Shown here: one piece after another, positions 1 through 64,000 of the stretch
Layout: every line of letters starts with the position of its first letter
How positions within the stretch are numbered: the stretch's first letter is position 1
Assembly (NCBI RefSeq): GCF_900129855.1
Contig: NZ_LT670819.1
Span: 6,324,001-6,388,000 of the forward strand
From: Streptomyces sp. 3214.6
GTDB taxonomy: Bacteria; Actinomycetota; Actinomycetes; Streptomycetales; Streptomycetaceae
DNA: 64,000 nucleotides
Reading direction: 5' to 3'
Program-made: the position numbers and the translations under genes
Notes under the pieces: generated by a model
What the model was told of the DNA's origin: nothing
The model's input: only the letters and a program-made list of their open reading frames with translations
The model's database searches: none

Positions 1-768
1 CTCGGCGACCTTGAAGCCCTGGGGGCCCGACCCGAGCAGCGTGCGCACCAGGTGCCGCGTGCGCGCCGGGTCGGTGAGCAGCCTGCCCGCCTGGAGCCCC
101 CGCAACGCCTGGACGAGGAACCGCTGCTGACGCTGGATCCGGCCCAGGTCGGCACTGTCGTCGACATGGCGCGAGCGGACGTACTGCAGAGCCTGCCCGC
201 CGCGGAGCCGGTGCGTGCCGGGTGCGAGGTCGAGCTTGGTCGCGGAGTCCTTGAGCCGCCGCGGTGTGCACACCTCGACGCCGCCGGCCTCGTCCACGCT
301 GTCGATGAACCGCCGGAAGTCCACCTGGACGAACCGGTCGATGCTCAGCTTGGTCATCGACTCGACGGTCCGGATCGCGAGCTCCGCGCCGCCCTCCTGA
401 TAGGCCGCGTTGATCTTCGCCGGATGGGCGGGCCGTTTCACGCCGCCCGCCCCGGCGCGGTACGGCGGGATCTCCGCGGCGGAGTCGCGGGGCACACCGA
501 TCACGCTGACGCGGTCCCGGCGGGCCGAGAGATGGACCAGCATCAGGACGTCCGAGCAGCCGCAGGGCTGACCGCCGGCGTGGAACTCGTGATGCTCGGC
601 CGCGCTGGTGGTGTCCCGTTCGTCGGTGCCCATCAGCAGGATGTTCATCGCGCGCGGAGCGGGTTCCCGGCCGGGCAGCGCCGAACTGCCGAGCAGCCCG
701 CCGGCGGCGGCCAGGACGATTCCGGGAATCGCCAGCCGACGTGGCCAAAGGTTTCTCTTCCTCGTCAT
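1..768 (-). CDS. LytR-CpsA-Psr (LCP) family protein, C-terminus beyond the window
   Basis: LCP proteins transfer glycopolymers from lipid carriers to peptidoglycan at the outer face of the membrane. The visible 256 residues have one N-terminal hydrophobic segment (about 10-30) after a basic start (MTRKRN). The LCP core follows, with GTDER near 50, the conserved IGVPRDS segment, INAAYQEGG, and YVRSRH followed by DLGRIQRQQRFL. These arginine-rich motifs bind the polyprenyl pyrophosphate. The ATG at 766-768 was chosen; an in-frame GTG lies three codons upstream. The stop codon is outside the window. It shares orientation with the rodlin gene upstream of it but is separated from it by a strong hairpin, so it probably has its own promoter. 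Confidence 0.9.
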   Translation of the reverse strand, partial: MTRKRNLWPRRLAIPGIVLAAAGGLLGSSALPGREPAPRAMNILLMGTDERDTTSAAEHHEFHAGGQPCGCSDVLMLVHLSARRDRVSVIGVPRDSAAEIPPYRAGAGGVKRPAHPAKINAAYQEGGAELAIRTVESMTKLSIDRFVQVDFRRFIDSVDEAGGVEVCTPRRLKDSATKLDLAPGTHRLRGGQALQYVRSRHVDDSADLGRIQRQQRFLVQALRGLQAGRLLTDPARTRHLVRTLLGSGPQGFKVAE

Positions 769-783
769 CCGCCGCACGCTAGA

Positions 784-817
784 ACAGCGGGCCGCCGATG
801 ATTCGGCGGCCCGCTGT
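784..817 (-). terminator. Hairpin terminator after the minus-strand rodlin
   Basis: A perfect 15-bp inverted repeat (784-798 with 803-817) with a four-base loop lies just after the rodlin stop codon and before the LCP start. No long T-run follows, as is usual in Streptomyces. Confidence 0.8.
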
Positions 818-872
818 CCGGGCGGAGAAACCACCCCGGGGCTCAGGAAAAGAACCCGTTCAGCGCGTCGGC

Positions 873-1283
873 TCAGCGGTTGGCCGCACCGTTGCCCGCG
901 AGCACGGCGATGTCGTCCAGGATGTGCGAAAGGGCCTCGTCGCCCTTGGCCTGGGTGGAGTTCTCGACGCACTGCTGGTTCTGCGGGGAGGACAGGACGT
1001 TGATGTCCTGGACGTTGATCGGGACGGCGCCGAGGAGGCCCTGCAGGCCCACCTTGGCGGGCAGGCCGATGCACGGCTTGTTGAAGGAGCCCTGGATGAG
1101 CGCCAACTGGGGGCTCATGTTGCCGTACGTGGCGGAGTTGCCGAACGCCTGGTACGCGCCGTTGCCGCTGGCCGAGGTGGTGCCGCTGTCGTTGCCGATG
1201 GCGAGCGCCGGGGCTGCTACGACGGCGGAGGCGCCTACGGCGGAAGCGGCGACCGCAGCGGTGGCCAGTACCTTCTTGATCAC
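873..1283 (-). CDS. rdlB: Rodlin (RdlA/RdlB family spore-surface protein)
   Basis: Rodlins are small secreted proteins that arrange chaplin fibrils into the paired rodlets on aerial hyphae and spores. This 136-aa protein has a signal peptide ending near residue 30 (AAPALA) and a mature part nearly identical in layout to the neighbouring rodlin. Both contain [34 protein letters not shown] and a C-terminal LSHILDDI followed by GNG and ANR. Start: GTG at 1281-1283, with AAGGGA seven bases upstream; the longer open frame back to 1364 has no supporting site. The symbol rests on recalled S. coelicolor gene order (rdlB outward of rdlA); A and B cannot be told apart from sequence alone. Confidence 0.88.
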   Translation of the reverse strand: MIKKVLATAAVAASAVGASAVVAAPALAIGNDSGTTSASGNGAYQAFGNSATYGNMSPQLALIQGSFNKPCIGLPAKVGLQGLLGAVPINVQDINVLSSPQNQQCVENSTQAKGDEALSHILDDIAVLAGNGAANR

Positions 1284-1513
1284 TTGTAAGTCCCTTCGTG
1301 AGAACCCCGTCCACCGGAGCGTGCTGATTAACTCCCTGCCCCCTGTCTGGTTGCCCCTTTTCACTCCGATGGCCTATTGAGGCGAACCCCCCTTCGGCCG
1401 GATGGGGAAAACCGATCGGGTGAAGGACCGCAACCAATCCGGGCGCGCCCGGTTGGTTCGGTGGCAGGCACATGGTCCTGGCCGGGAGCCAGGACAGGGA
1501 AAGGAATAGCGAA
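1284..1513. promoter_or_regulatory. Divergent promoter region shared by the two rodlin genes
   Basis: This 230-bp gap separates two divergent rodlin starts and must hold both promoters. In S. coelicolor the rodlin genes are switched on during aerial growth by the developmental cascade. I could not assign -35/-10 boxes with confidence. No open reading frame of note lies here. Confidence 0.6.
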
Positions 1514-1924
1514 ATGCTGAAGAAGGCAATGGCCGCGGCGGCGGTCGCCGCTTCCGTCGTCGGTATGTCCGCGGCGGTCGCCCCCCAGGCGCTTGCCATC
1601 GGGGATGACGCGGGCACCACCTCCGCCAGCGGCAACGGGGCGCACGAGGCGTTCGGGAACTCGGTGACCAAGGGCAACATGAGCCCGCAGGCCACCCTGG
1701 TCCAGGGTTCGCTGAACAAGCTGTGTGTCGGTCTGCCCCTCAAGGTGGGCGTGCAGGGCCTCGTCGGCGCCGTCCCGATCAACGTCCAGGACATCAACGT
1801 CCTGTCCTCCCCGCAGAACCAGCAGTGCGCCGAGAACTCCACCCAGGCCAAGGGTGACGAGCCGCTGTCGCACATCCTGGACGACATCTCCGCGCTCTCG
1901 GGCAACGGTGTGGCCAACCGCTGA
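1514..1924 (+). CDS. rdlA: Rodlin (RdlA/RdlB family spore-surface protein)
   Basis: This is the second of two divergent rodlins and is also exactly 136 aa. A Sec signal peptide ([11 protein letters not shown], cleavage near ALA-IGDD, residue 31) precedes the conserved rodlin body with two cysteines (LCVGLP and NQQCAEN). Start: ATG at 1514, with AGGAA about eight bases upstream; an upstream in-frame GTG at 1472 lacks a good site. Differences from its partner are mostly conservative, suggesting ancient duplication rather than recent copying. It is followed by an imperfect hairpin and then the chaplin genes in the same direction, the order recalled for rdlA-chpD-chpA. Confidence 0.9.
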
Positions 1925-1940
1925 CGTTCGCCGCTGCTGT

Positions 1941-1981
1941 CCGTCGGACCGCCCGTTCGTTTCCGGCGGGCCGTCCGGCGG
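1941..1981 (+). terminator. Probable hairpin terminator after rodlin
   Basis: A 15-bp inverted repeat with two mismatches (1941-1955 with 1967-1981) lies 17 bases after the rodlin stop codon. Confidence 0.5.
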
Positions 1982-2191
1982 CGGTCTGTGCGGAGAAGCG
2001 TTTCTTCTCCAGTGGGCCTGACGCATCAATCATGTGAAGGCGTTCGAGTGAATTCCTCGGCGACGCGCGTTCCTGAGTTTCTTCGAATGTCTATCTCTCG
2101 TTTGCAGCCTGCGAGTCATGGTGCGAGCCGTTCCAGTCGTCTCGCTCAGTTTCGACCGTCATCCAGGCGTGACCGCAGAGAAGGGAAACTC

Positions 2192-2419
2192 ATGAAGCAG
2201 AGCGCTGCTGTTGTCGCGGGTCTGATCCTGGCGCTGGGCGTGGCCGCTCCCGCCTTCGCCGACGCGGATGCCAACGGTGCCGCCATCGGCTCTCCCGGCG
2301 TGCTGTCGGGCAACGTCGTCCAGATCCCGATCCACATCCCGATCAACGTGTGCGGCAACTCGATCAACGCCATCGCGCTGCTGAACCCGACCGGTGGCAA
2401 CGTCTGCATCAACGACTGA
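2192..2419 (+). CDS. chpD: Short chaplin
   Basis: Chaplins are secreted amyloid-forming hydrophobic peptides that lower surface tension so hyphae can grow into air, and they then coat the aerial surface. This 75-aa protein is a signal peptide (cleavage near PAFA-DADA, residue 23) plus a single chaplin domain. That domain has the classic GSPGVLSGN, QIPIHIPINVCGN and a terminal Cys five residues before the end, giving the two disulfide cysteines. Start: ATG at 2192 with AAGGGA upstream. Position next to a rodlin and a long chaplin suggests chpD by recalled synteny. Confidence 0.9.
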   Translation: MKQSAAVVAGLILALGVAAPAFADADANGAAIGSPGVLSGNVVQIPIHIPINVCGNSINAIALLNPTGGNVCIND

Positions 2420-2525
2420 CGACGCGACACACCAGCTGTACGGCTGGGGCGAGGGCCGGTCTTGGACGACTCCGTGTGGTCCGAGGCCGGCTCTTCCCAC
2501 TTCTCCGAGCAGGAAGACAACGAGA

Positions 2526-3362
2526 TTGCGACAGACCCTGAGCAGGGGAATGGTCGCGGCCGCAGCCGCGACGAGCGTTCTGTCCCTGTGCGGGGGCGGC
2601 TACGCCCTCGCCGACTCGCAGGCCGACGGCGCCGCCAAGGGTTCGCCCGGAGTCCTGTCGGGCGACACCGTCCAGGCGCCGGTGGACATCCCGGTGAACG
2701 TGTGCGGCAACTCGGTCGACGTCGTCGCCGCACTCGACCCCGCCTTCGGCAACACCTGCGCCAACCACTCCGGCGACCACAAACCCCGCCCCCACGAAAC
2801 CCGGCACAACGACGACGCCCCGGCCCCCGCGACCCCCGGCCAGAGCGACCAGGCGCACGACGACTCCGGGTATAGGGACCAGGGGTATGGCGACTCCGGG
2901 TATGGGGACTCCGGGTATAGGGACTCCGGGTATAGGGACCAGGGGTACGGGGACTCCGGGTATGGCGACTCCGGGTACGGGGACTCCGGGTATGGCGACT
3001 CCGGGTACGGGGGCCACGGTCCGGGTGAGGACTGCGGGGGCTATGGCGATACCTGCGGCGGCGGGGGACACACGACTTCGCCGCCGGGCGGCGGTCACGT
3101 GACGCCCCCGCCCGGTGGCGGTCACCCGACCCCGCCTCCCGGCGGAGGGCACTCGTCTCCGCCTCCCGGCGGCGGTGGTGGTGCTCCGCCCGGTGGGGAG
3201 CACTCGTCCCCGTCTCCCGGCGGCGGCACGCACACCCCGCCGGAGTTGGCGCACACCGGCGGTGACAGTGCGGCTCTGCTGGGCGCCTCGGGTGTCAGCG
3301 CGTTGCTCATCGGGGGCGGCGCCGTCCTGTACCGGCGAGGCAGGGCAGCGTCCCGTCGCTGA
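2526..3362 (+). CDS. Long, sortase-anchored chaplin with a single chaplin domain
   Basis: This 278-aa cell-wall-anchored chaplin has a signal peptide (about 1-30), one chaplin domain (about 32-82, with NVCGNS and NTCANH) and a charged linker. Tandem GYGDSG/GYRDSG/GYRDQ repeats (about 112-162) and a Pro/Gly/His-rich stretch follow. It ends with a LAHTG sortase signal near residue 240, a hydrophobic helix and a basic tail. Class E sortases of Streptomyces cut LAxTG motifs. Start: TTG at 2526 (LRQTLSRG), about nine bases after AGGAAG; an ATG at residue 9 is the alternative. S. coelicolor long chaplins (ChpA-C) carry two chaplin domains, whereas I find only one here, with the repeat region in place of the second. 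It lies in the chpA position. Confidence 0.85.
   Translation: MRQTLSRGMVAAAAATSVLSLCGGGYALADSQADGAAKGSPGVLSGDTVQAPVDIPVNVCGNSVDVVAALDPAFGNTCANHSGDHKPRPHETRHNDDAPAPATPGQSDQAHDDSGYRDQGYGDSGYGDSGYRDSGYRDQGYGDSGYGDSGYGDSGYGDSGYGGHGPGEDCGGYGDTCGGGGHTTSPPGGGHVTPPPGGGHPTPPPGGGHSSPPPGGGGGAPPGGEHSSPSPGGGTHTPPELAHTGGDSAALLGASGVSALLIGGGAVLYRRGRAASRR
2861..3012 (+). repeat. In-frame tandem repeat encoding GYxDSG/GYxDQ units
   Basis: About ten near-identical 15-bp units of the form gactccgggtatggg (variants with tatagg, tacggg or accagg) run head to tail inside the long chaplin gene. Each encodes a five-residue G-Y-[GR]-D-[SQ] unit, so gain or loss of units keeps the reading frame. Confidence 0.9.
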
Positions 3363-3369
3363 ACGTGCC

Positions 3370-3399
3370 GGGTGCCGGACGCCCTCGCGGCCGGCACCC
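3370..3399. terminator. Hairpin between convergent chaplin and oxidoreductase genes
   Basis: A perfect 9-bp inverted repeat (3370-3378 with 3391-3399) fills the short gap between two convergent genes and probably serves both. Confidence 0.6.
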
Positions 3400-3413
3400 G
3401 TGCGCCACCTCGC

Positions 3414-4664
3414 TCAGCCCCGTACGGCCTCCGTCGCCCCGTGCCGGCCCGGCGCCGGGATCGCGCCGCTCGGCACGCCCGTGCGCAGCCGGCGCCGGAC
3501 GCCTCGGACAAGAGCGCCCGCGGTGAACGTCGCGCCGTGGACGAAACGCATCGCCGGGCCGAAGCCCGCCGCCGTCACCAGGCCGGCCATGAACAGGCCG
3601 GGGTGGGACGACTCGAAGTCCCGGCCCACCTCGGGGGAGCCGTCGGCCACCGTGGCCAGCGCGCCGCGCAGCTCGCCGGAGAGCAGTCCGAGCCGGTCGC
3701 GGGTCGCCTTGAAGCCGGTGGCCGCGATCACATGCTCGGTCTCGAAGGAGTCCGCTCCCGTCACCTCCAGCCGTACCCCGCCCGGCACGGCCCGCGCCCC
3801 TGTCACCTCGTGGTCGAGGCGCACCTCCACGGAGCCCTCGACCCGGTCCCGCACCCACCACGCGCCGGCCGGTCCGAGCGCCGTCGCCGCGATCCGCGCC
3901 CGGGTCGGCTCCGGGAGCCGGCGGTACAGGCCGGGCCGCTCGGCGTAGAACCAGTTGCGCCAGCCGGGGCCCAGACCGCTGTGCGGGGAGCGGGCCGACT
4001 GCCACCACGGGCGCTCCCAGGGCGGCGGCACATCGTTCCAGGACAGCCGGTCGGCGCGGGCCAACACCCTTACCCGGGTGTCCTGTTCGGCGAGCAGGGC
4101 GGCCGTCTCCAGGGCCGCCTGGCCGCCGCCGATCACCGTGACGTCCCGGCCGCGGAAGCGCCCGAGGTCGCCGTGGTGGCTGCTGTGCGTGACCAAGCCG
4201 GGGGTAAGGCCGCGCAGGGCGGCCGGGATCTCGACGAACGGCATCACACCGACGGCGAGGGCGACCGTCCGGGCCTGGACGCTCTCGCCGTCCTCGGTGA
4301 CCGCCTCGAAGCCGCCCGGCACGGCGGTGATCCGGGTGACCGTGCGCTCGTCGACGTCCGGGACGGCGTTGCGGGCGAACCACAGGCCGTACTCGGCGAA
4401 CATCTCGACCGGGATGGGCTCCCCGTGCCGGGCCGTGACGCCCTGGGTCTCGCAGTAGACGTCGAGTCGCCAGCGGGCCGCGGGGTCGGAGAGGTTGGAG
4501 GCCCATGGCTCGGACTTGAGGAACATCCCGCCCGGCATGTTGTCGCGCCAGGAGGCCATCGGCCGGCCGAAGACGCGCAGGCTCAGCCCGGCGGCCGCGG
4601 CGTGGGACGCGATGGACAGGCCGTACGGGCCCGCGCCCACCACCAGCAGGTCGTACATCAGCAA
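3414..4664 (-). CDS. FAD-dependent oxidoreductase (flavin monooxygenase-like)
   Basis: This 416-aa flavoprotein has an N-terminal Rossmann FAD motif (GAGPYGLSIA at about 10-19) and a second dinucleotide motif for NAD(P) (VIGGGQAALE near 170). An ATGF segment (VIAATGFKA) near 330 is typical of class B flavin monooxygenases and lysine/ornithine hydroxylase relatives. Its start overlaps the end of the upstream ATP-grasp gene by seven bases, so the two are translationally coupled and probably act on one substrate. Substrate unknown. Residues such as SWRDNMPGGMFLKS resemble uncharacterised actinobacterial FAD/NAD(P) oxidoreductases. Confidence 0.8.
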   Translation of the reverse strand: MLMYDLLVVGAGPYGLSIASHAAAAGLSLRVFGRPMASWRDNMPGGMFLKSEPWASNLSDPAARWRLDVYCETQGVTARHGEPIPVEMFAEYGLWFARNAVPDVDERTVTRITAVPGGFEAVTEDGESVQARTVALAVGVMPFVEIPAALRGLTPGLVTHSSHHGDLGRFRGRDVTVIGGGQAALETAALLAEQDTRVRVLARADRLSWNDVPPPWERPWWQSARSPHSGLGPGWRNWFYAERPGLYRRLPEPTRARIAATALGPAGAWWVRDRVEGSVEVRLDHEVTGARAVPGGVRLEVTGADSFETEHVIAATGFKATRDRLGLLSGELRGALATVADGSPEVGRDFESSHPGLFMAGLVTAAGFGPAMRFVHGATFTAGALVRGVRRRLRTGVPSGAIPAPGRHGATEAVRG

Positions 4665-6019
4665 CTGCTCGCTTTCTCGTCGTCGGTCGGTTCGATCGGT
4701 TCGGTCGTTTTGGCCAGGTCGGCCAGGTCGGCCAGGTCGGTCAGATCAGCCAGGTCGGTCAGGTCGGTCCGGGACGCCGGGGGCGGGGGTGCCTGGCGGA
4801 TGACGCGGGGGCCCGCTCCGACCGTGCTCGGCGGGCCGAGCCGACGCGCCCGGTCGAGCAGTCGGCGGGCGACATGGGAGCCCCACAGGCCCCACATGGC
4901 CCGGCCCGGTGCGGTGTCGTCGGTCGCGTGCCAGGCCAGCTCGCGGCCGGCGCGCGCCGGCCGTAGCGCGGCCAGCGGCGCGTAGTTCTCCACCACGAAC
5001 GACCGCCCCGGCAGCGGCGCCCCGGCGGGCAGCGGACGGTGCGTCAGATCCAGATGCTGGGCGCGTACGACGTCCAGCCCCGCGCCGTCGGCGAAGAGCC
5101 GGAACTGGGCGCCGGGGCGCGGGTTGAAGTCGAGCAGGTGGTAGTCGCCCGTCTGGCCGCAGCGGCGGAAGTCGAGGTCGAAGATGCCCCGGTAGCCGAG
5201 GTGGCCGGTGAGCCGCTCGGCCAGCGTCCGCACCTGCGGGTTCTCGGTCCACTCGCCCACCGCGGTGAGGCCCGCGCCGCGCGGCCAGGCGCACAGCTTG
5301 CGGCCCGGGCCGCCGCCGCCGACCGCGCCGGAGCGGTCGACGTACCCGTGGAAGAACCAGTCGCGGTCCGGCCCCGGCGGCAGGAAGGTCTGCAGCAGCA
5401 GCCGGCTGCCGGCGTCCTCGGTGCGCAGGAACAGATCGCGCGCCTCCTGTGGGGAGCGCACCACGACCGTGCTGCGCAGTCCCGAGTCGGCGGGCAGCAG
5501 CCAGGGGCGGCTCCACTTCGCCACCACCGGCAGGCCGAGCCGCCAGGCGGCGGAGGCGGCCTGCGTCGCGCTGTCGGGGACGACCGTGAGCGGGTGCGGC
5601 ACGTCCGCCGCCGCGCACAGATCGGCCAGTTCGGCTTTGTCGGCGACCCGTTCGGGCACCGCGCCGGGCTGTTGCGGCAGCAGGTAGGCGGGCGCCAGCT
5701 CCGCGCGCAGTCGGCCCACCGCGACCGCGCCCGCGTCGTCCATGGGGATCAGGACGGCGGGCCGTTCGATGCGGGCGGCCACCCGCATCAGGACGGCGGC
5801 GATGTCGTCGGGGGTGGCGCCGGGTGGCGGCGGGGGATGCAACTCGCGGACGAAACGGGATGTGCGTACGGGGCTTCCCGTGGCGTCGGCGACCACGTGC
5901 ACGTCGATTCCGGCTCTGCCGAGCGAGCGCACGGCACCCAGCGTTCCGTGGTGAAAGGGATTCCGGTCGATCCGCAGGAGAACGGCGGGGACGCGGGTGT
6001 CGAGCAGCGACTCGGGCAT
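4658..6019 (-). CDS. ATP-grasp domain protein
   Basis: This 453-aa predicted carboxylate-amine/thiol ligase carries the ATP-grasp hallmarks: PVVAKWSRPW (ATP-binding lysine strand) near 170 and LLLQTFLPPG near 225. A metal-binding LDFNPRPGAQ segment lies near 300. It is related to carboxylate ligases found beside FAD oxidoreductases in actinomycetes, and the substrate is unknown. The start (ATG, MPESLLDT) is preceded by a GGAG-like site. The last 35 residues are a run of ADLTDL/ADLADL units encoded by a 9-bp repeat and are unlikely to be catalytic. The two-gene operon with the oxidoreductase is convergent with the chaplin genes. Confidence 0.82.
   Translation of the reverse strand: MPESLLDTRVPAVLLRIDRNPFHHGTLGAVRSLGRAGIDVHVVADATGSPVRTSRFVRELHPPPPPGATPDDIAAVLMRVAARIERPAVLIPMDDAGAVAVGRLRAELAPAYLLPQQPGAVPERVADKAELADLCAAADVPHPLTVVPDSATQAASAAWRLGLPVVAKWSRPWLLPADSGLRSTVVVRSPQEARDLFLRTEDAGSRLLLQTFLPPGPDRDWFFHGYVDRSGAVGGGGPGRKLCAWPRGAGLTAVGEWTENPQVRTLAERLTGHLGYRGIFDLDFRRCGQTGDYHLLDFNPRPGAQFRLFADGAGLDVVRAQHLDLTHRPLPAGAPLPGRSFVVENYAPLAALRPARAGRELAWHATDDTAPGRAMWGLWGSHVARRLLDRARRLGPPSTVGAGPRVIRQAPPPPASRTDLTDLADLTDLADLADLAKTTEPIEPTDDEKASSC
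4711..4770 (-). repeat. 9-bp in-frame repeat at the 3' end of the ATP-grasp gene
   Basis: Six to seven copies of ggccaggtc and close variants encode alternating Leu-Ala/Thr-Asp in the tail of the ATP-grasp protein. The repeats end just before the overlap with the oxidoreductase start. Confidence 0.85.
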
Positions 6020-6186
6020 TTTTCTCCGGGTCCTTCGGTTCGGTTCGGTTCACCGATTCGGGCGATCGAGGCGCTCAAAAGCCCTAACGGGGGTGGCGAG
6101 ATTCCTTTTCTTGTGACTTTCATATGACAGAGTGTCAGTAATGCGCGGGCAGTGCGCGTTACGCGAGAGTGGAGAAAGGAGCAGGC

Positions 6187-7596
6187 ATGGCCCCACAGCA
6201 GCGACGCGCGCGCACCCGGCGGCTGGCCGTCGTCACGGCGGCGGTCGCGGCCTCGGCCGCCCTGGCGTCCGGACCTGGATTCGCCGCGGGCGCGGGGGTG
6301 GTGCGGGTCGCCGATCCTCCCGCTCCCACCCCGACCGTCCCGACCGTCCCGAACATCCCGGCGCCCGCGGTCGTCGCACCGGCGCCCGTGGCGTCCGACC
6401 CGGTCGTCCCCGTGCCGAGTACGACGCCTGCGGCCCAGGTCACCCCGGCCGTACCGGCCGCACCGGTGACGCCGGTGGCCCCGGCGTCCGTGTCCCCGCA
6501 GGCGTCGGCGTCCCCGGCGGAGACCTCCACCCCGGTCCCCACCGCCACCACCCTGCCCGCGAAGGTCACCCCCGCCTTCGGCGCCTACCTCGACTACGGA
6601 GCCCGGGGCGTGGCCCGTATCGCCCAGCTCAGCAACTGGCTGGGCGGCGCCGAGCTGCGCGTCGGCCACACCTACCTGCCGGGCGACCGCTGGCGCAACA
6701 TCGAGGGCCAGCCCGGCTTCCTCGACGCGTGGGCGCGCTGGCGGCTGGCGAAGGACGACCGGATGTTCGTCCTCAACGTGCCCATGATGCAGCGCAACGA
6801 GGAGGGCGTGTCCGACACCGAGGTGGGCAGGCTGCTGCGGCTGGGCGCGGCCGGGGAGTTCGATCACCACTTCAGGACTCTCGCCGAACGGCTCGTCGCG
6901 CTGAAGGTGCCGGACACGGTGATCGTGCTCGGCTGGGAGATGAACGGCATCACGTACACCCATCGCTGCGGGCCGGACCCGGAGGCCTGGAAGAAGTACT
7001 GGAACAGGATCGTCTCCACGATGCGTTCGGTGCCGGGCCAGAAATTCAGGTTCGACTTCACGCCGAGCCGCGGCAAGGACGCCGTTCCCTGGACCCAGTG
7101 CTATCCGGGGGACGACACCGTCGACATCATCGGAATGGACTCGTACGACCAGCCGACCGGGCTTTCCTTCGACGAGCAGGTGAAAGAACCCTACGGGCTC
7201 CAGGAACACGTGGAATTCGCCAGAACCCACGGCAAGCCCATTTCCTATCCCGAATGGGGACTCTTCCGCAACGGTGACAACGCCGAATACATGCGGCGCA
7301 TGCTCGCCTGGATGGACGAGCACAAACCGCTGTACAACACGCTGACCGACTACTGCCCGCACGGCGTCTGGCAGTGCCGGCAGAACCCGCAGTCGTCCGC
7401 GGTGTACCGCTCGCTCCTGTCCGGCCGCACCGACGACCCGACCACGACGACCCCGGTGCCCACGGACCCCACCACGCAACCGCCCACGACCGAACCCCCG
7501 GTGAACTGCGCGCCGATGGACCTCGGCGACTGGGTCGAGTACTGGCTCGGCGGCAAGCTCTGCGTCCGCCTGGACTGGTTCTCGCGCAGCCGGTGA
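6187..7596 (+). CDS. Secreted glycoside hydrolase family 26-like glycanase
   Basis: This 469-aa secreted enzyme has a signal peptide (about 1-35), a long Pro/Ala/Val/Thr linker (about 40-135), a GH26-type TIM barrel (about 140-420), a Thr/Pro linker and a short Cys-containing tail. The likely acid/base Glu is in GWEMNG (about 250) and the nucleophile Glu in SYPEWG (about 355). GH26 enzymes are mostly beta-mannanases, but many exopolysaccharide loci carry a member that trims the locus's own polymer. Start: ATG at 6187 after AAAGGAG. It is convergent with the exopolysaccharide operon, which supports a role in processing that polymer; activity on mannan is equally possible. Confidence 0.83.
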   Translation: MAPQQRRARTRRLAVVTAAVAASAALASGPGFAAGAGVVRVADPPAPTPTVPTVPNIPAPAVVAPAPVASDPVVPVPSTTPAAQVTPAVPAAPVTPVAPASVSPQASASPAETSTPVPTATTLPAKVTPAFGAYLDYGARGVARIAQLSNWLGGAELRVGHTYLPGDRWRNIEGQPGFLDAWARWRLAKDDRMFVLNVPMMQRNEEGVSDTEVGRLLRLGAAGEFDHHFRTLAERLVALKVPDTVIVLGWEMNGITYTHRCGPDPEAWKKYWNRIVSTMRSVPGQKFRFDFTPSRGKDAVPWTQCYPGDDTVDIIGMDSYDQPTGLSFDEQVKEPYGLQEHVEFARTHGKPISYPEWGLFRNGDNAEYMRRMLAWMDEHKPLYNTLTDYCPHGVWQCRQNPQSSAVYRSLLSGRTDDPTTTTPVPTDPTTQPPTTEPPVNCAPMDLGDWVEYWLGGKLCVRLDWFSRSR

Positions 7597-7624
7597 ACCG
7601 CGGTGCGGTGGCGGCCGGCCCACG

Positions 7625-8740
7625 TCAGGACCCGCCGCCACCGTCACGCTCCTTCCGCTGCTCCAGGCGGAGCAGCAGCTCCTTGCCCCGCCGCCGCGCG
7701 GCCACGTCGCAGACGACCGCCGACAGCAGCGGCGCGGTACGCCGACGGGCCAGCAGCAGCCGCTGGTTGACGACCGGCTCGGGCCGCCAGTGATGCTTGT
7801 ACGGCTCGTTGCCGCGCAGCAGGCTCAGCGCGCCGCGGCCGCCGCCCCGGGTGTGCTCGGCGCAGGCGTCGAGCAGCATCACCGCCACGTCCGCCTTGCG
7901 TTCCCGCAGCCGTGGATGGGCGCCGTAGAGATAGCCCCCGGCCAGGCGGCGCGACAGCAGCGTCAGATCGACGGCCACCACGTCGTCGTCCAGCCGGAAC
8001 TCGGTGACCACCGCGTCCCCGGAACGCACCATCGGGCCGACCGAGCGCACCAGGTGCTCACAGAAACGGGAGCGCAGGTGCTCGCCGGTCACCTTCCGGC
8101 CCTGCCACTGCAACTGGTGCAGTTCCAGGAGCCGGCGCAGCGCCGAGTCCACGTCCTCCGGGCAGACGACCCGACGCTCCACGCCCAGCGCGGTCAGCTT
8201 GCGCAGCTTGGCGCGCACCCGCTGGGCCTTCGCCGACGGCAGCCGGGCCACCAACTCGTCCATGGGGACGGCCGGCAGCTCCAGGCACACCGAGTCGCTC
8301 ACCCGGCGCCGCGGACCGTGCCAGCGCTCGTAGACCTGCTCCACCGCGCCGCCCGGCCGCACCTCGCGGAAGTCGATCAGCGCGGTGCGGGCGGCCGTCG
8401 CGAGGCCCTCGGTGAGCGCGGCGACGGCCCGCTCGCCGTGTGCGTCGTCGACGAGGACGTCCCCGTAGTCGGAGATCGCCCCGCCGAGCGGCACCAGCGC
8501 CGGCAGCGGCCGACGGACGGCCGTCAGCGGGGCGGCGGCGACGAGGTCACCGCCGTCGCGGACCAGCAGCAGACGCAGTCGCCCGCGCCTGCCGTACGAC
8601 AGCCACCACGAGTGCAGCCAGGCGTGACTCTGGAACGGTGTGGCCGTCGCGCACCTCTGGTACAGGCGCCCCCAGGCGGGCGCGAGGGCGGCGAAGGCCT
8701 GTTCGTCCGTGACGAGTTCGGTGGTGAACGTCGGTTTCAC
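7625..8740 (-). CDS. GNAT acetyltransferase, CelD/BcsL (BioF2-like) type
   Basis: This 371-aa protein has the double-GNAT layout of the CelD/FemAB-like acetyltransferases often found in polysaccharide loci (AWLHSWWLSYG near 45; KAQRVRAKLRKL and LHQLQWQGRK in the middle). A GGYLYGAHP segment and SLLRGNEPYKHHW near the end are diagnostic. It probably acylates a polymer sugar or a carrier-bound precursor; the substrate is unknown. GTG start at 8740 overlaps the stop codon of the Wzz-like gene by four bases (GTGA), making it the last gene of the exopolysaccharide operon. Confidence 0.8.
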   Translation of the reverse strand: MKPTFTTELVTDEQAFAALAPAWGRLYQRCATATPFQSHAWLHSWWLSYGRRGRLRLLLVRDGGDLVAAAPLTAVRRPLPALVPLGGAISDYGDVLVDDAHGERAVAALTEGLATAARTALIDFREVRPGGAVEQVYERWHGPRRRVSDSVCLELPAVPMDELVARLPSAKAQRVRAKLRKLTALGVERRVVCPEDVDSALRRLLELHQLQWQGRKVTGEHLRSRFCEHLVRSVGPMVRSGDAVVTEFRLDDDVVAVDLTLLSRRLAGGYLYGAHPRLRERKADVAVMLLDACAEHTRGGGRGALSLLRGNEPYKHHWRPEPVVNQRLLLARRRTAPLLSAVVCDVAARRRGKELLLRLEQRKERDGGGGS

Positions 8741-9384
8741 AGCGTTCCGTGTGCGTCGGCGGCGACGGCCGGGCCGGGGACGGCGGCAGGACGCGCGGCC
8801 TCCTCCTCCCGGGCCCGCTTCGGCCGCACCAGCAGCACCAGCCCGCCGAGCAAACCGCCCGCGCTCGCCCCCACCAGGGCCGTCACCGCCCAGGACGCCG
8901 AGGAGGGGGCGGTCGGCTCGACCGCCCGGGCGAACTGCTGGAGCTCGACGTTGGTGGTGGCCTGGGAGCTCTTCGCGTGCTGGGTCAGCGAGCGGGAGAC
9001 CGCGTTGGCCATGTCGGCGGCCAGGTCGGGACGCGAGGAGGTCGCCGTGATCGAGACCATCGGGGCGTCCGGCGAGGTCGCGGTCTGCACGCTCTGCTGA
9101 AGCGTCTTCACCGGCACGCCCGCCCAGACCTGGGCGTCCCCGAGTACCGCGAGCTGGGTGGCGACCCGGCCGTAGGCCTGCGCGAAGCCGAGCGCGGACG
9201 CCGGGTCGGACTTCTCGGTGGGAACGGCGACGACATAGGCGGTGGCCGTGTACACGGGCGGCTCGACGGCCCCGTACGCGCCGCCGAGCAGGCCGCCGGC
9301 GACGGCGCCGGCCGCGAGCAGGGACCACGGCGGGAGCGTCCTGGCGCGGCGCAGGGCGGCAGGACGACGGGGGTTCTCGGTCAT
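8737..9384 (-). CDS. Wzz-like polysaccharide chain-length/export protein
   Basis: This 215-aa membrane protein has two membrane helices, near 20-42 (SLLAAGAVAGGLLGG) and 165-187 (ALVGASAGGLLGG), framing an extracytoplasmic domain. That is the topology of Wzz/polysaccharide co-polymerase proteins that set chain length with a Wzy polymerase. No tyrosine-kinase domain is attached. It follows the glycosyltransferase gene with a four-base overlap and precedes the GNAT gene in the same way. Confidence 0.75.
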   Translation of the reverse strand: MTENPRRPAALRRARTLPPWSLLAAGAVAGGLLGGAYGAVEPPVYTATAYVVAVPTEKSDPASALGFAQAYGRVATQLAVLGDAQVWAGVPVKTLQQSVQTATSPDAPMVSITATSSRPDLAADMANAVSRSLTQHAKSSQATTNVELQQFARAVEPTAPSSASWAVTALVGASAGGLLGGLVLLVRPKRAREEEAARPAAVPGPAVAADAHGTL

Positions 9385-10547
9385 GGGGAACTGACTCCCT
9401 GGGGTGTCGGGGTAGTTGGGGAGAGCAGGGATGGTCCGGAAACGGTGGCCGCGTACACGTCCATGAGTCGGGCGGCGCTGCGGGTGATGTCGTAGTGGCG
9501 GGCCGCCTCGGGCGCGCTGCGCGGGCCGGCGGGACGCGCGCGTTCCTCGGTGAGCGCGCGGACGAACGCCTCGGCGCCGCCGCTCACCCGGCGGGCGCCC
9601 GCCGTCGCCCCGGCGGGCAGGTGTTCGATCGCGGGGCAGGAGGCGTAGAGCACGGGCAGCCCGCAGGCCAGCGCCTCCACGATCGCCAGGCCGAAGGTCT
9701 CCTCGGGGGAGGGGGAGACGAACAGGTCCATGGCGCAGATGAGGGAGGGCAGATCGGGGCCGGGGGTGCCGTCCGGGACGCTGGGGCGTTCGCCGGTGAA
9801 CAGGACGCGGTCGGCGACCCCCGCCTCGTGCGCGGTGCGCCGCAGCACGTTCTCCTCGGGGCCGCCGCCGACCAGCAACAGCCAGTGGTCGGCGGGGAGC
9901 CGGGCGAGGGCATGGAGGACGACGTCGAAGCGTTTGGCGGCCGTGAGGCGTCCGATGCCGCCGATGACGCAGGCGTCGTCGGGCAGGCCGAGACGCCGGC
10001 GGGTGCGGTGCCGGGCTTCGGGGTCGAAGCGGAAGCGGGCCAGGTCGATGCCGTTGGGGACGACCTCGATCCGGGGGGCCGGGACGCCCCAGCTGCGCAG
10101 CCGGTCGGCGACGGTCGGGGAGACGGCGACCGTGGTGCGGCCCAGCCGCTCGCTGGCGAGGTAGAGCGCACGCACCCCGGAGGTCAGCTTCCGCCCCTCC
10201 AACTGCGAGGCGCCCAGGGAGTGTTCCGTGGCGACGACGGCGCGCACCCCCGCGAGCCGCGCCGCCAGCCGACCGTAGACGCAGGCCCGGTAGAGGTGGG
10301 TGTGGACGAGGTCGTAGCCGCCGGAGCGGATGAGCCGGACCAGCCGCGGCAGCGCGCCGAGGTCGCGGTTGCCGGCCATGCCGAGGTGCACGACCCGCAC
10401 CCCGTCCGCGGTCAGCCCGTCGGCGACCGACCCCGGGTTCGTCAGCGTCACCACGTCGCAGTCGACCGGAAGGTGGCGCAGCAGCAACCGCAGTTGCTGC
10501 TCGGCGCCGCCGACGCCCAGCCCCGTGATGATGTGCAGCGCCTTCAC
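9381..10547 (-). CDS. Glycosyltransferase family 4
   Basis: This 388-aa GT-B-fold enzyme has an N-terminal GLGVGGAEQQ acceptor-side motif (9-18) and VVPNGIDLARF (about 185) at the domain joint. IGGIGRLTAAKRFD follows (about 218), and an EX7E motif (PEETFGLAIVEAL, about 300) contacts the nucleotide sugar. It adds a sugar to the undecaprenyl-linked repeat unit in the cytoplasm. GTG start at 10547 overlaps the deacetylase stop codon by four bases. Sugar specificity cannot be read from sequence. Confidence 0.88.
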   Translation of the reverse strand: MKALHIITGLGVGGAEQQLRLLLRHLPVDCDVVTLTNPGSVADGLTADGVRVVHLGMAGNRDLGALPRLVRLIRSGGYDLVHTHLYRACVYGRLAARLAGVRAVVATEHSLGASQLEGRKLTSGVRALYLASERLGRTTVAVSPTVADRLRSWGVPAPRIEVVPNGIDLARFRFDPEARHRTRRRLGLPDDACVIGGIGRLTAAKRFDVVLHALARLPADHWLLLVGGGPEENVLRRTAHEAGVADRVLFTGERPSVPDGTPGPDLPSLICAMDLFVSPSPEETFGLAIVEALACGLPVLYASCPAIEHLPAGATAGARRVSGGAEAFVRALTEERARPAGPRSAPEAARHYDITRSAARLMDVYAATVSGPSLLSPTTPTPQGVSSP

Positions 10548-11284
10548 CGCAGCTCCTCGACGGGACGCCGGCGCAACCGGTGCAGCCGGTACTTCAGCAG
10601 CAGGCGCAGCGCGTTGTCGTTCTCTCCGATGTGCACGCGGGGCAGGGCGTGCAGGCCGTTCAGCTTTCCGGGGTCGATCGCGCAGGCGTAGCTGTAACCG
10701 GCTTCCCGTACGGCGTCCATGGCGCGCCGGTCGATCGTCCCGTACGGGTAGCAGAAGCCGGCGATCTCGGTGCCGAGAAGTGCGGTGAGGGCGGCGCGGC
10801 TCTCGACGGTCTCCGCCTTGAGGGTGAGGTCGTCGGCCCGGGTGAGGTCGATGTGGGTGAGGCCGTGCGAGCCGATCTCGACGCCCTCGTAGGCCGCGCG
10901 GCAGATGCCGTCGGCGGTCAGCAGGGGCTTGCGCGGGCCCAGCGGGTCCCAGGCGTTGTCGCCGCCGAGCCGGCCGGGCAGCACGAAGAGGGTGGCGTTG
11001 CAGCGGTGGCGGCGCAGCACCGGCAGGGCGTCGGTGAGGAAGTCGGCGTAGCCGTCGTCGAAGGTGAGACCGACGAGATTCTGGCCCTTGCCCTCCGCGC
11101 GGGCGGCGAGGAGCCGGCTCATGGAGACGCCGCGCAGTCCGTGCCGGCGCAGCCACATCAGCTGCTTCTCCAGCCGTTCGGGGGTGACGGTGATCTGGTA
11201 CGGGTCCTCGGGGCAGTCGTCGACGGAGTGGTACATCGCCACCCACGGGACGGAAGTGCGTCTGCTGGTGTCAGAAGCGGCCAT
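10544..11284 (-). CDS. Polysaccharide deacetylase (NodB-like, CE4)
   Basis: This 246-aa protein has the CE4 signature. TFDDGYADF (about 93-101) supplies the catalytic Asp and one metal-binding Asp, SHGLTHIDLTR (about 155) supplies the two metal-binding His, and GFCYPYGTID lies near 190. No signal peptide is evident, so it may act on lipid-linked intermediates or be exported another way. ATG at 11284 lies inside the 3' end of the flippase gene (14-base overlap). It probably removes N-acetyl groups from the exopolysaccharide. Confidence 0.87.
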   Translation of the reverse strand: MAASDTSRRTSVPWVAMYHSVDDCPEDPYQITVTPERLEKQLMWLRRHGLRGVSMSRLLAARAEGKGQNLVGLTFDDGYADFLTDALPVLRRHRCNATLFVLPGRLGGDNAWDPLGPRKPLLTADGICRAAYEGVEIGSHGLTHIDLTRADDLTLKAETVESRAALTALLGTEIAGFCYPYGTIDRRAMDAVREAGYSYACAIDPGKLNGLHALPRVHIGENDNALRLLLKYRLHRLRRRPVEELR

Positions 11285-13085
11285 GGGAGAGCCTTCGGGT
11301 CGCGGAACGTACGGAACGGAGGGCGGAGACGATGCCCTGGGCGCCCAGGGCACGGCCGAGCAGCAGATAGACGGCGGTCACGGTGAGCCCGCCGGCGGCG
11401 AGACCGGCGAGCGGGTCGGCGAACCGTGCGGCGGCGAAGCCCCCGGCCAGGGCCGCCGCCAGGGCCGCCGACACCGGCCGGCTCAGCTCGCGCAGCACGC
11501 CCGGGACACTGACCGGGACGCTGCGCGGACCCATCCCGGCCAGCAGCACCAGCGCGGAGACGGTGATGCCGGTCGCGTTGGCGGCGGCGATCCCGTACAC
11601 GCCCCAGGCGTGGACGCTCAGCGCGCCGATCAGGGAGGTCACGGCGATCCCGGCGGCCATCGAGCCCACCGGGTACCAGGAGCCGCGGCCCGCCGAGAAG
11701 TAGGAGCGGACCAGGACGCCCACCAGGGTCTGGCCGAGCAGCCCGAGCGCGTACACGCGCATCACGCCGGCCGTCGCCGCCGTGTCCCGCGCGGTGAACG
11801 CGCCCCGCTGGAACAGCACCTCGACGATCTGCGGCGCGCACGCCACCACGGCGGCCGCGCCCAGCAGCACGATGCACGCGGCCAGCGCCAGGTCCCGCTC
11901 CACGCGGCCGCGGGCCCGCTCGGTGTCGCCCTCGGCCAGCGCCCGCGCGACCACCGGGAAGGTGACCGTGCACACCATCACCGACAGGATCATCGGCATC
12001 TGCGCGACCTTCTGCGCGTAGTTCAGGTGCGAGATGGCCCCGGCCGGGAGGTGCGAGGCGAGGAAGCGTTCGATGAGGACCTGGGACTGCCGGCACAGGG
12101 CGAACAGGAGCACGGTCGTCAGCAGCGCGGTGTCCAGCGGCCGCGGCTCCGCCTGCCCCGCGGCCCCCTCCCCGGCCGCCGCCCCGCCCGCCTCCGCGCC
12201 CACCGCCCGCTTCCTCAACTGCCCGAGCAGGGACGGCAGTTGTACGACGGCCATCAGCAGTCCGCCCACCGCGACCCCGACCGCCGCCGACCGCACCCCC
12301 CAGCGCCCGCCGAGCACGAACATCCCGGTGATGATGCCGACGTTGTAGGCCACGTAGATCGCCGCGGGCGCCAGGTACCTGCGGTGCGCGCGCAGGGCCG
12401 CGCTGCAGTACCCGGCGAGTCCGAAGCTCACCACGCAGGTCGCGGTGAGCCGGGTGCAGTCGACGGCGAGCGCGGGGTCGGGCAGGCCGGGCGCGAGGGC
12501 CCCGACCAGCTGCGGGGCGATGCCGATGAGCAGGGCGCCGACCGCGACGAACGCCAGCGACAGCCGGGGGAGCGTGTCGGCGACCAGCGCGCGGACCGGG
12601 TCGCCCGGGGCGCCCTGGGAACGGCGGGCCAACGCCATGCTGAACGCGGGGATCAGAGCGAACGCCAGCCCGTCCTCGATGAGCAGCGTGGCCGCGAACT
12701 CGGGCACGGTCCACGCGACGAGGAACGCGTCGGTGTCCCTGCCCGCCCCGAACAACCGGGCCAACGCCTGATCCCGCACCAGCCCGAGCAGCGCCCCGGC
12801 CACGGAGAGCACAGCGGTGACAAGAGCGGCCCTGGCGAGAAAACCCCGCGACGGCGAGGAAACATCGGCACCGCCCCCACCCACGGCCTCGCCCACGCTC
12901 CCGCCCACGACCTCGCCCATGTCGCCGCCCACGACCTCGCCCGCGTTCGGGTTCCCGAGTACCTTCGCGGCCGCTTCTTCGGCGGCCACACCGACCGGGC
13001 TTCCGATCGTCCGGGGGGCGGGTCGTGCCGGTGGGACGGGGGTGGGGTCGGCCGGGTGGGGGAGCCGGGGAGGCGTCGGGTTCAT
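11271..13085 (-). CDS. MurJ/MviN-family lipid-linked oligosaccharide flippase
   Basis: This 604-aa protein has about 14 membrane segments of the MviN/MVF fold, including GLVRDQALARLFGAG at the first helix, LIPAFSMALA and FQRGAFTARDT. In this gene context it most likely flips the exopolysaccharide repeat unit (a Wzx-like role) rather than lipid II, because essential murJ normally sits elsewhere. The first 75 residues are a Pro/Gly-rich cytoplasmic extension with GEVVGG/GEAVGG repeats not found in most family members. ATG at 13085 overlaps the polymerase stop codon. Confidence 0.85.
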   Translation of the reverse strand: MNPTPPRLPHPADPTPVPPARPAPRTIGSPVGVAAEEAAAKVLGNPNAGEVVGGDMGEVVGGSVGEAVGGGGADVSSPSRGFLARAALVTAVLSVAGALLGLVRDQALARLFGAGRDTDAFLVAWTVPEFAATLLIEDGLAFALIPAFSMALARRSQGAPGDPVRALVADTLPRLSLAFVAVGALLIGIAPQLVGALAPGLPDPALAVDCTRLTATCVVSFGLAGYCSAALRAHRRYLAPAAIYVAYNVGIITGMFVLGGRWGVRSAAVGVAVGGLLMAVVQLPSLLGQLRKRAVGAEAGGAAAGEGAAGQAEPRPLDTALLTTVLLFALCRQSQVLIERFLASHLPAGAISHLNYAQKVAQMPMILSVMVCTVTFPVVARALAEGDTERARGRVERDLALAACIVLLGAAAVVACAPQIVEVLFQRGAFTARDTAATAGVMRVYALGLLGQTLVGVLVRSYFSAGRGSWYPVGSMAAGIAVTSLIGALSVHAWGVYGIAAANATGITVSALVLLAGMGPRSVPVSVPGVLRELSRPVSAALAAALAGGFAAARFADPLAGLAAGGLTVTAVYLLLGRALGAQGIVSALRSVRSATRRLSHGRF

Positions 13086-14404
13086 CGGGCGCGGGCCTCC
13101 TCGCGGGGGCTGCCGTCGGCGTCGGCGCCGACCAGCGCCCACCAGGCCGCCACCCCGAAGACGACCGCGGTCAGGACGGTGGAGGGGCCGCCGATGTCGG
13201 CGTACATGAAGTCGATCAGCTGCCAGATCAGCAGGCCGCAGGCGACGAGCGCGCAGTCGAGGCCGGGGCCGCAGCGCCGGACACGGAACCAGCCGCGCAG
13301 CCCGCACGCCAGCAGCGCCAGCCAGCCGCCCGCGAGGGCGAGCAGTCCGATCAGGCCCTGCTCGGCGAGGACCAGCAGGTACATGTTGTGCGGGGAGAGC
13401 AGCGGCTGCCGTACGAAGGCCGAGCCCGCGCCCTCGGTGTCGCTGCCGGAGGACAGCGCGAGGGAGGCGTGCGTGTCGCGGTGTTCGGGGAAGTCCTTCA
13501 ACCCGACGCCGGTGAGCGGCTGTTCGCGCCACATGCCGACCGCCGCCGCCCACATCGTGTACCGGTCGGTGACCGACTGGTCGGGAGCGTTCGCGACCTG
13601 CGTGATGCTGCTGACGCGCTGCTGGAGCATCGCCGAGCCGACGCCGAAGCCGCCGACCAGGATCACGCCGGCCGCGACCGCGACCGCGCCCACCTTCAGC
13701 GCGCGCCGCAACCCGGCGAGGGCCAGCTGGATCGTGCAGGTCAGCGCGGTCGCGATCCACGCGCCCCGGCTGAAGGACAGCGCGAGCGGCGTCAGCAGCG
13801 CGAGCGCGCAGCCCGCGGCGATCGCCCGCTGCCGCGGCGAGGTCCGGCCGAGCGCCAGCCCGACCGCGCAGATCAGCCCGAACGACACGACGGTCGCCAT
13901 GCCCATCACGTCCTGCGGTCCGAACGTGCCGACCGCCCGGATGTCCTCGCCCTGGTAGGAGGCGCCGGTCCCGGTGACGAACTGATGGACGCCGACCGCC
14001 CCCTGCCACCCCGCGAGCCCGACGAACGACCAGGCCAGCACCCGGAAGTCGGAGCGGTCACGGACGAGGAGGACGACGGCCGCGGGGACGAGCACGAAGA
14101 TCTGCAGATAGCGGCCGAGCCCGGTGAGCCCCGCGCCCGCCGGGGTCGCGCCCAGCGCGGCGAGCGCGACCCCGACGACCGGCAGCCCGAGGATCACGGC
14201 GGCCCTCCGTGACAGGGGGCGCCGCCGCTGCCGCAGCAGCCGTACCGCGCAGAACAGCACGACCAGCGCGGACAGCGCGTCGGCCGGCCCGGCGCCGCCC
14301 TCGGCGCCGGGGGTGGGCGGCAGCCCGAGCAGGGCGACCACCACGATCAGGGGCAGGACCGGTGACAGGGCCCGGGCGCGCGGCGCGGACAGGGCGAGGG
14401 TCAT
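13082..14404 (-). CDS. O-antigen ligase/Wzy-type polysaccharide polymerase
   Basis: This 440-aa integral membrane protein has about 10-12 helices and the Wzy_C/O-antigen ligase pattern. A large external loop (about 250-320) contains DRYTMWAAAVGMWREQPLTGVG, then SPHNMYLLVLAEQG, where the conserved His lies. It would polymerise repeat units on the outer face of the membrane. It is seven bases downstream of the initiating transferase gene and overlaps the flippase gene by four bases. Confidence 0.83.
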   Translation of the reverse strand: MTLALSAPRARALSPVLPLIVVVALLGLPPTPGAEGGAGPADALSALVVLFCAVRLLRQRRRPLSRRAAVILGLPVVGVALAALGATPAGAGLTGLGRYLQIFVLVPAAVVLLVRDRSDFRVLAWSFVGLAGWQGAVGVHQFVTGTGASYQGEDIRAVGTFGPQDVMGMATVVSFGLICAVGLALGRTSPRQRAIAAGCALALLTPLALSFSRGAWIATALTCTIQLALAGLRRALKVGAVAVAAGVILVGGFGVGSAMLQQRVSSITQVANAPDQSVTDRYTMWAAAVGMWREQPLTGVGLKDFPEHRDTHASLALSSGSDTEGAGSAFVRQPLLSPHNMYLLVLAEQGLIGLLALAGGWLALLACGLRGWFRVRRCGPGLDCALVACGLLIWQLIDFMYADIGGPSTVLTAVVFGVAAWWALVGADADGSPREEARAR

Positions 14405-14411
14405 CGGCGGG

Positions 14412-15827
14412 TCAGCTCCCGGTCGGTCGCACGAGGGAGGCCGCTGTGCGCAGCAGGATGCAGACGTCCTGCCACAGCGACCAGTTGTCGATGTACGCGT
14501 TGTCGAAGCGGGCCCGGTCCTCGATGGAGGTGTCGCCGCGCAGTCCGTGGACCTGGGCGAGACCGGTGATGCCGGTCTGCATCCGGTGGCGGGCCGCGTA
14601 GCCCGGGTAGGTCTGGCTGAACTGGCCGACGAAGAAGGGGCGTTCGGGTCGCGGCCCGACCAGGCTCATGTCGCCGCACAGGACGTTGAACAGCTGGAGC
14701 AGCTCGTCCAGCGAGGTCCGGCGCAGAAAGCGGCAGAAGGGGCTCATCTCCCGCTCGCCGGCCACGCTCCAGCGGGTCGCGGCCTCGTGCTCGTCGACCG
14801 GGCGGTGGGTGCGGAACTTCAGCAGCGTGAAGGGCCGGCCGTCCTTGCCGATGCGCTCCTGCCGGAACACGATCCCCGGCCCGTCCGTCAGCCGCAGCAC
14901 CGCCGCGCACACCAGCAGCAGGGGGCTCACCAGCAGCAGCAGCGTCCCGGAGGCCGTGACGTCCAGCAGTCGCTTGCCGAGGCTGCCCCGGCGCCGGGCG
15001 CCCAGGTCGAGGCGGCGGCAGGAGAACCCGGCGAGCAGCTCACGGCTCGCGTACGGGGGGATGTCGGCGTCGACCTCCCACACCGTGCAGCCCGACTCGG
15101 CGAGCGCCCGCAGCAGCGGGCCCTGCTCGGTGCGCACGGCCGGGTGGACGCACAGGACGTCGCGGACGCCGTTTTGGATGAGGGCCCGCTGCACCTCCTG
15201 ACCAGTGGTCAGCACCGGAAGTCCGTCGGCGCCGTCGGAGCGCTCGGCGACAATCCCCACCGGCCGTACCCCGCAGCGCGGGTGGCGCAGCACGGCGGCG
15301 GCGACGCGCTGCGCGGTCGTGGCGGGGCCGATGACGAGCGCGGCGTGCGGGCGGCGCAGCAGCGCCCGGCGGCGGCGCCGGTGGACGAGCGCGCGGCCGG
15401 CGCACGCGGCCACGGCCTGCGCCGTGCACCCGAGGAGCAGGGTGTGGGCCGAGAGCGCGTGCGCGGGGATCCACGCCGCGACGAACGCCCCCAGCGCCAG
15501 CCAGGCAACGGCGATCCGGCCGCAGACGGCGGGCAGTTCGTCCAGCACCCCCGTCACCGGGCGCGGACGCTGCGGGCGCAGCAGCATCGTGGCGGCGACC
15601 AGCAGGGCCACCAGTAACGGGCGGCGCTGCGCCCCGGTCAGTGCCAGGGCGCCCAGCGACGCGGCGAGGCCGTCGGCGAGCAGCAGCGGCAGCGGCGACA
15701 CGGGCCGCGCGGAGGGCCGTCGGGTGGGGAACCGGAATCCCGCTGCGCTCTCCAGCCGCGGAATGACCGAGACAGGTGAGTATCCGGGCTGCGCGCCCGG
15801 GGAAGGGACGGTGCTTTCCGCAGTCAC
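14412..15827 (-). CDS. Polyprenyl glycosylphosphotransferase (initiating sugar transferase)
   Basis: This 471-aa enzyme starts repeat-unit synthesis by moving a sugar-1-phosphate to undecaprenyl phosphate. It has about four N-terminal membrane helices, a CoA-binding-like Rossmann domain (about 180-280), a fifth helix (LLDVTASGTLLLLVSPLLL), and the C-terminal catalytic domain. That domain shows FRQERIGKDGRPFTLLKFRT, LRRTSLDELLQLFNVL and MSLVGPRPE. GTG start at 15827 overlaps the upstream glycosyltransferase stop. Codon 71 (15615-15617) is TTA, so its translation should need bldA tRNA-Leu(UUA). Confidence 0.9.
   Translation of the reverse strand: MTAESTVPSPGAQPGYSPVSVIPRLESAAGFRFPTRRPSARPVSPLPLLLADGLAASLGALALTGAQRRPLLVALLVAATMLLRPQRPRPVTGVLDELPAVCGRIAVAWLALGAFVAAWIPAHALSAHTLLLGCTAQAVAACAGRALVHRRRRRALLRRPHAALVIGPATTAQRVAAAVLRHPRCGVRPVGIVAERSDGADGLPVLTTGQEVQRALIQNGVRDVLCVHPAVRTEQGPLLRALAESGCTVWEVDADIPPYASRELLAGFSCRRLDLGARRRGSLGKRLLDVTASGTLLLLVSPLLLVCAAVLRLTDGPGIVFRQERIGKDGRPFTLLKFRTHRPVDEHEAATRWSVAGEREMSPFCRFLRRTSLDELLQLFNVLCGDMSLVGPRPERPFFVGQFSQTYPGYAARHRMQTGITGLAQVHGLRGDTSIEDRARFDNAYIDNWSLWQDVCILLRTAASLVRPTGS
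15615..15617 (-). promoter_or_regulatory. TTA codon (bldA-dependent) in the initiating transferase gene
   Basis: In-frame TTA at codon 71 of the polyprenyl glycosylphosphotransferase gene (frame checked from the GTG at 15827). TTA codons are rare in Streptomyces and tie translation to bldA during development. Confidence 0.85.
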
Positions 15828-16999
15828 GAGTGGATGGACTCCCTGCACTCGGGGGGCGCGACGCGCGCCCCTTCCGTGGTCGTGAGCAGCTCTCGGTACA
15901 CGTCCGCGACCGCCTCGGTGGTGCGCCGCACGTCGTGCGCGGCCAGGACGTGAGCGCGTCCCTGGTGGCCGAGCGACTCGCGCAGCAGCGGGTCGAGGAG
16001 CAGTGCGGCTACGGTGTCGGCCAGCGCCGCGGGGTTCTCGGCGGGCACCAGACAGCGGGTGGCGAGCGGGTCGGGCAGGCTCTCCCGGGCGCCGTCCACG
16101 TCGGTCACCACGACGGGCCGCCCGCAGGCGAGCGCCTCGAGCGGGGCGAGCGCCATGCCTTCCCAGCGCGAGGGCAGTACGACGAGGTCGGCGGCCTGGT
16201 ACCAGGGCACGGCGTCGGCGACGGCGCCGGTGAACAGCACGGACTCCGGGGCGCGGGAGCGCAGTTGTTCCCCGTCCGGTCCGTCGCCGACCAGCACCAG
16301 CCGGGCGCCGGGCACCTTCCGTGCCACGTCCGCCCACGCCGCCAGCAGCACGTCCTGCCCCTTCTGCCGGCACAGCCGCCCCACGCACACCACCAGGGGT
16401 GCGGCCGGGGCGAGCAGCGGGAGGAGGCCGGCCCGTACGGTGTCGACGGGGGCCGGGTGGAAGCGCTCGGGGTCGATGCCGTTGGGGACGACGCTCCACC
16501 GCCCGGCGATCCGGGCGCGTTCCCCGGTCGCGCGCTCCGCCTCGCTCACACAGAGCAGCCGGTCGGCCCAACGGGCCCCGTACCGTTCCCAGGTGAGCGC
16601 GAGGGCCGCGGTGGGGCCGCCGACCGCCTCGAAGGACCAGGCGTGCGGCTGGAACACGGTCGGGATCCGCCCGCGCACCGCGAGCCGTCCGGCGAGTCCG
16701 GCCTTGGCGCTGTGCGCGTGCAGCAGATCGGGGCGTACCTCGTCGAGCAGGCGTCCGAGCCGCCGTACCTCACCGGGGAGCGAGGGTCCCGGGGCCCGCG
16801 TCGCCGCCCAGTGCCGTACGTTCGCGCCCAGCGCGCGCAGGTTCTCGGAGAGGGGGCTGTCGGGGCAGGCCACGGTGAGGTGCAGGCCGGCCGCGAGCTG
16901 GGCCCGGGCCAGGTCTGTGACGACCCGGGCGACCCCGCCGTCCACGGGCTGGGTGAGGTGCAGGACCCGGGGTCTGTCGTCGGGTTCTGGCTGGTGCAT
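15824..16999 (-). CDS. Glycosyltransferase family 4
   Basis: This 391-aa GT-B enzyme has VDGGVARVVTDLARAQ (about 20-35), HAHSAKAGLAGRLA, VVPNGIDPERFHP (about 180) and VCVGRLCRQKGQD (about 215). The EX7E motif in SRWEGMALAPLEAL contacts the sugar nucleotide. Start: ATG at 16999 with GAGGAAA about ten bases upstream. It lies 53 bases after the DUF3344 gene and overlaps the initiating transferase by four bases. Likely adds the second sugar of the repeat unit; the exact sugar is unknown. Confidence 0.88.
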   Translation of the reverse strand: MHQPEPDDRPRVLHLTQPVDGGVARVVTDLARAQLAAGLHLTVACPDSPLSENLRALGANVRHWAATRAPGPSLPGEVRRLGRLLDEVRPDLLHAHSAKAGLAGRLAVRGRIPTVFQPHAWSFEAVGGPTAALALTWERYGARWADRLLCVSEAERATGERARIAGRWSVVPNGIDPERFHPAPVDTVRAGLLPLLAPAAPLVVCVGRLCRQKGQDVLLAAWADVARKVPGARLVLVGDGPDGEQLRSRAPESVLFTGAVADAVPWYQAADLVVLPSRWEGMALAPLEALACGRPVVVTDVDGARESLPDPLATRCLVPAENPAALADTVAALLLDPLLRESLGHQGRAHVLAAHDVRRTTEAVADVYRELLTTTEGARVAPPECRESIHS

Positions 17000-17052
17000 G
17001 GCGCGGTTTCCTCGCTCACGGTGGCGCTTGGGACGTGCGGGAACGCGCTTGG

Positions 17053-18168
17053 CTACTTCTTTCGTGTGTCGACGGCGACGAAGAGCGCCCCGGCCCACGC
17101 CGCGTCCCGGGTTGAAACGAGCCGAACGGCAAGCTGGTCACCGCCGCGCCGCAAACCCCGGCCGAGATCGAACACGTCGGAGTCGTAGCCGAGGGTGTTG
17201 ACGTACGCCGGTACACGCGCCGCCGGAGCCGCCCCCGGCTCGCTGATCGTGGAGTTCAACACATCGTCAGATGGATTGACCGGGTTCGTGAGCGCGGTGG
17301 CCGCCCGTCCACCGGTCGAGAACATGAGCGAATCACCCGTTCGGTCGCGGTCGCCGTCGTACCCGACGATCCCGGCCCGGCCGCCCGCACCCGCGGGGAT
17401 GTCGAGCCCGCGCAGCCGGATCTCCTTCGCGGCGGTGGTGCCGGAGGGGGAGCCGAGGGTGTCGAAGCCGTCCCACAGGGCCAGGTGCCGCAGCGGCTCC
17501 GCCGGGTTCTCGTACGCCACCACCAGCGTCCAGCCGCCCCAGGCGCCGGCCGCCGATCTGCCCATGGCCACGTTGATCTGAGCGACCGTGTACAGGCCCT
17601 GGCCGCTGTCGCGCACCAGGTCGGTGACGTCGGCGGAGGCCTGGAAGGCGTCGGCGCCCTGGGCCACGCGGTGGCCGACGACGGTGTCCGCGAGCACCGC
17701 CTTGTACTGTCCGCCCGGCTCGGCGATCAGCACGCGCGCGTTGTCCGCGGGCGGCTTCTGCTCGCCGACGCGCAGGTTGCCGCCCCAGTACAGCCGCGCG
17801 TACGACACCCGCGCGTCCCGGGGGAGACGGACCTCGGCGCTGGAGGAGTTGTAGGTGTTGGGGTCGTCGTCGACATCGACGTAGAACATGTCGAAGTCGC
17901 TGTTGACGGCTGCGGCGCCCTGGCGCACGGAGGGGCAGGAGGGCGCCGCCCCGGCGGCCGGCGTCGCGCGGCAGCTGATCGCGGTGTTGGCGGCGCGGAC
18001 GATCCCGCCGTGCTGGGTCGCGCGGTAGCGCGGTGCGAAGGCGAGGCGCTCGGCCTCGGACGCGGGCGGCGCGCCGGCCGCGCGGGCGCTGCCCGGCGCA
18101 CAGAGCGAGGTCAGGGCGAGGACGCCGGCCGTCGCGTGGCGCAGCAGCGGACCCAGGGAATTGCGCAT
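17053..18168 (-). CDS. Secreted DUF3344-family protein
   Basis: This 371-aa protein has a signal peptide (about 1-32, cleavage near SARA-AGAP). Its body matches DUF3344 proteins of actinomycetes: ARLYWGGNL, GWTLVVAYENP, LWDGFDTL, GYDGDRDRTGDSLMFS and VNTLGYDSDVFDL. Many such proteins resemble surface or adhesin-like beta-sandwich modules, but function is not known. No sortase motif or C-terminal helix is present, so it is probably released or held by the polymer. It heads the exopolysaccharide operon, 53 bases before the first glycosyltransferase, suggesting it is a protein partner of the matrix. Confidence 0.75.
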   Translation of the reverse strand: MRNSLGPLLRHATAGVLALTSLCAPGSARAAGAPPASEAERLAFAPRYRATQHGGIVRAANTAISCRATPAAGAAPSCPSVRQGAAAVNSDFDMFYVDVDDDPNTYNSSSAEVRLPRDARVSYARLYWGGNLRVGEQKPPADNARVLIAEPGGQYKAVLADTVVGHRVAQGADAFQASADVTDLVRDSGQGLYTVAQINVAMGRSAAGAWGGWTLVVAYENPAEPLRHLALWDGFDTLGSPSGTTAAKEIRLRGLDIPAGAGGRAGIVGYDGDRDRTGDSLMFSTGGRAATALTNPVNPSDDVLNSTISEPGAAPAARVPAYVNTLGYDSDVFDLGRGLRRGGDQLAVRLVSTRDAAWAGALFVAVDTRKK

Positions 18169-18410
18169 GACCGGCGGTGCCCTCTCGTGCGATTTGCTGG
18201 CTATAGACGTGCATCGGGAGGGTCGCAACTCTAATCACTATCCGGATTAATCCATTGAAACCGGACATCCGTGTCGGAATTGTGAAGCGTGTTCGTTCGT
18301 GACATCACCCATTCGGCGGCACAACCCCCGTGTGCCCGGCGCGTTGACTTCAGCGCCGGGCATCCCCGCCCGGGTGTTTATTTTCAAAACCCCCCAAGGA
18401 GCACCTCTCC
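18169..18410. promoter_or_regulatory. Divergent promoter region, exopolysaccharide operon and chaplin
   Basis: This 242-bp intergenic stretch lies between the divergent DUF3344 gene and a chaplin. It contains an AT-richer patch (18230-18255) with attaatcc and ggattaat elements about 10 bases apart, unusual in this GC-rich DNA and a candidate promoter core. No ORF seen. Confidence 0.45.
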
Positions 18411-18650
18411 ATGTCGCGTATCGCGAAGGGCCTGGTCCTGACCTCTGTTGCCGCCGCGGCCGTCGCCGGCGCCTCCGGCATCGCCACCGCCGACAGTGAC
18501 GCGAACGGCGTCGCCGCGCACTCCCCGGGCGTGCTGTCCGGCAATGTCGTCCAGGTCCCGATCCACATCCCGATCAACGTGTGCGGCAACACGGTCAACG
18601 TCGCCGGGCTGCTGAACCCCGCCTTCGGCAACACCTGCATCAACGACTGA
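18411..18650 (+). CDS. chpF: Short chaplin
   Basis: This 79-aa chaplin has a signal peptide (MSRIAKGLVLTSVAAAA, cleavage near ATA-DSDA) and one chaplin domain with HSPGVLSGN, VPIHIPINVCGN and NTCIND at the end. Both cysteines are present. ATG at 18411 follows AAGGAG. It is closely related to the short chaplins at 2192 and 23885. The symbol chpF rests on recalled order in S. coelicolor (between the rodlin block and the tyrosinase operon). Confidence 0.9.
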   Translation: MSRIAKGLVLTSVAAAAVAGASGIATADSDANGVAAHSPGVLSGNVVQVPIHIPINVCGNTVNVAGLLNPAFGNTCIND

Positions 18651-18689
18651 CGTCACCTCCCTGCGGGGTCACGACACGTCTTCGCGCAG

Positions 18690-18717
18690 CGGCCGCTCCC
18701 CTGTCAGGGGGCGGCCG
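18690..18717 (+). terminator. Hairpin terminator after chaplin
   Basis: GC-rich inverted repeat (cggccgctcccc with ggggcggccg, loop tgtca) 40 bases after the chaplin stop codon. Confidence 0.6.
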
Positions 18718-18915
18718 TTCGCGTTGCTGGAGGTGTTGCCCCGAATGGGCGGCCGGCGGCGCGACACGCTCAAGGGGCCTTGACAGGCCGTCTCACCAGG
18801 GACGATGCGGACGGCGCGGACCACGGATGATTACGTAGCGCGGTCGAGCGGTTGCGGAGTGCTATGGCTGTTTGCACCGTGGGCACGAGACCCGACGCAA
18901 CCGAAAGGATTTCCC

Positions 18916-19908
18916 ATGCGTCCCCTGCCCGTCCGGCGTATCGCTTCCACCGCACTGTGCGCCACCCTCGTCCTCGGCATCACCGCCCCCGCCGCCATCG
19001 CGGTCGACGGAGCCGCAGCCCGTGAGCGCACTGCCGCGGCATCCCGTACGCCCGTCGCCGGCGTCGACGCGCTGCTCGCCCAGGCCAAGGGCCTCGGTGA
19101 TTTCGGCACCGTCCTCACCCCGGTCACCGACCTGCTCAACGCCGTCCTCAAGGCCGACGACGGTCAGCTCACCGCCGACCAGGCGACCAAGCTCGCCGAA
19201 GCGGTCAAGACGGCCGTAACCAAGATCACGGCAGCCGCCCCGGTGACTCCCGCCACGCCCGCCGACCCGGCCGCCGCCGACCCGGCCGCCGACCAGGCCG
19301 CCGCCGTCACGCCCGCCGACCCCGCGGCCGCGCTGCCCGCGGACCCGGCCGCCGCGGTCCCCGCCACGCCCGCCAAGCCGGCCACCCCGGTGACCCCGGC
19401 CACGCCCGCGAAGCCCGCCACCCCGGCCGCCGCGGCGACCCCCGCGACGCCGGACAAGCCCGCGGCCCCGGCCGCCGCGGCCACCCCCGCGACGCCCGAC
19501 AAGCCGGCCACCCCGGCCGAGCCCGCGACCCCCGCCGAGCCCGCGACCCCGGCCAAGCCCGCCGCTCCGGCGCTCGCGGCCACCTCGGTGCTCGCGCCTC
19601 CCGCGCTCACCAGGATTCATGACCACAAGGCGAAGGCCGCTGCCGCCGACCCGGTGTCCGACGCCGTCACGGCTCTGCAGCAGGCCGTCGACGCCCTGCT
19701 CGAGGCCGCGACGTCCCTCGACGTCAGCCAGATCGTCTCGGCCGCCAGCGGCGTGGTGGGCGACCTGCTCGGTCTGCTCTCCGCGACCCTGTCCGGGGCC
19801 GGTCTGACGCTGCCGGCCGCGGCACCCGCGGCTCCGGAGACCCCGGCGGAGGCCGCCGCACCGGCGGCACCGGCGGCACCGGCGGCGCCGGTAGTGCCCG
19901 CGAGCTGA
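18916..19908 (+). CDS. Secreted Ala/Pro/Thr-rich protein of unknown function
   Basis: This 330-aa protein has a signal peptide (cleavage near AIA-VDGA, residue 30) and a helical N-terminal part (about 45-110) with GVDALLAQAKGLGDFGTVL. A long low-complexity middle (about 115-235) is built from PATPAKPATP/AAAATPATPDKP units. A second predicted helical part lies near 245-305 (DAVTALQQAVDALLEAATSLDVSQIVSAASG), followed by an Ala/Pro tail. The two helical parts resemble each other loosely. No sortase signal is seen. ATG at 18916 follows AAAGGA. A very strong terminator follows, suggesting a highly expressed monocistronic gene. Possibly a wall-spanning or glycosylated spacer protein. Confidence 0.7.
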   Translation: MRPLPVRRIASTALCATLVLGITAPAAIAVDGAAARERTAAASRTPVAGVDALLAQAKGLGDFGTVLTPVTDLLNAVLKADDGQLTADQATKLAEAVKTAVTKITAAAPVTPATPADPAAADPAADQAAAVTPADPAAALPADPAAAVPATPAKPATPVTPATPAKPATPAAAATPATPDKPAAPAAAATPATPDKPATPAEPATPAEPATPAKPAAPALAATSVLAPPALTRIHDHKAKAAAADPVSDAVTALQQAVDALLEAATSLDVSQIVSAASGVVGDLLGLLSATLSGAGLTLPAAAPAAPETPAEAAAPAAPAAPAAPVVPAS

Positions 19909-19937
19909 CGGCCGTTTCCGCGACGTTCGCACCATGA

Positions 19938-19972
19938 TTTCTGCACCCCGGCATTCCGCCGGGGTGCAGAAA
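19938..19972 (+). terminator. Strong intrinsic terminator
   Basis: Perfect 15-bp inverted repeat (19938-19952 with 19958-19972) with a five-base loop, followed by a TTTT run. It is the cleanest rho-independent terminator in the left half of the window. Confidence 0.93.
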
Positions 19973-20075
19973 TTTTCTGCGTACACGGTTTCCGCGTCCG
20001 ACGGTGCTCGTTAGGCACGACGTCAGAATTTCCCCTGGTGACTTGAGTTGCCGAGTTGCCGAAGAAAGGAATCCG

Positions 20076-20363
20076 ATGAAGTCCCTGAAGGCTGCTGCTG
20101 TCGTTGCCGGATCCGTGGTTCTCGCCGGTGTCGCCGCACCCGCGTTCGCCGCCCCCGCCGACCTCACGCCCACCAGCCTCAACGGCGCCGTGGACACCCT
20201 CGGCAGGGGGCCGATCAACCTGGAGGACGCGCTGCCGCTCCAGCACCAGTCGGACGCGCTCGACACCGAGAACAAGGACTCCGTGCTCAGCACCGTCAAG
20301 GGTGCGGCCGGCGCCCTCAACGCGCACAACCCGCTCCTCGGCGGACTGCCGCTGCAGGGCTGA
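20076..20363 (+). CDS. Small secreted protein of unknown function
   Basis: This 95-aa product has a clear signal peptide (MKSLKAAAVVAGSVVLAG, cleavage near AFA-APAD at residue 26) and a short mature peptide. The peptide has GAVDTLGRGPINLEDALPLQ and a C-terminal NPLLGGLPLQG. No cysteines. ATG at 20076 follows GAAAGGAA. Its signal peptide resembles those of the chaplins, and neighbours are also secreted. I do not recognise the family. Confidence 0.75.
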   Translation: MKSLKAAAVVAGSVVLAGVAAPAFAAPADLTPTSLNGAVDTLGRGPINLEDALPLQHQSDALDTENKDSVLSTVKGAAGALNAHNPLLGGLPLQG

Positions 20364-20385
20364 GACGCCCCTGAAGGCTCCCGTG

Positions 20386-20422
20386 CGAGGGCCGGTCCCG
20401 TCACCGACGGCACCGGCCCTCG
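20386..20422 (+). terminator. Hairpin terminator
   Basis: Perfect 11-bp inverted repeat (cgagggccggt at 20386 with accggccctcg ending 20422), 23 bases after the small secreted protein gene. Confidence 0.75.
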
Positions 20423-20541
20423 GCGCTGTTCGAGGCGGGGCGAGCGGCCCGTCCCTCGTTCGTGTGGAGCAAGGGACCGGCGTCCTCCCATCGGGTGAGA
20501 ACGCGTCAGGCAGGCCCACGGCGCGCCGATAAGGTCGCGCG

Positions 20542-21042
20542 GTGACCTCAACCCCAAGCGCAACCCGACCCTTCCGCGTGGCCGACCTGGGCACCCTCGT
20601 CGTGATGCCGTGGAGCGGCGAGGCCCCCGACGGCAGCGACATGCCCTACCTGCTGGCCTACTCCCTCGGGGACACCGAGGACGGCCCCGAGGGGACCGCC
20701 GTCGCCGTCGAGCGGCTGCTCACCGACAACGGCATGTCCGTCGGCGGGGACGTCGTCGACGGCACCGAACGGCCGAGCCTGCCGTTCAGCCTGCTCGTCG
20801 AGTCCGGCGCGGCCGTCCTGAACATGCCGGGCCTCAACGCCCAGTGCCTGCCGCCTCAGGAGTGGCTCGCCGCCGTCGACGAGCGCGGCTACGCCTACCT
20901 CGTCTTCACCACCCGCGCCTGGCCGGAGGCCACGCCCGGCCGGGCCGTCACCCCCGAGGCGCTGACCGCGTTCGCGGGCGCCGCGCAGACCCTGACGGCC
21001 GCGGCGCACATCGTCCTGCCCGCCCGCCGACTGCGCGGCTGA
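20542..21042 (+). CDS. DUF5949-family protein
   Basis: This 166-aa soluble protein has no signal peptide or membrane segment; FRVADLGTLVVMPWSGEAPDG near the start and QEWLAAVDERGYAYLVFTTRAWPEA later are conserved in Streptomyces homologues of unknown function. GTG start at 20542. Its stop overlaps the ATG of the VKOR gene (TGATG), so the two are translationally coupled and may work in one redox or envelope process. The family name is from memory. Confidence 0.6.
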   Translation: MTSTPSATRPFRVADLGTLVVMPWSGEAPDGSDMPYLLAYSLGDTEDGPEGTAVAVERLLTDNGMSVGGDVVDGTERPSLPFSLLVESGAAVLNMPGLNAQCLPPQEWLAAVDERGYAYLVFTTRAWPEATPGRAVTPEALTAFAGAAQTLTAAAHIVLPARRLRG

Positions 21043-21638
21043 TGAGCCGGCCGCGCCCGGCGCCCGCGGGGGCCGGCCGGGCGTACGCCCTGCTGCTCGT
21101 CCTCACCGGCGCGGCCGGGCTGCTGGCCGCCTGGGTCATCACTCTGGACGAGTTCAAGCTGCTGGAGGACCCCGGGTTCACGCCCGGGTGCAGCCTGAAC
21201 CCCGTCGTGTCCTGCGGCAGCGTCATGCAGAGCGACCAGGCCTCGGTGTTCGGGTTCCCCAACCCGATGCTGGGCCTGGTGGCCTACGGGATCGTCGTGT
21301 GCGTCGGCATGAGCCTGCTGGCCCGTGCCGTCTTCCCCCGCTGGTACTGGCTGACCTTCACCGCGGGCTGCCTGTTCGGCGTCGGGTTCGTGTCCTGGCT
21401 GCAGTTCGAGTCGCTGTACCGGATCAACGCGCTGTGCCTGTGGTGCTGTCTGGCCTGGGTCGCCACGATCCTCATGTTTTGGTACGCCGTCTCCTTCGAC
21501 GTACGCCACGGATTCCTGCCCGCCCCGGCCGGCGTGCGGATTTTCCTCGCCGAATTCACCTGGGTGCTCCCGCTGCTGCACATCGGAGTGATCGGCATGC
21601 TGATCCTCACCCGATGGTGGGATTTCTGGACGAGCTGA
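21042..21638 (+). CDS. Vitamin K epoxide reductase (VKOR) family protein
   Basis: This 198-aa membrane protein has about four to five helices. The active-site pair is in a loop near 55-62 (NPVVSCGSVMQ) and in the helix near 130-136 (NALCLWCCLAW, the CxxC motif). Bacterial VKORs reoxidise a periplasmic thioredoxin-like partner and pass electrons to menaquinone, supporting disulfide formation in secreted proteins. That fits a neighbourhood of disulfide-bearing chaplins, although the link is inference. No fused thioredoxin domain. Confidence 0.88.
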   Translation: MSRPRPAPAGAGRAYALLLVLTGAAGLLAAWVITLDEFKLLEDPGFTPGCSLNPVVSCGSVMQSDQASVFGFPNPMLGLVAYGIVVCVGMSLLARAVFPRWYWLTFTAGCLFGVGFVSWLQFESLYRINALCLWCCLAWVATILMFWYAVSFDVRHGFLPAPAGVRIFLAEFTWVLPLLHIGVIGMLILTRWWDFWTS

Positions 21639-21795
21639 TGATGCGGACGATTACGGCACGCGGGCGAATTGTGAACTGATGCCGTTTTACGGCTCGTTAC
21701 CGGGTACGGAGCAACGCCTCGCGGACTCCCCGTCCCGCCGTACCCCCTGTCCCCCCCCCGTACCCCCGTCCTCCTTCGAAAGGGCCCGTACCGAG

Positions 21796-22317
21796 ATGAA
21801 GTCGACCACCCGAGGAACCCTCGCCGCAGTGATCACGTGTGTGGCGGCTGCGGCCGGCGCCGCCGCCTCCGTGACCCCCGCCGCCGCCATCGGCACGGTC
21901 CCCGTCCCCGTACCGCTGGACGGCGTCGAGAAGTCCCTCGACGTGGAACTGCCCACGATCGGCGGTGAGATCCCCCTGCCCACGCCGGGGGCGCCCGAGG
22001 GGCCGCGCTTCGTCGAGGGCCGTCTCATCCCGGAGCGGGTGGTCCCGCGGCTGCCGGTCGCCGCCGGACTGCCCGGCGTGGGCCTGCGCGCACCCCTGCC
22101 GGAGGTCCTCGGGGACGAGTTCAACCACGTCGGCCTCGACGCCCCCACCTCCGACCTGCGCACACTCGGCCCCGGCCTGACCCTGGACGCCCCGCTCACC
22201 GCGCCCAACCCCGACCACCTCGGTCTGCCGGACCTGAAGCTGCCCGAGGCGGGCGTGGTCACTCCGGTGCTCCAGGCGGTGCCCGGCGCCGACGTCGGTC
22301 TGAGCAAGGGGCTGTAG
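21796..22317 (+). CDS. Small secreted Pro/Leu-rich protein
   Basis: This 173-aa product has a signal peptide (about 1-32, PAAA-IGTV) and a mature part rich in Pro, Leu and Val. It contains repeated short PLP/LPxV motifs, but no cysteines or anchor. ATG at 21796 lies 12 bases after AAAGGG. Function unknown. It is bounded by a strong terminator and seems monocistronic. Confidence 0.7.
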   Translation: MKSTTRGTLAAVITCVAAAAGAAASVTPAAAIGTVPVPVPLDGVEKSLDVELPTIGGEIPLPTPGAPEGPRFVEGRLIPERVVPRLPVAAGLPGVGLRAPLPEVLGDEFNHVGLDAPTSDLRTLGPGLTLDAPLTAPNPDHLGLPDLKLPEAGVVTPVLQAVPGADVGLSKGL

Positions 22318-22339
22318 CACCCGCCGACCGCCACGACCA

Positions 22340-22367
22340 CGGGCCCGGACGCCGCCGTCCGGGCCCG
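22340..22367 (+). terminator. Hairpin terminator
   Basis: Perfect 12-bp inverted repeat (22340-22351 with 22356-22367), four-base loop, 23 bases after the stop codon. Confidence 0.85.
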
Positions 22368-22478
22368 TCGCCGTGCCCGGTCCGCGTCCTCCGGCGGACT
22401 GTTCGGACGGCGGCGGTGACCCGGCGGGCCGCCGGACGGTTACTCCCACGGAGAACCGAACCGGACGAGGAGCACACC

Positions 22479-22964
22479 ATGGTCGTCAGCATCGACGGAG
22501 CAGCCGTGACCGCAGTGCCGGTGGGCGCGGGCGGAACCGGCCCGGCCCGCGCCGCCCGGCGACGGGACCTACTGCGCGGGCTGCTCGGCGGCGCCGTGGC
22601 CCTCGCGATCGCGCCCGTCGTCGCCTCCTCCCGGCCCCCCGGCCGGGCGGACGCCGGCTCCGCGGACTCCTCGTTCGACGAGACCTACCGGGGCCGGCAC
22701 ATCCGCGGGGTCCTCACCCCGACGGGACCGGCGGCCACGGCCGACGCCGAGTGGGAGGTCACCGTCGACGGCCGCCCGCTGCACCTCATGCGCCGCGCCG
22801 ACGGCACCTGGCTGAGCATGGTCGACCACTACAGCTCCTACGCCACACCGCTGGCGGCGGCCCGCGCCGCCGTCGACGGGCTCGGGCCGGACGAGCGGCT
22901 GCGCACGGCGGGCCCGGTACACGATCACACACACATGGGGGGACACCATGGCCTACACGCGTAA
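22479..22964 (+). CDS. melC1: Tyrosinase copper chaperone/cofactor MelC1
   Basis: This 161-aa protein loads copper into tyrosinase and carries it out of the cell, since the enzyme lacks its own signal. The N-terminus has a twin-arginine signal (RRRDLLRGLLGG at about 28-39, then a hydrophobic stretch). The chaperone domain follows, with FDETYRGRHIRG, LHLMRRADGTWLSMVDHYSSY (caddie tyrosine region) and a His-rich end (HDHTHMGGHH). ATG at 22479 follows GAGGAG. Its 3' end overlaps melC2 by 17 bases. Confidence 0.93.
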   Translation: MVVSIDGAAVTAVPVGAGGTGPARAARRRDLLRGLLGGAVALAIAPVVASSRPPGRADAGSADSSFDETYRGRHIRGVLTPTGPAATADAEWEVTVDGRPLHLMRRADGTWLSMVDHYSSYATPLAAARAAVDGLGPDERLRTAGPVHDHTHMGGHHGLHA

Positions 22965-23814
22965 GGACGTCAGCACCCTCACGAGCGCCGAGCGACGGCG
23001 CTTCGTGAAGGCGCTGCTGGAGATCAAACGGACAGGGGAGTACGACGAGTTCGTCCGCATGCACATCGACCACTACGTCTCGGACGGCGACGGCGGCCTG
23101 CGCACCGCCCACATGGCGCCCTCCTTCCTGCCCTGGCACCGCAGGTTCCTGCTGGACCTGGAGCAGGCGCTGCGCCGGGTCGACTCCTCGGTGACGGTGC
23201 CGTACTGGGACTGGACGCGCGACCGCACCGCGGCCTCCGCGCCCTGGACCGGGGACCTCCTCGGCGGCAACGGCCGGCGCTCCGACCACCAGGTGACGAC
23301 CGGGCCGTTCGCCTACGCCACCGGCAACTGGACCCTCAAGGAGAACGTGACCGACGGGGAGTTCCTCACCCGGGACCTCGGCCGTGCGTCCGGTCCGATC
23401 GACCTGCCCACCAGGAGCGAAGTGGAGGGGGCGTTGCAGGACCCCGTCTACGACACCCCGCCCTGGGACTCGACGGCCGGCCGGGGCTTCCGCAACAAGA
23501 TGGAGGGCTGGGGCGCCGGCTCGGGCAGCGGCGCCTGGCGCACCCACAACCGGGTGCACCGGTGGGTCGGCGGGGTCATGCTCGGCGGCGCCTCCGTCAA
23601 CGACCCCGTGTTCTGGCTGCACCACGCCTTCGTCGACCTGCTGTGGACCCGCTGGCAGAGCCGCCACCGCGACCACCGCTATCTGCCCGCCGAACCGCCC
23701 GCGCCGGGCAGCCCCCAGTACCGCCGGGTCGTCGCCCGGCACGAGAAGCTGCCCCCGTGGGACGTGAGCCCGGACGAGCTGGAGGACGCGTCCCGGATCT
23801 ACCGGTACGCGTGA
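22948..23814 (+). CDS. melC2: Tyrosinase MelC2 (type 3 copper monophenol oxidase)
   Basis: This 288-aa enzyme oxidises tyrosine to DOPA and dopaquinone, leading to melanin. CuA ligands lie in MHIDHY (about 39), in HMAPSFLPWHRRF (about 54-63); CuB ligands lie in HNRVHRWVGG (about 195) and DPVFWLHHAFVD (about 218-222). VPYWDWTRD is also conserved. No signal peptide, consistent with export in complex with MelC1. The operon sits next to a chaplin gene, as recalled for the second (melD-type) tyrosinase operon of several Streptomyces, so melD1/melD2 may be the stricter names. Confidence 0.94.
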   Translation: MAYTRKDVSTLTSAERRRFVKALLEIKRTGEYDEFVRMHIDHYVSDGDGGLRTAHMAPSFLPWHRRFLLDLEQALRRVDSSVTVPYWDWTRDRTAASAPWTGDLLGGNGRRSDHQVTTGPFAYATGNWTLKENVTDGEFLTRDLGRASGPIDLPTRSEVEGALQDPVYDTPPWDSTAGRGFRNKMEGWGAGSGSGAWRTHNRVHRWVGGVMLGGASVNDPVFWLHHAFVDLLWTRWQSRHRDHRYLPAEPPAPGSPQYRRVVARHEKLPPWDVSPDELEDASRIYRYA

Positions 23815-23827
23815 CCCCGCCACGGGG

Positions 23828-23860
23828 GAGAGCCCCGGCGCTCGAGGTGCCGGGGCTCTC
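23828..23860. terminator. Bidirectional terminator, tyrosinase/chaplin
   Basis: Perfect 12-bp inverted repeat (23828-23839 with 23849-23860) between convergent melC2 and chaplin genes. Confidence 0.85.
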
Positions 23861-23884
23861 CTGGTGGTGCGTACGGGAGACTGC

Positions 23885-24211
23885 TCAGTCGCCGTAGCCG
23901 TTGTCGCCGTGCTTGTCGCTGTCGTGGTGCTTGTCGTAGCCACCCTTGTCGTAGCCACCCTTGTCGTGGTCGCTGACGTTGGCGCAGGTGTTGCCGAAGG
24001 CCGGGTTCAGCAGGCCGGCGGCGCTGATGGTGTTGCCGCAGATGTTCACCGGCACGTGGATCGGAACCTGGACGACGTTGCCCGAAAGGACGCCCGGCGA
24101 GCCCACAGCCGCACCCTGCGCGTCCGCGTCCGCCATGGCCAGGCCGGCTCCGCTGATCACGACGGCGCTGGTGCCGAGGGCAACAGCGGCGATCTTCGCG
24201 ATGCGAGACAT
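23885..24211 (-). CDS. chpG: Chaplin with a charged C-terminal extension
   Basis: This 108-aa protein has a signal peptide (MSRIAKIAAVALG, cleavage near AMA-DADA) and one chaplin domain with GSPGVLSGN, VPIHVPVNICGN and NTCAN. A 30-residue hydrophilic tail of DKGGYDKGGYDKHHDSDKHG type follows. Typical short chaplins end right after the second cysteine, so the tail is unusual and may change fibril surface charge. ATG at 24211 is preceded by AAGGAG. Position beside the tyrosinase operon fits recalled chpG. Confidence 0.88.
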   Translation of the reverse strand: MSRIAKIAAVALGTSAVVISGAGLAMADADAQGAAVGSPGVLSGNVVQVPIHVPVNICGNTISAAGLLNPAFGNTCANVSDHDKGGYDKGGYDKHHDSDKHGDNGYGD

Positions 24212-24351
24212 CACGTTCTCCTTAGTGACTCGGTTCGCACGGCGGCAAGGGGCGCCACCGCACTCCCCGTTCAACGCCGCCGCCGTGAGCGGGTCACGGC
24301 ATGTCCGTACGGATCACCCTTTTTGAACAGCAGGGACGTACAGACGGGTGG

Positions 24352-24630
24352 TTAGAGCGGTTGGAGGTGTGTCGTGACGAATTCGCTGAGGGTGGCGATG
24401 GACTGGAGGCTGTCCAGGCTCAGGTCCAGGGCGGCCACGTCGACGCCGTAGCGTTGGTCGATCGTGCCGAGCAGGGTCACACCGGCCAGCGAGGTGAGAC
24501 CGATCTGCGGGCCGAACAGGTCGGTGTCGGCGGGGAGTTCGGCGACGACCGCCTCGTCCAGACGGGCGGCCTCGGCGATCAGCGAACGGAGCTCCTGTTC
24601 CACCGTCGCCCGGTCTCGGGTCTGCGTCAC
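24352..24630 (-). CDS. Stand-alone acyl carrier protein
   Basis: This 92-aa carrier protein has the phosphopantetheine serine in IGLTSLAGV (about residue 47, usually DSL; here TSL) within a four-helix ACP pattern (DTDLFGPQ before, SIATLSEFVTTHL after). It is the last gene of a three-gene operon; GTG at 24630 overlaps the FkbH-like stop codon (GTGA). The PPTase encoded at 28210 probably activates it. FkbH-like enzymes typically load an ACP with a glyceryl-type unit, so this ACP may feed an acyl starter to the C-A-T NRPS. Confidence 0.85.
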   Translation of the reverse strand: MTQTRDRATVEQELRSLIAEAARLDEAVVAELPADTDLFGPQIGLTSLAGVTLLGTIDQRYGVDVAALDLSLDSLQSIATLSEFVTTHLQPL

Positions 24631-25697
24631 GCGTCGGCGTCCTCTCGGTCGGATACGTGCAGCCAGGCCGGCGGCGCCGGCAGGTCGCCGTGGAGGGTCC
24701 TGCCCAGGACCGCGGAATCGGCGTGGGCCGTATGGGTGTCGTCCGTGCGGCGCAGGCCCGCCTGGCGGAGCAGGATGCGCATCTCCAGGTTGGCGTCGGT
24801 CGGGCGCAGGGTCACCCGGAACTCCTCGGCGCCCGCCGCACGGGCCCGCTCCATCAGCCGGAACAGGAAGGCCGCCGCCGCGCCCCGGCCGGCGACCCGG
24901 CAGGACAGCGCGAGCAGCGGGATGGACCGGACGGCGGGGGCGGTGCGGTCGACGAGGGCGGCGCCGATGATGCCGTACGCGCCGAAACGGTCCGTCATGC
25001 GGGCCGTGTACAGCTCGTGTCCCGCCGAGGCGGCCAGCTCGCGCAGCCCGTCGGGGGTGAGGCCGGAGGAGTTCAGACGGTGGGTGCGGGCGGCGAGTTC
25101 CAGGGCGCGGGGGATCTCGTCGGGCGTGGCCAAGCCGACCGTGAGGCGCATGTCGCACCAGCGCAGGAACTCCTCGCGTGAGCCCTGGAAGCGCTCGCCC
25201 TCGGCCCGGCGGGTCTCCTCGGTGCGGTAGCGGTGCACGCGCTCACGGGACTCGGGGGTGACCTCCCGGCCCTCGAACGCGGCCGCCAGCGCGGGCACGT
25301 CCTCGGGGGCGAGGGTGCGCACACCCGGCAGCAGGGCCTCGACCTCGGCGCGCTCGTAGGGGGAGTCGTCGACCAGGACCAGGGCGTCCACCGCGATACC
25401 GAGGTCCTTCGCGATCCTGCGCAGCGACTCGCTCTTGTCCTGCCAGGACACCTGTGGGGCGAGGAAGCGCGCACGCAGCTCCGGTACGGCGTCCAGCCGG
25501 TCGAGCACCGACGGCGCGCTGCGGCTCGCGATGCTGCTGAGTACGCCGTGGGCGGCCAGCGCGTCGACCGCGGCGAGCATCCCGGGGCGGGGCGTGGGCA
25601 GCTCGTCGGTGGGGGACTCGACGGCGATCTCGTCCCACAGGGTGCCGTCGAGGTCCCATACGACGCACTTGACGCGGTCGGGGTCGAAGGCGGTCAC
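24627..25697 (-). CDS. FkbH-like HAD protein with GNAT-like C-terminus
   Basis: This 356-aa HAD-IIIC/FkbH-type protein has DLDGTLW at about 15-21 (nucleophile Asp), LVDDSPYERAEVEALLPGV near 132 and a C-terminal GNAT-like domain (about 190-340, FGAYGIIGAALVD). Canonical FkbH proteins dephosphorylate 1,3-bisphosphoglycerate and attach glycerate to an ACP. Here the Gly-Gly-Val segment after DLDGTLW and the Cys-Ser-Lys-Asn segment (here Ala-Ser-Arg-Ser) are not conserved, so the substrate may differ. GTG start at 25697 overlaps the upstream stop by four bases, and the ACP follows with the same arrangement. Confidence 0.78.
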   Translation of the reverse strand: MTAFDPDRVKCVVWDLDGTLWDEIAVESPTDELPTPRPGMLAAVDALAAHGVLSSIASRSAPSVLDRLDAVPELRARFLAPQVSWQDKSESLRRIAKDLGIAVDALVLVDDSPYERAEVEALLPGVRTLAPEDVPALAAAFEGREVTPESRERVHRYRTEETRRAEGERFQGSREEFLRWCDMRLTVGLATPDEIPRALELAARTHRLNSSGLTPDGLRELAASAGHELYTARMTDRFGAYGIIGAALVDRTAPAVRSIPLLALSCRVAGRGAAAAFLFRLMERARAAGAEEFRVTLRPTDANLEMRILLRQAGLRRTDDTHTAHADSAVLGRTLHGDLPAPPAWLHVSDREDADA

Positions 25698-27526
25698 CGG
25701 TCCCCCTCGGGCAGGAACAGCTTCATGGACAGGCTCGTGGGGTCGAAGCCGAACTTGCGGTAGACCGTGCGCATCGGGACGTTGCCCACATGCACCCGGC
25801 CGACGACCTCCGTGATGCCGTTCGTCAGGCAGAACTCCAGGCCCGCGGTGAGCAGGAGTTCCGCGACGTCACTGCGGTTGTCGACCGGGGAGACGGCCAG
25901 GGAGCGGAAGTTGGCGTAGCGGTCGCCGGTCATCGCGTTCTGGTTGATGCTCACCCAGCACCAGCCGACGGGCTCCTCGCCCGGACCGTGGGCGACGATC
26001 ATGCCCTCCTTCGACTTCTCCATGGCCCGGCCCAGCCGGGACGCCCACCGCTCGGGGTCGTCGATGGCGTCCTCACCGAAGGAGACCCGGGCGATCTCGG
26101 CCTCGAACCGCCCGATGGCCGGCAGATCACGCTCGTCGGCCTGACGGATGACGTACGGCCGCGCCCGCTCGGCGAGAGCGGCCCGGTCGGCGTCGGACGG
26201 CGCGTGCCAGCCGGGGGTGCGAGGGGCGGGAGCGGCGGCGGGAGCGGCGCTGGGAGTGGGGGCGGGCGTCCTGACGGGGGCGGTGGGGGCGGGGGCCGGG
26301 GTCGAAGGCTGCTGGGCCGCCGGGGGCGTCGGTTCGTCCGCCGGGACCAGGCGGCCCGGGCGGAAGGGGCCCTTGCCGCAGTTCGGGCAGCCGTCGGCGC
26401 GCAGGGCGGCGACCGAGGTCCAGCGGGCGCCGGGGCCGACGCGCAGCCGCGCCTCGCACGCCACGCACGTGTACTCGCGCTGCCGGGTCCGCTTGTCGCC
26501 GGTGTAGAGGGGGCCGCTGAACTCGCCCTCGTGGGAGGGGGCCGTCGAGGTGGTGGTGAGGAGGTGCTGGAAGAAGCCGACCCCGCCGAGGATGCCGCTG
26601 CCCTCGTACTCGTTGAAGTTGCGGATGTAGCCGTTGGTGACCAGGCCGAGCGCCATGATCTCCCGCTGCACCTCCAGCATCTCGTCCGGGCTCTTGCCGC
26701 CGAAGGAGAAGAAGACGCTGTGCGCGGGGCCGGGCCGCAGGCCCTCCACGGCACGGGAGAGGAAGAGCCGGGCGCCCTCGGGGGTGTACGGCGGGTCGGT
26801 CATGGCCACGTCGTGCTGCTGGTGCAGTTCGGCGGGCAGCGGCAGCCGCAGGTCGTGCCGGACCGTCTCCACACGGGTGCCGAGACCGGCCGACACCTTC
26901 TGGATGTAGTGGAGGATCTCCGGCGAGATGTCCACGACGGTGACCCGCTCGACGATCGGGGCGCCCAGCACGTCGCCCACCACGGCGACGGCGAGGGAGA
27001 CGAGGTCGTCGTCGCCGATCAGCAGCAGCGAGCCGCCCGGCAGCGCGCCCGCCGTGAGCAGCGCGAGCACCCGGCGCACCTTGGTCTCGGCCGTGCAGTG
27101 CGACTGGTCGATCGCCATGTCGGCGGCGGGGCCCGCCTCCATGAGCGCCCGCAGCCGCGGCACGGCCTCGTCCAGCACGTCGGGGACGACCAGCTCGCGC
27201 CCGTCACAGGTGCGGCAGGTGGCGTCGAGGGCGAGGTCCATGCCGAGCCGGGCGACGAGGTCCCGGCCGGTCTCCGTCAGCCGGGACGGACGCTCCTTGG
27301 TGACGAGGCCCCGGCGGCGCAGCTCGTTGCCCAGGGCCGCCACGATCGGGACGGGCAGGCCGGTCGCGCGGCTGAGGTCCTTCGTGGAGGCGGGAGCGAG
27401 GCGGCGCAGGGCGCGAAGGACCGACCGCACTCCGGGCGGGCCCTCCTGGAGCCGGACGGCGTCCGCGACTTCCGTGAGCACAGAATCGGCGGTGGTACTC
27501 CGAGGGTGCCGACGCGCGTTCGTCAC
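25694..27526 (-). CDS. BpsA-type aminopropyltransferase fused to a GNAT domain
   Basis: This 610-aa protein has several parts in order. A winged-helix-like N-terminus (about 10-85) is followed by a CxxC knuckle (CRTCDG). A Rossmann domain of the branched-chain polyamine synthase (BpsA/DUF43) family follows, with GDDDLVSLA near 170 and TDPPYTPEGARLFLSRA near 243. Next come a zinc ribbon (CVAC and CPNC near 370-395), an Ala/Pro linker, and a GNAT acetyltransferase (about 455-610). BpsA enzymes add aminopropyl groups from decarboxylated SAM to polyamines. A SpeD-like gene lies head to head. GTG at 27526 has GGAG eight bases upstream. The GNAT fusion suggests acetylation of the new amine; this is inference. 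Confidence 0.8.
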   Translation of the reverse strand: MTNARRHPRSTTADSVLTEVADAVRLQEGPPGVRSVLRALRRLAPASTKDLSRATGLPVPIVAALGNELRRRGLVTKERPSRLTETGRDLVARLGMDLALDATCRTCDGRELVVPDVLDEAVPRLRALMEAGPAADMAIDQSHCTAETKVRRVLALLTAGALPGGSLLLIGDDDLVSLAVAVVGDVLGAPIVERVTVVDISPEILHYIQKVSAGLGTRVETVRHDLRLPLPAELHQQHDVAMTDPPYTPEGARLFLSRAVEGLRPGPAHSVFFSFGGKSPDEMLEVQREIMALGLVTNGYIRNFNEYEGSGILGGVGFFQHLLTTTSTAPSHEGEFSGPLYTGDKRTRQREYTCVACEARLRVGPGARWTSVAALRADGCPNCGKGPFRPGRLVPADEPTPPAAQQPSTPAPAPTAPVRTPAPTPSAAPAAAPAPRTPGWHAPSDADRAALAERARPYVIRQADERDLPAIGRFEAEIARVSFGEDAIDDPERWASRLGRAMEKSKEGMIVAHGPGEEPVGWCWVSINQNAMTGDRYANFRSLAVSPVDNRSDVAELLLTAGLEFCLTNGITEVVGRVHVGNVPMRTVYRKFGFDPTSLSMKLFLPEGDR

Positions 27527-27796
27527 AATGCTGCTCCAGGCAAGCTGATTGATGGATTCCGGGACTATCGAGTATACGGGCTGGTGGGGAGCCGTCCGGA
27601 CCCGCTCGGGCGGCCGGGAAAGAGCGGGAATTCGGATGGAATTCCAGTGCATGAAAATAAATGCCGCGATATTCGTTCCGGAAGGCTTTTCCTAAAGGGT
27701 TTGCGTGCCGCGGTGCGGCCCGGATGCTACTCTGGGCACCACCGAGCGCCTATGTGAAAGGAGACGGGGGCAGCGGTTCGCCACCCCCGGTTCCCC
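27527..27796. promoter_or_regulatory. Divergent promoter region between the BpsA operon and the SpeD-like gene
   Basis: 270 bp, AT-richer at 27630-27710. It contains two ggaattc elements (27618-27639), a ttccggaa palindrome near 27677, and the structured leader of the SpeD-like gene. Both operons probably start here. Confidence 0.5.
27757..27788 (+). promoter_or_regulatory. Distant Shine-Dalgarno with a hairpin before the SpeD-like start
   Basis: A strong AAAGGAG (27757-27763) lies 33 bases before the ATG, and a GGGGG/CCCCC stem with an inner GC pair (27766-27788) fills most of the gap. Folding would bring the site to about ten bases from the start. No other ribosome site precedes this ATG. 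Confidence 0.45.
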
Positions 27797-28177
27797 ATGA
27801 CCAACTCCGCCAACCTCGCCACCGAGGGTATAAACGTCGACGATCTGTGCTCTTATGCCGTCGACGTATGGGTGAGCGACCACAGCATCCTGACCGACGA
27901 GGAGCGCCTCCTCCAGGTGCTGCGCACGGCCGCCGAAAAGGGAAACGCCACGGTGCTCGGTGAGGCGTCGCACGTTTTCCCGAACGGCGCTGTCACCGCG
28001 ATTCTCCTGCTTTCCGCCTCGCACCTGAGCATTCACACCTGGCCCGAATTCAGCCTGGCCAACGTGGATCTGCTCGCCTACGGCCGGCTGAACGGCGAGC
28101 GCATGATGCAGAGCGTCGAACTCGGCCTGTCGCCCACGCGCATCAACGTGACGCGCATGCTGCGCGCCGTGCACTGA
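27797..28177 (+). CDS. SpeD/SpeH-like pyruvoyl S-adenosylmethionine decarboxylase homologue
   Basis: This 126-aa protein is the size of class 1b AdoMet decarboxylases (self-cleaving, pyruvoyl-dependent). The cleavage region reads ASHLSIHTWPE, with the self-processing Ser at about 75 and the His retained. The preceding Glu of the usual ESH is Ala, and the proton-donor Cys (usual FTCG) is Tyr 95 (LLAYG). It may make decarboxylated SAM for the BpsA-like enzyme, or act on another amino acid, as some SpeD homologues have become arginine or ornithine decarboxylases. ATG at 27797 lacks a close ribosome site. It is followed 32 bases on by the PPTase gene. Confidence 0.8.
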   Translation: MTNSANLATEGINVDDLCSYAVDVWVSDHSILTDEERLLQVLRTAAEKGNATVLGEASHVFPNGAVTAILLLSASHLSIHTWPEFSLANVDLLAYGRLNGERMMQSVELGLSPTRINVTRMLRAVH

Positions 28178-28209
28178 CCGTTCCCTCCGCCAGTCCCCGG
28201 GCCGGTCTC

Positions 28210-28944
28210 GTGTTCTCCGTGCAAGTCTCGTGGGCGCGTCTCGGCGACGCCCACGAGGGCCTGCTGCGGCTGCTGGACCCCCGGGAGCGCGGCCGCCACG
28301 ACGCGACCGTCCGCCCCGACGACCGGGCCCGCTTCCTGGTCGGCTGCGCCCTGAGCCGGCTGCTGCTGGGCGAACTGCTCGGCGTGGCCCCGGCGGACGT
28401 GCCCCTGCGGCGCGTGTGCCCGCGCTGCGGCGGGCCGCACGGGAAGGCCCGGCTGGACGCCGCGGACCCGCCCGCGCCCTACGACTTCTCCGTCACCCAC
28501 AGCGGTGCGGTCATCGGCGTCGCCGTGTGCCGGGGCGGGCAGGTCGGCCTGGACGTCGAGGAGGACGGCACTCCCCTCGACGTCGACAGCGCGGCGCGGG
28601 CCGCTCTCTCCGACACCGAACTGGCCGCCCTGAACGCCCTGCCCCCGGCCGAGCGGCGGCCCGCCTTCCTGCGCGTCTGGACCCGAAAGGAAGCCGTCCT
28701 GAAGGCCCTCGGCGTGGGCCTCACCGTGTCGCCGCGCGAGCTGGAGGTGTCGGCGCCCGGCCTGCCACCGGCCGTGCTCACCTGGCCCGACCGGCCGGCC
28801 GTCGTCCGGCCCGAAGCGGGCCTCGCGGACCTGGTCGTCGCCGGGAGGCATCCCGCGGCGGTGGCCGTCACGGGGGCGGGCGCGAGCCGGGTGCGCGTCG
28901 AGCAGCGCGAGCGGTCCGGCCTGGTGGCCGGGTACGGCAGCTGA
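28210..28944 (+). CDS. Sfp-type 4'-phosphopantetheinyl transferase
   Basis: This 244-aa enzyme adds the phosphopantetheine arm to carrier domains. Motifs: PYDFSVTHSG (about 95-104), VGLDVEE (about 113-119, Mg-binding acids), and WTRKEAVLKALG (about 157-168). The length and W-x-x-K-E-A motif are those of the broad-specificity Sfp class. GTG start at 28210. It is probably cotranscribed with the SpeD-like gene and should activate the ACP and both T domains of this cluster. An internal CPRCGG pair is present, as in some relatives. Confidence 0.92.
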   Translation: MFSVQVSWARLGDAHEGLLRLLDPRERGRHDATVRPDDRARFLVGCALSRLLLGELLGVAPADVPLRRVCPRCGGPHGKARLDAADPPAPYDFSVTHSGAVIGVAVCRGGQVGLDVEEDGTPLDVDSAARAALSDTELAALNALPPAERRPAFLRVWTRKEAVLKALGVGLTVSPRELEVSAPGLPPAVLTWPDRPAVVRPEAGLADLVVAGRHPAAVAVTGAGASRVRVEQRERSGLVAGYGS

Positions 28945-28973
28945 CCCGCACGACGCCTCCGCCCTCGTGCGGG
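28945..28973. terminator. Hairpin between convergent PPTase and MFS genes
   Basis: Perfect 9-bp inverted repeat (28945-28953 with 28965-28973) filling the gap between convergent operons. Confidence 0.75.
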
Positions 28974-28982
28974 CCGCCGTCC

Positions 28983-30302
28983 TCACGCCGCGGCTACGGC
29001 GCCGTCCTCGGGACCCGTCGGCATCGTGCGCAGTCTGCCCACCGGGGACAGGATGATCGGGACGAGCATCGCCGCGGAGACCACGCCCGCGATCCACAGG
29101 GCGCCGTGCAGTCCCGCCACCGCCGCCAGCAGACCGCCCACGGGACCGCCCAGCGCACCGCCGCCGTACAGGAGCATGCGCATCGCCGCCGTCATCCGGC
29201 CCATCAGGGCCTGCGGGGTGATGGTCTGACGCAGGCTCACGATGAGGACGTTCGAGACGCTGCTGCCGAAGTACTCCAGGAAGAACGAGGCGACGAACAG
29301 GATCATCAGCATCCAGCGGGGACCCGTCGCCGCCGGGATCAGCAGCGGACCCAGGAAGATGATCGAGACCGACACCTGGTAGGCACGGCCCACCGTCAGC
29401 CGGCGCACCACCATCCCGGACACCAGCGCGCCCAGCAGACCCCCCACGGCCGCCGCGCCCATGACGAAGCCGACCGCGGCCGCCGACAGGTCCTTGTCGC
29501 GCACGGCGTACAGCAGGAACAGCGACTGCACCATCGTCAGCAGGAAGTTGCAGGAGCAGCCGACGAGCCCGATCGCGCGCAGCCAGCGGTTGCCGAACAC
29601 CCAGCGCAGGCCCTCGGCGAGTTCGGCCCGCAGCGGCCGCTTCTCGCGAGGCGTCTCCGGGGCGGGCTCGGGGGTTCTGATGATCAGCAGGGAGAGCACC
29701 GACACCGCGTAGGAGAAGGCGTTGGCGGTCATCGCGAAGGGCGCCGAGAACGCGCTCACCAGCGTGCCGGCCACCCCCGGCCCGGCGATGTCCGCCGACG
29801 ACAGCGTGGCGTTGAGCTTGGTGTTGGCCTCCAGCAGACTGCGCCGGTCCTTCACCAGCACCGGGACGTACGACATCCAGCTGACGTCGAAGAGCACCGA
29901 CGCCACCCCGACGCCCAGCGCCAGCGCGTACAGCAGCGGCAGGGTCAGCAGGTCGACGTGGTAGAGGACCGGGACCAGGCCGATCAGCACCATCCGCACC
30001 AGGTTGGCGCCCAGCATCACCGGCCGCTTGCGCACCCGGTCCACCCACACGCCGAACAGCAGAGCCAGCCCCAGGAACGGCACCAGCTGCGTGAACCGCA
30101 GCAGCCCGAGCTGCTCGGCCCCCACGTCGAAGACCAGTACCGCGGTGAGCGGAAGCGCGAGGTTGGTGATCTGGGTGCCGTACAGGGAGAGCGCCTCGCC
30201 CGTCCAGAACACCATGAAGTCCCGGTGGTGCCAGAGCGAGCGGGGCGGACTGTCCGGCTCGGCCTCGGCGACCGTCTCGGCGTGGGTGCCGTGCTCCGTC
30301 AT
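28983..30302 (-). CDS. Major facilitator superfamily exporter
   Basis: This 439-aa protein has about 12 membrane helices and looks like the EntS/macrolide-efflux MFS type (LWHHRDFMVFWTGEALSLYGTQITNLALPL at the first helix, GVWVDRVRKRPVML at the 2-3 loop). It is the last gene of the main NRPS operon; ATG at 30302 overlaps the thioesterase stop codon. Likely exports the product or provides self-resistance. Confidence 0.88.
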   Translation of the reverse strand: MTEHGTHAETVAEAEPDSPPRSLWHHRDFMVFWTGEALSLYGTQITNLALPLTAVLVFDVGAEQLGLLRFTQLVPFLGLALLFGVWVDRVRKRPVMLGANLVRMVLIGLVPVLYHVDLLTLPLLYALALGVGVASVLFDVSWMSYVPVLVKDRRSLLEANTKLNATLSSADIAGPGVAGTLVSAFSAPFAMTANAFSYAVSVLSLLIIRTPEPAPETPREKRPLRAELAEGLRWVFGNRWLRAIGLVGCSCNFLLTMVQSLFLLYAVRDKDLSAAAVGFVMGAAAVGGLLGALVSGMVVRRLTVGRAYQVSVSIIFLGPLLIPAATGPRWMLMILFVASFFLEYFGSSVSNVLIVSLRQTITPQALMGRMTAAMRMLLYGGGALGGPVGGLLAAVAGLHGALWIAGVVSAAMLVPIILSPVGRLRTMPTGPEDGAVAAA

Positions 30303-31114
30303 TCTGGCGTCGCCTCTCGTAGGGCCTGGTCGACGATGGCGCTGATGGCGGTCAGCCCGGGCTCCTGCCACACGGAGTGGTGGTCGCCGGGCACGGTGTG
30401 CTCGGTCAGCCTGCTCAGCCTGGGACGCCAGTCGAGCAGTCGCTCCTGAGACTCCGCGGCCTTGATCAGGATCGCGGGCCCGTCGTGGACCGACGCCACC
30501 GAATGCTGCCGCAGGGCCACGACATGCGTGCGGAAGAGGGCGTAGCGCTCCAGCAGGAACTCCGCGTCGAACTCCTCGGGCACGACCCCGTCGCGCTCCA
30601 CCACCTCGAAGATCTCGGCCGGCTCCGCCCCCGGCCGCATGCCTGCCAGGGCGGTGTCGACGCCGGGCGCCCGGTCCCGGGTCACGCCGAGGAAGTCGTA
30701 CAGGAAGTAGCGGGCGAGCTGGTCCTCGGGCGGCACCTGTTGGGTGCCGGGCAGTGCCGCGTCGACCATGACGAGCACGGGCACCTCTTCGCCCGCGGCG
30801 GCCAGCAGTCGCGCCATCTCGTAGGCGACGACCCCGCCGAGCGACCAGCCGAGCAGCAGGTACGGGCCGTGCGGGCGGGCCGCTCGCAGGGCGGCCGTGT
30901 GCAGCTCGGCCAGCTCCTGGATGGAGCGGGCGGGTTCGGAGACGCCGTCGAAGCCGGGTGCCTCGAAGCCGAACACGGGGCGTTCGGGGTCCAGTTGATG
31001 GGTCAGGCCCGCATAGCAGTAGGGCGAGCCGGAGACCGGATGGACGCAGTACAGAGGGGGCAGGCCACCCGCCGCGCGGAGGGGGACGATGCTGTTGACG
31101 GAGAGTTCGGTCAC
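30299..31114 (-). CDS. Stand-alone thioesterase
   Basis: This 271-aa alpha/beta hydrolase has the catalytic Ser in GWSLGG (Ser about 91), an Asp after VLVMVDA, and the His in PGDHHSVW near the end. Its sequence resembles NRPS C-terminal (type I) thioesterase domains more than the type II editing enzymes (for example PLYCVHPVSGSPYCYAGL). Neither NRPS here ends in a TE, so this enzyme is the best candidate for product release. GTG at 31114 overlaps the A-T NRPS stop by four bases. Confidence 0.85.
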   Translation of the reverse strand: MTELSVNSIVPLRAAGGLPPLYCVHPVSGSPYCYAGLTHQLDPERPVFGFEAPGFDGVSEPARSIQELAELHTAALRAARPHGPYLLLGWSLGGVVAYEMARLLAAAGEEVPVLVMVDAALPGTQQVPPEDQLARYFLYDFLGVTRDRAPGVDTALAGMRPGAEPAEIFEVVERDGVVPEEFDAEFLLERYALFRTHVVALRQHSVASVHDGPAILIKAAESQERLLDWRPRLSRLTEHTVPGDHHSVWQEPGLTAISAIVDQALREATPE

Positions 31115-33612
31115 TGCTCCGGAGCTCCGTTCGTGGTCGGTGCCGACCGCGCGAGCCGCTGGTCGATCTCGGAGGCGATGCCGCTGACGGTGTTCCCGCC
31201 GTACAGCAGCCGGACGTTCACCCTGACCCCGAAGTGCTTGGTGAGCCGGGTGACGGCACGCATGGCCTGCAGCGAGTTGCCGCCGACCGCGAAGAAGCTG
31301 CTGTCCGCGCCGACCCGGGACACCGACAGCACGGTCGCGAAGACCTCGGCCACGGTCCGCTCGGTCGGCGTGACCGGCGCCGCATACGTCCCCTCGGGCT
31401 CGCCGACGGGCTCCGGCGGGGCCGGCAGCGCCTTGCGGTCGACCTTGCCGTTGGGCGTCAACGGCAGCTCGGCCAGGACGAGCACGGTGCTCGGCACCAT
31501 GAAGCGCGGCAGGGACCGCGCGGCGTGCTCGCCGACCGCCTCCGGCGACACGGTCCGGCCCGCCGCGGCGACCACATGGGCGACCAGCCGCTGGTCGCCC
31601 GACCCGTCGGGGTGCGCGGTGACGACCGCCTCCCGGACCGTGTCGTGGGCGCGCAGGACGGCCTCGATCTCGCCGAGTTCGATGCGCAGCCCGCGCACCT
31701 TCACCTGGAAGTCGGACCTGCCCAGCAGCTCGATCAGACCGTCGGGGCCGTAGCGGGCCACATCGCCGGTCCGGTAGAGGCGCTCGTCCGTCACCTCGCC
31801 GCAGGACCAGGTGAAGAACCGCTCCGCGGTCTGCTCGGGCCGGCCGAGATAGTCCCGGGCGAGCCCGATGCCCGCCAGGTGCAGCTCGCCGGGCACACCG
31901 GGCGGCACCGGGCGGCGGGAGTCGTCGAGGATGTAGGTGCGCTGGTTGGCCATGGGACGCCCGTACGGGATGCTCGTCCAGCGCGGGTCGGTCTTCTCCA
32001 CCTCGTAGATGGTGGAGTGGATGGACGACTCGGTGGCCCCGCCGAGGGCGATGAAGCGCACCCCGGGAGCGACCGCGCGGGTCCGGTCGGGCAGTGACAC
32101 GGGGATCCAGTCGCCGCCCAGCAGCGCCAGCCGCAGGTCGTCGAGCGGCGGCGCGCCGACGCTGTCGAGGTGGGTGACGACCAGGTCCAGGAGAGCGGGC
32201 GCCGAGTTCCAGACGGTGACCTGGTGCGCGGCCAGCAGCTCCGCCCAGTGCTCGGGGTCCTTGGCCCGCTCCGGGTCCGGCAGGATCACGGTGCCGCCGG
32301 CGGCCGTCAGCCCCAGGAACTCGTAGACCGACATGTCGAAGCTGGGCGAGGACAGCGCGAGGACGCGGTCGCCGGAGCCCACGCCGAAACGGGAGTTGAG
32401 GTCCGCGATGTTGTTCATCACCCCGCGGTGGCGCAGGGCGATCGGCTTGGGGGCGCCGGTCGACCCGGAGGTGTGGATGACGTAGGCCAGGTCGTCCGGA
32501 CCGGCGCCCCCCTGCGGGTTGTGAGCCGGGCGGGCGGCGAGGAGGGCCTCGTCGCGGTCGAGGAGCACCACGGGACCGCCCGGCGTGGTGTCCGGCAGGG
32601 GGAGGCCGGCGGCCGGGCCGCTGCGGCTGATCACCGCCGTGCAGGAGGTGCCGGTCATCATCGCGGCGAGCCGCTGCTCGGGGTAGTCGGGGTCGAGCGG
32701 CACATAGGCGCCGCCCGCCTTGAGCACGCCCAGGACGGCGACCAGCAGGTCCCAGGAGCGCTCCAGGCAGATGCCGACCCGCCGGTCGGGACCCACGCCC
32801 AGCTCGCGCAGATGGTGGGCGAGCCGGTTCGCCGCCTCGTTGACCTCGCGGTACGTCCACGTCCGGCGGCCGCTGTCGTCGCTGTCGCCGCCGCCGATGA
32901 GCGCGGGGGCGTTGGGCGACTCGGCGGCGTGGGCCTCGAACGCGGTGTGCAGGCACACGTCGTGCGGCAGGTCCGTGTCGGTGGCGTTCCAGTCGACGAG
33001 GACGCGCTGCAGCTCGGTCTCCGGGAGCAGACGCAAGCGGGAGACCGGACGGTCCGGGGCGGCCAGCCCGTCCGCCAGCAGGGTGCGGTAGCAGGCGAGC
33101 AGCCGGACCAGGGTGTCCTGGTCGAACAGGGCGGGCGGATACCGCAGTTCGGCGGTGCGCGGGCCGTCGTCGGGCTCGCCCGGTGGGTGCAGTACGAGCT
33201 CGAACTCGTCCGACTGCGCGGGGTCCGTGGCCGGTGTGCGGCCGGCGGCGGTGCCGCGGGCCAGCCCGGCGAGGGTGGACGCCGTGGTGACGACGCAGGC
33301 CAGACGGACCGCGCCCGTCGTGGGGGTCCGCGCGGCGAACGCGAACTCGGACTGGCCCGTCCAGCGGTGCAGCAGCGCGGTGAACGCGGCCAGGAGGACG
33401 TCGTCCGGGGCGGTGCGGGCCGAGCCGTCGAGCCGCACCCGGGCGGAACCGGTGCGGTCCGGAGTGGTTCCGGGCAGCCGGGGCCGATCCGTCGGCAGCA
33501 GGGCCGGGGGCGCCGAACGCGGAGCGGCCGAGGAGGAAGCCGGGGCGGAAGCCTGGGAGGAAACAGATGAAAGAGCGGGGGAGGAGCTGTGGGGGGAAGC
33601 GTTCAGGGTCAA
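31111..33612 (-). CDS. NRPS A-T protein with a truncated condensation domain
   Basis: This 833-aa protein has a Ser/Ala/Pro-rich start, a partial condensation-like region (about 45-180) without the HHxxxDG motif, an adenylation domain (about 205-720) and a T domain (Ser about 780 in GGNSLQAM). Adenylation motifs: IHTSGSTGAPK, GRSDFQVKVRGLRIELGEIE and LTPNGKVDRKAL. I read the specificity positions as D-M-Y-N-L-G-L-I-H-K, nearest among codes I remember to Cys-type (DLYN-), with Gly-like xGLI; no firm call. TTG at 33612 overlaps the SHMT-like stop (TTGA), with GGAGAG five bases upstream. It probably presents one amino acid for in-trans tailoring or condensation. Confidence 0.88.
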   Translation of the reverse strand: MTLNASPHSSSPALSSVSSQASAPASSSAAPRSAPPALLPTDRPRLPGTTPDRTGSARVRLDGSARTAPDDVLLAAFTALLHRWTGQSEFAFAARTPTTGAVRLACVVTTASTLAGLARGTAAGRTPATDPAQSDEFELVLHPPGEPDDGPRTAELRYPPALFDQDTLVRLLACYRTLLADGLAAPDRPVSRLRLLPETELQRVLVDWNATDTDLPHDVCLHTAFEAHAAESPNAPALIGGGDSDDSGRRTWTYREVNEAANRLAHHLRELGVGPDRRVGICLERSWDLLVAVLGVLKAGGAYVPLDPDYPEQRLAAMMTGTSCTAVISRSGPAAGLPLPDTTPGGPVVLLDRDEALLAARPAHNPQGGAGPDDLAYVIHTSGSTGAPKPIALRHRGVMNNIADLNSRFGVGSGDRVLALSSPSFDMSVYEFLGLTAAGGTVILPDPERAKDPEHWAELLAAHQVTVWNSAPALLDLVVTHLDSVGAPPLDDLRLALLGGDWIPVSLPDRTRAVAPGVRFIALGGATESSIHSTIYEVEKTDPRWTSIPYGRPMANQRTYILDDSRRPVPPGVPGELHLAGIGLARDYLGRPEQTAERFFTWSCGEVTDERLYRTGDVARYGPDGLIELLGRSDFQVKVRGLRIELGEIEAVLRAHDTVREAVVTAHPDGSGDQRLVAHVVAAAGRTVSPEAVGEHAARSLPRFMVPSTVLVLAELPLTPNGKVDRKALPAPPEPVGEPEGTYAAPVTPTERTVAEVFATVLSVSRVGADSSFFAVGGNSLQAMRAVTRLTKHFGVRVNVRLLYGGNTVSGIASEIDQRLARSAPTTNGAPEQ

Positions 33613-35087
33613 GGCCTCTCTCCTGGGGCGAGGGCGGGGACGTCGGCCGTGGGGACGGCGGCTCCGAAGGGCAGCGGATGGATGTGGCACAGGGCGGCCA
33701 CCTCGGCCCGCACCCGGTCGCGCACGGCCGGGTCGGTGCGGAACTCGGTGTCCGACAGCACGGTGGTGGCGCTGAGCACCTCGTGCAGGAGACCGGCGCA
33801 GACCCGCATCTCGGCGGGCCCCATGCCGCGCTGCGCCAGGACGTTCGTGCCGAGCCGCAGGCCGCCGGCGACCAGCGGGGGCTTGTCGTCGCCGGGGATG
33901 CGGTTGCGGTTCGTGAGGATTCCGCAGTCCTCAAGGGCTCGTTCGGCGACCACGCCGGTCATGCCGCGCCCGGCCATGTCCAGCAGCACCATGTGGTTGT
34001 CGGTGCCGCCGGTCAGGACCCGGTGGCCGAGCCCCGCCAGATCGCCGGCGAGGGCCGCGGCGTCGTCGACGACCAGCCGCATGGTCTCCTTGAACGCCGG
34101 TTCCGCCACCGCCTTCAGGGCGTGCGCCTTGGCGGCGATCGAGGCCGGGCTCGGGGTGCCCTGCGACTGGGGGAAGACCGCGCGCTGCATCAGCCGGTCG
34201 AGAGGGGTGCGGCCGTCCGGGCCCGGGGTGCGGTGCTCCCGTCCGATGAGGATCAGGCCCCCGCGCGGGCCGCCCAGCTGCTTGTAGGTGCTGGTGGTGG
34301 TGATGTGGGCGAGGTCGATGGGGCTGGGGTGTTCGCCGGCGGCCACCAGACCGGCGATGTGCGAGATGTCGGCGACCAGAAACGCCCCGACGGAGTCCGC
34401 GATCGCCCGGAACCTGACGAAGTCGAGCGTCCGTGGATAGGCGCTGGCCCCCGCGATGACCACGGTGGGGCGGTGGACCCGGGCCAGTTCGGCCGCCTGG
34501 TCGTAGTCGACGAACCCACGCTCGTCCAGGCCGTAGTGGACCGCCCGGTAGTGGCGCCCGGTCACCGAGGCCGAGGACCCGTGGGTGAGATGGCCCCCGG
34601 CGTCCAGGTCAAGGGCGAGCAGGGCGCCGCCCGGGGGCAGTAACGCGGCCAGCACGGCCTGGTTCGCCGAGGAGCAGGAGTGCGGCTGGACGTTGGCGTA
34701 GCGGGCGCCGAAGGCCTGCCGGGCCCGGTCGGCGGCCAGCCGCTCCACCCCGTCGAAGCGGCTCGCGCCGGGGTGGTAGCGGGCCCCCGGATAGCCCTCG
34801 GCCGTCACGTTCGACAGCGCGGCACCGCCCGTGGCCAGGACCGACGGGCTCGCGACGCTGGCGGACGCCACCATCGCCAGCGTCGCGGTCTGCTCCTCCA
34901 CCTCCCGGTCGAGCAACCCGGCCAGCTCGGGATCGGTCCGGGTCAACAGCTCCGCGCCCCGCCGCAGCAGCAGAGCCTGCGCGGAGCCGGAGCCGGAGCC
35001 GGAGCCGGAGTCGGTGCCGGGGGCGGTGTTGGGGCCGTTCTGTTGACGGCCCGGGGCCGCGGTCGCGGCCCGCGGGGTCTCAAGCAT
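33609..35087 (-). CDS. Serine hydroxymethyltransferase-like PLP enzyme
   Basis: This 492-aa fold-type I enzyme has the PLP lysine at about 269 in TTTSTYKQLGGPRGG. Housekeeping SHMT has His before Thr/Lys at the Tyr position. It keeps LRLGTN (carboxylate-binding Arg), AEGYPGARYHPG and SANQAVLAALLPPG. The extra 35 N-terminal residues include a Gly-Ser run. Secondary SHMTs in biosynthetic clusters can make beta-hydroxy or alpha-methyl amino acids by aldol chemistry. An in-frame TTA codon lies at 34641-34643. ATG at 35087 overlaps the C-A-T NRPS end by eight bases. Confidence 0.87.
   Translation of the reverse strand: MLETPRAATAAPGRQQNGPNTAPGTDSGSGSGSGSAQALLLRRGAELLTRTDPELAGLLDREVEEQTATLAMVASASVASPSVLATGGAALSNVTAEGYPGARYHPGASRFDGVERLAADRARQAFGARYANVQPHSCSSANQAVLAALLPPGGALLALDLDAGGHLTHGSSASVTGRHYRAVHYGLDERGFVDYDQAAELARVHRPTVVIAGASAYPRTLDFVRFRAIADSVGAFLVADISHIAGLVAAGEHPSPIDLAHITTTSTYKQLGGPRGGLILIGREHRTPGPDGRTPLDRLMQRAVFPQSQGTPSPASIAAKAHALKAVAEPAFKETMRLVVDDAAALAGDLAGLGHRVLTGGTDNHMVLLDMAGRGMTGVVAERALEDCGILTNRNRIPGDDKPPLVAGGLRLGTNVLAQRGMGPAEMRVCAGLLHEVLSATTVLSDTEFRTDPAVRDRVRAEVAALCHIHPLPFGAAVPTADVPALAPGERP
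34641..34643 (-). promoter_or_regulatory. TTA codon (bldA-dependent) in the SHMT-like gene
   Basis: In-frame TTA at codon 149 (frame checked from the ATG at 35087) within AALLPPG. It is the only TTA I saw in the NRPS operon. In Streptomyces such codons commonly delay secondary-metabolite expression until bldA tRNA is charged. Confidence 0.85.
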
Positions 35088-38000
35088 GCGTACCCGCCGC
35101 CTTCTTGGCCTGCGTCAGCCCGTCGACGGCCGAGGCGATGGTGGCGACCGTGGCCCCGCCGTACAGCAGACGGACGTTGACCTTGACGCCGAAGTGCTTG
35201 TTCAGCCGACTCACCACCCGCATCGCCTGCAGCGAGTTGCCACCCAGCTCGAAGAAGCTGCCGTCCGCTCCGACCTGCTCCATGGACAGCACGGCGCCGA
35301 AGACCTCGGCCACCTTCTCCTCCGTGGCGGTCCCCGGGGCGACAAAACTCGCCGCGCCGTCCGTCGCGGACACCGGAGCGGGCAGCGCGCTCCGGTTGAT
35401 CTTGCGGGCCGGGGTCAGCGGGAACTCCGCCAGCTCCACCCAGGCCGTGGGCACCATGTACTCGGGCATCGTGCGACCCAGGTGCTCGCGCAGCTCGGCC
35501 ACGGTCGGCGAGGCGTCACCGAGCACCGTGTAGTAGGCGACGAGCTGCTTCTCCCCGCCGTCCTCCCGCAGCAGCACCAGAGCCATACGGATCTTCGGGT
35601 GCGTCAGCAGCCCCGACTCGATCTCGCCGAGCTCGATCCGCAGCCCGCGCAGCTTCACCTGGTTGTCCAGGCGGCCGATGAAGTCGATCTGCAGATCGCG
35701 CGTCCAACGCACCAGGTCACCCGTGCGGTACACCCGGCCCTCGCCCAGGAACGGGTCGGGGACGAACTTCTCGTCCGTCATCTCCGGCAGGTTCAGATAG
35801 CCGCGGGCCAGGCCCTCGTCGCCGCCGATCAGCAGCTCGCCCGGCACACCGACCGGCACCAGGTTGAAGTCCTTGTCGACCACGTAGTGCAGCCGGCTGA
35901 ACTCGGGCCGGCCGATGGGCGGCGACGACAGCCACTCCTTGTGCTCGCACAGGTATTCGGTGGTCGCCACCGATGCCTCGGTCGGACCGTAGAGGTTCAC
36001 GAACTTGCGGCCCGGCAGGTTCCACTTGTTGACCAGCTCGGCCGGCAGGGCCTCCGCACCGCCCATGATGTACTTCAGATCCGGGTACGGCCCCGCCTCG
36101 ACCACGGAGAGGATCGCCGGCGACAGACCGGCGTACGTGACCCGCTGGTCCCGGATCAGCGCGCCCAGGGACTCAGGCGAGGAGGCGTCCTCCGGCGCCA
36201 CCAGCACCATCGCCGAACCGCTGATCAGACCGGCGAAGATCTCACCCTGAGACATGTCGAAGGTCAGCGCCGGCAGCTGCAGCAGCCGGTCCTCGTGGGT
36301 CCACTCGCCGAAGCTGCGCCGGTAGGCCTCGATGAACATGCGCAGACCGCGCTGCTCGATCATCACGCCCTTGGGACGCCCGGTCGAGCCCGAGGTGTAG
36401 AGGACGTACACCAGCGACGTCGGCTCCGCCCACTCCTCCAGCGGCACGTCGTCCGACTGCGCCTCGATGACGTCCCAGTCGGCGTCGATCCGCAGGCTCT
36501 CCCAGCCGCAACTGTCCGGCAGATCGCCCAGCGCGGCCTGCCGCGTGATGACCAGCGGTGTTGCGGTGTCCCGCAGCATGTGGTCCAGCCGGGCGTTGGG
36601 GTGCGAGGGGTCGATGATCGTGTACGCGGCGCCGGACACCATCACGCCCAGGATCGCCACCAGGGCGTCCAGGTCGCGGTCCATTGCGATGGCCACGACC
36701 TGCTCGCGGCCCACGCCCCGGGAGCGGATGTACCGGGCGAGCTTCCCGGCCCGCCGCATCAGCTCGCCGTACGTCATCTCCACCCCGCGGCAGACCGCCG
36801 CGACCAGCTCCGGGTGCTCCTCGGCGATCCGCGCGATCGTCGCGTGGACCGGCTCCGTCGGGTACTCGAAGTCGGGGCCGCGTCCGACCGCGAGCAGTTC
36901 CTCGCGCTCGGCTCCGGACAGCAGCGGCAGCGCGGAGACCGGGGTGTCCGGGGCGTCCGCCGCGGCCGCGAGCACGGTCTCGAAGTGCCGGACCAGGGCC
37001 TCGACGCGCCAACGGTCGTACAGGTCGGTCGCGAACTCGACGATCAGCCGCAGCCGTTCGGCGCCCTCGACGAAGCTGAAGGACACATCGAACCGGGAGC
37101 GCGTCCCCGCCACCGTGATCGTCTCGGCCGTCAGGCCCGCCAGCTGGAACGCGTCGCCGGTGGTCGTCTCGCCGAGCAGCTGGCAGGCGATCTGGAACAG
37201 CGGGTTGCGGCCCGCGTCCCGGACCGGCTGCACCCGGTCCACGATACGGTCGAACGGCACGTCCTGGTTGTCGTACATGTCGAGGTTGGCGTCGGTGATG
37301 CGCTCCAGCAGCTCGGCGAAGGTGACCCCGCCGGACAGGTCGGACCGCAACACCGTCATGTTGATGAACAGGCCTACGACGTCCTCGAGTTCGGGGTCCG
37401 TACGGCCGAGCATGGGCACCCCGAGGGCGATGTCGTCCTGGCCGCTGTACCGGCTCAGCACGACGTTCAGTGCCGCGGCGACCACCATGTACAGGGACGC
37501 GCCCTGCTCCTGCGCCAAGGCACGTGCCTTGGTGAGCAGTTCGGTGGGGAAGTCGACTACGAAGGTCTCGCCGCTCTGGGTGGGCTCCGCGGGCCGCAGC
37601 CGGTCGGCGGGCAGTTCGAGCGCCTCCAGGCCGGCCAGCCGCTCCTGCCAGAACTTGAGCTCCTCCTCCCAGACACCGTCGGCCTGCTGCCGACGCTGCT
37701 CCTGGACGTGGTCGCCGTAGCCGACCGTCAGCTCCGGGAGCGCGGGCGTGCGGCCCGCCGTCAGGTCCCCGTAGGCCTGGGAGATCTCACGGCTGATCAC
37801 ACCGCCGGACCAGCCGTCGGTGACGATGTGATGGAAGCCGAGGCAGAGCACATGGTGGTCGGCGGCCAGCCGGAACAGCAGGAACCGGGAGAGGGGCCCC
37901 GCCGTCAGGTCGAACGGCGTGTCGGCCTCGGTCTGCAGCGCCTCGCGCAGCGCGCTCTCCGCGTCTTCGGGGTCCGGCCGGGAGAGGTCGCGAAGCGGCA

Positions 38001-38259
38001 GCGGCCGGTCCTGCGCCGGTGCGACGACCTGGTAGGGCACACCGTCCGCCGAGTGGAAGGTCACCCGCAGCTGCTCGTGGCGCGCCACCAGCACGTTGAG
38101 GGCCTGCTCCAGCGCGGGCACGTCCAGCGGACCGCGCAGCCGGTAGGCCTGGATGACGTTGTAGGTGGTCTCCCCGGGACTCATCTGGTCCAGGAACCAC
38201 AACTGCTCCTGCCCGAAGGACAGTTGGATGCGTGACTCGTCGGGGAGCGAGGCGCTCAT
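35080..38259 (-). CDS. Nonribosomal peptide synthetase, C-A-T module
   Basis: This 1059-aa protein has a condensation domain (about 10-440; HHIVTDGWS near 140), an adenylation domain (about 460-960; LYTSGSTGRPKG, NLYGPTEAS, GRLDNQVKLRGLRIELGEIE) and a T domain (Ser about 1009, LGGNSLQAM). No epimerisation or TE domain. I read specificity positions as D-M-G-G-I-G-L-V-A-K, which matches no code I know. The upstream C domain needs a donor from another carrier, either the free ACP or the A-T protein. ATG at 38259 chosen; a GTG two codons earlier (38265) is possible, with GGAG in front of both. SHMT-like gene overlaps its end. Confidence 0.93.
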   Translation of the reverse strand: MSASLPDESRIQLSFGQEQLWFLDQMSPGETTYNVIQAYRLRGPLDVPALEQALNVLVARHEQLRVTFHSADGVPYQVVAPAQDRPLPLRDLSRPDPEDAESALREALQTEADTPFDLTAGPLSRFLLFRLAADHHVLCLGFHHIVTDGWSGGVISREISQAYGDLTAGRTPALPELTVGYGDHVQEQRRQQADGVWEEELKFWQERLAGLEALELPADRLRPAEPTQSGETFVVDFPTELLTKARALAQEQGASLYMVVAAALNVVLSRYSGQDDIALGVPMLGRTDPELEDVVGLFINMTVLRSDLSGGVTFAELLERITDANLDMYDNQDVPFDRIVDRVQPVRDAGRNPLFQIACQLLGETTTGDAFQLAGLTAETITVAGTRSRFDVSFSFVEGAERLRLIVEFATDLYDRWRVEALVRHFETVLAAAADAPDTPVSALPLLSGAEREELLAVGRGPDFEYPTEPVHATIARIAEEHPELVAAVCRGVEMTYGELMRRAGKLARYIRSRGVGREQVVAIAMDRDLDALVAILGVMVSGAAYTIIDPSHPNARLDHMLRDTATPLVITRQAALGDLPDSCGWESLRIDADWDVIEAQSDDVPLEEWAEPTSLVYVLYTSGSTGRPKGVMIEQRGLRMFIEAYRRSFGEWTHEDRLLQLPALTFDMSQGEIFAGLISGSAMVLVAPEDASSPESLGALIRDQRVTYAGLSPAILSVVEAGPYPDLKYIMGGAEALPAELVNKWNLPGRKFVNLYGPTEASVATTEYLCEHKEWLSSPPIGRPEFSRLHYVVDKDFNLVPVGVPGELLIGGDEGLARGYLNLPEMTDEKFVPDPFLGEGRVYRTGDLVRWTRDLQIDFIGRLDNQVKLRGLRIELGEIESGLLTHPKIRMALVLLREDGGEKQLVAYYTVLGDASPTVAELREHLGRTMPEYMVPTAWVELAEFPLTPARKINRSALPAPVSATDGAASFVAPGTATEEKVAEVFGAVLSMEQVGADGSFFELGGNSLQAMRVVSRLNKHFGVKVNVRLLYGGATVATIASAVDGLTQAKKAAGTHA

Positions 38260-38319
38260 CGTCACAGGACTCCAATCGGCTGTACACGGTGGTGTTCCAA
38301 CGGGGGCGTTACGGGGACG

Positions 38320-39426
38320 TCAGTGGTTCGGGGGCGGTGCAGTCGTGCGGGCGTCGGGCCTGAGGACGCTCTCCACGCGGCGCAGTCCTTCGGTCACCGC
38401 CTCGGGTGAGCGCGCGAAACAGATCCGGAAACCGTCGCTGGCGCCGAGGGTCTCGCCGGGCATCAGCAGAACGCCCAGGTCCAGCGCCCGGCGGCACATC
38501 GCCAGCGGCTCCTCCCCGGTCCGGAGCCAGAGCCAGGCGAACGGCGTGCCCTCCGGTTCCACGAGCTCCACCGCGTCCGCGTTGCGCCGGGCGAACTCCC
38601 TGACCAGGGACAACCCCTGCCCGGTGAGTTCGTGATAGGACCGCAGATGGCGCTCACGGTCGGCCAGCACCTCACGGGCCAGCGTCTCGCACAGCACCGA
38701 ATTGGAGATGGTGGACAGGAACTTGCGCTCGGCACAGCCCGCCACCACGGACGGCGGACCGTACAGCCAGCCCACCCGCAGCCCCGGGAAGCCGTACACC
38801 TTGGACAGGCTGGACACGGAGATCACCCGGTCGCCGTCGAGCGCGGCGGAGCGGGACAGATCGAGCGCGTACTCCTCGTCGAGCAGCAGACGAGCGCCCG
38901 TGCGCGAGGCGAGGGCCACCAGGGCGCGCAGGTCCCGCTCGGCTATGCGCCGACCGGTCGGATTGCACGGGCTGTTGGCCACGATCAGCTTCACGTCGGG
39001 CCCGGCGACGGCCTCGGCGGCCTCGACGTCGAAGCTCAGATCCGGGCGGAACCCGACGAGATCGACCCGGCAGCCGAGCGCGGCCGGCACGTCCCAGGAC
39101 TGCTGCCAGCCCGGCCGGAAACCGATCACCCGGTCCCCGGGGCTCAGCAGCGACGCGTACACGAGGTAGAGGGCCTGTTGGGCGCCCTGGGTGATGAGGA
39201 CCGAGTCGGGCGACCCGCCGTAGAGTTCCGCCACCGCCTCGCGCAGCGCGCCCAGGCCGTGGTCGTGGCCGTAGTCCAGCTCCAGGCCGGCCGGCAGGGT
39301 GAGGTCGTCGAGGTGTCCGGGGAGCATGTTGCTGTCGCCGAGGTCGATGTCGAAGCGCCCCGCGGCGTCCTCGAACACCCACCGCTGCATCGGATAGTCG
39401 CGGGCGCGCTCGACGGAGACGGTCAC
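38320..39426 (-). CDS. PLP-dependent aminotransferase, class I/II
   Basis: This 368-aa fold-type I enzyme has the PLP lysine at about 209 in SLSKVYGFPGLRVGW. NSPCNPTG and LLLDEEYALDLS hold the cofactor ring and pyridine nitrogen. QGAQQALYLVYASLL lies at the phosphate-binding region. Could supply a nonproteinogenic amino acid or catalyse beta/gamma-replacement, as do capreomycidine-synthase-like relatives. GTG at 39426 overlaps the DapF-like stop by four bases (GTGA). The gap to the NRPS start is 60 bases. Confidence 0.87.
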   Translation of the reverse strand: MTVSVERARDYPMQRWVFEDAAGRFDIDLGDSNMLPGHLDDLTLPAGLELDYGHDHGLGALREAVAELYGGSPDSVLITQGAQQALYLVYASLLSPGDRVIGFRPGWQQSWDVPAALGCRVDLVGFRPDLSFDVEAAEAVAGPDVKLIVANSPCNPTGRRIAERDLRALVALASRTGARLLLDEEYALDLSRSAALDGDRVISVSSLSKVYGFPGLRVGWLYGPPSVVAGCAERKFLSTISNSVLCETLAREVLADRERHLRSYHELTGQGLSLVREFARRNADAVELVEPEGTPFAWLWLRTGEEPLAMCRRALDLGVLLMPGETLGASDGFRICFARSPEAVTEGLRRVESVLRPDARTTAPPPNH

Positions 39427-40355
39427 AACGCCGCCCCGGCCGTCGCGGCTCTGGCCCCGGTCGCCGTCGCCAGCAGGCCGAGCCTGGCGCGCAGCGCGGG
39501 CGCGAAGGCGCCGACGGCCACCTGCTCGGCGTCTCCGGTCATGGTGACCCGGCCGTCCGCCCCGACGCTGATCTCCACACTGCCCCCCGGCATCCTGACC
39601 TCCACCCGCTCGTCGCACAGTCCGAGTTCACGCGCCGCGGAGGCCGCGGCACAGGCGCTGCTCCCGGACGCCGTCACATAACCGGCGCCCCGCTCGAAGA
39701 CCTCCAGCTCCATGACGTTCCGGCCCGCCATGCGCGCGAACTGCACATTGGTGGCCTGGGGGAAACGGGGGTGCCGGGCGATCTTCGGTCCGAGCAGGCG
39801 GGCCAGCCGCGCAGTCGGGTCGTCCACCAGCACCACGGTATGCGGGTTGCCGTTGTACACACAGGTGACGATCAGCCGATCCCCGTCCACCGTCAGCGGC
39901 ACGGACACCGCCCGGCCGCGGTACGGCGTGTCGTCCTCGTCGAGCAGCGGCAGATCGGCCGCGTCGAAGCTGGGGCGGCCCATGCCGACCTCCACGCGGC
40001 CCGCGGCGGCGTCGAGGATCCGCACCGGACACTCGCCCGCGGCCGTACGCAGCGTGAACTCCCGCCCGTCCGCCCAGCCGCCGGGCTCCTGCGCGGCCAG
40101 GTGCAGGGCGAACATCCGCAGTCCGTTGCCGCTGCGGCCGCAGTCGGAACCGTCGGAGTTGTACAGGGCGAGCGGCACCGGCGACCCGGCGCGGGGCTCC
40201 TCCAGCGGCCCGTACAGCACACCGTCCGCCCCGATCCCCCGGTGCCGGTCGCAGACCAGCCGGATCGTCTCGGGGCTGACGGTGAAATCGGTGTGGCGCG
40301 GATCGATCACCAGGTAGTCGTTGCCCGCCGCCTGGTACTTGAAGAAGTCGGTCAC
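39423..40355 (-). CDS. Diaminopimelate epimerase-fold protein with both catalytic Cys replaced by Ser
   Basis: This 310-aa protein aligns along DapF: FKYQAAGNDYLV at the start, NSDGSDCGRSGNGLR (about 66-80), YNGNPHTVVLVDD and ERGAGYVTASGSSAC (about 221-235). DapF uses two cysteines as acid and base (in MCGNG and ACGSG motifs); here they are Ser 75 and Ser 230, both confirmed in the DNA. So it is unlikely to be an ordinary thiol-based DAP epimerase and may isomerise, eliminate or racemise a different amino acid. GTG at 40355 is preceded by GGAGGGAG. Confidence 0.85.
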   Translation of the reverse strand: MTDFFKYQAAGNDYLVIDPRHTDFTVSPETIRLVCDRHRGIGADGVLYGPLEEPRAGSPVPLALYNSDGSDCGRSGNGLRMFALHLAAQEPGGWADGREFTLRTAAGECPVRILDAAAGRVEVGMGRPSFDAADLPLLDEDDTPYRGRAVSVPLTVDGDRLIVTCVYNGNPHTVVLVDDPTARLARLLGPKIARHPRFPQATNVQFARMAGRNVMELEVFERGAGYVTASGSSACAAASAARELGLCDERVEVRMPGGSVEISVGADGRVTMTGDAEQVAVGAFAPALRARLGLLATATGARAATAGAAL

Positions 40356-40438
40356 GGCTGGTCTCCCTCCGCTGCTGGGCGCGGCGGAGCGCCGGGGCGT
40401 CGCGTCATGACGGCCCCGGGGCTCCACGGCGTTCCGGT

Positions 40439-41125
40439 CTACTTCTCGGCGAGCGCGGCGGCGTCGTGCTCCTCGCCGTACCACTTCTCCGCCCACCGCG
40501 AGAACGCGACGATGACGATGTCCCGGTGGCCCGGGCCGCCGTCGGCGGAGAGCACGTCGGTGACGTCGTGGGAGAGCGCCCGGTCGTCCAGCAGGACCGC
40601 CTGACCCGGTTCGAGCGTGCCCGTCCAGAAGGGCTGGTCGGCCCCCTCGTGCCACAGGCGCGTGGTGCCGCCGGCCACGTTCACCTTGTTGAGGATCGCG
40701 ATCATCACGAACTCGTGCCCGTCGTGGTGCACGCCCTCCGGGGTGAGCGGGCCCGGCTTGCCGCCGTCCGCACGGGTCCGGTTCTGGTGGACGTTGATCT
40801 GCCAGTCCTCGGACCGGTCGAGGCCGAGTTCGCGGATGCCCGCCTCGATAAGCGGCGTGAAGTCCACCTTGATCGGCTCGTAGACCCGGCGGATGCCGCC
40901 GCCGACCGAGTTGAACTTCTTGTACGTCGTGTAGTCCCGGTGCGCGAGCCGCTCGAACGACCACGCCTGGTCGCCCTGCGGGCTGAGCCGGTACTGGGAG
41001 AACCGTTTGAAGCGGGTGCCGTTGCCCATGTACTCGTCGACCGGGCAGTCGTCGTAGCTGGGCAGGATGTCGGGCGAGACATCCGGCAGGTCGATGATGA
41101 CGAACCCTTCACTGCCGAGCGGCAT
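40439..41125 (-). CDS. 2-oxoglutarate/Fe(II) dioxygenase, PF10014-like
   Basis: This 228-aa cupin-fold oxygenase has a likely iron-binding HxD in VHHDGHEF (about 130-137), the distal His in ALSHDVTDV (about 190), and the 2OG-binding Arg in HRDIVIVAFSRW. KRFSQYRLSP and KKFNSVGGG match the amino-acid dioxygenases of the isoleucine-4-hydroxylase group. It probably hydroxylates a free amino acid building block. ATG at 41125 follows GGAGG. It sits 34 bases after the diiron enzyme gene. Confidence 0.85.
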   Translation of the reverse strand: MPLGSEGFVIIDLPDVSPDILPSYDDCPVDEYMGNGTRFKRFSQYRLSPQGDQAWSFERLAHRDYTTYKKFNSVGGGIRRVYEPIKVDFTPLIEAGIRELGLDRSEDWQINVHQNRTRADGGKPGPLTPEGVHHDGHEFVMIAILNKVNVAGGTTRLWHEGADQPFWTGTLEPGQAVLLDDRALSHDVTDVLSADGGPGHRDIVIVAFSRWAEKWYGEEHDAAALAEK

Positions 41126-41159
41126 GTTCTGTCCTCCAGACGGAGTGGATGGTGGGGCG

Positions 41160-42203
41160 TCAGGCGGCGGACGGCATGCGCTCGTCCAGGTATGCGGCGG
41201 AGGAGTTGAGCCGCCACAGGATGCCGCGCGCGATGGCGCGGCGCATGTGCGCCGATTCGGCGGCGGGCAGCACCACGTTGTGGAACCATCCCTGGGCGTG
41301 CTGGGAATCGATGGTGATGTGCAGCCGGTGGTAGGTGATGCCCACCTCCGGCAGCCCGAGGCGCTCCCAGGCGTGCACGACCTGGACGAACCGGTCCGGA
41401 GCCATCCACTCGGTCATCCCCAGGAAGCCCACGGCCTCCGGGTACAGCGAGCGGTAGCGGCACAGCATGACCGCGAGGTTCCCGTTGAGCAGCGAGGTGG
41501 CGGTGAGCGAGCGCTCCAGCTCCTCCTCCGAGATCTCGAAGACCTCGAAGATCTTGTTGAAGAGGGTGGTGTGGACCTCGGCGGGCTTGCCGTTGCCCAT
41601 CTCGTCCCAGAAGTTGGAGGCGATCTCCAGCTTGGCCTCGCCGGCGGTGCCCACCTGCATCAGCGCCAGCAGGTCGTCGAAGCGGCCGTCGACCACCGAC
41701 TCCTGCATCACGTAGTTGCGCAGGTCGCTCTCGGTCGCCGTGTTGCGGATGAACTCGTGGTAGTAGGGGTGCTTGTACACCCGGTGGCCACGCGCCATCT
41801 GCTTCAGCCAGGACAGGTACTCACGCGGGTCCGTGGGAGCCTCGTCGAGCAGGGCCGGATCGATGAGCCGGTCCTGGGCCTCGGCGGTGGCGGTCTCCAG
41901 CAGCCGGCCTATCTCATAGACGGCGACGGAACCCTCGGCGTTCTCACCCTGCGGGATCTTGGTGTGCAACTGGTAGATGCGGTCGAGCAGATACTGCTGC
42001 GCGTACAGGGCGCTTCGATCGCCCAGGGCAGCGGCTCTGTTGATGTCGGCGACCTCGCCCAGGACGCGGTCCCGCTCGCTGCCCGACAGGACGGAGTCGA
42101 CCTTCCCGGGTGCGGAACCGAGCCATGCGCCGATCGTGTCCACCGTGGACAGGAACGGGTCACCGGTTGCCGCCCGACCCTTGGCGCTGCCGACTTGTGG
42201 CAT
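41160..42203 (-). CDS. Heme-oxygenase-like diiron oxidase (iron-containing redox enzyme family)
   Basis: This 347-aa helical protein is of the Haem_oxygenas_2/HDO type. Candidate iron ligands: Glu in YVMQESVVDG, Glu/Asp in LEIASNFWDEMGNG, His in PAEVHTTLF and the His/Asp set in HRLHITIDSQH near 315. HDO enzymes do N-oxygenation, C-C cleavage or desaturation of amino acids. ATG at 42203 has GGGG six bases upstream; longer in-frame starts lack sites. It is the first gene of the nine-gene NRPS operon and is adjacent to the 2OG oxygenase, suggesting sequential oxidation of one amino acid. Confidence 0.82.
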   Translation of the reverse strand: MPQVGSAKGRAATGDPFLSTVDTIGAWLGSAPGKVDSVLSGSERDRVLGEVADINRAAALGDRSALYAQQYLLDRIYQLHTKIPQGENAEGSVAVYEIGRLLETATAEAQDRLIDPALLDEAPTDPREYLSWLKQMARGHRVYKHPYYHEFIRNTATESDLRNYVMQESVVDGRFDDLLALMQVGTAGEAKLEIASNFWDEMGNGKPAEVHTTLFNKIFEVFEISEEELERSLTATSLLNGNLAVMLCRYRSLYPEAVGFLGMTEWMAPDRFVQVVHAWERLGLPEVGITYHRLHITIDSQHAQGWFHNVVLPAAESAHMRRAIARGILWRLNSSAAYLDERMPSAA

Positions 42204-42626
42204 GAGTTTCCCCTTGGATTCACTGGACGAATGAAGTTTCGTCATGAAGGCATTCACCGTCGTCCGGAAGGCAGCGGGCTCCCTTCCCCCTTTGTCACGC
42301 ATGCCGTTCACGTGACGCCGGCCTGCCGATCACGCGAAGCGGGAGAGCGTTCGACGAGGCGGAAACACAAGGGCGCGAACCGGCCTTTCTTTCCGTCTCT
42401 TATGTGTCGCCCGAGCCCGGACGGGGCGGCAGGCCTCGGCTATTCTGCGGCGGCCTCACTGGATGAAGTCTGTATACCTTCTGGATGCCCGGAGGCCGTC
42501 GTGGACGGCACCATGACGAAGGGCGGGGAGGCCGCCGGTATGTGACGTTCTGTCACCCTTTGGTGGGGTTCAGAAAAAGTGCGGAGCGAATCATTCCGCC
42601 CACTTTTGGAGGGAGTTGTCATCACG
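42204..42626. promoter_or_regulatory. Divergent intergenic region, NRPS operon and PNPOx-like gene
   Basis: 423 bp without a convincing gene. It should carry the promoter of the NRPS operon and of the opposite gene. A gtatac-centred element (42467-42480, tctgtatacc) is the only palindrome core I noted. No regulator gene lies nearby. Confidence 0.45.
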
Positions 42627-43649
42627 GTGAATTACCATCGAGGCGAACGTGAAATACAGGAGAGGCTGGGCCGTTCGGCCGAGGCCGAACGATCGGCCAG
42701 AGTGATCCGGAAAGGTTTGACAGACATTTTAGCGGCCTTTATCGGAATGCAGACTCTGGCAGTGACAGGATCAACCGATTCCGACGGCCTCGTCTGGGTC
42801 TCAGTCCTGAGCGGTCCCCCAGGATTCGCCAGGGGCACCGGCCCCCATTCACTCTCCTTGGCCGCCGAACCGGAGCGGCTTCCATTGCCTCTGCGGCTGG
42901 AGGGCGGCTGGGCCGGTACGAGTTGGTCGGGAGGCGGTGGGGCTGGGGGCGGTCGCTCTGAGGTCGGTCCGCTTGAGGTCGGGTCCGGGGCCGGTCGGTC
43001 TGAGGTCGGTCGCTCTGAGGTCGGTCGCTCTGAGGTCGGTCGCTCTGAGGTCGGTCGGTCCCAGTTCAGTCCGCTGGAGATCAGGCCGTTCGAGATCGGC
43101 GTGCTCTTTCCCGACACGCGCAGGCGGCTGAGGCTCAGGGTCAACGGGATCGCCCGCCCCACCCGGCGAGGGCTCGCGATCGACACCGCCCAGGTCTTCA
43201 CCAACTGCCCCGGCCGCCTGCGCCACCGCAGCGGTGAGGCCCGCCCTCCCCTCGCCTCCGGACCGACCGCCTCCGGCGAGTCGCTCAGCCCGGCCCAGCG
43301 GGCCTGGATCCGGGAAGCGGACACGTTCTTCATCGCCACGGCCTCGGACACGGGCGCGGCCGACGCCAGTCATCGGGGCGGGGAGCCCGGCTTCGTCGAG
43401 GTCGTGTCGCCGACCGAGCTGACCTGGGCGGAGTATCCGGGAAACTCGATGTTCATGACACTCGGCAACCTCGTCCTCAACCCGCGCGCCGGAGTGCTGT
43501 TCCTCGACGAGCGCAGCGGCGTGACGCTCCACCTCACCGGCACCGCCCGCGTCCGCCTCAAGGCCGCGCAGCCGACCGTCCACTTCACGATCACACGGGT
43601 CGTGCAGGTGGGAGAGGTGGGACAGGTGGGAAGGGTGGGGCGGGACTGA
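42627..43649 (+). CDS. Pyridoxamine 5'-phosphate oxidase-like flavoprotein with an inserted repeat
   Basis: This 340-aa protein has two split-barrel halves of the PNPOx-like FMN-binding type: an N-terminal part (GLTDILAAFIGMQTLAVTGSTDSDGLVWVS) and a C-terminal part (about 220-320, with DTFFIATASDTGAADASHRGG, WAEYPGNSMFMTLGNL and AGVLFLDERSG). Between them lies a Gly/Ser/Glu/Val-rich insert of GRSEV units. GTG at 42627 is placed after GGAGGGAG. Codon 35 (42729-42731) is TTA. The C-terminal VGEVGQVGRVGRD tail is also repetitive. Substrate unknown; the family includes heme-, F420- and flavin-binding reductases. Confidence 0.72.
   Translation: MNYHRGEREIQERLGRSAEAERSARVIRKGLTDILAAFIGMQTLAVTGSTDSDGLVWVSVLSGPPGFARGTGPHSLSLAAEPERLPLPLRLEGGWAGTSWSGGGGAGGGRSEVGPLEVGSGAGRSEVGRSEVGRSEVGRSEVGRSQFSPLEIRPFEIGVLFPDTRRRLRLRVNGIARPTRRGLAIDTAQVFTNCPGRLRHRSGEARPPLASGPTASGESLSPAQRAWIREADTFFIATASDTGAADASHRGGEPGFVEVVSPTELTWAEYPGNSMFMTLGNLVLNPRAGVLFLDERSGVTLHLTGTARVRLKAAQPTVHFTITRVVQVGEVGQVGRVGRD
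42952..43060 (+). repeat. 15-bp in-frame tandem repeat encoding GRSEV
   Basis: The core unit ggtcgctctgaggtc recurs about seven times, four of them nearly perfect in tandem (42995-43060), inside the PNPOx-like gene. The unit length keeps the frame. Confidence 0.9.
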
Positions 43650-43680
43650 GGCCGGCCCGGCCGGTCGGCGGGCGACAGCC

Positions 43681-43714
43681 GACGGTCTGCCGACGCAAGG
43701 GCCGGCAGACCGTC
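43681..43714. terminator. Bidirectional terminator
   Basis: Perfect 12-bp inverted repeat (43681-43692 with 43703-43714) between convergent PNPOx-like and GH54 genes. Confidence 0.85.
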
Positions 43715-43732
43715 GTTGACACATCGCTCAGG

Positions 43733-45229
43733 TCAGGGCGCGATGTCCCACTGCTGGCAGGTGTTGTCGAGCTGCTGCCACTGGCGGACCGCGGTCCCGT
43801 TGGCGGTGCCGCAGTTCGCGACGTCCAGCGTCATGCCGGTGTTGACGTTGGTGATGGTGTAGTGGCTGCCGACGTTGGTGACGTCCCACTGCTGGCAGCG
43901 GTTGCCGAGCGAGGCCCACAGCTGGACGGCCGTGCCGTTGCTCTGCCCGCAGTTCTTGTCGTCCAGGACCGTGCCGCTGTTGACGTTGGTGATGGTGTAG
44001 TGGCCGTTGCCCGCGGCGGCGAACTTCCACTGCTGGCAGGTGTTGCCGAGCGAGGCCCAGATGTCGATCGAAGTCCCGTTGGCCGTCCCACAGTTGACCG
44101 CGTCCAGGACCTTGCCGGAATTGGTGTTGGTCAGGCGGTAGGCGGTGCCGGCGACGGGGAAGGTGGCGGCCGGGGTCGCGTAGCCGACGGAGGTGATGTT
44201 GGCCTGCACGGCGTTGTCGGCGGCGTTGGTCGGGTAGCCGGAGGTCATGACGCCTTCGAAGAAGGATCCGTCGGATCCGTTGCTGTTGTCACCGCCGGTG
44301 CCGAGGACGATGGCGCCCTCCAGGTGCATGGGGGTGTATCCGCCGAGGTTGGGCAGGGCGCCGTCGTACCAGGTGGTCAGTGAGCCCGATTGCGCGTTGC
44401 CGCCCTTGATCGCGTAGGTCGTCGTGCCGTTGTTCTTCTCCATGGCGGTGACGTATTCGCTGGAGATGCCGGTGTTGGCCGAGTTGGCGCCGTTCGCTCC
44501 GAAGAACAGCCCGTTCTCCAGGTCCGCCTCGACCCAGGGACCGGATCCGGCACCGGAACACGAGAACCAGCACTCGGTGCCGAAGTTGATCGCGTCCATG
44601 TGACCGTTTCCGGTGTCGTTGCCGGACGTCTCGGCGTTGCCGTAGTCGAAGCAGCAACGGTTGTTCACGTGGTGGCCGCTGGTCACCATGTAGGCGCCCT
44701 CCGGATTGCTGCCGGTGGCGATGCCCGTGGTGCTGTTGTCGCGGTAGCCGACGCCGGCCGACACCCAGATGCCGTATGCCTTGTGGCCGCCGACCATGAC
44801 CGGCAGGGCGTTCGCGATCGCGCCGACATCCTGGCCGCCGTTGCCGCCGGGCCCCTCGACGGTCAGGTCGTTGTGGTTCGGGCTCTGGTCGTAGACCTTG
44901 GTGATGATGCAGGTCGTGCCGGAGCAGAAGGAGTCCTGTGCCGCCGCGTTGGCGTAGCCGCCGGCGCTGAGCGTGCCGATGTCGGTGGTCGAGGCGTCCG
45001 AGGCACGCTTGACCTGGTAAAGACCGCCACTGTAGGAGGCGTAGAGCGCCCGGGTCGTGCTGTGCGCTGCGGCGCACGGCGTTCCGGCGGCGGCGTAGAC
45101 GTCGCAGGGCAGGGACGAGGCCGCCTGCGCTGTGCCCGCGGTACCCACCAACCCGACCAGGATGCCGGCGAGAAGCGTGAGGACCGCGCCCACTGACAGC
45201 GGGAGCCCTCTCAGGTGTCTACGTATCAC
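43733..45229 (-). CDS. Secreted alpha-L-arabinofuranosidase (GH54) with ricin-type CBM13
   Basis: This 498-aa secreted enzyme has a signal peptide (about 1-36, AQA-ASSL), a GH54 catalytic domain (about 38-355) and a ricin-B-type CBM13 (about 360-498). The GH54 part opens with LPCDVYAAAGTPCAAAHSTTRALY and contains VYDQSPNHNDL and NRCCFDYGNAE. The CBM13 has three repeats ending CQQWKF, CQQWDV and CQQWDI, each with an NCGxxNGT segment. It releases arabinose from arabinoxylan or arabinan. GTG at 45229 follows GGAAGAGG. A LacI-type operator-like site lies about 165 bases upstream. Confidence 0.92.
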   Translation of the reverse strand: MIRRHLRGLPLSVGAVLTLLAGILVGLVGTAGTAQAASSLPCDVYAAAGTPCAAAHSTTRALYASYSGGLYQVKRASDASTTDIGTLSAGGYANAAAQDSFCSGTTCIITKVYDQSPNHNDLTVEGPGGNGGQDVGAIANALPVMVGGHKAYGIWVSAGVGYRDNSTTGIATGSNPEGAYMVTSGHHVNNRCCFDYGNAETSGNDTGNGHMDAINFGTECWFSCSGAGSGPWVEADLENGLFFGANGANSANTGISSEYVTAMEKNNGTTTYAIKGGNAQSGSLTTWYDGALPNLGGYTPMHLEGAIVLGTGGDNSNGSDGSFFEGVMTSGYPTNAADNAVQANITSVGYATPAATFPVAGTAYRLTNTNSGKVLDAVNCGTANGTSIDIWASLGNTCQQWKFAAAGNGHYTITNVNSGTVLDDKNCGQSNGTAVQLWASLGNRCQQWDVTNVGSHYTITNVNTGMTLDVANCGTANGTAVRQWQQLDNTCQQWDIAP

Positions 45230-45393
45230 TGTGAACCTCTTCCGTCGTGCGTTCTTCTCGACCCCGGCGCCGTGTGCGCAGGGAGGCTGGGCAAGTGATG
45301 TGCGGTGCGCGGTGATGCGCGGACACGGGCGGCTGCTGCCAGGAGACGGAGTCGGGGGCGCTCGGCGCTGCCTCGGTATCGCTCGGCAGACAT

Positions 45394-45409
45394 TTGTTAA
45401 CGCTCACAT
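45394..45409 (-). promoter_or_regulatory. LacI-family-like operator upstream of the GH54 gene
   Basis: On the minus strand the site reads atgtgagcgttaacaa. It matches 14 of 16 bases with the site at 45823-45838 and has the CG-centred form typical of LacI-family operators that control sugar-utilisation genes. Confidence 0.55.
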
Positions 45410-45822
45410 GCGTGGGCGCTTGGGTGACGCCGCTAATCCGGAGCTGCGGGGAATCGGGTACGTGCGCTCGGCGGACGCTCTGTTCGAGCGCGGCAGCCGA
45501 ACGCGAATGCGTCACCGCGCAGCGGTGACCGGTCCTGAGATGAAACGTCGTGCATGCGCCGATCTGACGCGGTAAAAGATGATCTTCTGCTATTGCGGCC
45601 CTGCCTTTTGTACGCTGGCCTCTGGGGATGGTCAACACGGTGGGACGGTCAAGACTGTGGAAACAAACGGTCCGCTTCCGCTTTCGAGACGTGTGACGCG
45701 GGGGGTTCCGGCGCCGTCCCCGACGGCGACTTCCTGAGCGGGGCACCCCGAGTTCCATGACTGACTGGGCCGGTGAAAGAGCCTGCGAGCCGTGGGCATC
45801 GACGTCTCTCGTCCCTCTTCAA

Positions 45823-45838
45823 ATGTGTGCGCTAACAA
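45823..45838 (+). promoter_or_regulatory. Second LacI-family-like operator
   Basis: Reads atgtgtgcgctaacaa, nearly the same as the minus-strand site at 45394-45409. It lies about 250 bases before the serine hydrolase start. Confidence 0.5.
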
Positions 45839-46089
45839 CCGCCGGCGGTGAGGTCGCTGAGGCCTGCTGGGTCGGCCGAGCGGTCGCACGGGGTCGACGG
45901 CGTTGACGGCGTCGACGGCGTCGGATGCGGCCAACGGGCCGTCTCTGCCTGACTTCGCATCAGGTATCAGGGTTCGACCAGGGTGTGCTCAGGGGCGTTC
46001 CCTGATGAGCCGGGCAGCCGGTGCGGAAGAGACTCGTGGTCGGGTCGGTCGATCACCGGTCCGACCACAACGATTACGGAGAGCCCATC

Positions 46090-47337
46090 GTGAACAGCTG
46101 TGCCCGTCGGACCCGTTGGACCACCCTGGCTGTCTGCGGCAGCCTGCTTTTGACCCTGGCCACGGGGGTGGCCGCGCCCGCCTCCGTCGCCGCTCCAGGC
46201 CCACCACACGCTGCCGCAACCGCGCCGTTGCCCGGGCTGGATCCGGTCGCGCTCAAGGCGGCCATCGGCGGCCTGCCCGATGCGGACGTCACCGGTGCGC
46301 TGCTCCGGATCACTGGTCGTGCGGGCCACTGGTCGGGCACATCGGGGGTGGGCAACCTGGAGACCGGTCAGGGCGTGCCGCCTGACGCGCACATCCGGAT
46401 CGGCAGTATCTCCAAGGTGTTCACGGCCACGATCGTTCTCCAGCTCGCTGCCGAGCACCGGATCGATCTGGACGAGCCCGTCCAGCGGTACCTGCCGGGC
46501 GTCCTGCCCGCCGACCTGCCGCCCGTCACGATCGGCCGGCTGCTCAACCACACCAGCGGCCTTCCCCGCGGCGCCGACAGCCCGGACTTCGGCGACGGCA
46601 GTCCCGAATGGTTCGCCGCCAACCGCATGAAGAGCTTCACTCCGCAGCAGGTGATCGACTTGATGGCGGGCCAGCCGATGCAGTTCGCGCCGGGCACCGC
46701 GCAGCAGTACAACGGGATGAACTACTACGTTGCCGGCCTGCTGGTCGAGAAGATCACCGGGCACAGCTTCGCCCACGAGGTACGGTCCCGGATCACCCGG
46801 CCTCTCGCCCTGCACGACACCTATGTCCCCGACGCCGACGATCCGCGGCTGCCGAGCCCGCACTCCGACGGCTACCTGACGGTCAAGTCCTCGGACGGCA
46901 CCACGCATCCGGTGGACGTCACCGAGCAGAGTCCCTGGCCCTGGGCCGAGGGCGGCATGATCTCCACCCCCGCCGACCTCGACCGTTTCATGACCGCACT
47001 CTTCCGTGGCCGCTTCCTACCGCCGGCCCAGCAGGCCGAGCTCTTCACGGTCCCCGACGTCCCCGGTTTCCACAGCAGCCAGTGCCGTACCGAGGCCGAC
47101 GCCGGCCGGGCCTGTATGTCCATGGGGCTGACGCGGGTCAAGGCCTCCAACGGTGTCGTGGTCTGGGGCAAGACCGGCTCCCGCCCCGGCTACACCAGTG
47201 GTGTGTTCGCCACCCGCGACCTCTCCCGCAAGATCGTCTACTCCGTCAACCCCACCAACGTCAACGGCACCGAGATCCGCTACGTCCTGCAGATCGCCGC
47301 CGCCTCCTTCGGCACCGTGATCCCGGCCAAAAGCTGA
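46090..47337 (+). CDS. Secreted serine hydrolase (beta-lactamase/D-Ala-D-Ala carboxypeptidase family)
   Basis: This 415-aa protein has a signal peptide (about 1-38) and a class C beta-lactamase/PBP-like domain. The nucleophile Ser and general-base Lys are in SISK (about 105-108), LNHTSGLPRG lies near 152, and KTG (WGKTGSRPGY) near 362. The second motif, usually Y-x-N, reads Y-N-G (QYNGMNYY near 213), so the Tyr remains but the Asn position is Gly. GTG at 46090 follows GGAG. It probably acts as a D-alanyl-D-alanine carboxypeptidase or esterase outside the cell. Confidence 0.87.
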   Translation: MNSCARRTRWTTLAVCGSLLLTLATGVAAPASVAAPGPPHAAATAPLPGLDPVALKAAIGGLPDADVTGALLRITGRAGHWSGTSGVGNLETGQGVPPDAHIRIGSISKVFTATIVLQLAAEHRIDLDEPVQRYLPGVLPADLPPVTIGRLLNHTSGLPRGADSPDFGDGSPEWFAANRMKSFTPQQVIDLMAGQPMQFAPGTAQQYNGMNYYVAGLLVEKITGHSFAHEVRSRITRPLALHDTYVPDADDPRLPSPHSDGYLTVKSSDGTTHPVDVTEQSPWPWAEGGMISTPADLDRFMTALFRGRFLPPAQQAELFTVPDVPGFHSSQCRTEADAGRACMSMGLTRVKASNGVVVWGKTGSRPGYTSGVFATRDLSRKIVYSVNPTNVNGTEIRYVLQIAAASFGTVIPAKS

Positions 47338-47390
47338 CCCGCGACGAACCGACCGCCCTCGACACCGGCCCCGGGGAACGACGTAACCCC

Positions 47391-47429
47391 ACCCGCCCAG
47401 GTGGCCGAGCGGGCCGGGAACAGCATGCC
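47391..47429 (+). pseudogene. Scrap of a tyrosine-integrase gene
   Basis: About 36 bases match the integrase remnant at 51726-51764 with three mismatches. They encode the PAQVAERAGNS segment found just before the catalytic tyrosine in actinomycete integrases. No other integrase sequence remains here. Confidence 0.6.
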
Positions 47430-47529
47430 GAGATGGGCATGGATCCTGTTGCTGTACCTTGTCGGCTCAGCCTCTACCCAGGGTGCGGCGCGGCGGCACT
47501 GGCCCTCGGTGGCTGACAACTGCGGCGTC

Positions 47530-48132
47530 CTATGCGCGTACCGCGGCAACCGCCTCATCGAAGGCCAACTCCATGTCGACCGTGCCGTTGCTGCGGACCC
47601 AGGTTTCCGTTGCGGCTTCGGAGCACGCCAAGGCGCAGGCGACGAGCGCGCGGGCCCGCAATTCGTTCATGGTGTCCGCCGTGGCGCCCAGTCGTCTGGC
47701 GATGTCCGGCAGCAGTAGCTCCGTCCACTGCTGACGTTTCTCCAGCTGACGCCCCCGGAGAGAGGGCGACGCGTGGAGCATGCCGGTGATCTTGAGGAAG
47801 TCCTCCGGTGTATAGGGAAGAGACTCGACGAGCGCCTTGAGGGCCGCCCGGAGTGCTTCCCACGGGGGCTCGTCTGCCGGACGGGCTTCCAGCGCGGCCC
47901 GCAGCGTCCGGCCGTTTTCGGCGTGGTCGCCGAGCACGATGTCTTCCTTCGTGCCGAAGTAGCGAAACAGCGAGCGCCGCGAGATGCCGATCTCGCCGGC
48001 GATCTGTTCCATGGTGGTGGCTTCGAAGCCGTGCTCGAGGAAGAGCCGCATCGCTGTGGCGGCGATCTCGGCCTGCACTGCCCGCCGGGTGCGCTGCCGT
48101 AGCCCGGACGGGCCGCCTTCGCGATCGTTCAT
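47530..48132 (-). CDS. TetR/AcrR-family transcriptional regulator
   Basis: This 200-aa regulator has an N-terminal HTH (about 15-60: IAATAMRLFLEHGFEATTMEQIAGEIGISRRSLFRYFGTKEDIV) and a helical ligand domain. It is divergent from an SDR gene with a palindrome between them, the usual arrangement of a repressor controlling its neighbour and itself. ATG at 48132 with GGGGG just upstream. The effector is unknown. Confidence 0.92.
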   Translation of the reverse strand: MNDREGGPSGLRQRTRRAVQAEIAATAMRLFLEHGFEATTMEQIAGEIGISRRSLFRYFGTKEDIVLGDHAENGRTLRAALEARPADEPPWEALRAALKALVESLPYTPEDFLKITGMLHASPSLRGRQLEKRQQWTELLLPDIARRLGATADTMNELRARALVACALACSEAATETWVRSNGTVDMELAFDEAVAAVRA

Positions 48133-48170
48133 GACCCCCAGCCTACCGCGTTGTGCACCCGGTACCCGTT

Positions 48171-48204
48171 TGGCACTGAGTGACAAGATAGGCTTACAGT
48201 GCCA
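48171..48204. promoter_or_regulatory. Candidate TetR operator between tetR and SDR genes
   Basis: A 15-bp near-palindrome, TGGCACTGAGTGACA (48171-48185), is followed by CAGTGCCA (48197-48204), which pairs perfectly with the first eight bases. The form TGGCACT-n-AGTGxCA is common for actinomycete TetR operators. It would cover the promoter of the SDR gene. Confidence 0.6.
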
Positions 48205-48240
48205 CATCTGAGTGCAGCCGCCGTCTCCCGGGAGTAGCCC

Positions 48241-49038
48241 ATGAACGCCGTCGACTACCGCGGCCAGACCACCCTCATCACCGGTGCCAGCGCCGGCATC
48301 GGAGCAGAGTTCGCCCGCCAGATCGCCGCGCGTGGCTCACACGTCATCCTCGTCGCCCGGCGCCGGGAACGGCTCGACAAACTGGCCGCCGAACTCACCG
48401 CGGCTCACGGCGTCCAAGCCACGGCCATCCCTCTCGACCTCAGCCAGCCTGCGGCAGGCCAGACCCTCGCTGAGGAAGTGGCGCGGCGCGACCTGACCGT
48501 GACGAGCGTCGTGAACAACGCAGGCTTCGGCACCTTCGGCCCGTTCCACACCGAGGACCCGCAGCGCCTGCGGGAGGAGATCTCCGTCGACGTCGCAGGT
48601 GTGGTCGACATCAGCCGGGCGTTCATCGAGCCGCTGCGGACCGCCGGCACCGGGGTGCTGATCAATGTCGCGAGCATGGCCGCGTACGTTCCCACTCCGA
48701 ACATGGCCGTCTACGCGGCAGCCAAGGCGTTCGTGCTGAGCTTCACCGAAGCCTTGTGGCAGGAGTCACTCGACACCGGGCTGCGCGTGCTCGCCCTGTC
48801 CCCCGGCGCGACCAGCACCGAGTTCTTCGACGTCATCGGCACGGACTCCGCGGACGGCGGCACCAAACGCCAGTCCCCCCAGGAGGTCGTGACGACGGCA
48901 CTGCGGACGCTCGACCGTCGCACGCCACCACCGAGCGTCATCTCCGGCCGGCTCAACCGCATGATGGCGAGCCTGGGCCGGGCAGTCACCAGACGCCGCG
49001 CGGTCCTGCTCATGGGATCCATGACCGCCGCCCGCTAG
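48241..49038 (+). CDS. Short-chain dehydrogenase/reductase (SDR)
   Basis: This 265-aa classical SDR has the NADP-binding TGASAGIGAEFA (about 14-25), the RRRERL basic residues after the second strand (NADPH preference), NNAG (about 86-89), the catalytic Ser in NVASMAAYVP, and YAAAK (Tyr and Lys about 156-160). ATG at 48241. It is probably repressed by the divergent TetR protein. Substrate unknown, likely a ketone or aldehyde; close to the DltE/YqjQ type. Confidence 0.9.
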   Translation: MNAVDYRGQTTLITGASAGIGAEFARQIAARGSHVILVARRRERLDKLAAELTAAHGVQATAIPLDLSQPAAGQTLAEEVARRDLTVTSVVNNAGFGTFGPFHTEDPQRLREEISVDVAGVVDISRAFIEPLRTAGTGVLINVASMAAYVPTPNMAVYAAAKAFVLSFTEALWQESLDTGLRVLALSPGATSTEFFDVIGTDSADGGTKRQSPQEVVTTALRTLDRRTPPPSVISGRLNRMMASLGRAVTRRRAVLLMGSMTAAR

Positions 49039-49076
49039 AAACCGGCTTTTCGATCAGACAGGTCGCTGTTGCGGTC

Positions 49077-49172
49077 ATGCTCAGCAGGGGGGATCTGACC
49101 GACGAGGAGTGGGCGGTGCTGGAGCCGCTGCTGCCGAAGAGCAACAACCGGTGCGGCCGGTGGCGGGACGAT
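49077..49172 (+). pseudogene. N-terminal fragment of an IS-type transposase
   Basis: 32 codons starting MLSRGDLTDEEWAVLEPLLP and running through CGRWRDD match the first residues of IS5-type transposases common in Streptomyces. Similarity stops abruptly at a junction with the GntR remnant on the other strand. No inverted repeats or catalytic residues remain. Confidence 0.65.
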
Positions 49173-49511
49173 CTCGCAGTGAGCCGCGGGCACCACGATG
49201 TCCGCCGTCTCCACGGGCCGCCCGTCGTCGCTGTAGTACGTCCGCCGGGTGTGCGTCACGAGTGCTGCCTTCTGGACGCCCAGTAGCGAAGCCTCCTCGG
49301 CGGTCGCCTGCCGCGGCTCCGGCTGCTCCACGGCGTGACCGACGGTGATCCCGATCGCGGCCATGCGGTTCACGACGCCCGCTCCGGCGTGCGGCCCTCT
49401 CTCGGGGAGGACGACGAGAGTGCCGGCCGTGCGGTCGTACGGCTCCCAACTCGTCGACAGCTGCACGGGCCTGCCGTCCGTCAGGAACCCGTACGTCGTA
49501 CGACGCACAGC
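49170..49511 (-). pseudogene. C-terminal (UTRA) fragment of a GntR-family regulator
   Basis: About 112 residues carry the UTRA ligand-binding pattern: FLTDGRPVQLSTSWEPYD, ATAEEASLLG, LVTHTRRTYYSDDGRPVETADIVVPA. The N-terminal winged helix is missing, and the end is cut by the transposase fragment. Reading frame is intact within the piece. Broken gene, probably truncated at both ends by insertion and deletion. Confidence 0.68.
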
Positions 49512-49613
49512 TCGCCCTCGGGGATACCCAGCGCCGAAGTCCCCCGGGCGGGGCCCAACCCTGCCCGGCATGGCACCATGCCCCCTCCAGCACACAGTTC
49601 CATGGGGGGACAC

Positions 49614-50066
49614 ATGCGCACCCGCGCCACCATCACGCTCACCGCCGCCCTGCTCGCCACCCTCGCCGCCTGCTCCTCGTCCAGCGACGACAAAGCCGAC
49701 ACCCCGAAGACCAGCCCCACCACGGTCGCCGGGACGCCGAGCACCACCGCGACGCCGCCCGGCGCCACCGAACTGGAGCGCGTCGCGGACACGTACGTGA
49801 ACCTCTACTTCGGAGGGGCTGGGGAGGGGGCGTACGCCTTCCTGTCGAAGCGCTGTCGCGCCAAGGCAGACCCGGCCACGTACGCGGCCACCGTGGAGCA
49901 GGCCGCGAAGGACCACGGGCCCGACCACCCGGCGACGGACGTGCACGTCACCGTCTCAGGGGACATGGGCCGCGTCTCGTACAAGGTGAAGGGCCTGCCG
50001 AAGTTCGACCAGCAGGGCCAGCCGTGGACGGTTGAGGGCGGCGCCTGGAAGTACGACGCCTGCTGA
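49614..50066 (+). CDS. Small lipoprotein
   Basis: This 150-aa protein has a lipoprotein signal (LLATLAACSSSS, lipobox Cys about 20), a Ser/Thr/Pro linker and a small domain. That domain (about 50-148) is of the kind seen in Streptomyces lipoproteins with RVADTYVNLYFGGAGEGAYAFLSKRC, giving a low-charge alpha/beta pattern like NTF2-type folds. Two Cys in the mature part. ATG at 49614 follows GGGGGA. Function unknown. Confidence 0.78.
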   Translation: MRTRATITLTAALLATLAACSSSSDDKADTPKTSPTTVAGTPSTTATPPGATELERVADTYVNLYFGGAGEGAYAFLSKRCRAKADPATYAATVEQAAKDHGPDHPATDVHVTVSGDMGRVSYKVKGLPKFDQQGQPWTVEGGAWKYDAC

Positions 50067-50350
50067 CCCCGCGTCACCCCGGGCCCCGTCGACCGGCGTC
50101 GGCGGTGGCCCTGTCGTGCCCTGCGGATCGCGGCCTCAAGATCCTGCCGCACCAAAACCGCCGCCGATACGGGCTCTTCAGCGGCATGCTGGTGGCAACT
50201 GCTCCGCCCATCAATGTGGCTGGCCATTGCCCGAGGAGTTCGATCGCGCAACCGGGCGGCCGGCTCCGGCTCGCGCACTGGGTGGTCCGGAGCCCAGTCC
50301 AAGTCGCTGAGAGCGGTCCCCGTCTGGCGACGTGATGTCATCTGGTGATG

Positions 50351-50644
50351 TCAGGCCGTGGGGTATTCGTTCGGCAGAGGAGCGCGTACGAATTTGGTGC
50401 GTCGCTCGTCGCTCGCCCCCAGAGCACGGAAATTACTTCGGGCTTCCGTGAGGCTGAGCCGGCCGTTGGGACCGCCTCGCACCCGGTCGGCATCGTCGTC
50501 GTCCTGGCCGTCATCCTCCCAGAAGCACACGGGGCAGATCTCGAAGCAACCGCGCTCCTCGAGCGTCAGGAAGCCGCAGCAGGGGCAGGGGTACGGGCCG
50601 TCCTCGGCCTTCCCCTGGTTGTCGACGAACGGAGTGACCACCAT
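50351..50644 (-). CDS. CPCC-family cysteine-rich protein
   Basis: This 97-aa protein has a PCPCCGF motif (about 19-25), a second ICPVCFWEDDGQDD motif (about 37-50) and PNGRLSLTEARSNF, all signatures of the CPCC domain. The Cys pairs probably bind zinc. ATG at 50644 has AGGA four bases upstream; an upstream start at 50692 would add 16 residues. Members are scattered among accessory genes, often near toxin-immunity or phage loci; function unknown. Confidence 0.82.
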   Translation of the reverse strand: MVVTPFVDNQGKAEDGPYPCPCCGFLTLEERGCFEICPVCFWEDDGQDDDDADRVRGGPNGRLSLTEARSNFRALGASDERRTKFVRAPLPNEYPTA

Positions 50645-50855
50645 GACATCCTGCCCTGCCGTGCCGTCAACCGCGAGCGAGTACACAGGCACTGCTCAGC
50701 CGGGCCACGAGCTTGGCAAGCCGTGACGATGGAGAAGGGGTTGCCCGAGGCCCAGCACGTTCTGGCACGACCTCTACGTCACGAACTGCTGAGTCCGTAA
50801 AGCCGGCGAGGGAAAGTCGCCCGCGCAACGGTTGTCTTTCAGGCAGGCTTGTCCA

Positions 50856-51113
50856 ATGAGCCAACGAACGGCCTTCGAGGGGTTCCGTCTGAGCACGGAG
50901 GCGCAAATCAAGACGTTTTGTCATGACACGGTTGCCTCCTGGGTCGAACTGCACCCCGAAGCGTCTATTGATGAGCTTTTGCAACACTTGGCCGCTGATG
51001 CCGCTGCTGCCCGCGAGGCACACATGGGCTACACGATGGAGCGGCACGGCTTGACGAGAGACGAGGTCGCCGTACTTGGTGAAATCAGCTATCGCGACCA
51101 ACCAACCTTGTAG
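50856..51113 (+). CDS. Hypothetical protein
   Basis: 85 aa (start at MSQRTAFEGF; an earlier ATG at 50832 would add eight residues). Predicted all-helical, acidic, with no known motif. GC and codon use at third positions look less extreme than in core genes, fitting an accessory origin. The frame stays open after the TAG stop codon for a further 60 codons. Confidence 0.5.
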   Translation: MSQRTAFEGFRLSTEAQIKTFCHDTVASWVELHPEASIDELLQHLAADAAAAREAHMGYTMERHGLTRDEVAVLGEISYRDQPTL

Positions 51114-51308
51114 GCCATCGTCTCGGAGGGCCCGCCTGACGGACTCGTAGCGCTGCCGGCCACGGGTGTCGTCCGCCGTCACTGCCGGTTTGTGACCCGC
51201 AAGACGCTCCTCGCCCTACCGCCGACCGCTCCGGAATCAACCGATCCGCTGCCGGCCGTGCCGGCTCACCCGGCCTACCAGCAGCCCACGTAACCCGAGG
51301 TGACTGGT

Positions 51309-51590
51309 CTATTGCGCCCAGCGTCCCAAGGTCGGCGCGGTGCCGATCAGGCACTCGATGTCGGTCGGGAAGCCAACGAGGGCGTAGGCGGTCAGACGCA
51401 GGTGGCCCTCAAGGCGGACCAGGTTGTCCTGCCTCTCGCCGACGAGGATGAGCGGCGGAAACCGCTCGCCTCTGATGAGCGCCTGGGCTGCGTCGACGAA
51501 CGGTTCGTTGGGCACGTCGAACGCCCGCAGCCCTGCCTTGATGCGTGTGGCCGCGTAGGGCCGTGCCGAGGGCGAGACGCGCACCGTGCC
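51309..51590 (-). pseudogene. Degenerate fragment of a hypothetical gene
   Basis: Codons encoding FVDAAQALIRGERFPPLILVGE and LVRLEGHLRLTAYALVG resemble the ParB-like/hypothetical proteins in which a short loop VLEGHxRLTAYA is conserved. The 5' part runs into the integrase remnant on the other strand and no start codon with a ribosome site is present. Confidence 0.45.
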
Positions 51591-51870
51591 GGGGCATCCC
51601 GCCCTGACGCGCATCCTGCGGCAGCACATCGAGGACGAGCAGCTCAAGCCCGGTGATCTGCTGTGCCAGGGGGACACGGGCGGCATTCTCGCCGGTTCGG
51701 TCATCCGCCGGGCTTGGCGCAGTGCGCCCGCCCAGGTGGCGGAGTGGGCCGGGAACAGCGTGCCCGTGCTGCCGGCCCCGCACGCCCGGTGCGTCGAGGG
51801 GCAGCTTCCTGACCTGAAAAGGCGACTGGAGGCGGCGGGTGACCTCCCCGAGCAGCCCGACGGGGGCTGA
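51586..51870 (+). pseudogene. Decayed tyrosine-family integrase (C-terminal part)
   Basis: The 94 codons align with two separated pieces of actinomycete integrases: LTRILRQHIEDEQLKPGDLL followed by GDTGGILAGSVIRRAWR, then directly PAQVAEWAGNSVPVL and RCVEGQLPDLKRRLEAA. The DLRHT segment with the second catalytic Arg is deleted, and the catalytic Tyr (usual TYARC) is gone (PHARC). It lies 180 bases from a tRNA-Arg gene, the usual target of such elements. Confidence 0.75.
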
Positions 51871-52011
51871 GTCTTCTCGCCTGGAACTTCGACACGTATT
51901 CGACTGGGTCACCCGCGAAAACCCGGTGACAGCCGGAGAGCCCCGGAACCTCCCCTTGATCGTCGGGGAGCGTCCGGGGCGTTGCCGTGTCACGCGAAAC
52001 GTGCTCTGAGC

Positions 52012-52039
52012 AGCAAAAATGCCCTCCCGGAGGGAGGGC
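52012..52039 (-). terminator. Intrinsic terminator of tRNA-Arg
   Basis: Perfect 8-bp stem (52021-52028 with 52032-52039) followed, on the minus strand, by ATTTTTG. Classic rho-independent form. Confidence 0.9.
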
Positions 52040-52048
52040 GGAGACTTG

Positions 52049-52121
52049 CGCCCCCGGCAGGACTCGAACCTGCGGCCAAGCGCTTAGAAGGCGCCTGCTC
52101 TATCCACTGAGCTACGGGGGC
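52049..52121 (-). tRNA. tRNA-Arg, anticodon TCT
   Basis: 73-nt cloverleaf: acceptor GCCCCCG with CGGGGGC and discriminator G, D-arm GCTC/GAGC, anticodon stem GGCGC/GCGCT with loop CTTCTAA (anticodon TCT, reads AGA), and T-arm GCAGG-TTCGAGT-CCTGC. CCA is not encoded. It reads the rare AGA codon and abuts integrase debris. Confidence 0.95.
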
Positions 52122-52442
52122 CGGGTGTGGTGGCCTCGTACGTGCTGCCCGGGTGTGGGCTGATCCGTGACGTTGCCGGGGACAAGGATAGGGCTCCCGG
52201 TTCCTTGTCCCGGTTGCTTCGCCTCCGTGGCTCAATGTGGAGGTTCGGTGAAGCGGTCCTGATAATCGCAGGCAGGTACGAATCGTGCATCGCTTTTGGC
52301 CTCCGCGGCCACGGGTGTTGTGTACTCGTTATGCCTGGGCTGCGCCTCTGTCCCAGTCGCGCCTTCCGTCCCTTGTGTCCTATCGGCGCGCAGACATGCC
52401 TATATGCTTCATAAATCCCCTAAAATTGGGCATTCTTCGCAT
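52122..52442. promoter_or_regulatory. Promoter region between tRNA-Arg and the dynamin-like operon
   Basis: 321 bp without a gene. It holds a perfect 10-bp inverted repeat (52179-52188 with 52202-52211) and an AT-rich patch just before the GTG start (52400-52436). Confidence 0.5.
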
Positions 52443-54050
52443 GTGGTGACCTTGGACGTACGGCCTCAGCTGCTCGACGCACTCTCCGCCCTGCGCGACC
52501 GTGTCGCCGCCGCACGCTTCCCGCTGCCCCTCTCGGGGGCCCCACGCGCGCGTGCCAACCGCGACGAACTGCTCGCCCAGCTCGACGACTACTTGGTGCC
52601 CCGCCTCAGGCAGCCCGAAGCGCCACTGCTGGCCGTCGTGGGCGGCTCCACCGGCGCCGGCAAGTCGACCCTGGTCAACTCTCTGGTAGGACGGCGCGTC
52701 AGCGAGGCGGGCGTGCTGCGGCCGACGACACGGACACCGGTGCTCGTCTGCCATCCGGAGGACCATCACTGGTTCAGCGGCATGCGGGTGCTGCCCGGCC
52801 TCACGCGCGTGTGGGCGCCCCATCAGGAGTCGGCCGACGACCTGTTGCTCCCCGGCGAGGACGGCAGACGCGTGCTGCGCATCGAGACCGCCGACAGCCT
52901 TCCCCCGGGCCTCGCCCTCCTCGACGCACCCGACATCGACTCCCTCGTCGCCGACAACCGCGTCCTGGCCGCCGAGTTGATCTGCGCCGCCGACATCTGG
53001 GTGATGGTCACGACGGCCGCCCGCTACGCCGACGCCGTGCCCTGGCATCTGCTCCGCACCGCCAAGGAGTACGACGCCATGCTCGTGACCGTCCTGGACC
53101 GGGTGCCCCACCAGGTCGTCGGCGAGGTGTCCCGGCAGTACGGCGCCCTGCTCACCAAGGCCGGGCTGGGCGACGTACCGCGCTTCACGGTGCCCGAGCT
53201 GCCCGAGTCCGCCTGGGGCGGCGGGCTGCTCCCGGCGACCGCCGTCGCGTCGCTGCGGACCTGGCTCGTCCACCACGTCCAGGATCCCAACTCCCGACGC
53301 TACGCCCTGACCCGCACGGCACACGGCGTCCTCGACTCCCTCAAGGCCCGGCTGCCCGAGCTGGCCGGGGCCACCGCCGCCCAGTACGCGGCCGCGCTAC
53401 GGCTCACGTCGGCCGTCGACGGGGCGTACGACAGCGAGTACACGCGCGTGCGGGGCCGTCTGCAGAGCGGCGCCGTGCTCGCCGGCGACGCGCTCAAACG
53501 CTGGCGGGCCTTCCCGCTGGACTGCACCGCCGCCGAACTCCTCGACGCCCTGGTGGAGAGCCTGGGTGCGCTCCTGCTGTGCGCCGTCACCGCCGCCGAC
53601 GAGCGCGTCGACGAGGCCTGGCGGCGCGAACCGGCGGCGAACGCTCCCTCCCTGACCGACCGGGACACCTCGCCGGAGAACGCCGAGCACCGCATCGGCC
53701 TGGCGGTACGACGGTGGCGGCGCGAGCTGGAGGAGTACGCCGAGGACGAGGTGCGCGGCCTGGAACGCGGTGTCGCGCCCGATCCGGAGTCGGTCGCCGC
53801 CCTCGTCGCCACCGCCGTGCTGGGCGGACGCAGGGCGCGCTCCGCGGGCGAGGGGCTCGCCGAGCGGATCGGCGCCCATGGGGCGCTGCGGCTGCGCGAC
53901 CGGGCCGGACGACTGCTCGCCGAGCATCTCGACCGCGTGATGCACAACGAACGAGAGCGCCGCCTCGCCCCCCTCGACGGACTCGACGTCCACCCCGAAC
54001 CCCAGGCCGAACTAATCGCCGCGCTGTCCGTACTGCAGAAGGAGAGGTGA
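52443..54050 (+). CDS. dynA: Dynamin-like GTPase (DynA type)
   Basis: This 535-aa GTPase has G1 [11 protein letters not shown] (about 62-72), a G2 Thr in [12 protein letters not shown]3 DAPDID (about 160) and a G4-like segment near VLDRVP. A helical stalk-like remainder follows, with no membrane segment. In Streptomyces, DynA and DynB form a complex that stabilises FtsZ rings during sporulation septation. GTG 52443 chosen (GTG 52446 equally likely); no clear ribosome site, so translation may be leaderless. The 3-base gap to the next GTPase gene indicates an operon. A/B naming is from memory. Confidence 0.85.
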
Positions 54051-54053
54051 CCG

Positions 54054-55982
54054 GTGACCGCCGTCACTGACCAGGACCACACGGACAACAGGGACCAGCA
54101 GCCACAGCAGGAGCACCAGGAACGCCAGAAACAGCAGGAACAGCACGCACCACAGGAGGAGAGGGAGAGCGGCACGCCGGGGGAGGAGAAAACGGTGTCG
54201 AAGGACGCCGTCGGAGCCTGGGACGACGGGCTCATCGCTCGCCGCGTGAACGAGGCCACCGCCGTGGACAGCAGGATCGGTGGCGGCGGCGGTGGCGGCG
54301 GCTTGGGCGGTGGCGTGAGCGGGGGCGCCGGCAGCGCCCTGCCCGCGCCCCCGCTCACGTACGACGGCCCCCTGCGCTCCCGGCTCGACGCGCTGCGCGA
54401 GCTCGTGGGGCTGTCCCGCGCCCGGGTCGACAGCACGACCCTCGCCGAGGCCGGCCGGGTCCTCGACGAGGCGGTGGCCCGGCGCAGGCTCTCCGGGCAG
54501 CACACCGTCGTGGCCCTCGCGGGCGCCACCGGGAGCGGCAAGTCGCAGCTGTTCAACGCCCTGGCCGGAGTGAACATCTCGGAGACGGGCGTACGCCGTC
54601 CGACCACCGCCGCGCCCATCGCGTGCAGCTGGAGCGACGGCGCGGCGACCCTCATCGACCGGCTCGGCATTCCGGGCCGGCTGCGCAGACGGCCGGTGCA
54701 GAGCCCGGAGGCGGAGGCGCAGTTGCGCGGGCTCGTGCTGATCGACCTGCCCGACCACGACTCGGCGGCCGTGCAGCACCGCGAGCAGGTCGACCGGGTG
54801 CTGAGGCTCGTCGACGCCGTCATCTGGGTCGTCGACCCGGAGAAGTACGCGGACGCCGTCCTCCACGAGCGCTATCTGCGGCCCATGGCAGGACACGCGG
54901 AGGTCATGTTCGTCGTCCTCAACCAGGTCGACCGGCTGCCCGGCGAGGCCGCCGAGCTGGTCCTCGACGACCTGCGACGCCTCCTCGACGAGGACGGCGT
55001 CGCGCTCGGTGAGTACGGCGAACCGGGCGCGACCGTGCTCGCCCTGTCCGCGCTCACCGGGGACGGGATCGGCGAACTGCGTGAGCTGCTCGGCCAGTTC
55101 GTGGCGGAGCGCGGCGCCGCGGCACGGCGAGTTTCGGCCGATCTGGAGGCCGCCGCGTGGCGCCTGCGGCCCGTCTACGCCACCGGTCGGCGCACCGGAC
55201 TCAGCGAGGAGGCGCGGGAGGCGTTCGCCGACCGGCTCGCCGACGCCGTGGGCGCCACCGCGGCGGGCGAGGCCGCCGAACGCGCCTGGCTGCGCCATGC
55301 GGGCCGCGCGTGCGGGACGCCGTGGCTGCGGCTGTGGCGCTGGCAGCAGGACCGGCGCGAGCCTCCCACCGGACGGCTGTCGGTCCGTGCCCAGGCCGAC
55401 GAGGAGGCCACGGCACGGCAGCGCGTCGAGCAGGCGGTGCGCACCGTGTCCGAGCGGGCCTCGGCGGGGCTGCCCGCGCCGTGGGCGCAGGCTGTGCGGG
55501 AGGCGGCCGTACGCGGGGCGCAGGGGCTGCCCGAGGCGCTGGACGAGCTGGCGGCGCGGGCCGGGTTGCCGCCGGGGCGGCCGCCGCGGCCGGGCTGGTG
55601 GCCGGTGGCGGTGCTGGCGCAGGCGTCCATGACCCTGCTCCAGGTCGTCGGGGGGCTGTGGCTGGTCGGACAGATCGTCGGGGTCATGGCGCCGAACCTC
55701 GGGGTTCCGGTGCTGCTGATGGTGGCGGGCATCATCGGCGGCCCGCTCGTCGAGTGGAGCTGCCGGATGGCGGCACGGGGACCGGCCCGGCGGTACGGGC
55801 AGGACGCGGAACGCCGGCTGCGGGAGGCGGCGGCCGGGTGCGGCCGGGCACGTGTGCTGGATCCCTTGGCCGCGGAGCTGCTGCGGTACCGGGAGGTACG
55901 GGAGCAGTACGGGCGGGTCACGGGTGCGGGCGCGGGGGCGGGGGCAGCGACGGGGGCGGCGACGGGGACGGGGGCGCGGTGA
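54054..55982 (+). CDS. dynB: Dynamin-like GTPase with two membrane helices (DynB type)
   Basis: This 642-aa protein has a Gln/Glu-rich cytoplasmic start, then a Gly-rich run (about 80-97). The GTPase domain has GATGSGKSQLF near 160, a RRPTTAAPIACSW switch, DLPDHDS near 236 and NQVDRLP near 290. Two membrane helices lie near 520-570 (WWPVAVLAQASMTLLQVV and PVLLMVAGIIGG). Membrane anchoring fits DynB, which recruits DynA to division sites. GTG at 54054 follows AAGGAGAGG. C-terminus is a run of Ala/Gly/Thr repeats. Confidence 0.86.
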   Translation: MTAVTDQDHTDNRDQQPQQEHQERQKQQEQHAPQEERESGTPGEEKTVSKDAVGAWDDGLIARRVNEATAVDSRIGGGGGGGGLGGGVSGGAGSALPAPPLTYDGPLRSRLDALRELVGLSRARVDSTTLAEAGRVLDEAVARRRLSGQHTVVALAGATGSGKSQLFNALAGVNISETGVRRPTTAAPIACSWSDGAATLIDRLGIPGRLRRRPVQSPEAEAQLRGLVLIDLPDHDSAAVQHREQVDRVLRLVDAVIWVVDPEKYADAVLHERYLRPMAGHAEVMFVVLNQVDRLPGEAAELVLDDLRRLLDEDGVALGEYGEPGATVLALSALTGDGIGELRELLGQFVAERGAAARRVSADLEAAAWRLRPVYATGRRTGLSEEAREAFADRLADAVGATAAGEAAERAWLRHAGRACGTPWLRLWRWQQDRREPPTGRLSVRAQADEEATARQRVEQAVRTVSERASAGLPAPWAQAVREAAVRGAQGLPEALDELAARAGLPPGRPPRPGWWPVAVLAQASMTLLQVVGGLWLVGQIVGVMAPNLGVPVLLMVAGIIGGPLVEWSCRMAARGPARRYGQDAERRLREAAAGCGRARVLDPLAAELLRYREVREQYGRVTGAGAGAGAATGAATGTGAR

Positions 55983-56332
55983 GCCGGAGAGCAGTGGGGG
56001 CGGATGTGGCAGGCATGGCTGGTGTGGCGGGTGTGGCGGGTGTGGCGATGAGTGGGGAGGCGGTTGTGGAAGTGGGGTGTGGCGGGAGGGGGCTGTGGGA
56101 CGAGGGGTGATCCACAGGGAGGGGGGAGGGTGGTCACTCGTCCGGGTGGCGGAGTTTTCCACAGGCGGACGGTGATCCACAGGGCTCGGCGGGCTCGGCC
56201 CGAACGGAGGCAGTCTGGATTCACGGCGATCGCGGCGATCACGACCGTGACCGTCGCGACGGACGCAGCCGTACGGGACGGACCCGTGCGCGCATCCGGG
56301 CGGTACGACCGTCCGGCGAGGGAGGGGTTCGC
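55983..56332. promoter_or_regulatory. Upstream region of ssbB with repeats and DnaA-box-like sites
   Basis: 350 bp. First part holds about four copies of a ggtgtggcg decamer (56018-56050). Then come three sites resembling the Streptomyces DnaA box TTGTCCACA: TGATCCACA at 56108 and 56173, and TTTTCCACA at 56155. Confidence 0.5.
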
Positions 56333-56845
56333 ATGAACGAGACGATGGTCTGCGCGGTCGGCAACGTGGCGACACGGCCGGTCTACCGGGACCTGGCGGC
56401 GGGCGCTTCGGCGAGGTTCCGGCTGGCGGTCACCTCGCGCTACTGGGACCGGGAGAAGAACACCTGGACCGACGGGCACACCAACTTCTTCACGGTGTGG
56501 GCCAACCGGCAGCTGGCCGCGAACACGATGGCCTCGCTGAACGTCGGCGACCCGGTGATCGTGCAGGGCAGGCTGAAGGTGCGCACGGAGCAGCGCGAGG
56601 GACAGCAGAACTGGACGTCGGCGGACATCGACGCAGTGGCGATCGGCCACGACATCGCGCGTGGCACGTCCGCGTTCCGGCGCTCGGGCCGCCCCGAGCC
56701 GATGGCCACGGGCGCACCGGCGCAGCCCGAACCCAACTGGGAGACCCCGGCAGCGACTTCCGCGGAACGGGTATCGGAGCGAGAGCGAGAGCGAGAGCGA
56801 GAGCCGGGCGGTTCGCCGCGACGCGAACCGGTGGGAGTGACCTGA
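56333..56845 (+). CDS. ssbB: Single-stranded DNA-binding protein, SsbB-type paralogue
   Basis: This 170-aa protein has an OB fold (about 1-115: VCAVGNVATRPVYRDLAAGASARFRLAVTSRYWD, NFFTVWANRQLAANTMASLNVGDPVIVQGRLKV). The C-terminus is an Arg/Glu run (SEREREREREP) and lacks the acidic DDDIPF tip of SsbA. In S. coelicolor the SsbB paralogue without that tip acts in chromosome segregation during sporulation, which suits its position beside the dynamin genes. ATG at 56333 follows GGAGGGG. The 6-bp gagcga repeat that encodes the tail (56776-56805) may vary in length. Confidence 0.9.
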   Translation: MNETMVCAVGNVATRPVYRDLAAGASARFRLAVTSRYWDREKNTWTDGHTNFFTVWANRQLAANTMASLNVGDPVIVQGRLKVRTEQREGQQNWTSADIDAVAIGHDIARGTSAFRRSGRPEPMATGAPAQPEPNWETPAATSAERVSEREREREREPGGSPRREPVGVT

Positions 56846-57144
56846 GCAGACCGGCTGGTGACGGGGCGTCATCGACGCCTGGGAGCCGTCACTGACCGAA
56901 CTACGGCTTATCGACGGATGCACTCCGAACGACCGAGTGGATTTGTCGATAGGCCGGGTTCGCGAAATCCCCCGTAGACGATCTTGGGGATAACGATTAC
57001 GAGTCGGATCGGTGATCCGATGAGATGACCGGTAAGCGTGGTGCGCGGCGTCTCTAGGATGCCGGACGTGGTTCACGGGGCTTCTGATTCTGCTGGTGGG
57101 ACCGTACCCCCCACATCAACGTGTCCTGCTCGAAGGGGAATTGC
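56846..57144. promoter_or_regulatory. Intergenic region before the thioester-domain gene
   Basis: 299 bp, AT-richer near 56985-57005 (gataacgattacgagtc), a candidate promoter. An overlapping inverted element ttatcgac/gtcgataggc lies at 56908-56964. No gene seen. Confidence 0.45.
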
Positions 57145-58563
57145 GTGATTTCTTCGTTCTCCGCGCCGTTCGCACGCGGGCGAGGGGTGGTCCGCCTCGC
57201 CGCGGCGACGTTGGTGTCCGGCCTCGTCGCCATGGGCGTGATCGCCGGCGCGGGCACGGCCGTCGCCACCGAGATGACACAGAGTCAGGGCGGAGCCACC
57301 GCGACCATAGGCGGCCTCAAGACATACGGCGCCGCCGTGATCCACGCCGAGACCGGGGACCAGGAGGTCCCGGCCGGTCTGTTCGAGATGTCCGTCGAGG
57401 GCGGCGGCACCCTGCAGACCTACTGCGTCGACCTCTACAACCCGACGCAGAAGGACGCCAAATACCACGAGACGCCATGGAGCGGCACCTCGCTGGGCGC
57501 CAACAAGGACGCGGGCCGCATCGGTTGGATCCTGCGGAACTCCTACCCCCAGGTCAACGACCTCGCCTCGCTCGCGGACAAGGCCGGCATCGACGGCGGC
57601 CTGACCGAGCAGGACGCGGCCGCCGGCACCCAGGTGGCCATCTGGCGCTACTCGGACGGCGCGGCCGTCGACGCCCTCGACCCGCAGGCCGAGCGGCTCG
57701 CGGACTACCTGCACAAGGCCGCCCGCGCCGTCCCGGAGCCCGCGGCATCGCTCACCCTCGACGCGCCCGCAGTCTCCGGCCACCCCGGCGAACTGCTCGG
57801 CCCGGTGACGGTGCACACCGACGCGAGCGGCGTGACGGTGACGCCGCCGCTGGACGCCGCCACCAGCGGGGTGCGGATCGTCGGCAAGGACGGCAAGGCG
57901 GTCACGTCCGTGACGGACGGCAGCCAGCTCTTCTTCGACGTGCCCGTCGACGCGGCCGCCGGCTCGGCCGAGCTGACCGTCCAGGCCTCGACCACCGTCC
58001 CCGTCGGACGGGCCTTCACCTCCGAGAACCGCAGCCAGACCCAGATCCTGGCCGGCTCCAGCGAGTCGACGGTATCGGCGACGGCGAGCGCGACCTGGGC
58101 CAAGCAGGGCGCCATACCGGCGCTTTCCGCGGCGAAGAACTGCGCCGGGAGCGGCGTGGACATCACCGCCGCCAACCAGGGCGACGCGGACTTCACCTTC
58201 GAGCTGATGGGCATCCGGCACACCATCCCGGCCGGAGCGTCCCAGAGGGTGACGATCCCGCTGCAGGAGGACCAGGCCTACGACTTCACGATCAACGGCC
58301 TGCAAGGCGTCGAGTACCGCTTCACCGGCGTCCTGGACTGCAGGACGCAGGCCGACGAGACCGCCGGCCTGACCACCCAGATCCTCAGTGAGCCGAGCCC
58401 GGCGACGGTCGGCGGCACGTCCGCCGCGAACGACACCGATCTCGCCGCGACGGGCGGCACCAGCGCCACCCCGCTCATCGCGGGCACCGCCATCGGCCTG
58501 GTCGTCATCGGCGGAGCGGCCCTGATCCTCGTGGGCCGAAAGGAGAACGGCGCGCGGGACTGA
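57145..58563 (+). CDS. Thioester-domain (TQXA) surface protein with class E sortase signal
   Basis: This 472-aa cell-wall protein has a signal peptide (about 1-40) and a thioester domain. That domain has Cys about 94 in TYCVDLYNPT and Gln about 163 in GTQVAIWRYSDG. Two beta-sandwich-like modules follow (about 195-320 and 325-410), then a LAATGG sortase signal near 437, a helix and a basic tail. Such domains form an internal Cys-Gln bond that can attach covalently to targets. GTG at 57145 has AAGGGG six bases upstream; an upstream GTG at 57121 is weaker. Confidence 0.9.
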   Translation: MISSFSAPFARGRGVVRLAAATLVSGLVAMGVIAGAGTAVATEMTQSQGGATATIGGLKTYGAAVIHAETGDQEVPAGLFEMSVEGGGTLQTYCVDLYNPTQKDAKYHETPWSGTSLGANKDAGRIGWILRNSYPQVNDLASLADKAGIDGGLTEQDAAAGTQVAIWRYSDGAAVDALDPQAERLADYLHKAARAVPEPAASLTLDAPAVSGHPGELLGPVTVHTDASGVTVTPPLDAATSGVRIVGKDGKAVTSVTDGSQLFFDVPVDAAAGSAELTVQASTTVPVGRAFTSENRSQTQILAGSSESTVSATASATWAKQGAIPALSAAKNCAGSGVDITAANQGDADFTFELMGIRHTIPAGASQRVTIPLQEDQAYDFTINGLQGVEYRFTGVLDCRTQADETAGLTTQILSEPSPATVGGTSAANDTDLAATGGTSATPLIAGTAIGLVVIGGAALILVGRKENGARD

Positions 58564-58691
58564 CCGGACTTCCGCCCACCGGTCGGCCGATGCCGTTTCG
58601 TGATCGTCCGGGCCAGGTCCGGTCACATTGCGAGCCCAGCCTTGCTCACCACGGCCTCTCAGGGGCGGGTACTCGATCATGGGGAGCAAGC

Positions 58692-59288
58692 ATGCGACGG
58701 CTCGGAACCACACTGTCGGCGCTCGCGTTGGCGGGCGCCGGGCTCGCGGGAACGGTGGGTACGGCGCAGGCCGCCACCACTGCGTCGGCCACCGCCGCGT
58801 CGACGCAGCCGGCGGTGTGTGAGACCGGGTGGGGAAGCCTCGAGAAGCACCTGTGGTCCGCGGACGACCACAAGCCCCCGCTGACGAACATCAGGACCGG
58901 GCAGCACGAGTGCTTCGACCGCATGGTCCTCGATTTCAAGGGCGGCTCGACCGGCTCGACCGGCTACCAGGTCAAGTACGTCGACAAACTGACGACGCCC
59001 GCCACGGGAGAGATCCCCATCGAGGGTGGGGCGATCCTGCAGATCGCCGTGGACCCGAACTACGACCCGGCCACCGGCACCAAGTCCTACCCCGGGCAGC
59101 ACGGCCAACCGCTGCCCGGAGTGGACGTCACCGGCTACAAGACCTTCAGGGACACCCGCTACGCGGACGCCCTGGAGTCCGAGGCGCGGGTGGGAGTCGG
59201 CGTCCGGGCCCGGCTGCCGTTCCGGGTGACGCAGTCGGGCGATCACCTGATCGTCGACGTCGCCCACTCCTGGAACGCCACCTCGTAA
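58692..59288 (+). CDS. Secreted AMIN-like domain protein
   Basis: This 198-aa protein has a signal peptide (about 1-29, AQA-ATTA) and a beta-rich domain (about 55-195) with ECFDRMVLDFKG, VKYVDKLTTPATGEIPIEGGA and RLPFRVTQSGDHLIVDVAHSW. The pattern matches the AMIN-like secreted proteins of actinobacteria, which may bind cell-wall glycans. ATG at 58692 follows GGGGAG. Not cotranscribed with neighbours as far as seen. Confidence 0.72.
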   Translation: MRRLGTTLSALALAGAGLAGTVGTAQAATTASATAASTQPAVCETGWGSLEKHLWSADDHKPPLTNIRTGQHECFDRMVLDFKGGSTGSTGYQVKYVDKLTTPATGEIPIEGGAILQIAVDPNYDPATGTKSYPGQHGQPLPGVDVTGYKTFRDTRYADALESEARVGVGVRARLPFRVTQSGDHLIVDVAHSWNATS

Positions 59289-59352
59289 GCCCGGCGCCTC
59301 GCCCCTGTACAAAGCCCGGCCGGGCTGCTCGCGAGACTCCCGGCCGGGGGGA

Positions 59353-59742
59353 TCACTTGTGTGGGCCTGTGAGCGTCGCGCAGATGGCGAAAGCGGTGAG
59401 CGTCTGGTTTGTCTGGCTTGTGTTGACGGCCACGGCCCTCCACGTGTCCGGCCCCCCGGGACCATCCGGCCCCGCGCCATAGGACCCGGTCACTTCCAGA
59501 GCTGGGCTGATCGTTCCGAAGCCGCCGCCGGTGAGAGTGGTTCCTGCCGGGCAGGGGGCGTCAGCGCTGCCGAACGAATTGGGCGGCACTACGACGGCGG
59601 GCCCCTCAACCTGCTGCGTGGTGAAGCCGACTCCGCCTCCGCCTCCCCCTCCGCCTTCTCCGGCGGCTGCGACTCCAGCGCTCGCGGCGAGCAGGACGCC
59701 GACAGCGGCGCCAAGAGCGACGATCTTGGGCATGCGGAACAT
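59353..59742 (-). CDS. Small secreted protein of unknown function
   Basis: This 129-aa protein has a signal peptide (MFRMPKIVALGAAVG, cleavage near AAA-GEGG), a Gly run of eight, and a beta-rich part. That part has APCPAGTTLTGGGFG and a C-terminal AFAICATLTGPHK; the two Cys may be bridged. Seen in other actinomycetes as small exported proteins. ATG at 59742 follows GAGGGAG. Confidence 0.72.
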   Translation of the reverse strand: MFRMPKIVALGAAVGVLLAASAGVAAAGEGGGGGGGGVGFTTQQVEGPAVVVPPNSFGSADAPCPAGTTLTGGGFGTISPALEVTGSYGAGPDGPGGPDTWRAVAVNTSQTNQTLTAFAICATLTGPHK

Positions 59743-59990
59743 GTTGACTCCCTCACAGTGGGTCGCATGGTGGGTCGAGACTGCAAGAGAATCGTGTGCG
59801 CCCCGGCACCCAGCCGCTTGCCGGAAGACCTGTCCGAGTGACAGCCCTGTCCCGGTACAACTGCGGCCGACGCGTTCAACACGGCTCAAGGTCAGGAACT
59901 CGGTCGCGGGGTCGATCGTGGCGCCGCGAATGACCGCAGCTTCCCGAGCTGAGAACCCAGGCCACCGGAGCCAACGGGTACGTTGCGGGG

Positions 59991-60197
59991 ATGCCGACGG
60001 AGTCCGTGCCAACCTGTCCCCAGTGCGGTGGCCCGTTGAAGGCCGGCGCGGTGGCGCTTTGTCGCCGCGAGGAGGACGACCGCCGCACCTGCCGGGTGGT
60101 CTGGGGCTGCTCCAACCAACACATCTGGTGGAAGTGGGCCGACCGGCCGACCGCCCCGCTGGAGCTCTGTCCCTACCCGGGGCTGATGGGCGGCTGA
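59991..60197 (+). CDS. Small zinc-ribbon-like hypothetical protein
   Basis: 68 aa with CPQCGG near the start and a later CSNQHIWW and LCPYPG, suggesting a four-Cys metal site. Predicted soluble. ATG at 59991 follows GCGGGG. No family recognised. Confidence 0.6.
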   Translation: MPTESVPTCPQCGGPLKAGAVALCRREEDDRRTCRVVWGCSNQHIWWKWADRPTAPLELCPYPGLMGG

Positions 60198-60364
60198 CAT
60201 CCGCGCCTGACATCAAGGACGCCGGACAGGGGTGTCCATCAGTAGCCTGTTGAAAGCCCAGGTCAGCCGTTGTCGGGCAATCGGGTTTCCCCCGAGGGGT
60301 GGCAGTCCGGCAAGATGGGGTGTATCTGCCCACTGCCTGATTTCAAGCTGCCGGACGGTTTCTC

Positions 60365-62029
<1,665 letters not shown>

Positions 62030-62035
62030 TCGGTC

Positions 62036-62458
62036 TTGCGCCACCTCTACCGTTGCCCGCTGCGCTGGTCGGACATGGACGCGTACGGTCACGTCAACAA
62101 CGCGGTCTTCATCCGCTACCTGGAAGAAGCCCGCATCGATTTCCTGTTCCGCCCGGAGAAGGACTTCAAGCAGGGGTCCGTGGTGGCGCGCCACGAGATC
62201 GACTACAAGCGGCAGCTCGTCCACCGGCACACACCCGTGGACATCGAGCTGTGGATCACGGAGATCAGGGCGGCGTCCTTCACGATCACCTACGAGGTGA
62301 AGGACGACGACCAGGTCTACGTCCGGGCCTCGACGGTGGTCGTGCCGTTCGACTTCGAGGCTGAGCGGCCGCGTCGGCTCACCGCCGAGGAGCGCGAGTT
62401 CCTCGCCGAGTACCAAGACGACGACAAGGATGCCGACAAGGAGGCCGTCGCCGCATGA
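62036..62458 (+). CDS. Acyl-CoA thioesterase (hotdog, 4HBT type)
   Basis: This 140-aa hotdog-fold enzyme has WSDMDAYGHVNNAVFIRYLEEAR (about 11-33; the Asp/His/Asn signature of 4-hydroxybenzoyl-CoA-type thioesterases). VVARHEIDYKRQL follows, and the C-terminus is acidic and Lys-rich. TTG start at 62036. It is probably coupled with ettA, and its stop overlaps the ATG of the next gene (ATGA). Physiological substrate unknown. Confidence 0.9.
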   Translation: MRHLYRCPLRWSDMDAYGHVNNAVFIRYLEEARIDFLFRPEKDFKQGSVVARHEIDYKRQLVHRHTPVDIELWITEIRAASFTITYEVKDDDQVYVRASTVVVPFDFEAERPRRLTAEEREFLAEYQDDDKDADKEAVAA

Positions 62459-63135
62459 CGGTGCTCCACCTCGCCGACGAGGGGGAGGCGGCGGACCTCG
62501 CGGCCTTCCTCTCCCGGCTGCTCCACTACGACCGTGGAGCCGCGGTGCGCCTGCAGGCGGCCGGCACCGCGCTCGCCGTCTTCGGGCGTCCGCCGTCCTT
62601 CGAGGTGCTCGCGATCCGCGCCGTCCGGCTGGCCAAGCCGTACGAGAACGGCCTCGATGTCACGCTGGACGTGACGGTGTCGGCGGGTGAACTGCTGGAG
62701 TCCGTCGACGAGAGCGCCGCCACGGCCGCCGTCCCTGAGGCCGTCACCGGGCCGCCATGGGCCGGAGTGCTGCCACCGCGCGGCGGCTGGCGGCCCGAGC
62801 CGGGACTGCCCGCCCCGGACGCGCTGCGGGCGATGGTCGGGGCGGCCGTCGGCGAATTCCGGTCCCGTACCGAGGAGTTGGCGGACGAGCTGCGCACGCG
62901 CGCCGAACTCGACCGGATCGGCCGGGAGATCTGGTCCCGGACGGTCGGGGACACCGGTCTTCCCGTGCGGGCCGTGCACGCGGCCCAGTCGCTCGGATTC
63001 CTGCGGCCCTCGGCGAGCGCGGGCGACCTCGCGTTGCTCTCGCTCGGCGGCTGGCTGCGGCTGCGCACCCCGTACGGGTCGATCGCCGTACGGCGCACGG
63101 GACGGCTGGGGATGCTCGACGTCAGCGTCCGCTGA
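62455..63135 (+). CDS. Conserved hypothetical protein
   Basis: This 226-aa cytoplasmic protein has an alpha/beta N-terminal part (VLHLADEGEAADLAAFLSRLLHYDRGAAVRLQAAG) and a helical middle (about 120-165). It ends with a small beta-rich end (YGSIAVRRTGRLGMLDVSVR). No motif recognised. ATG overlaps the thioesterase stop by four bases, so they form a unit with ettA. Conserved with this neighbourhood in Streptomyces to my recollection. Confidence 0.75.
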   Translation: MTVLHLADEGEAADLAAFLSRLLHYDRGAAVRLQAAGTALAVFGRPPSFEVLAIRAVRLAKPYENGLDVTLDVTVSAGELLESVDESAATAAVPEAVTGPPWAGVLPPRGGWRPEPGLPAPDALRAMVGAAVGEFRSRTEELADELRTRAELDRIGREIWSRTVGDTGLPVRAVHAAQSLGFLRPSASAGDLALLSLGGWLRLRTPYGSIAVRRTGRLGMLDVSVR

Positions 63136-63216
63136 CCCGGCCCCGGGCCGACCCCGGCAGACATCGGCCGAAACCGGGCCGCACCGGCCGAAACCGGCCC
63201 ACGCACGCCGAGGCCG

Positions 63217-63630
63217 TCACTCCGGGGTGTTCACCATCGATGCCGCCGCGTACGTCAGGTAGTTCCACAGCGTCTGCTCGTGCTCCTCGGACAGGCCGAT
63301 CTCGTCGACCGCGTCCCGCATGTGCTTCAGCCAGGCGTCGTGCGCGGCCCGGTCCACGACGAACGGGGCGTGACGCATGCGCAGGCGCGGATGGCCGCGG
63401 TTGTCGCTGTACGTCGTCGGACCGCCCCAGTACTGCATGAGGAACAGCGCGAACCGCTCCTCGGCCGGACCCAGGTCCTCCTCCGGGTACATGGGCCGCA
63501 GGATCGGGTCCTCGGCGACTCCCTGGTAGAAACGGTGGACCAGCCGGCGGAAGGTCTCCTCCCCACCGACCTGCTCGTAGAAGGTCTGCTCCTGAAGCGT
63601 GCCGCGCCGAATCTCTTTCACGTCTCCCAT
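63217..63630 (-). CDS. glbO: Truncated hemoglobin, group II (GlbO type)
   Basis: This 137-aa 2/2 globin has YEQVGGEETFRRLVHRFYQGVAEDPILRPMYP at the start, the B10/E-helix region and the proximal His in the F-helix segment RLRMRHAPF. The WGGPTTY and W in DAWLKHM are typical of group II. Binds oxygen or nitric oxide and may protect respiration. ATG at 63630. Convergent with the hypothetical gene at 62455. Confidence 0.92.
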   Translation of the reverse strand: MGDVKEIRRGTLQEQTFYEQVGGEETFRRLVHRFYQGVAEDPILRPMYPEEDLGPAEERFALFLMQYWGGPTTYSDNRGHPRLRMRHAPFVVDRAAHDAWLKHMRDAVDEIGLSEEHEQTLWNYLTYAAASMVNTPE

Positions 63631-63674
63631 GGTCTCAGACGGGTGGACGGAGGACTGAAGGCTTAGGACCACGG

Positions 63675-63744
63675 GGCACGGCACGGCACGGCACGGCACT
63701 GCACTGCACTGCACTGCACTGCACTGCACCGCACCGCACTGCGC
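63675..63744. repeat. Pentanucleotide microsatellite (GGCAC/TGCAC)
   Basis: About 14 head-to-tail 5-bp units: GGCAC five times, TGCAC six times, CGCAC twice and one degenerate unit. The array lies between two divergent genes, upstream of glbO and before the methyltransferase. Confidence 0.92.
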
Positions 63745-63795
63745 GGCCCGGTCCCACCACGTTCGCCTCGGGGCGGGTTCCGCCGCACAGTGGAG

Positions 63796-64000
63796 GCATG
63801 GGCGCCCACGTGGTGGACAGGGAACTGGAGGACCTCGCCGTCTCGGCGCGGGCCGCGCTGGTCCGTGAGATCGAGGCGAGCGGGGCGTTCGCGGCCGACC
63901 CGGGCTGGCGGGCGGCCTTCGCGACGGTCCCGCGCCACCTCTTCGTGCCGTACTACTACGTCAGCGGCGGCGGCGTCGTCGGCGGCTGCGACCGGCGCTG
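63796..64000 (+). CDS. Protein-L-isoaspartate methyltransferase-like protein, 3' end beyond the window
   Basis: The first 68 residues (MGAHVVDRELEDLAVSARAALVREIEASGAF) end in a PRHLFVPYYYV motif that matches the N-terminus of actinomycete PCMT-like methyltransferases. The catalytic SAM motifs lie outside the window. ATG at 63796 follows GGAGG-like sequence. Confidence 0.75.

Follow-up and report, generated by a model that had tools for sequence, protein, structure and literature searches.

Does the run of biosynthetic genes shared by a nonribosomal peptide synthetase (NRPS) set and a polyamine-type set in Streptomyces sp. 3214.6 form one hybrid cluster, or do two pathways meet there? A sequence-only reading of the window, the 64,000-nucleotide stretch of DNA analyzed here (NZ_LT670819.1:6324001-6388000), had taken all of these genes as a single unrecognized cluster that couples peptide assembly with aminopropyl chemistry. 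Comparison across genomes shows instead that the window holds two adjoining units, A and B, and not one cluster (Table 1). We consider it likely that these are independent pathways, with unit A directing a nitrocyclopropane nonribosomal peptide and unit B representing a conserved Streptomyces operon.

Every gene named in the earlier reading is present and its family assignment was upheld by Pfam and NCBIfam matches. The gene for the heme-oxygenase-like diiron N-oxygenase (HDO), previously ended at 42203, reaches about 42302–42311. The description of tight operons also holds, as seven pairs of genes share 4 or 8 bases: the SHMT/C-A-T pair overlaps by 8, while the DapF/aminotransferase, SHMT/A-T, A-T/TE, TE/MFS, BpsA/FkbH, and FkbH/ACP pairs overlap by 4. 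Genes running from 42311 to 28983 and from 27652 to 24352 lie on the minus strand, and the SpeD and phosphopantetheinyl transferase (PPTase) genes lie on the plus strand. The MFS and PPTase genes are convergent, with 38 bp separating their stop codons. A MelC1 and tyrosinase pair that was absent from the earlier reading neighbors unit B; it is syntenic in most unit-B loci and was not found in L067.

Table 1. Features of the two units and their surroundings, with positions counted from the first base of the window
Feature	Position	Strand	Evidence or remark
Unit A	28983-42311	-	HDO, 2OG oxygenase, DapF-like, GntC/VioD-like PLP enzyme, C-A-T, SHMT-like, A-T, TE, MFS
HDO, HrmI/BelK-like	41160..42311	-	PF14518 1e-39; likely ATG start 42302
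Fe/2OG nitroalkane cyclopropanase, BelL/HrmJ family	40439..41125	-	PF10014 4e-48; 86% identity to PDB 8jms
DapF-fold protein, BelM/HrmT equivalent	39423..40355	-	TIGR00652 1e-56; both catalytic Cys replaced by Ser
Fold-type I PLP enzyme, GntC/VioD group	38320..39426	-	class I/II aminotransferase match
NRPS C-A-PCP (C-A-T)	35080..38265	-	PF00668, PF00501, PF00550
SHMT-like enzyme	33609..35087	-	PF00464 3e-119; STYK motif
NRPS A-PCP (A-T) with partial C-domain remnant	31111..33612	-	alternative GTG start 33690
Free-standing thioesterase (TE)	30299..31114	-	PF00975 1e-26
MFS exporter, TIGR00900/EntS-like	28983..30302	-	conserved last gene of unit A
Unit B	24352-28944		PPTase, SpeD-like, BpsA-GNAT, FkbH, ACP
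Sfp-type 4'-phosphopantetheinyl transferase (PPTase)	28210..28944	+	PF01648; accompanies unit B in nearly all loci
SpeD-like protein	27797..28177	+	AdoMet_dc PF02675 6e-23
BpsA-like aminopropyltransferase with GNAT	25694..27652	-	BpsA_C PF01861 1e-38; GNAT 4e-5; PDB BpsA 1e-31
FkbH (HAD, DLDGT motif)	24627..25697	-	TIGR01686 2e-51, over cut-off; motif conserved
Acyl carrier protein (ACP), Ser motif GLTSL	24352..24630	-	NCBIfam ACP matches; motif conserved
MelC1 and tyrosinase pair, neighbor of unit B	22416..23814	+	PF06236, PF00264
tRNA-Arg(TCT)	52048..52121	-	far boundary of inserted segment

The two units occur apart from each other in many genomes. When the 2OG enzyme was used as a query against 249 Streptomycetaceae genomes and 20 kb was read at each close match, the full order of HDO, 2OG enzyme, DapF-like protein, PLP enzyme, C-A-T, SHMT, A-T, TE, and MFS was recovered at five loci (L037, L038, L039, L041, and L042), and the same order lacking SHMT and A-T at two more (L040 and L043). 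A second search with a fragment of HrmI added L143 and L144, where unit A lies without unit B within the stretch read, and L139, where both units are found together. Unit A is thus present without unit B at seven further Streptomyces loci, namely the five full ones together with L143 and L144. Moreover, neither a BpsA (PF01861) nor a SpeD (PF02675) gene was found genome-wide in any of the eight genomes tested, five of which carry full unit A, two the reduced form, and one the cassette only. Nineteen named Streptomyces genomes were found to encode relatives of BpsA-GNAT, nearly always with the PPTase, SpeD, FkbH, and ACP genes close by. Unit B stands without unit A in 18 of these 19 genomes, the exception being Streptomyces sp. 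yr375 (L060); BpsA was not found in the plasmid search.

The junction between the units points in the same direction. Four genomes that lack unit A show only a short gap between the PPTase gene and a tRNA-Arg(TCT) gene: 38 bp (L062), 65 bp (L066), 39 bp (L075), and 262 bp (L099). The gap is 23,104 bp in the window, where the genes past the tRNA are syntenic. These near-empty sites indicate that unit A is contained within an inserted segment, which in this lineage is a 23-kb stretch between the unit-B PPTase gene and the tRNA-Arg gene. A repeat of the tRNA-Arg 3' end that could mark an attachment site was sought at the opposite border of the segment and not found, and a scan of inserted genes revealed no integrase. 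The units lie side by side in three genomes (the window, L060, and L139) that share about 87–94% DNA identity in both halves, which fits a single shared event and not repeated association. The units have probably been retained together in these three genomes since a common ancestor.

A single hybrid cluster, whose peptide would be capped by an aminopropyl or polyamine group, could draw on the adjacency of the units, on the shared orientation of most genes, and on a junction that three related genomes preserve. Such a cluster would need its gene sets to co-occur beyond one lineage, and these do not. Unit A resides in genomes without any BpsA or SpeD, unit B is far commoner without unit A, and the junction is nearly empty elsewhere, all of which makes this explanation highly improbable. 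The proposed link between peptide assembly and aminopropyl chemistry, and with it the grouping of all genes as one cluster, is therefore abandoned here. It may also be asked whether separate pathways have recently been joined, with unit B recruited to decorate the unit-A dipeptide, for example through acylation of a free amine by FkbH, ACP, and GNAT. Both units need a PPTase and unit B alone carries one, and the units are co-retained in three genomes; however, neither unit shows a visible lineage-specific gain or loss of genes, and the gene sets are the same as those in unit-A-only and unit-B-only genomes. We regard recent recruitment as unlikely. Even under the preferred reading of two independent pathways, the units could be weakly linked in function, for instance by using one PPTase in common.

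If unit A is a pathway of its own, its first genes indicate what it builds. The HDO has HrmI as its sole close PDB match (E 1e-66, about 44% identity), with BesC as a weak match (3e-5). The 2OG enzyme retains its HxD metal motif in all 16 relatives read, and the L039 enzyme shares 99% identity with its PDB counterpart, 8jms. The PDB table gives 8jms no such name, but it is probably ScBelL of S. cavourensis and hence a characterized cyclopropanase; the crystal structure of ScBelL has been solved and its product is (1'R,2'S)-nitrocyclopropylalanine (Ncpa) (PMC10764440). BelK and HrmI convert L-lysine to L-6-nitronorleucine, BelL and HrmJ cyclize this compound to Ncpa, and together with the DapF homologues encoded by belM and hrmT they form a shared trio (PMC10764440). 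Unit A contains all three members: a HrmI/BelK-type diiron N-oxygenase, an adjacent BelL/HrmJ-type 2OG cyclopropanase, and a DapF homologue in the same operon. The chemistry is accordingly that of a known cassette (PMC10764440), and not unrecognized as had been proposed. By homology, the HDO would convert L-lysine to L-6-nitronorleucine and the 2OG enzyme would convert the latter to 3-(2-nitrocyclopropyl)alanine, probably in the cis 1'R,2'S form.

The cassette is not tied to one assembly system. Its four genes (HDO, 2OG, DapF-like, and PLP enzyme) occur without an NRPS in L047 and L049, where ATP-grasp ligases accompany them, and in L044, where no nearby gene was recognized as encoding an assembly enzyme. 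The first genes of the cassette are also found with other partners in L045 and L138, as well as on one plasmid each from Streptomyces sp. NBC_01216 and Agrobacterium vitis; a molybdopterin reductase gene lies beside them in L045 and on both plasmids. The recurrence of the cassette with ATP-grasp ligases or without an assembly enzyme supports a role for the four putative gene products as makers of a building block.

The two remaining cassette members, the DapF homologue and the PLP enzyme, are harder to place. We aligned 22 cassette DapF homologues to the housekeeping DapF of the same genome, which has cysteine at both of the positions that we take to be catalytic (Cys73 and Cys217 in H. influenzae numbering). 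Serine occupies both positions at 21 of the 22 loci, the window included, and the remaining locus (L050) has Asn and Ser; the copies with two serines include that on the A. vitis plasmid, which adjoins a belN-like reductase gene. As judged from its sequence, the cassette protein has the DapF fold yet lacks the residues that define a DAP epimerase. A role in lysine supply is weakened by the loss of both catalytic cysteines, and the replacement conflicts with the published suggestion of such a role (PMC10764440). When hormaomycin clusters, and with them HrmT, were sought through the HrmI fragment, the best match was only 59% identical.

The PLP enzyme, which has the PLP lysine motif SLSKVYG and whose gene is found in most cassettes, groups with GntC and VioD. 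Its best curated matches reach 206 of 415 bits for GntC and 176 of 391 bits for VioD, both below the equivalog cut-offs. By analogy with guanitoxin and viomycin, unit A might not make Ncpa at all: the 2OG enzyme could act as a hydroxylase on lysine or 6-nitronorleucine, after which the GntC/VioD-like enzyme would cyclize the hydroxy amino acid. GntC and VioD, which act on hydroxylated arginine, are indeed the best-scoring families, and most loci with this BelL subgroup also encode the PLP enzyme. However, the scores fall far under the cut-offs, and the 2OG enzyme is closely related to the probable ScBelL, a reported 6-nitronorleucine cyclopropanase (PMC10764440). We consider this alternative improbable and retain the Ncpa assignment.

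Assembly of the unit-A product appears to be simple. The hand-read specificity codes of the two A domains are DMGGIGLVAK in C-A-T, with residues near-constant among relatives, and DMYNLGLIHK in A-T, nearly constant in relatives; in both, the final K was taken as the standard invariant lysine rather than read separately. The A-T code is of the Cys/Ser-like group and resembles those of the A domains of BmdB (7ly7, Cys-type) and 7emy, and in the alignment the segment ahead of the A-T adenylation domain looks like the remnant of the C-terminal part of a condensation domain. The SHMT-like enzyme carries STYK, with Tyr for His beside the PLP lysine, in all ten cluster copies; the remaining SHMT-family members of the genome have THK, and the Tyr form is unique there to the cluster enzyme. 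SHMT and A-T are jointly absent from L040 and L043, and L043 instead encodes, close by, an A domain whose code is of the serine type. Taken with the A-T code, this points to a serine-like product of the SHMT-like enzyme as the most likely residue for A-T to load. It is possible to outline a pathway in which C-A-T loads Ncpa or a product formed from Ncpa by the PLP enzyme, the SHMT-like enzyme supplies a serine or alpha-methylserine type residue that A-T would load, the C domain joins the residues, TE releases the dipeptide, and MFS exports it. A TE-released dipeptide is the simplest product of unit A, although its residues and their order are inferred. The earlier expectation of a dipeptide-sized NRPS product with an oxidized amino acid is one that we judge to be right.

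Unit B centers on SpeD and BpsA. SpeD matches the T. maritima AdoMetDC at 1.4 A in its predicted fold, scores 74.0 against TIGR03330, slightly below the cut-off of 75.65, and retains the pyruvoyl Ser63 and His68 in the alignment. In every Streptomyces orthologue checked, Cys83 is replaced by Tyr and Glu62 by Ala, and the protein is 92–100% identical across Streptomyces. L095, from another actinobacterial family, has Tyr and Gln at the Cys83 and Glu62 positions and consists of a bare two-gene unit in which SpeD overlaps a BpsA without GNAT. Cys83 is essential to processing and catalysis in class 1b SpeD and is kept in all groups (PMC10407285). The protein may alternatively act as an ornithine or arginine decarboxylase, although it keeps the AdoMetDC-type Pro (PMC10407285). 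The unit-B protein is the sole SpeD in the genome, which favors a role in providing the donor for BpsA.

In BpsA, GDDD is invariant and the DPP-T motif is present; Asp159 and Asp160 of GDDD have been linked to decarboxylated SAM (2026 review, PMC12979288). The acidic C-terminal tail that carries the aminopropyl group is absent, and a CxxC/CPxC stretch, a linker, and a GNAT domain are found instead. The structural model of BpsA-GNAT is weak (mean pLDDT 65) and supports the BpsA fold alone. FkbH has the HAD DxDGT-type motif and an overlapping partner ACP gene, as in a glyceryl-ACP system, and the presence of these two with the PPTase hints that a C3 acyl-ACP serves the GNAT domain as donor. The variant SpeD would provide decarboxylated SAM or a similar donor, and BpsA would aminopropylate an amine. 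The GNAT domain could then acylate the aminopropylated amine, perhaps with an FkbH-loaded C3 acyl group carried on the ACP after activation of the latter by PPTase.

By analogy with the branched polyamines of thermophiles, unit B may make an acylated polyamine for use by the cell itself, for instance in stress or nucleic-acid binding. The lack of an exporter in unit B, the high conservation of SpeD across Streptomyces, and the bare SpeD-BpsA pair of L095 are consistent with such a role, but ACP, FkbH, and an Sfp-type PPTase typify secondary metabolism; own use is a serious possibility, although not one that we favor. Returning to the reading of two independent pathways, we tentatively offer a joint interpretation, itself rather doubtful, with two unrecognized enzyme activities. 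In all nitrocyclopropane cassettes, the DapF homologue would be a Cys-free catalyst working on the cyclopropane or the nitro amino acid rather than an epimerase for lysine supply, and together with the PLP enzyme it would convert Ncpa to a further residue; unit B would be a mesophilic acyl-polyamine pathway with a SpeD that works without Cys83.

The claim that no described cluster has this exact gene set holds within the searchable literature, where searches on 6-nitronorleucine, nitrocyclopropyl, and tyrosinase/FkbH/polyamine clusters returned a description of neither unit. Unit A is known Ncpa chemistry in a new arrangement, and its product is undescribed in that literature; unit B is apparently undescribed as far as it reaches. 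The merger of two neighboring clusters was plausible, and automated cluster callers may merge them likewise. Few amino acids carry a nitrocyclopropane group. A compact NRPS cluster of nine genes for such a residue, present at about ten Streptomyces loci, offers a practical target for product discovery.

Like hormaomycin (HrmI-HrmJ-HrmT) and belactosin (BelK-BelL-BelM-BelN), unit A brings together a diiron N-oxygenase, a 2OG cyclopropanase, and a DapF homologue. Unlike their cassettes, it adds a GntC/VioD-like PLP enzyme, and a BelN-type reductase was not found in it. Assembly in unit A involves small C-A-T and A-T proteins, whereas hormaomycin has its own NRPS and belactosin uses ATP-grasp ligases. 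Another close relative of this arrangement is the L039 cluster, whose enzyme is 99% identical to 8jms, the probable ScBelL of Streptomyces cavourensis; it has the same nine-gene order without unit B, and we found no paper that names its product. GntC (guanitoxin) and VioD (viomycin) cyclases are the best curated families for the PLP enzyme at scores under half of their cut-offs, and its substrate would be nitro- or cyclopropane-bearing, in contrast to the hydroxyarginine used by GntC and VioD. The unit-B SpeD resembles class 1b SpeD and its ornithine and arginine decarboxylase offshoots (PMC10407285) in fold, in Ser63 and His68, and in the AdoMetDC-type Pro, but differs from class 1b by the Tyr that replaces Cys83 in all orthologues checked. 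Similarly, the unit-B BpsA shares its GDDD and DPP-T motifs and a PDB match (1e-31) with the branched-chain polyamine synthase of thermophiles, while its CxxC/CPxC stretch and GNAT domain take the place of the acidic tail and its host is a mesophilic Streptomyces. BpsA has been described as confined to thermophiles (PMC12979288), a statement at odds with a BpsA-based operon in mesophilic Streptomyces.

Replacement of both catalytic cysteines by Ser/Ser (Asn/Ser in L050) extends across the DapF homologues of the nitrocyclopropane cassettes (loci L037-L051 and L135-L147, and the window), and hosts of this Cys-less form range from Streptomyces to Agrobacterium vitis. The His-to-Tyr change beside the PLP lysine is present in 10/10 copies of the cluster SHMT.

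Features of the window by position
Feature	Position	Strand	Remark
SpeD of polyamine operon	27797-28177	+	Tyr at Cys83 position
Cluster SHMT	33609-35087	-	His beside PLP lysine replaced by Tyr
DapF homologue of nitrocyclopropane NRPS cluster	39423-40355	-	Both catalytic Cys replaced (Ser/Ser)
PPOX/PNPOx-type flavoprotein	42579-43649	+	Divergent from NRPS cluster

The flavoprotein may act as a nitro reductase. Its homologues are found a few kb past the MFS exporter gene in L039, L041, and L042, and immediately after it in L040, a reduced form of the cluster.

Tyr83 of SpeD is invariant across about 20 Streptomyces orthologues and also occurs in L095, from another actinobacterial family. Canonical SpeD (Glu62, Cys83) adjoins canonical BpsA in L085, L086, and L088, whose actinobacterial hosts have small genomes (about 1.5 Mb).

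At six loci (L136, L137, L140, L141, L142, and L145), an adenylation-domain protein adjoins an HrmI-like diiron enzyme with no 2OG cyclopropanase nearby; these are possibly clusters using nitronorleucine. Finally, plasmid pRvVAT039a of the plant-associated Agrobacterium vitis (L147) carries the diiron N-oxygenase, 2OG, and DapF genes with a molybdopterin reductase and an aldo/keto reductase, a set that resembles that of belactosin.

Follow-up and report, generated by a model that had tools for sequence, protein, structure and literature searches.

A BpsA-acetyltransferase fusion in Streptomyces and its candidate carrier-protein cassette for aminopropylated, acylated amines

The analysis of a 64,000-nucleotide stretch of Streptomyces sp. 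3214.6 (the window) identified a protein in which a BpsA half is fused to a GNAT acetyltransferase half. It is suggested, with confidence evenly divided, that an aminopropylated, N-acylated amine would be made by a compact cassette built around this fusion as its central enzyme, in which speD, usually with a PPTase gene, is divergent from bpsA-gnat, fkbH and acp. Comparison of sequences and gene order shows that the fusion arose once, that distant relatives carry the unfused form, that the gene set and its order are constant, and that the window holds two adjoining gene clusters, of which the cassette is independent of the NRPS-type cluster. The features are as follows.

24352..24630, minus strand: acp, acyl carrier protein of 92 residues (Pfam PP-binding, 6.6e-8); GLTSL attachment site; 4-base overlap with fkbH
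24627..25697, minus strand: fkbH, HAD phosphatase/glyceryltransferase (TIGR01686, 174.9 bits, cut-off 146.65); overlaps the fusion by 4 bases
25694..27526, minus strand: bpsA-gnat fusion, 610 residues (Pfam BpsA_C and Acetyltransf_1, PDB BpsA matches, fusion relatives)
26492..27526, minus strand: BpsA half, residues 1-345, with winged helix and CxxC knuckle C104/C107
26342..26479, minus strand: zinc ribbon C354/C357...C380/C383, invariant in 13/13 fusions
26222..26335, minus strand: Pro/Ala linker, residues about 398-435, disordered (pLDDT under 50), its length varying among fusions
25694..26161, minus strand: GNAT half, residues 456-610, P-loop Gly replaced (N-R-S-D-V-A)
27797..28177, plus strand: speD homologue (AdoMet_dc), 126 residues (Pfam 5.6e-23, 81.8 bits against a cut-off of 25)
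28210..28944, plus strand: 4'-phosphopantetheinyl transferase (PPTase; Pfam ACPS 1.3e-14), starting 32 bases past speD
28983..42311, minus strand: NRPS-type cluster, outside the cassette (MFS, A-PCP, SHMT, C-A-PCP, PLP cyclase-like, DapF-like, 2OG oxygenase and haem-oxygenase-like enzyme)

Gene content of the cassette and of its NRPS-type neighbour

Among 32 distinct loci (duplicates L061, L064, L068, L072 and L078 were left out, as was L158, which equals L070), speD stands beside the fusion in every one and a PPTase gene lies near speD in 27. Where at least 2.5 kb is available downstream, fkbH accompanies the fusion in 28/28 loci and acp in 27/28; the fkbH copy of L025 is a relic, this locus having kept SpeD and an intact fusion with a broken fkbH and no ACP match. 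Two points were absent from the earlier note on this DNA: the non-canonical GNAT P-loop described below and the position of speD, which starts 271 bases from the fusion on the opposite strand. Within the genome of 9.38 Mb, BpsA_C is found nowhere but in the fusion and AdoMet_dc only in the speD homologue beside it. In two actinobacterial MAGs (L080, L081), speD faces bpsA-gnat-fkbH-acp, but bpsA and gnat are unfused there and overlap at ATGA.

The earlier note had placed the fusion in an NRPS cluster, a location that did not hold. The eight NRPS-side genes are complete in 4/4 fetched Streptomyces loci (L153-L156) without speD, bpsA or fkbH; NRPS genes are close to the fusion in only 2 of the 30 distinct loci with enough flank, and among the 30 distinct cassettes whose sequence on the NRPS side extends for 8 kb or more, 28 lack NRPS or SHMT genes of such kind in it. 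Given that the two clusters are about 3 kb or less apart in the window and in L029/L061, it could be argued that the fusion acts as a tailoring enzyme for a peptide on the adjoining NRPS. However, either cluster is found without the other, and this role, already largely refuted, was rejected as highly unlikely. A likely annotation error is thereby corrected, the neighbouring NRPS cluster being, on this evidence, a separate pathway.

The same fusion in primary polyamine metabolism outside NRPS clusters had been named as a finding that would speak against the earlier note. The fusion does occur outside NRPS clusters, but its setting there is a carrier-protein cassette and not ordinary polyamine metabolism. 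It might be supposed that the fusion simply makes a branched polyamine and acetylates it, FkbH and ACP being unrelated, since L107 is a two-gene speD-bpsA locus (its contig has neither fkbH nor acp in the 1.5 kb that follow bpsA) and L113 has a canonical BpsA close to speD. This is very improbable for two reasons: first, the occurrence is sporadic, BpsA_C being above the cut-off in 14 of 392 Streptomyces genomes (AdoMet_dc is present in 20 of the 392, including all 14; one further genome, G314, locus L030, has a weak BpsA_C match below the cut-off, E 3.9e-4). Second, the genes for FkbH and ACP are joined by overlaps to the fusion operon, and even relatives of 46% identity retain them.

The BpsA half and its relatives

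The reading frame at 25694-27652 of the minus strand is open with a strong coding bias, and its most likely start is the GTG at 27526. Pfam assigns BpsA_C to the fusion at E=1.4e-38 (133 bits against a cut-off of 27), phmmer matches it to the solved BpsA structure 5xnc (E=1.4e-31) and to 2qm3 (E=5.4e-33), and structure comparison of the BpsA half with Tk-BpsA 5xnf gives a Z of 26.4 and an rmsd of 2.6 over 225 aligned residues. These matches bear out the BpsA fold that had been read from the GDDDLVSLA and DPPYT motifs. The zinc ribbon, the Ala/Pro linker and the fused GNAT domain of the earlier note are likewise confirmed, by the invariant cysteines, by the disorder of the linker in the model and by an Acetyltransf_1 match above the cut-off (E=4.3e-5) together with a good fold of the GNAT half modelled alone (pLDDT 85.7). 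The GDDD (171-174, as GDDDLVS) and DPPYT (244-248) motifs, most of NFNEY (303-307) and C354, C357, C380 and C383 show no variation across 13 aligned fusions. At 12 other loci the fusion is 66-92% identical to that of the window, and in L022 (whose record is that of L072) the GNAT half has an apparent frameshift.

In alignment with Tk-BpsA, residues D158-D160, D225 and Y290 are conserved, E259 corresponds to Gly277 and Y316 falls outside the alignment. A Tk-BpsA study (PMC12979288) assigns D158-D160 to the dcSAM site and D225, E259 and Y290 to the acceptor, and names the acidic C-terminal tail (E339-E345) as the aminopropyl carrier. This acidic cluster is missing in the fusion, with the zinc ribbon, linker and GNAT half in its place, and a single invariant Asp, D344, lies near the lost tail in the 13 aligned fusions. 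The zinc ribbon is also present in the unfused BpsA of L080/L081 and in L107.

The fusions form their own clade in the BpsA tree (27 fusions, support 100/99), separate from the canonical BpsA of other actinobacteria, so that the cluster-linked forms do group together, a point the earlier note had raised; the tree left out the duplicates L061, L064, L068, L072 and L078, L021, L074 and L077 (domain cut short), and L082. In a search of the class, 80 of the 394 genomes had BpsA_C above the cut-off; counts rest on such matches, the genomes with sub-cut-off matches only being 11/25 in the phylum search and 7/87 in the class search, and sequence reading of the class matches above the cut-off covered 26 newly fetched loci (L115-L140). 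All 25 non-fusion proteins read from this search have GDHD and not GDDD. These GDHD-type proteins, from other actinobacterial families, share the BpsA_C domain and, in most, DPPYT with the fusion; unlike it, they have GDHD without a zinc ribbon (27/27 rows) and show no GNAT match (0/25 compared), and they form a separate clade (100/100). The description of BpsA in the earlier note, as an enzyme mainly of thermophiles, calls for qualification in view of the 80 genomes, the 25 proteins being of the GDHD and not the GDDD type.

SpeD, the carrier protein and the acyl donor

SpeD scores 74 bits against NCBIfam TIGR03330, below the cut-off of 75.65. The pyruvoyl-site Ser and His (T. maritima S63, H68) and the HTWPE Pro are present in 33/33 rows, one of them a duplicate. 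The catalytic Cys (C83) is Tyr in 30/30 Streptomyces loci and in L107, and is a normal Cys in L080 and L081. According to PMC10407285, this Cys is expected in SpeD and its ADC/ODC relatives, the Pro of HTWPE is the mark of a true AdoMetDC, and some SpeD homologues have turned into ornithine or arginine decarboxylases. This precedent, the Tyr substitution and the changed acceptor-side residues of the BpsA half raise the possibility that SpeD no longer decarboxylates SAM and makes another amine, the BpsA half moving a different SAM-derived group. Nevertheless, this is improbable, given that the HTWPE Pro is kept throughout, that L080/L081 have the normal Cys in the same cassette and that GDDD is retained in every cassette BpsA row read at full length.

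FkbH has the phosphatase motif DxDxT in 28/29 rows and the transferase motif SCRxxGRG, which we take to be the catalytic site, in 27/29 (duplicate L158 counted). The attachment Ser of the ACP is present in 28/28 rows, and in Streptomyces the site reads TSL or SSL, not DSL. In known pathways, glyceryl-ACP is made by FkbH.

GNATs bind acyl-CoA at a P-loop with the motif Q/RxxGxG/A, and in the GNAT half Asp, Glu or Arg takes the place of the first Gly in 15/15. The GNAT half matches many GNAT structures at Z 13-15, a generic fold match, and its best Foldseek match, the polyamine acetyltransferase DpA (16% identity), is a mere lead because other structural rows are tied with it. An alternative is that the GNAT half caps or detoxifies the aminopropylated product with acetyl-CoA, as MccE2 does processed microcin C, and that a distinct moiety of the molecule is made by FkbH and ACP. 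In its favour, DpA, PA4866 and BAR are among the acetyl-CoA enzymes tied as fold matches, BAR is the only PDB sequence match (E=0.0011), and PMC9239234 describes MccE as serving both to install aminopropyl and to confer self-immunity. Capping with acetyl-CoA is nonetheless considered unlikely, in view of the replaced P-loop Gly and of the smallest cassettes, where no other enzyme for unloading the ACP is evident. The GNAT half is the only obvious acyltransferase of those cassettes.

Proposed pathway and its nearest known systems

We infer the individual reactions, the GNAT donor, the acceptor amine and the product as follows. SpeD would process itself to the pyruvoyl enzyme and then decarboxylate SAM; the BpsA half would bind decarboxylated SAM via GDDD and transfer the aminopropyl group to an amine near DPPYT and Tyr307. 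The PPTase would arm the ACP, and FkbH would dephosphorylate 1,3-bisphosphoglycerate and load glyceryl on the ACP. The GNAT half would then transfer an acyl group to the amine, with glyceryl from the ACP as the likeliest donor, and the fusion would allow the amine to be handed from one half to the other. Formation of glyceryl-ACP is likely, slightly more so than aminopropyl transfer by the BpsA half, which is likely too, whereas use of an ACP-bound acyl group by the GNAT half falls just short of an even prospect. It is rather doubtful that a single polypeptide aminopropylates an amine from decarboxylated SAM, supplied by a SpeD that has Tyr for Cys, and next adds glyceryl to the nitrogen from glyceryl-ACP by means of a GNAT half that has become independent of acyl-CoA. 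Counted against the cassette making an aminopropylated, N-acylated amine are this Tyr in all 30 Streptomyces loci, the loss of the BpsA acidic tail and the change of E259 to Gly277, the lack of working FkbH/ACP in L025 and L107, the TSL/SSL site of the ACP, the generic GNAT fold and the finding of no gene for acceptor-amine biosynthesis among the cassette genes. Of the earlier proposal that one protein could alkylate and then acetylate an amine on a peptide or carrier, two parts are retained: aminopropyl-plus-acyl chemistry acting on an amine is probable, and a link to a carrier is possible through the constant ACP and FkbH. Membership of the NRPS cluster is not retained.

No paper describing the cassette was found among open-licence PMC papers. 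With BpsA, the N4-bis(aminopropyl)spermidine synthase of Thermococcus and Thermus (5xnc, 5xnf, 6j27), the fusion shares the fold, winged helix, GDDD, DPP motif and speD partner, but it has DPPYT instead of DPPET, no acidic carrier tail, an extra zinc ribbon and GNAT, and FkbH/ACP partners. Microcin C MccD/MccE and the tandem-aminopropylated McC of Bacillus are reported also to place aminopropyl on a natural product and to have a pathway-linked GNAT; there, however, MccD/MccE belong to other protein families and act on a peptidyl-nucleotide, and the carrier protein and FkbH are particular to the cassette. The glyceryl-ACP modules of tetronate and methoxymalonyl pathways similarly combine FkbH with a stand-alone ACP, but the constant cassette genes include no FabH-like ketosynthase, dehydrogenases or PKS, and here FkbH and ACP are partnered by SpeD and BpsA-GNAT. 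DpA (8a9n, 8a9o) resembles the GNAT half as its top Foldseek match and differs in the low identity, in the tie with other GNATs and in the P-loop Gly that the GNAT half is missing.

In summary, the Streptomyces cassette probably builds a decorated polyamine-like amine, and its product may prove to be a natural compound of a new kind. The cassette offers a natural test of whether SpeD can function without its catalytic Cys, and of how BpsA does so without its acidic carrier tail. If the proposed pathway is true, aminopropyl and acyl transfer, usually the work of separate enzymes, would be fused in one protein, polyamine metabolism would be joined to carrier-protein chemistry in a minimal five-gene cluster, and speD beside bpsA-gnat-fkbH-acp would be a genome-mining handle for a family of glyceryl- or acyl-polyamines in Streptomyces.

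The fusion protein and its partner genes

The bpsA-gnat fusion, the sole BpsA_C protein of the genome, lies among the following genes of the window:

24352-24630: small ACP, downstream of FkbH with a 4-base overlap
24627-25697: FkbH protein, TIGR01686 above its cut-off, downstream of the fusion with a 4-base overlap
25694-27652, minus strand: fusion ORF, most likely start GTG 27526, 610 aa, strong coding bias
27797-28177, strand opposite to the fusion and 271 bases away: speD homologue (AdoMet_dc), the only SpeD of the genome
28210-28944: PPTase, after speD
28983-42311, minus strand: NRPS-type cluster with SHMT, VioD/GntC-like PLP enzyme, DapF-like epimerase, 2OG oxygenase and haem-oxygenase-like enzyme
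31111-33690, minus strand: second NRPS module, of whose initial condensation domain only the C-terminal part is present

The fusion matches BpsA_C (E 1.4e-38) and Acetyltransf_1 (E 4.3e-5) in Pfam, its sequence relatives include solved BpsA enzymes (5xnc, 1.4e-31) and 2qm3 (5.4e-33), and the predicted model comprises a winged helix plus Rossmann-type BpsA half, a zinc ribbon, a Pro/Ala linker (residues 398-435, disordered in the model) and a GNAT half; the earlier note's description of the protein is therefore correct, though it overlooks the neighbouring speD, PPTase, fkbH and acp genes. The BpsA half aligns with 5xnf over 225 residues (Z 26.4, rmsd 2.6). Modelled alone, the GNAT half has a pLDDT of 85.7, and ordinary GNATs, including DpA, tie for its best match in the PDB.

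Conservation of the cassette and the neighbouring NRPS cluster

Of 392 Streptomyces genomes, 14 have a BpsA_C match above the cut-off. Their loci, combined with 23 named loci and one further Streptomyces genome, gave 32 distinct loci after removal of six duplicates, the window and two actinobacterial MAG loci (L080 and L081) included. SpeD is present in all 32 and, where at least 2.5 kb downstream was available, FkbH in 28/28 and ACP in 27/28; L025 keeps the fusion, but its fkbH is broken and it gave no hit for the ACP. The PPTase occurs in 27 of the 32, being absent from L025, L071, L080, L081 and L082. Among 13 Streptomyces loci whose fusions are 64-92% identical, SpeD is 92-100% identical, which is unusual for a 126-aa enzyme. 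Close to speD, the cassettes of L021, L022, L024, L060, L069, L072, L074, L078 and L079 also carry a gene for an alpha/beta hydrolase, as does L017. A larger related cluster (B12/radical SAM, PPTase, PIG-L, alpha/beta hydrolase, Tyr-type SpeD, BtrH-like acyltransferase) is seen in L052, L053 (G339, G352) and L017 (G363), the last combining these genes with bpsA-gnat, fkbH and acp.

The fusion had been placed in an NRPS cluster, and this is not borne out. Of the 30 loci with 8 kb or more of sequence on the NRPS side, 2 carry NRPS/SHMT genes of the window's kind: L029 and the window itself, whose fusions group as sisters in the tree (82/87). Four other Streptomyces genomes (G328, G170, G361 and G005), none of them with a BpsA_C match in the scan of 392 genomes, encode close relatives of the PLP cyclase-like enzyme seen in the window; in all four the HDO-2OG-DapF-PLP enzyme-NRPS2-SHMT-NRPS1-MFS set is complete, and speD, bpsA and fkbH are absent from the 19.9 kb fetched. 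Taken together, this gene content indicates that two clusters lie side by side in the window, the NRPS cluster being a separate unit, independent of the cassette. Its VioD/GntC-like PLP enzyme suggests a cyclic arginine-derived residue.

History of the fusion

A tree of 64 BpsA domains, with long branches flagged, groups the 27 fusions in one clade (100/99), adjacent to the unfused zinc-ribbon forms of L107 and L080/L081 (joint branch 91/90), and places canonical BpsA and the large GDHD group in other clades. In L080 and L081 (46% identity) zinc-ribbon bpsA is a gene distinct from gnat, the two overlapping at ATGA; fkbH and acp come next, and speD is divergent. On such a reading of the tree, bpsA and gnat would have been neighbours first and fused later. 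At L107, speD and zinc-ribbon bpsA stand alone, and L052 has a decayed GNAT remnant between the BtrH-like gene and ACP. The GDHD-type BpsA_C group (L108, L109, L116-L140) is widespread in actinobacteria, has GDHD in place of GDDD and an unrelated C-terminus and in some families is usually present once per genome.

Putative chemistry of the cassette

BpsA residues were read from an alignment to Thermococcus BpsA (Tk-BpsA), with roles from PMC12979288. On this basis the fusion keeps the aspartates of the decarboxylated SAM (dcSAM) site, D225 and Y290, has Gly277 at the position of E259 and DPPYT for DPPET, and is missing the acidic carrier tail. The kept dcSAM site, together with the changed acceptor residues and lost tail, suggests that the BpsA half may use dcSAM as donor with another acceptor, perhaps by direct transfer. 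Conserved in the cassette SpeD are the pyruvoyl Ser, the His and the HTWPE motif, the Pro of which marks AdoMetDC versus arginine decarboxylase (PMC10407285). Its Cys position is Tyr in 30/30 Streptomyces loci and Cys in both MAGs; among six Streptomyces genomes with other SpeD types only, it is Cys in all four whose sequence reached the site. FkbH retains DxDxT in 28 and SCRxxGRG in 27 of 29 rows (duplicate L158 counted), the ACP attachment Ser is kept in 28/28 rows, the carrier site being TSL or SSL in Streptomyces, and the first Gly of the GNAT CoA P-loop is replaced by Asp, Glu or Arg in 15/15.

We propose, as the probable route, that SpeD would produce dcSAM, with which the BpsA half would aminopropylate an amine; the PPTase would arm the ACP, FkbH would then load glyceryl onto it, and the GNAT half would acylate the amine. 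The loading step is likened to that of tetronate and methoxymalonyl pathways, where FkbH loads glyceryl onto an ACP (PMC7489565 and PMC8949500). Since the five genes of L080/L081 encode no ketosynthase, condensation or thioesterase domain, the GNAT would be the simplest candidate for unloading the ACP. The main rival is that the GNAT half acts with acetyl-CoA in capping or self-protection, by analogy with MccE2 of microcin C (PMC9239234; MccD/MccE chemistry, PMC10491745). Speaking against the proposed pathway are the SpeD Tyr for Cys, the lost acidic tail, the TSL/SSL site, the retention of the fusion in L025 despite its broken fkbH and lack of an ACP hit, and a cassette that holds no amine-making gene. 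Given two Spermine_synth matches in the genome, one strong and one weak, ordinary spermidine could be a substrate, though there is no second SpeD. The parts of the cassette all belong to known families. None of the open-licence PMC papers searched was found to describe the gene combination, the fusion or the carrier link.

What the first reader, a model, noticed from the sequence alone, without database searches (positions are those of the whole stretch)
39423..40355. DapF-fold protein with both catalytic cysteines replaced by serine
DNA confirms Ser 75 (RSGNGLR) and Ser 230 (TASGSSAC) at the two positions where diaminopimelate epimerase and related histidine racemases have Cys. The rest of the fold is well kept. 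Paired loss suggests a changed reaction rather than decay: the gene is embedded in a coupled operon with an aminotransferase and two oxygenases.
Basis: partly seen in the sequence, partly recalled or inferred. Interest (0 to 1): 0.7.

Follow-up and report, generated by a model that had tools for sequence, protein, structure and literature searches.

The report
Rewired DapF-like enzyme in nitrocyclopropane clusters
A bacterial gene annotated as a lysine-pathway epimerase has lost both of that enzyme's catalytic cysteines, gained a new one beside the binding pocket, and travels almost always with two oxygenases that turn lysine into a rare nitro-cyclopropane amino acid, so it probably does an undescribed job in making that building block.

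Summary
The gene (minus strand, 39423-40355, 310 aa) has Ser75 and Ser230 where DAP epimerase has its catalytic cysteines; the genome keeps a normal Cys/Cys DapF elsewhere. It is not decay. Among 33 distinct orthologues (39-88% identical to it) site 2 is Ser in 33 of 33 and site 1 Ser in 32 of 33, under purifying selection. All 33 also carry a new Cys72, three residues before site 1; none of 37 other DapF-type rows has it. In DapF that loop position faces the substrate chain. Nearly all other DAP-contacting residues are kept.

32 of 33 loci sit beside a heme-oxygenase-like dimetal oxidase (HrmI/BelK type) and a 2OG-Fe enzyme (BelL/HrmJ type), in at least five kinds of cluster including a belactosin-like one. 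This is therefore the third gene (belM/hrmT type) of the lysine-to-nitrocyclopropylalanine cassette, which a review guessed to be a DAP epimerase supplying lysine. The sequence speaks against that guess. I propose that it binds the lysine-derived nitro intermediate in the DAP pocket and manages the proton on the nitro carbon, probably with Cys72. The chemistry is untested; a non-catalytic binder remains possible.

The parts
39423..40355 (-). DapF-fold protein, 310 aa, Ser75/Ser230 in place of the catalytic Cys pair, invariant Cys72 (BelM/HrmT-type third gene)
40131..40133 (-). codon 75 AGC, Ser at catalytic site 1
   Evidence: position computed from the gene start
40140..40142 (-). codon 72 TGC, the clade-specific Cys72
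   Evidence: position computed from the gene start
39666..39668 (-). codon 230 TCC, Ser at catalytic site 2
   Evidence: position computed from the gene start
40439..41125 (-). 2OG-Fe dioxygenase (PF10014), BelL/HrmJ-type nitrocyclopropane synthase homologue
   Evidence: alignment over 227 aa with PDB 8jms/9dq0, 467 bits
41160..42311 (-). heme-oxygenase-like dimetal oxidase (PF14518), HrmI/BelK-type lysine N6-oxygenase homologue
   Evidence: HrmI 9n1a 228 bits
38320..39426 (-). PLP class I/II aminotransferase-fold enzyme, GntC/VioD-like, 4-bp overlap with the DapF-like gene
35080..38265 (-). NRPS C-A-T module
33609..35087 (-). serine hydroxymethyltransferase-like enzyme
31111..33690 (-). NRPS A-T module with a fragmentary condensation remnant
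30299..31114 (-). thioesterase
28983..30371 (-). MFS transporter

Best explanation
The gene is the third, nearly constant member of the cassette that turns L-lysine into 3-(2-nitrocyclopropyl)alanine (Ncpa): HDO (lysine to 6-nitronorleucine), 2OG enzyme (6-nitronorleucine to Ncpa), and this protein. It is a DapF-fold protein that is no longer a DAP epimerase. Proposed mechanism: 6-nitronorleucine has the lysine chain with a nitro group where DAP has its reacting carboxylate. The L-amino-acid end sits in DapF's recognition sub-site (Asn66, Asn203, Arg222, Glu221, usually Asn170). The nitro group sits in the oxyanion hole at the ends of the two central helices (residues 76-77 and 231-232). The protein then moves the proton at the nitro carbon, either making the nitronate that the cyclopropanase needs or setting or correcting the configuration of the nitro-bearing carbon. 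A thiolate pair, needed for an alpha-carbon of pKa about 29, is unnecessary for a nitroalkane carbon acid (pKa about 9-10, recalled), so Ser/Ser can serve as hydrogen-bond donors while the relocated Cys72 is the likely base. Shown: family, fold, Ser/Ser plus Cys72, cassette association, selection, retained binding residues. Inferred: substrate, chemistry, role of Cys72. The confidence given is for the mechanism; for the identification as a belM/hrmT-type cassette gene it is about 0.9.
For: All 20 DapF-Ser genes found in 394 Streptomycetaceae genomes lie beside HDO and 2OG genes; over all searches 32 of 33 distinct loci do. The constant part across at least five cluster types, Agrobacterium vitis included, is HDO+2OG+DapF-Ser, so the function most likely belongs to Lys to Ncpa. 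The partners match HrmI and a solved BelL-type protein; the BelK/HrmI and BelL/HrmJ reactions are described in PMC10764440. That review says C6 deprotonation to the nitronate is critical, that BelL accelerates it, and that cyclisation is favoured at pH 9-11. CgDapF contacts (PMC5296763) are conserved: N12, N66, N77, N203, E221, R222 and G231 33/33. Cys72 33/33 against 0/37 elsewhere; the equivalent CgDapF Ala80 is close to the substrate's hydrophobic part (PMC11602996).
Against: HDO and 2OG enzymes make Ncpa in vitro without it (PMC10764440), so it is not indispensable. One cassette (L061) lacks it, though that genome carries a second cassette with it. One member (L158) has no HDO/2OG nearby. 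The ligand for the DAP amino group (Glu) is also kept, so an amino acid at the catalytic sub-site is not excluded. The position of CgDapF Asn159 varies (N in 22 of 33). Serine is a poor general base. No coordinates were available to measure Cys72 against a ligand.
Confidence: 0.38

Rival explanations
1. Pseudoenzyme: a non-catalytic DapF-fold binder that carries, shields or channels the lysine-derived N-oxidised intermediate between the HDO and the 2OG enzyme, or scaffolds them.
For: Binding residues kept while both catalytic residues are lost; close gene pairing with HDO and 2OG; not needed in vitro (PMC10764440).
Against: A clade-wide gain of a Cys in the substrate-facing loop (33/33) suggests chemistry.
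Confidence: 0.25
2. An active isomerase or epimerase at another carbon, using Cys72 as the base: for example at the alpha-carbon of lysine or Ncpa, or a double-bond shift or elimination, as in other DapF-fold enzymes with altered catalytic residues.
For: The Glu that holds the DAP amino group is invariant (E221 33/33). The fold also hosts PhzF, 3-hydroxyproline dehydratase and methylitaconate isomerase (fold matches). Glutamate-racemase Cys-to-Ser mutants do eliminations (PMC8142540 passage).
Against: Cys72 sits three residues before the catalytic position, and its DapF counterpart lies beside the hydrophobic chain; I know of no racemised product that all cluster types would need.
Confidence: 0.15
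3. It acts after Ncpa, together with the neighbouring aminotransferase, in tailoring the building block.
For: 4-bp overlap with the aminotransferase gene; an aminotransferase of this type (45% or more identical) lies beside DapF-Ser in 25 of 33 loci.
Against: L041, L063, L068, L069, L070, L156 and L157 have the trio without that adjacent aminotransferase, so the association with HDO+2OG is the wider one.
Confidence: 0.1
4. Ordinary DAP epimerase that raises L-lysine supply, as guessed for belM/hrmT in PMC10764440.
For: Scores above the NCBIfam DapF equivalog cut-off; published guess. Two Ser/Cys DapFs (L087, L101), the only DapF match in their genomes, lie beside a gene that I read as LL-DAP aminotransferase, so Ser at site 1 alone may be tolerated.
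Against: Both Cys absent in all 33; single Cys-to-Ser mutants keep under 0.1% activity in PddB (PMC8225329) and are greatly reduced in HisR (PMC11602996). The genome has a canonical DapF.
Confidence: 0.04
5. A decaying or mis-annotated gene.
For: Loss of both catalytic residues.
Against: dN/dS 0.23-0.34, clade-wide fixation, confident fold model.
Confidence: 0.01

Closest known systems
Diaminopimelate epimerase DapF (TIGR00652; e.g. 9mro, 3ejx, 5m47)
   Same: Fold (Z 36.9 to 9mro), substrate-contact residues, helix-end carboxylate hole
   Different: Both catalytic Cys are Ser; new Cys72; sits in a biosynthetic cassette, with a normal DapF elsewhere in the genome
BelM/HrmT, the DapF-like genes of the belactosin and hormaomycin clusters (PMC10764440)
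   Same: Third gene with HDO (BelK/HrmI) and 2OG (BelL/HrmJ); the orthologue in two belactosin-like clusters (L041, L068) is Ser/Ser and Asn/Ser
   Different: The sequences of BelM and HrmT themselves were not available here; no function has been shown for them in the papers I could search
DapF-fold racemases outside lysine biosynthesis: O-ureidoserine racemase (7vdy), PddB, histidine racemases CntK/HisR
   Same: DapF fold recruited to other pathways (7vdy Z 35.3)
   Different: PddB and HisR are described as enzymes with two catalytic cysteines
PhzF and the proline-racemase superfamily (hydroxyproline epimerases and dehydratases)
   Same: Same broader fold (Z 22-27), showing that the fold can change chemistry
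   Different: Low identity (8-17%); different catalytic residues in PhzF (recalled)

Membership tests
Diaminopimelate epimerase (DapF) | Sequence-family score above the curated cut-off | tested here: met
   TIGR00652 194.6 bits vs 114.65
Diaminopimelate epimerase (DapF) | DapF fold | tested here: met
   AF2 pLDDT 92.2; Z 36.9, rmsd 2.3 over 277 residues to 9mro
Diaminopimelate epimerase (DapF) | Catalytic Cys pair at the N-ends of the two central helices | tested here: not met
   Ser75 and Ser230; 0 of 33 orthologues have Cys at either site
Diaminopimelate epimerase (DapF) | DAP-contact residues (CgDapF N15, N74, N85, N159, N194, E212, R213, T223) | tested here: met
   Counterparts in the window protein: N12, N66, N77, N170, N203, E221, R222, S232; across 33 orthologues N170 22/33 and S232 26/33, the others 33/33 (contacts)
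Diaminopimelate epimerase (DapF) | Epimerises LL-DAP to meso-DAP | not testable with these tools
   needs an assay
BelM/HrmT-type third gene of the nitrocyclopropylalanine cassette | Next to HrmI/BelK-type HDO and BelL/HrmJ-type 2OG enzyme | tested here: met
   32 of 33 loci
BelM/HrmT-type third gene of the nitrocyclopropylalanine cassette | Sequence orthology to BelM and HrmT themselves | tested here: inconclusive
   Their sequences were not held; orthologues L041 and L068 lie in belactosin-like clusters (IPMS, LeuC, LeuD, AMP ligases, ATP-grasp)
PhzF-type isomerase | Catalytic residues of PhzF | not tested
   only fold similarity seen

The most novel reading that the evidence does not exclude
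A new enzyme activity on the DapF scaffold: a cofactor-free protein that recognises a nitro group in place of the reacting carboxylate of DAP and catalyses nitroalkane/nitronate proton transfer (or stereo-editing of a nitrocyclopropane), with the catalytic cysteine moved from the two classical sites to position i-3.
Probability: 0.3. Interest if true: 0.85.

Novelty: new variant of a known kind. Interest (0 to 1): 0.6.

Why it matters
The cassette that makes nitrocyclopropyl amino acids is a notable case of enzymatic nitration and cyclopropanation, yet its third gene has only a guessed role, lysine supply. Loss of both catalytic cysteines throughout the clade makes that guess unlikely and replaces it with a concrete, testable question. 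If the protein handles the nitronate, it would explain how the cyclopropanase gets its reactive form at neutral pH and would give a new catalyst for carbon acids on a well-studied fold. It also warns that a score above the DapF equivalog cut-off can name a protein without DapF's catalytic residues.

Tried and rejected
Lysine supply and decay were tested against sequence and selection and set aside. An event restricted to this strain was rejected. The idea that Ser/Ser is unique to this cassette was also rejected: 8 other Ser/Ser DapF-like proteins turned up (L075, L076, L078, L091, L093, L096, L102, L132), of which L132 and L093 are sisters of the clade and the other six form a separate group. 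None of the 8 has Cys72. For six of the 8 (L122, L123, L125, L127, L128, L132) I read the gene neighbourhood by eye and saw no cassette partners; the wider stretches L124 and L126, for the other two, were fetched but not read.

2OG homologues of 30-41% identity (L042-L048, L071, L072: 9 loci) have neither HDO nor DapF-Ser nearby and were treated as another subfamily; 13 further weak 2OG matches (32-36%) were not opened. L067 has only a truncated 2OG gene. The first structure job (6 close sequences) gave pLDDT 60.8 and was not used. No coordinates are returned, so distances in the active site could not be measured. The hormaomycin cluster itself was not recognised among the fetched loci. The 2022 HrmI/HrmJ paper was not held. 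Searches for belM and hrmT each gave only PMC10764440; the library lacks most subscription papers, so work on them may exist. Rows dropped: L133 and L135 (annotated dapF genes not caught by my pattern; sites not checked) from the tree and site tables; identical copies L051, L052, L150, L152 from the counts.

Full report
WHAT IS THERE. The gene is on the minus strand, 39423-40355, GTG to TGA, 310 aa. It matches the DapF family over its length (TIGR00652 194.6 bits, cut-off 114.65; Pfam 148 bits). Codon 75 is AGC and codon 230 is TCC, both Ser, where DapF has its two catalytic cysteines. The same genome has one other DapF-type gene, at C1:2654734-2655582, with Cys at both sites; the two proteins are 31% identical.

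NEIGHBOURS. In transcription order: heme-oxygenase-like dimetal oxidase (HDO, PF14518), 2OG-Fe dioxygenase (PF10014), the DapF-like gene, a PLP aminotransferase-fold enzyme closest to GntC/VioD models but below their cut-offs, an NRPS C-A-T, an SHMT-like enzyme, an NRPS A-T, a thioesterase and an MFS transporter. The DapF-like stop and the aminotransferase start overlap by 4 bp. The HDO matches solved HrmI (228 bits). The 2OG enzyme aligns over 227 residues at 467 bits (about 87% identity by my reading of the alignment) with 8jms/9dq0, named 'BsmA domain containing protein'; that this is the S. cavourensis BelL homologue of the review is my inference. [quoted passage not shown]

HOW WIDESPREAD. 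A scan with the protein gave 6 Streptomyces loci, 79-89% identical in the best segment, all with HDO, 2OG, DapF-like and aminotransferase genes in tandem (the downstream NRPS part is reduced in L006). A 2OG search of 394 Streptomycetaceae genomes gave 40 genomes with a match. A profile of the DapF-like family over 394 family genomes gave 20 genomes at E 1e-60 or better (384-493 bits); all 20 carry HDO and 2OG beside the gene (and the window). Conversely, of 22 2OG matches of 49% or more identity in that sample, 20 have the DapF-like gene; the exceptions are L061 (a second cassette in a genome that has another complete one) and L067 (truncated 2OG gene). A 392-genome genus sample gave 15 genomes and 16 matches; of the 9 newly opened loci 8 have the trio and one, L158, does not. 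A sample of 396 genomes of the phylum had no further member: the next score was 274 against 493 bits. An Agrobacterium vitis plasmid carries the trio. Removing identical copies leaves 33 distinct proteins and loci, 32 of 33 with HDO and 2OG adjacent.

THE SITES. In these 33: Ser230 33/33, Ser75 32/33 (Asn in L068), Cys72 33/33, and N12, N66, N77, N203, E221, R222, G231 33/33; N170 is N in 22, V 5, S 3, T 2, G 1; S232 is S in 26, A in 7. Identity to the window protein runs from 39 to 88%, lowest pair 35%. Among 29 Cys-type DapF rows and 8 other Ser/Ser rows none has Cys at column 72 (on 26 cassette rows). The columns that best tell the clade apart include G49, P50, C72, S75, S230 and M255, with a few hydrophobic ones. 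CgDapF structure work (PMC5296763, passages) places the reacting carboxylate at Gly84, Asn85, Gly222, Thr223, the D-amino group at Glu212, and the L-end at Asn74, Asn159, Asn194, Arg213 and Glu212; alanine mutants of the side-chain contacts were almost inactive. All these have counterparts in the window protein. CgDapF Ala80, the counterpart of Cys72 by spacing, is close to the hydrophobic part of the substrate (PMC11602996 section 8), and the loop it lies in curves around the substrate (PMC12039745, passage).

NOT DECAY, ONE CLADE. A 63-row tree puts the 26 cassette rows in one clade, support 100/99, far from the host's DapF. Its sisters are two other Ser/Ser proteins: L132 on a contig filed as viral, and L093. 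Six more Ser/Ser proteins of other Actinomycetota families form a separate group, so the Ser pair probably arose more than once. Pairwise dN/dS for the gene is 0.23-0.34 in 7 comparisons, near HDO (0.23-0.37), 2OG (0.15-0.25) and aminotransferase (0.17-0.31).

STRUCTURE. Best matches are DAP epimerases, 9mro Z 36.9 and 3ejx Z 35.8, then O-ureidoserine racemase Z 35.3. A first model from 6 sequences was poor.

BELACTOSIN LINK. L041 and L068 hold LeuD- and LeuC-type proteins and AMP-binding ligases (one or other locus for each protein), a protein read by eye as ATP-grasp and an isopropylmalate-synthase-type gene within a few kb of the cassette. PMC11427300 (passages) describes IPMS orthologues, an ATP-grasp ligase and acyl-CoA-synthetase-like enzymes in the bel cluster. 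I read these as belactosin-like clusters; their DapF-like proteins are Ser/Ser and Asn/Ser. BelM and HrmT themselves could not be read.

MECHANISM. Lysine supply is unlikely: single Cys-to-Ser mutants of PddB keep less than 0.1% activity (PMC8225329) and those of HisR are greatly reduced (PMC11602996), here both are Ser, and the host has a real DapF. What nearly all loci share is the lysine-to-Ncpa segment. 6-Nitronorleucine fits the DAP pocket on paper: same chain, L-amino acid at one end, a nitro group where the reacting carboxylate lies. The review stresses that nitronate formation at C6 is critical for the 2OG step and that the step is favoured at high pH. A DapF-type pocket that stabilises a carboxylate-derived dianion should suit a nitronate, and such a carbon acid (pKa about 9-10, recalled) does not need the thiolate pair that copes with a pKa near 29 (PMC12039745). 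Cys72 is then the most plausible new acid/base. From the fit in the pocket onward this is inference. Against it: the reaction runs in vitro without the protein, the amino-group ligand Glu is retained, one cassette lacks the gene, and a silent binder would show most of the same features.

NOVELTY. The trio of genes is in print; in the papers I could search, belM and hrmT appear only in PMC10764440. I found no statement about missing cysteines or a gained one in the passages read there. A paper outside the library may have noticed it. I rate it a new variant of a known kind, interest 0.6.

Noticed in passing
L075, L076, L078, L091, L096, L102 (unnamed Actinomycetota genomes): A separate group of Ser/Ser DapF-like proteins in families f22 and f36, mostly in genomes with a second DapF-type match; no cassette partners seen in the loci read. 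Function unknown.
   Followed up: partly
L087/L129 and L101/L130: Ser/Cys DapF, the only DapF match in their genomes, beside a gene that looks like LL-DAP aminotransferase: a possible working DAP epimerase with one Ser.
   Followed up: partly
L132:2923-3765 (contig filed as viral): Ser/Ser DapF-like protein, sister of the cassette clade but without Cys72, near a serine recombinase.
   Followed up: partly
L128 (G757): Ser/Ser DapF-like gene (L093) divergent from a LysA-type decarboxylase (PF02784).
   Followed up: partly
L006, L055, L058: The window-type cluster occurs without an intact SHMT gene and second NRPS A-T module beside it (L006 keeps an SHMT fragment), so two versions of the product may exist.
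   Followed up: no
L059, L062, L064, L065, L066, L154, L155: Cassettes with a different gene order (2OG-HDO-DapF-aminotransferase); proteins resembling asparagine synthetase or ATP-grasp were recognised by eye around L062 and L065.
   Followed up: no
L161-L166 (viral contigs): Phage-type DapF homologues with the Cys pair on several contigs.
   Followed up: no
L137, L138 (Streptomyces plasmids): Plasmid-borne Cys/Cys DapFs next to GntR regulators, close to the host DapF in the tree.
   Followed up: no
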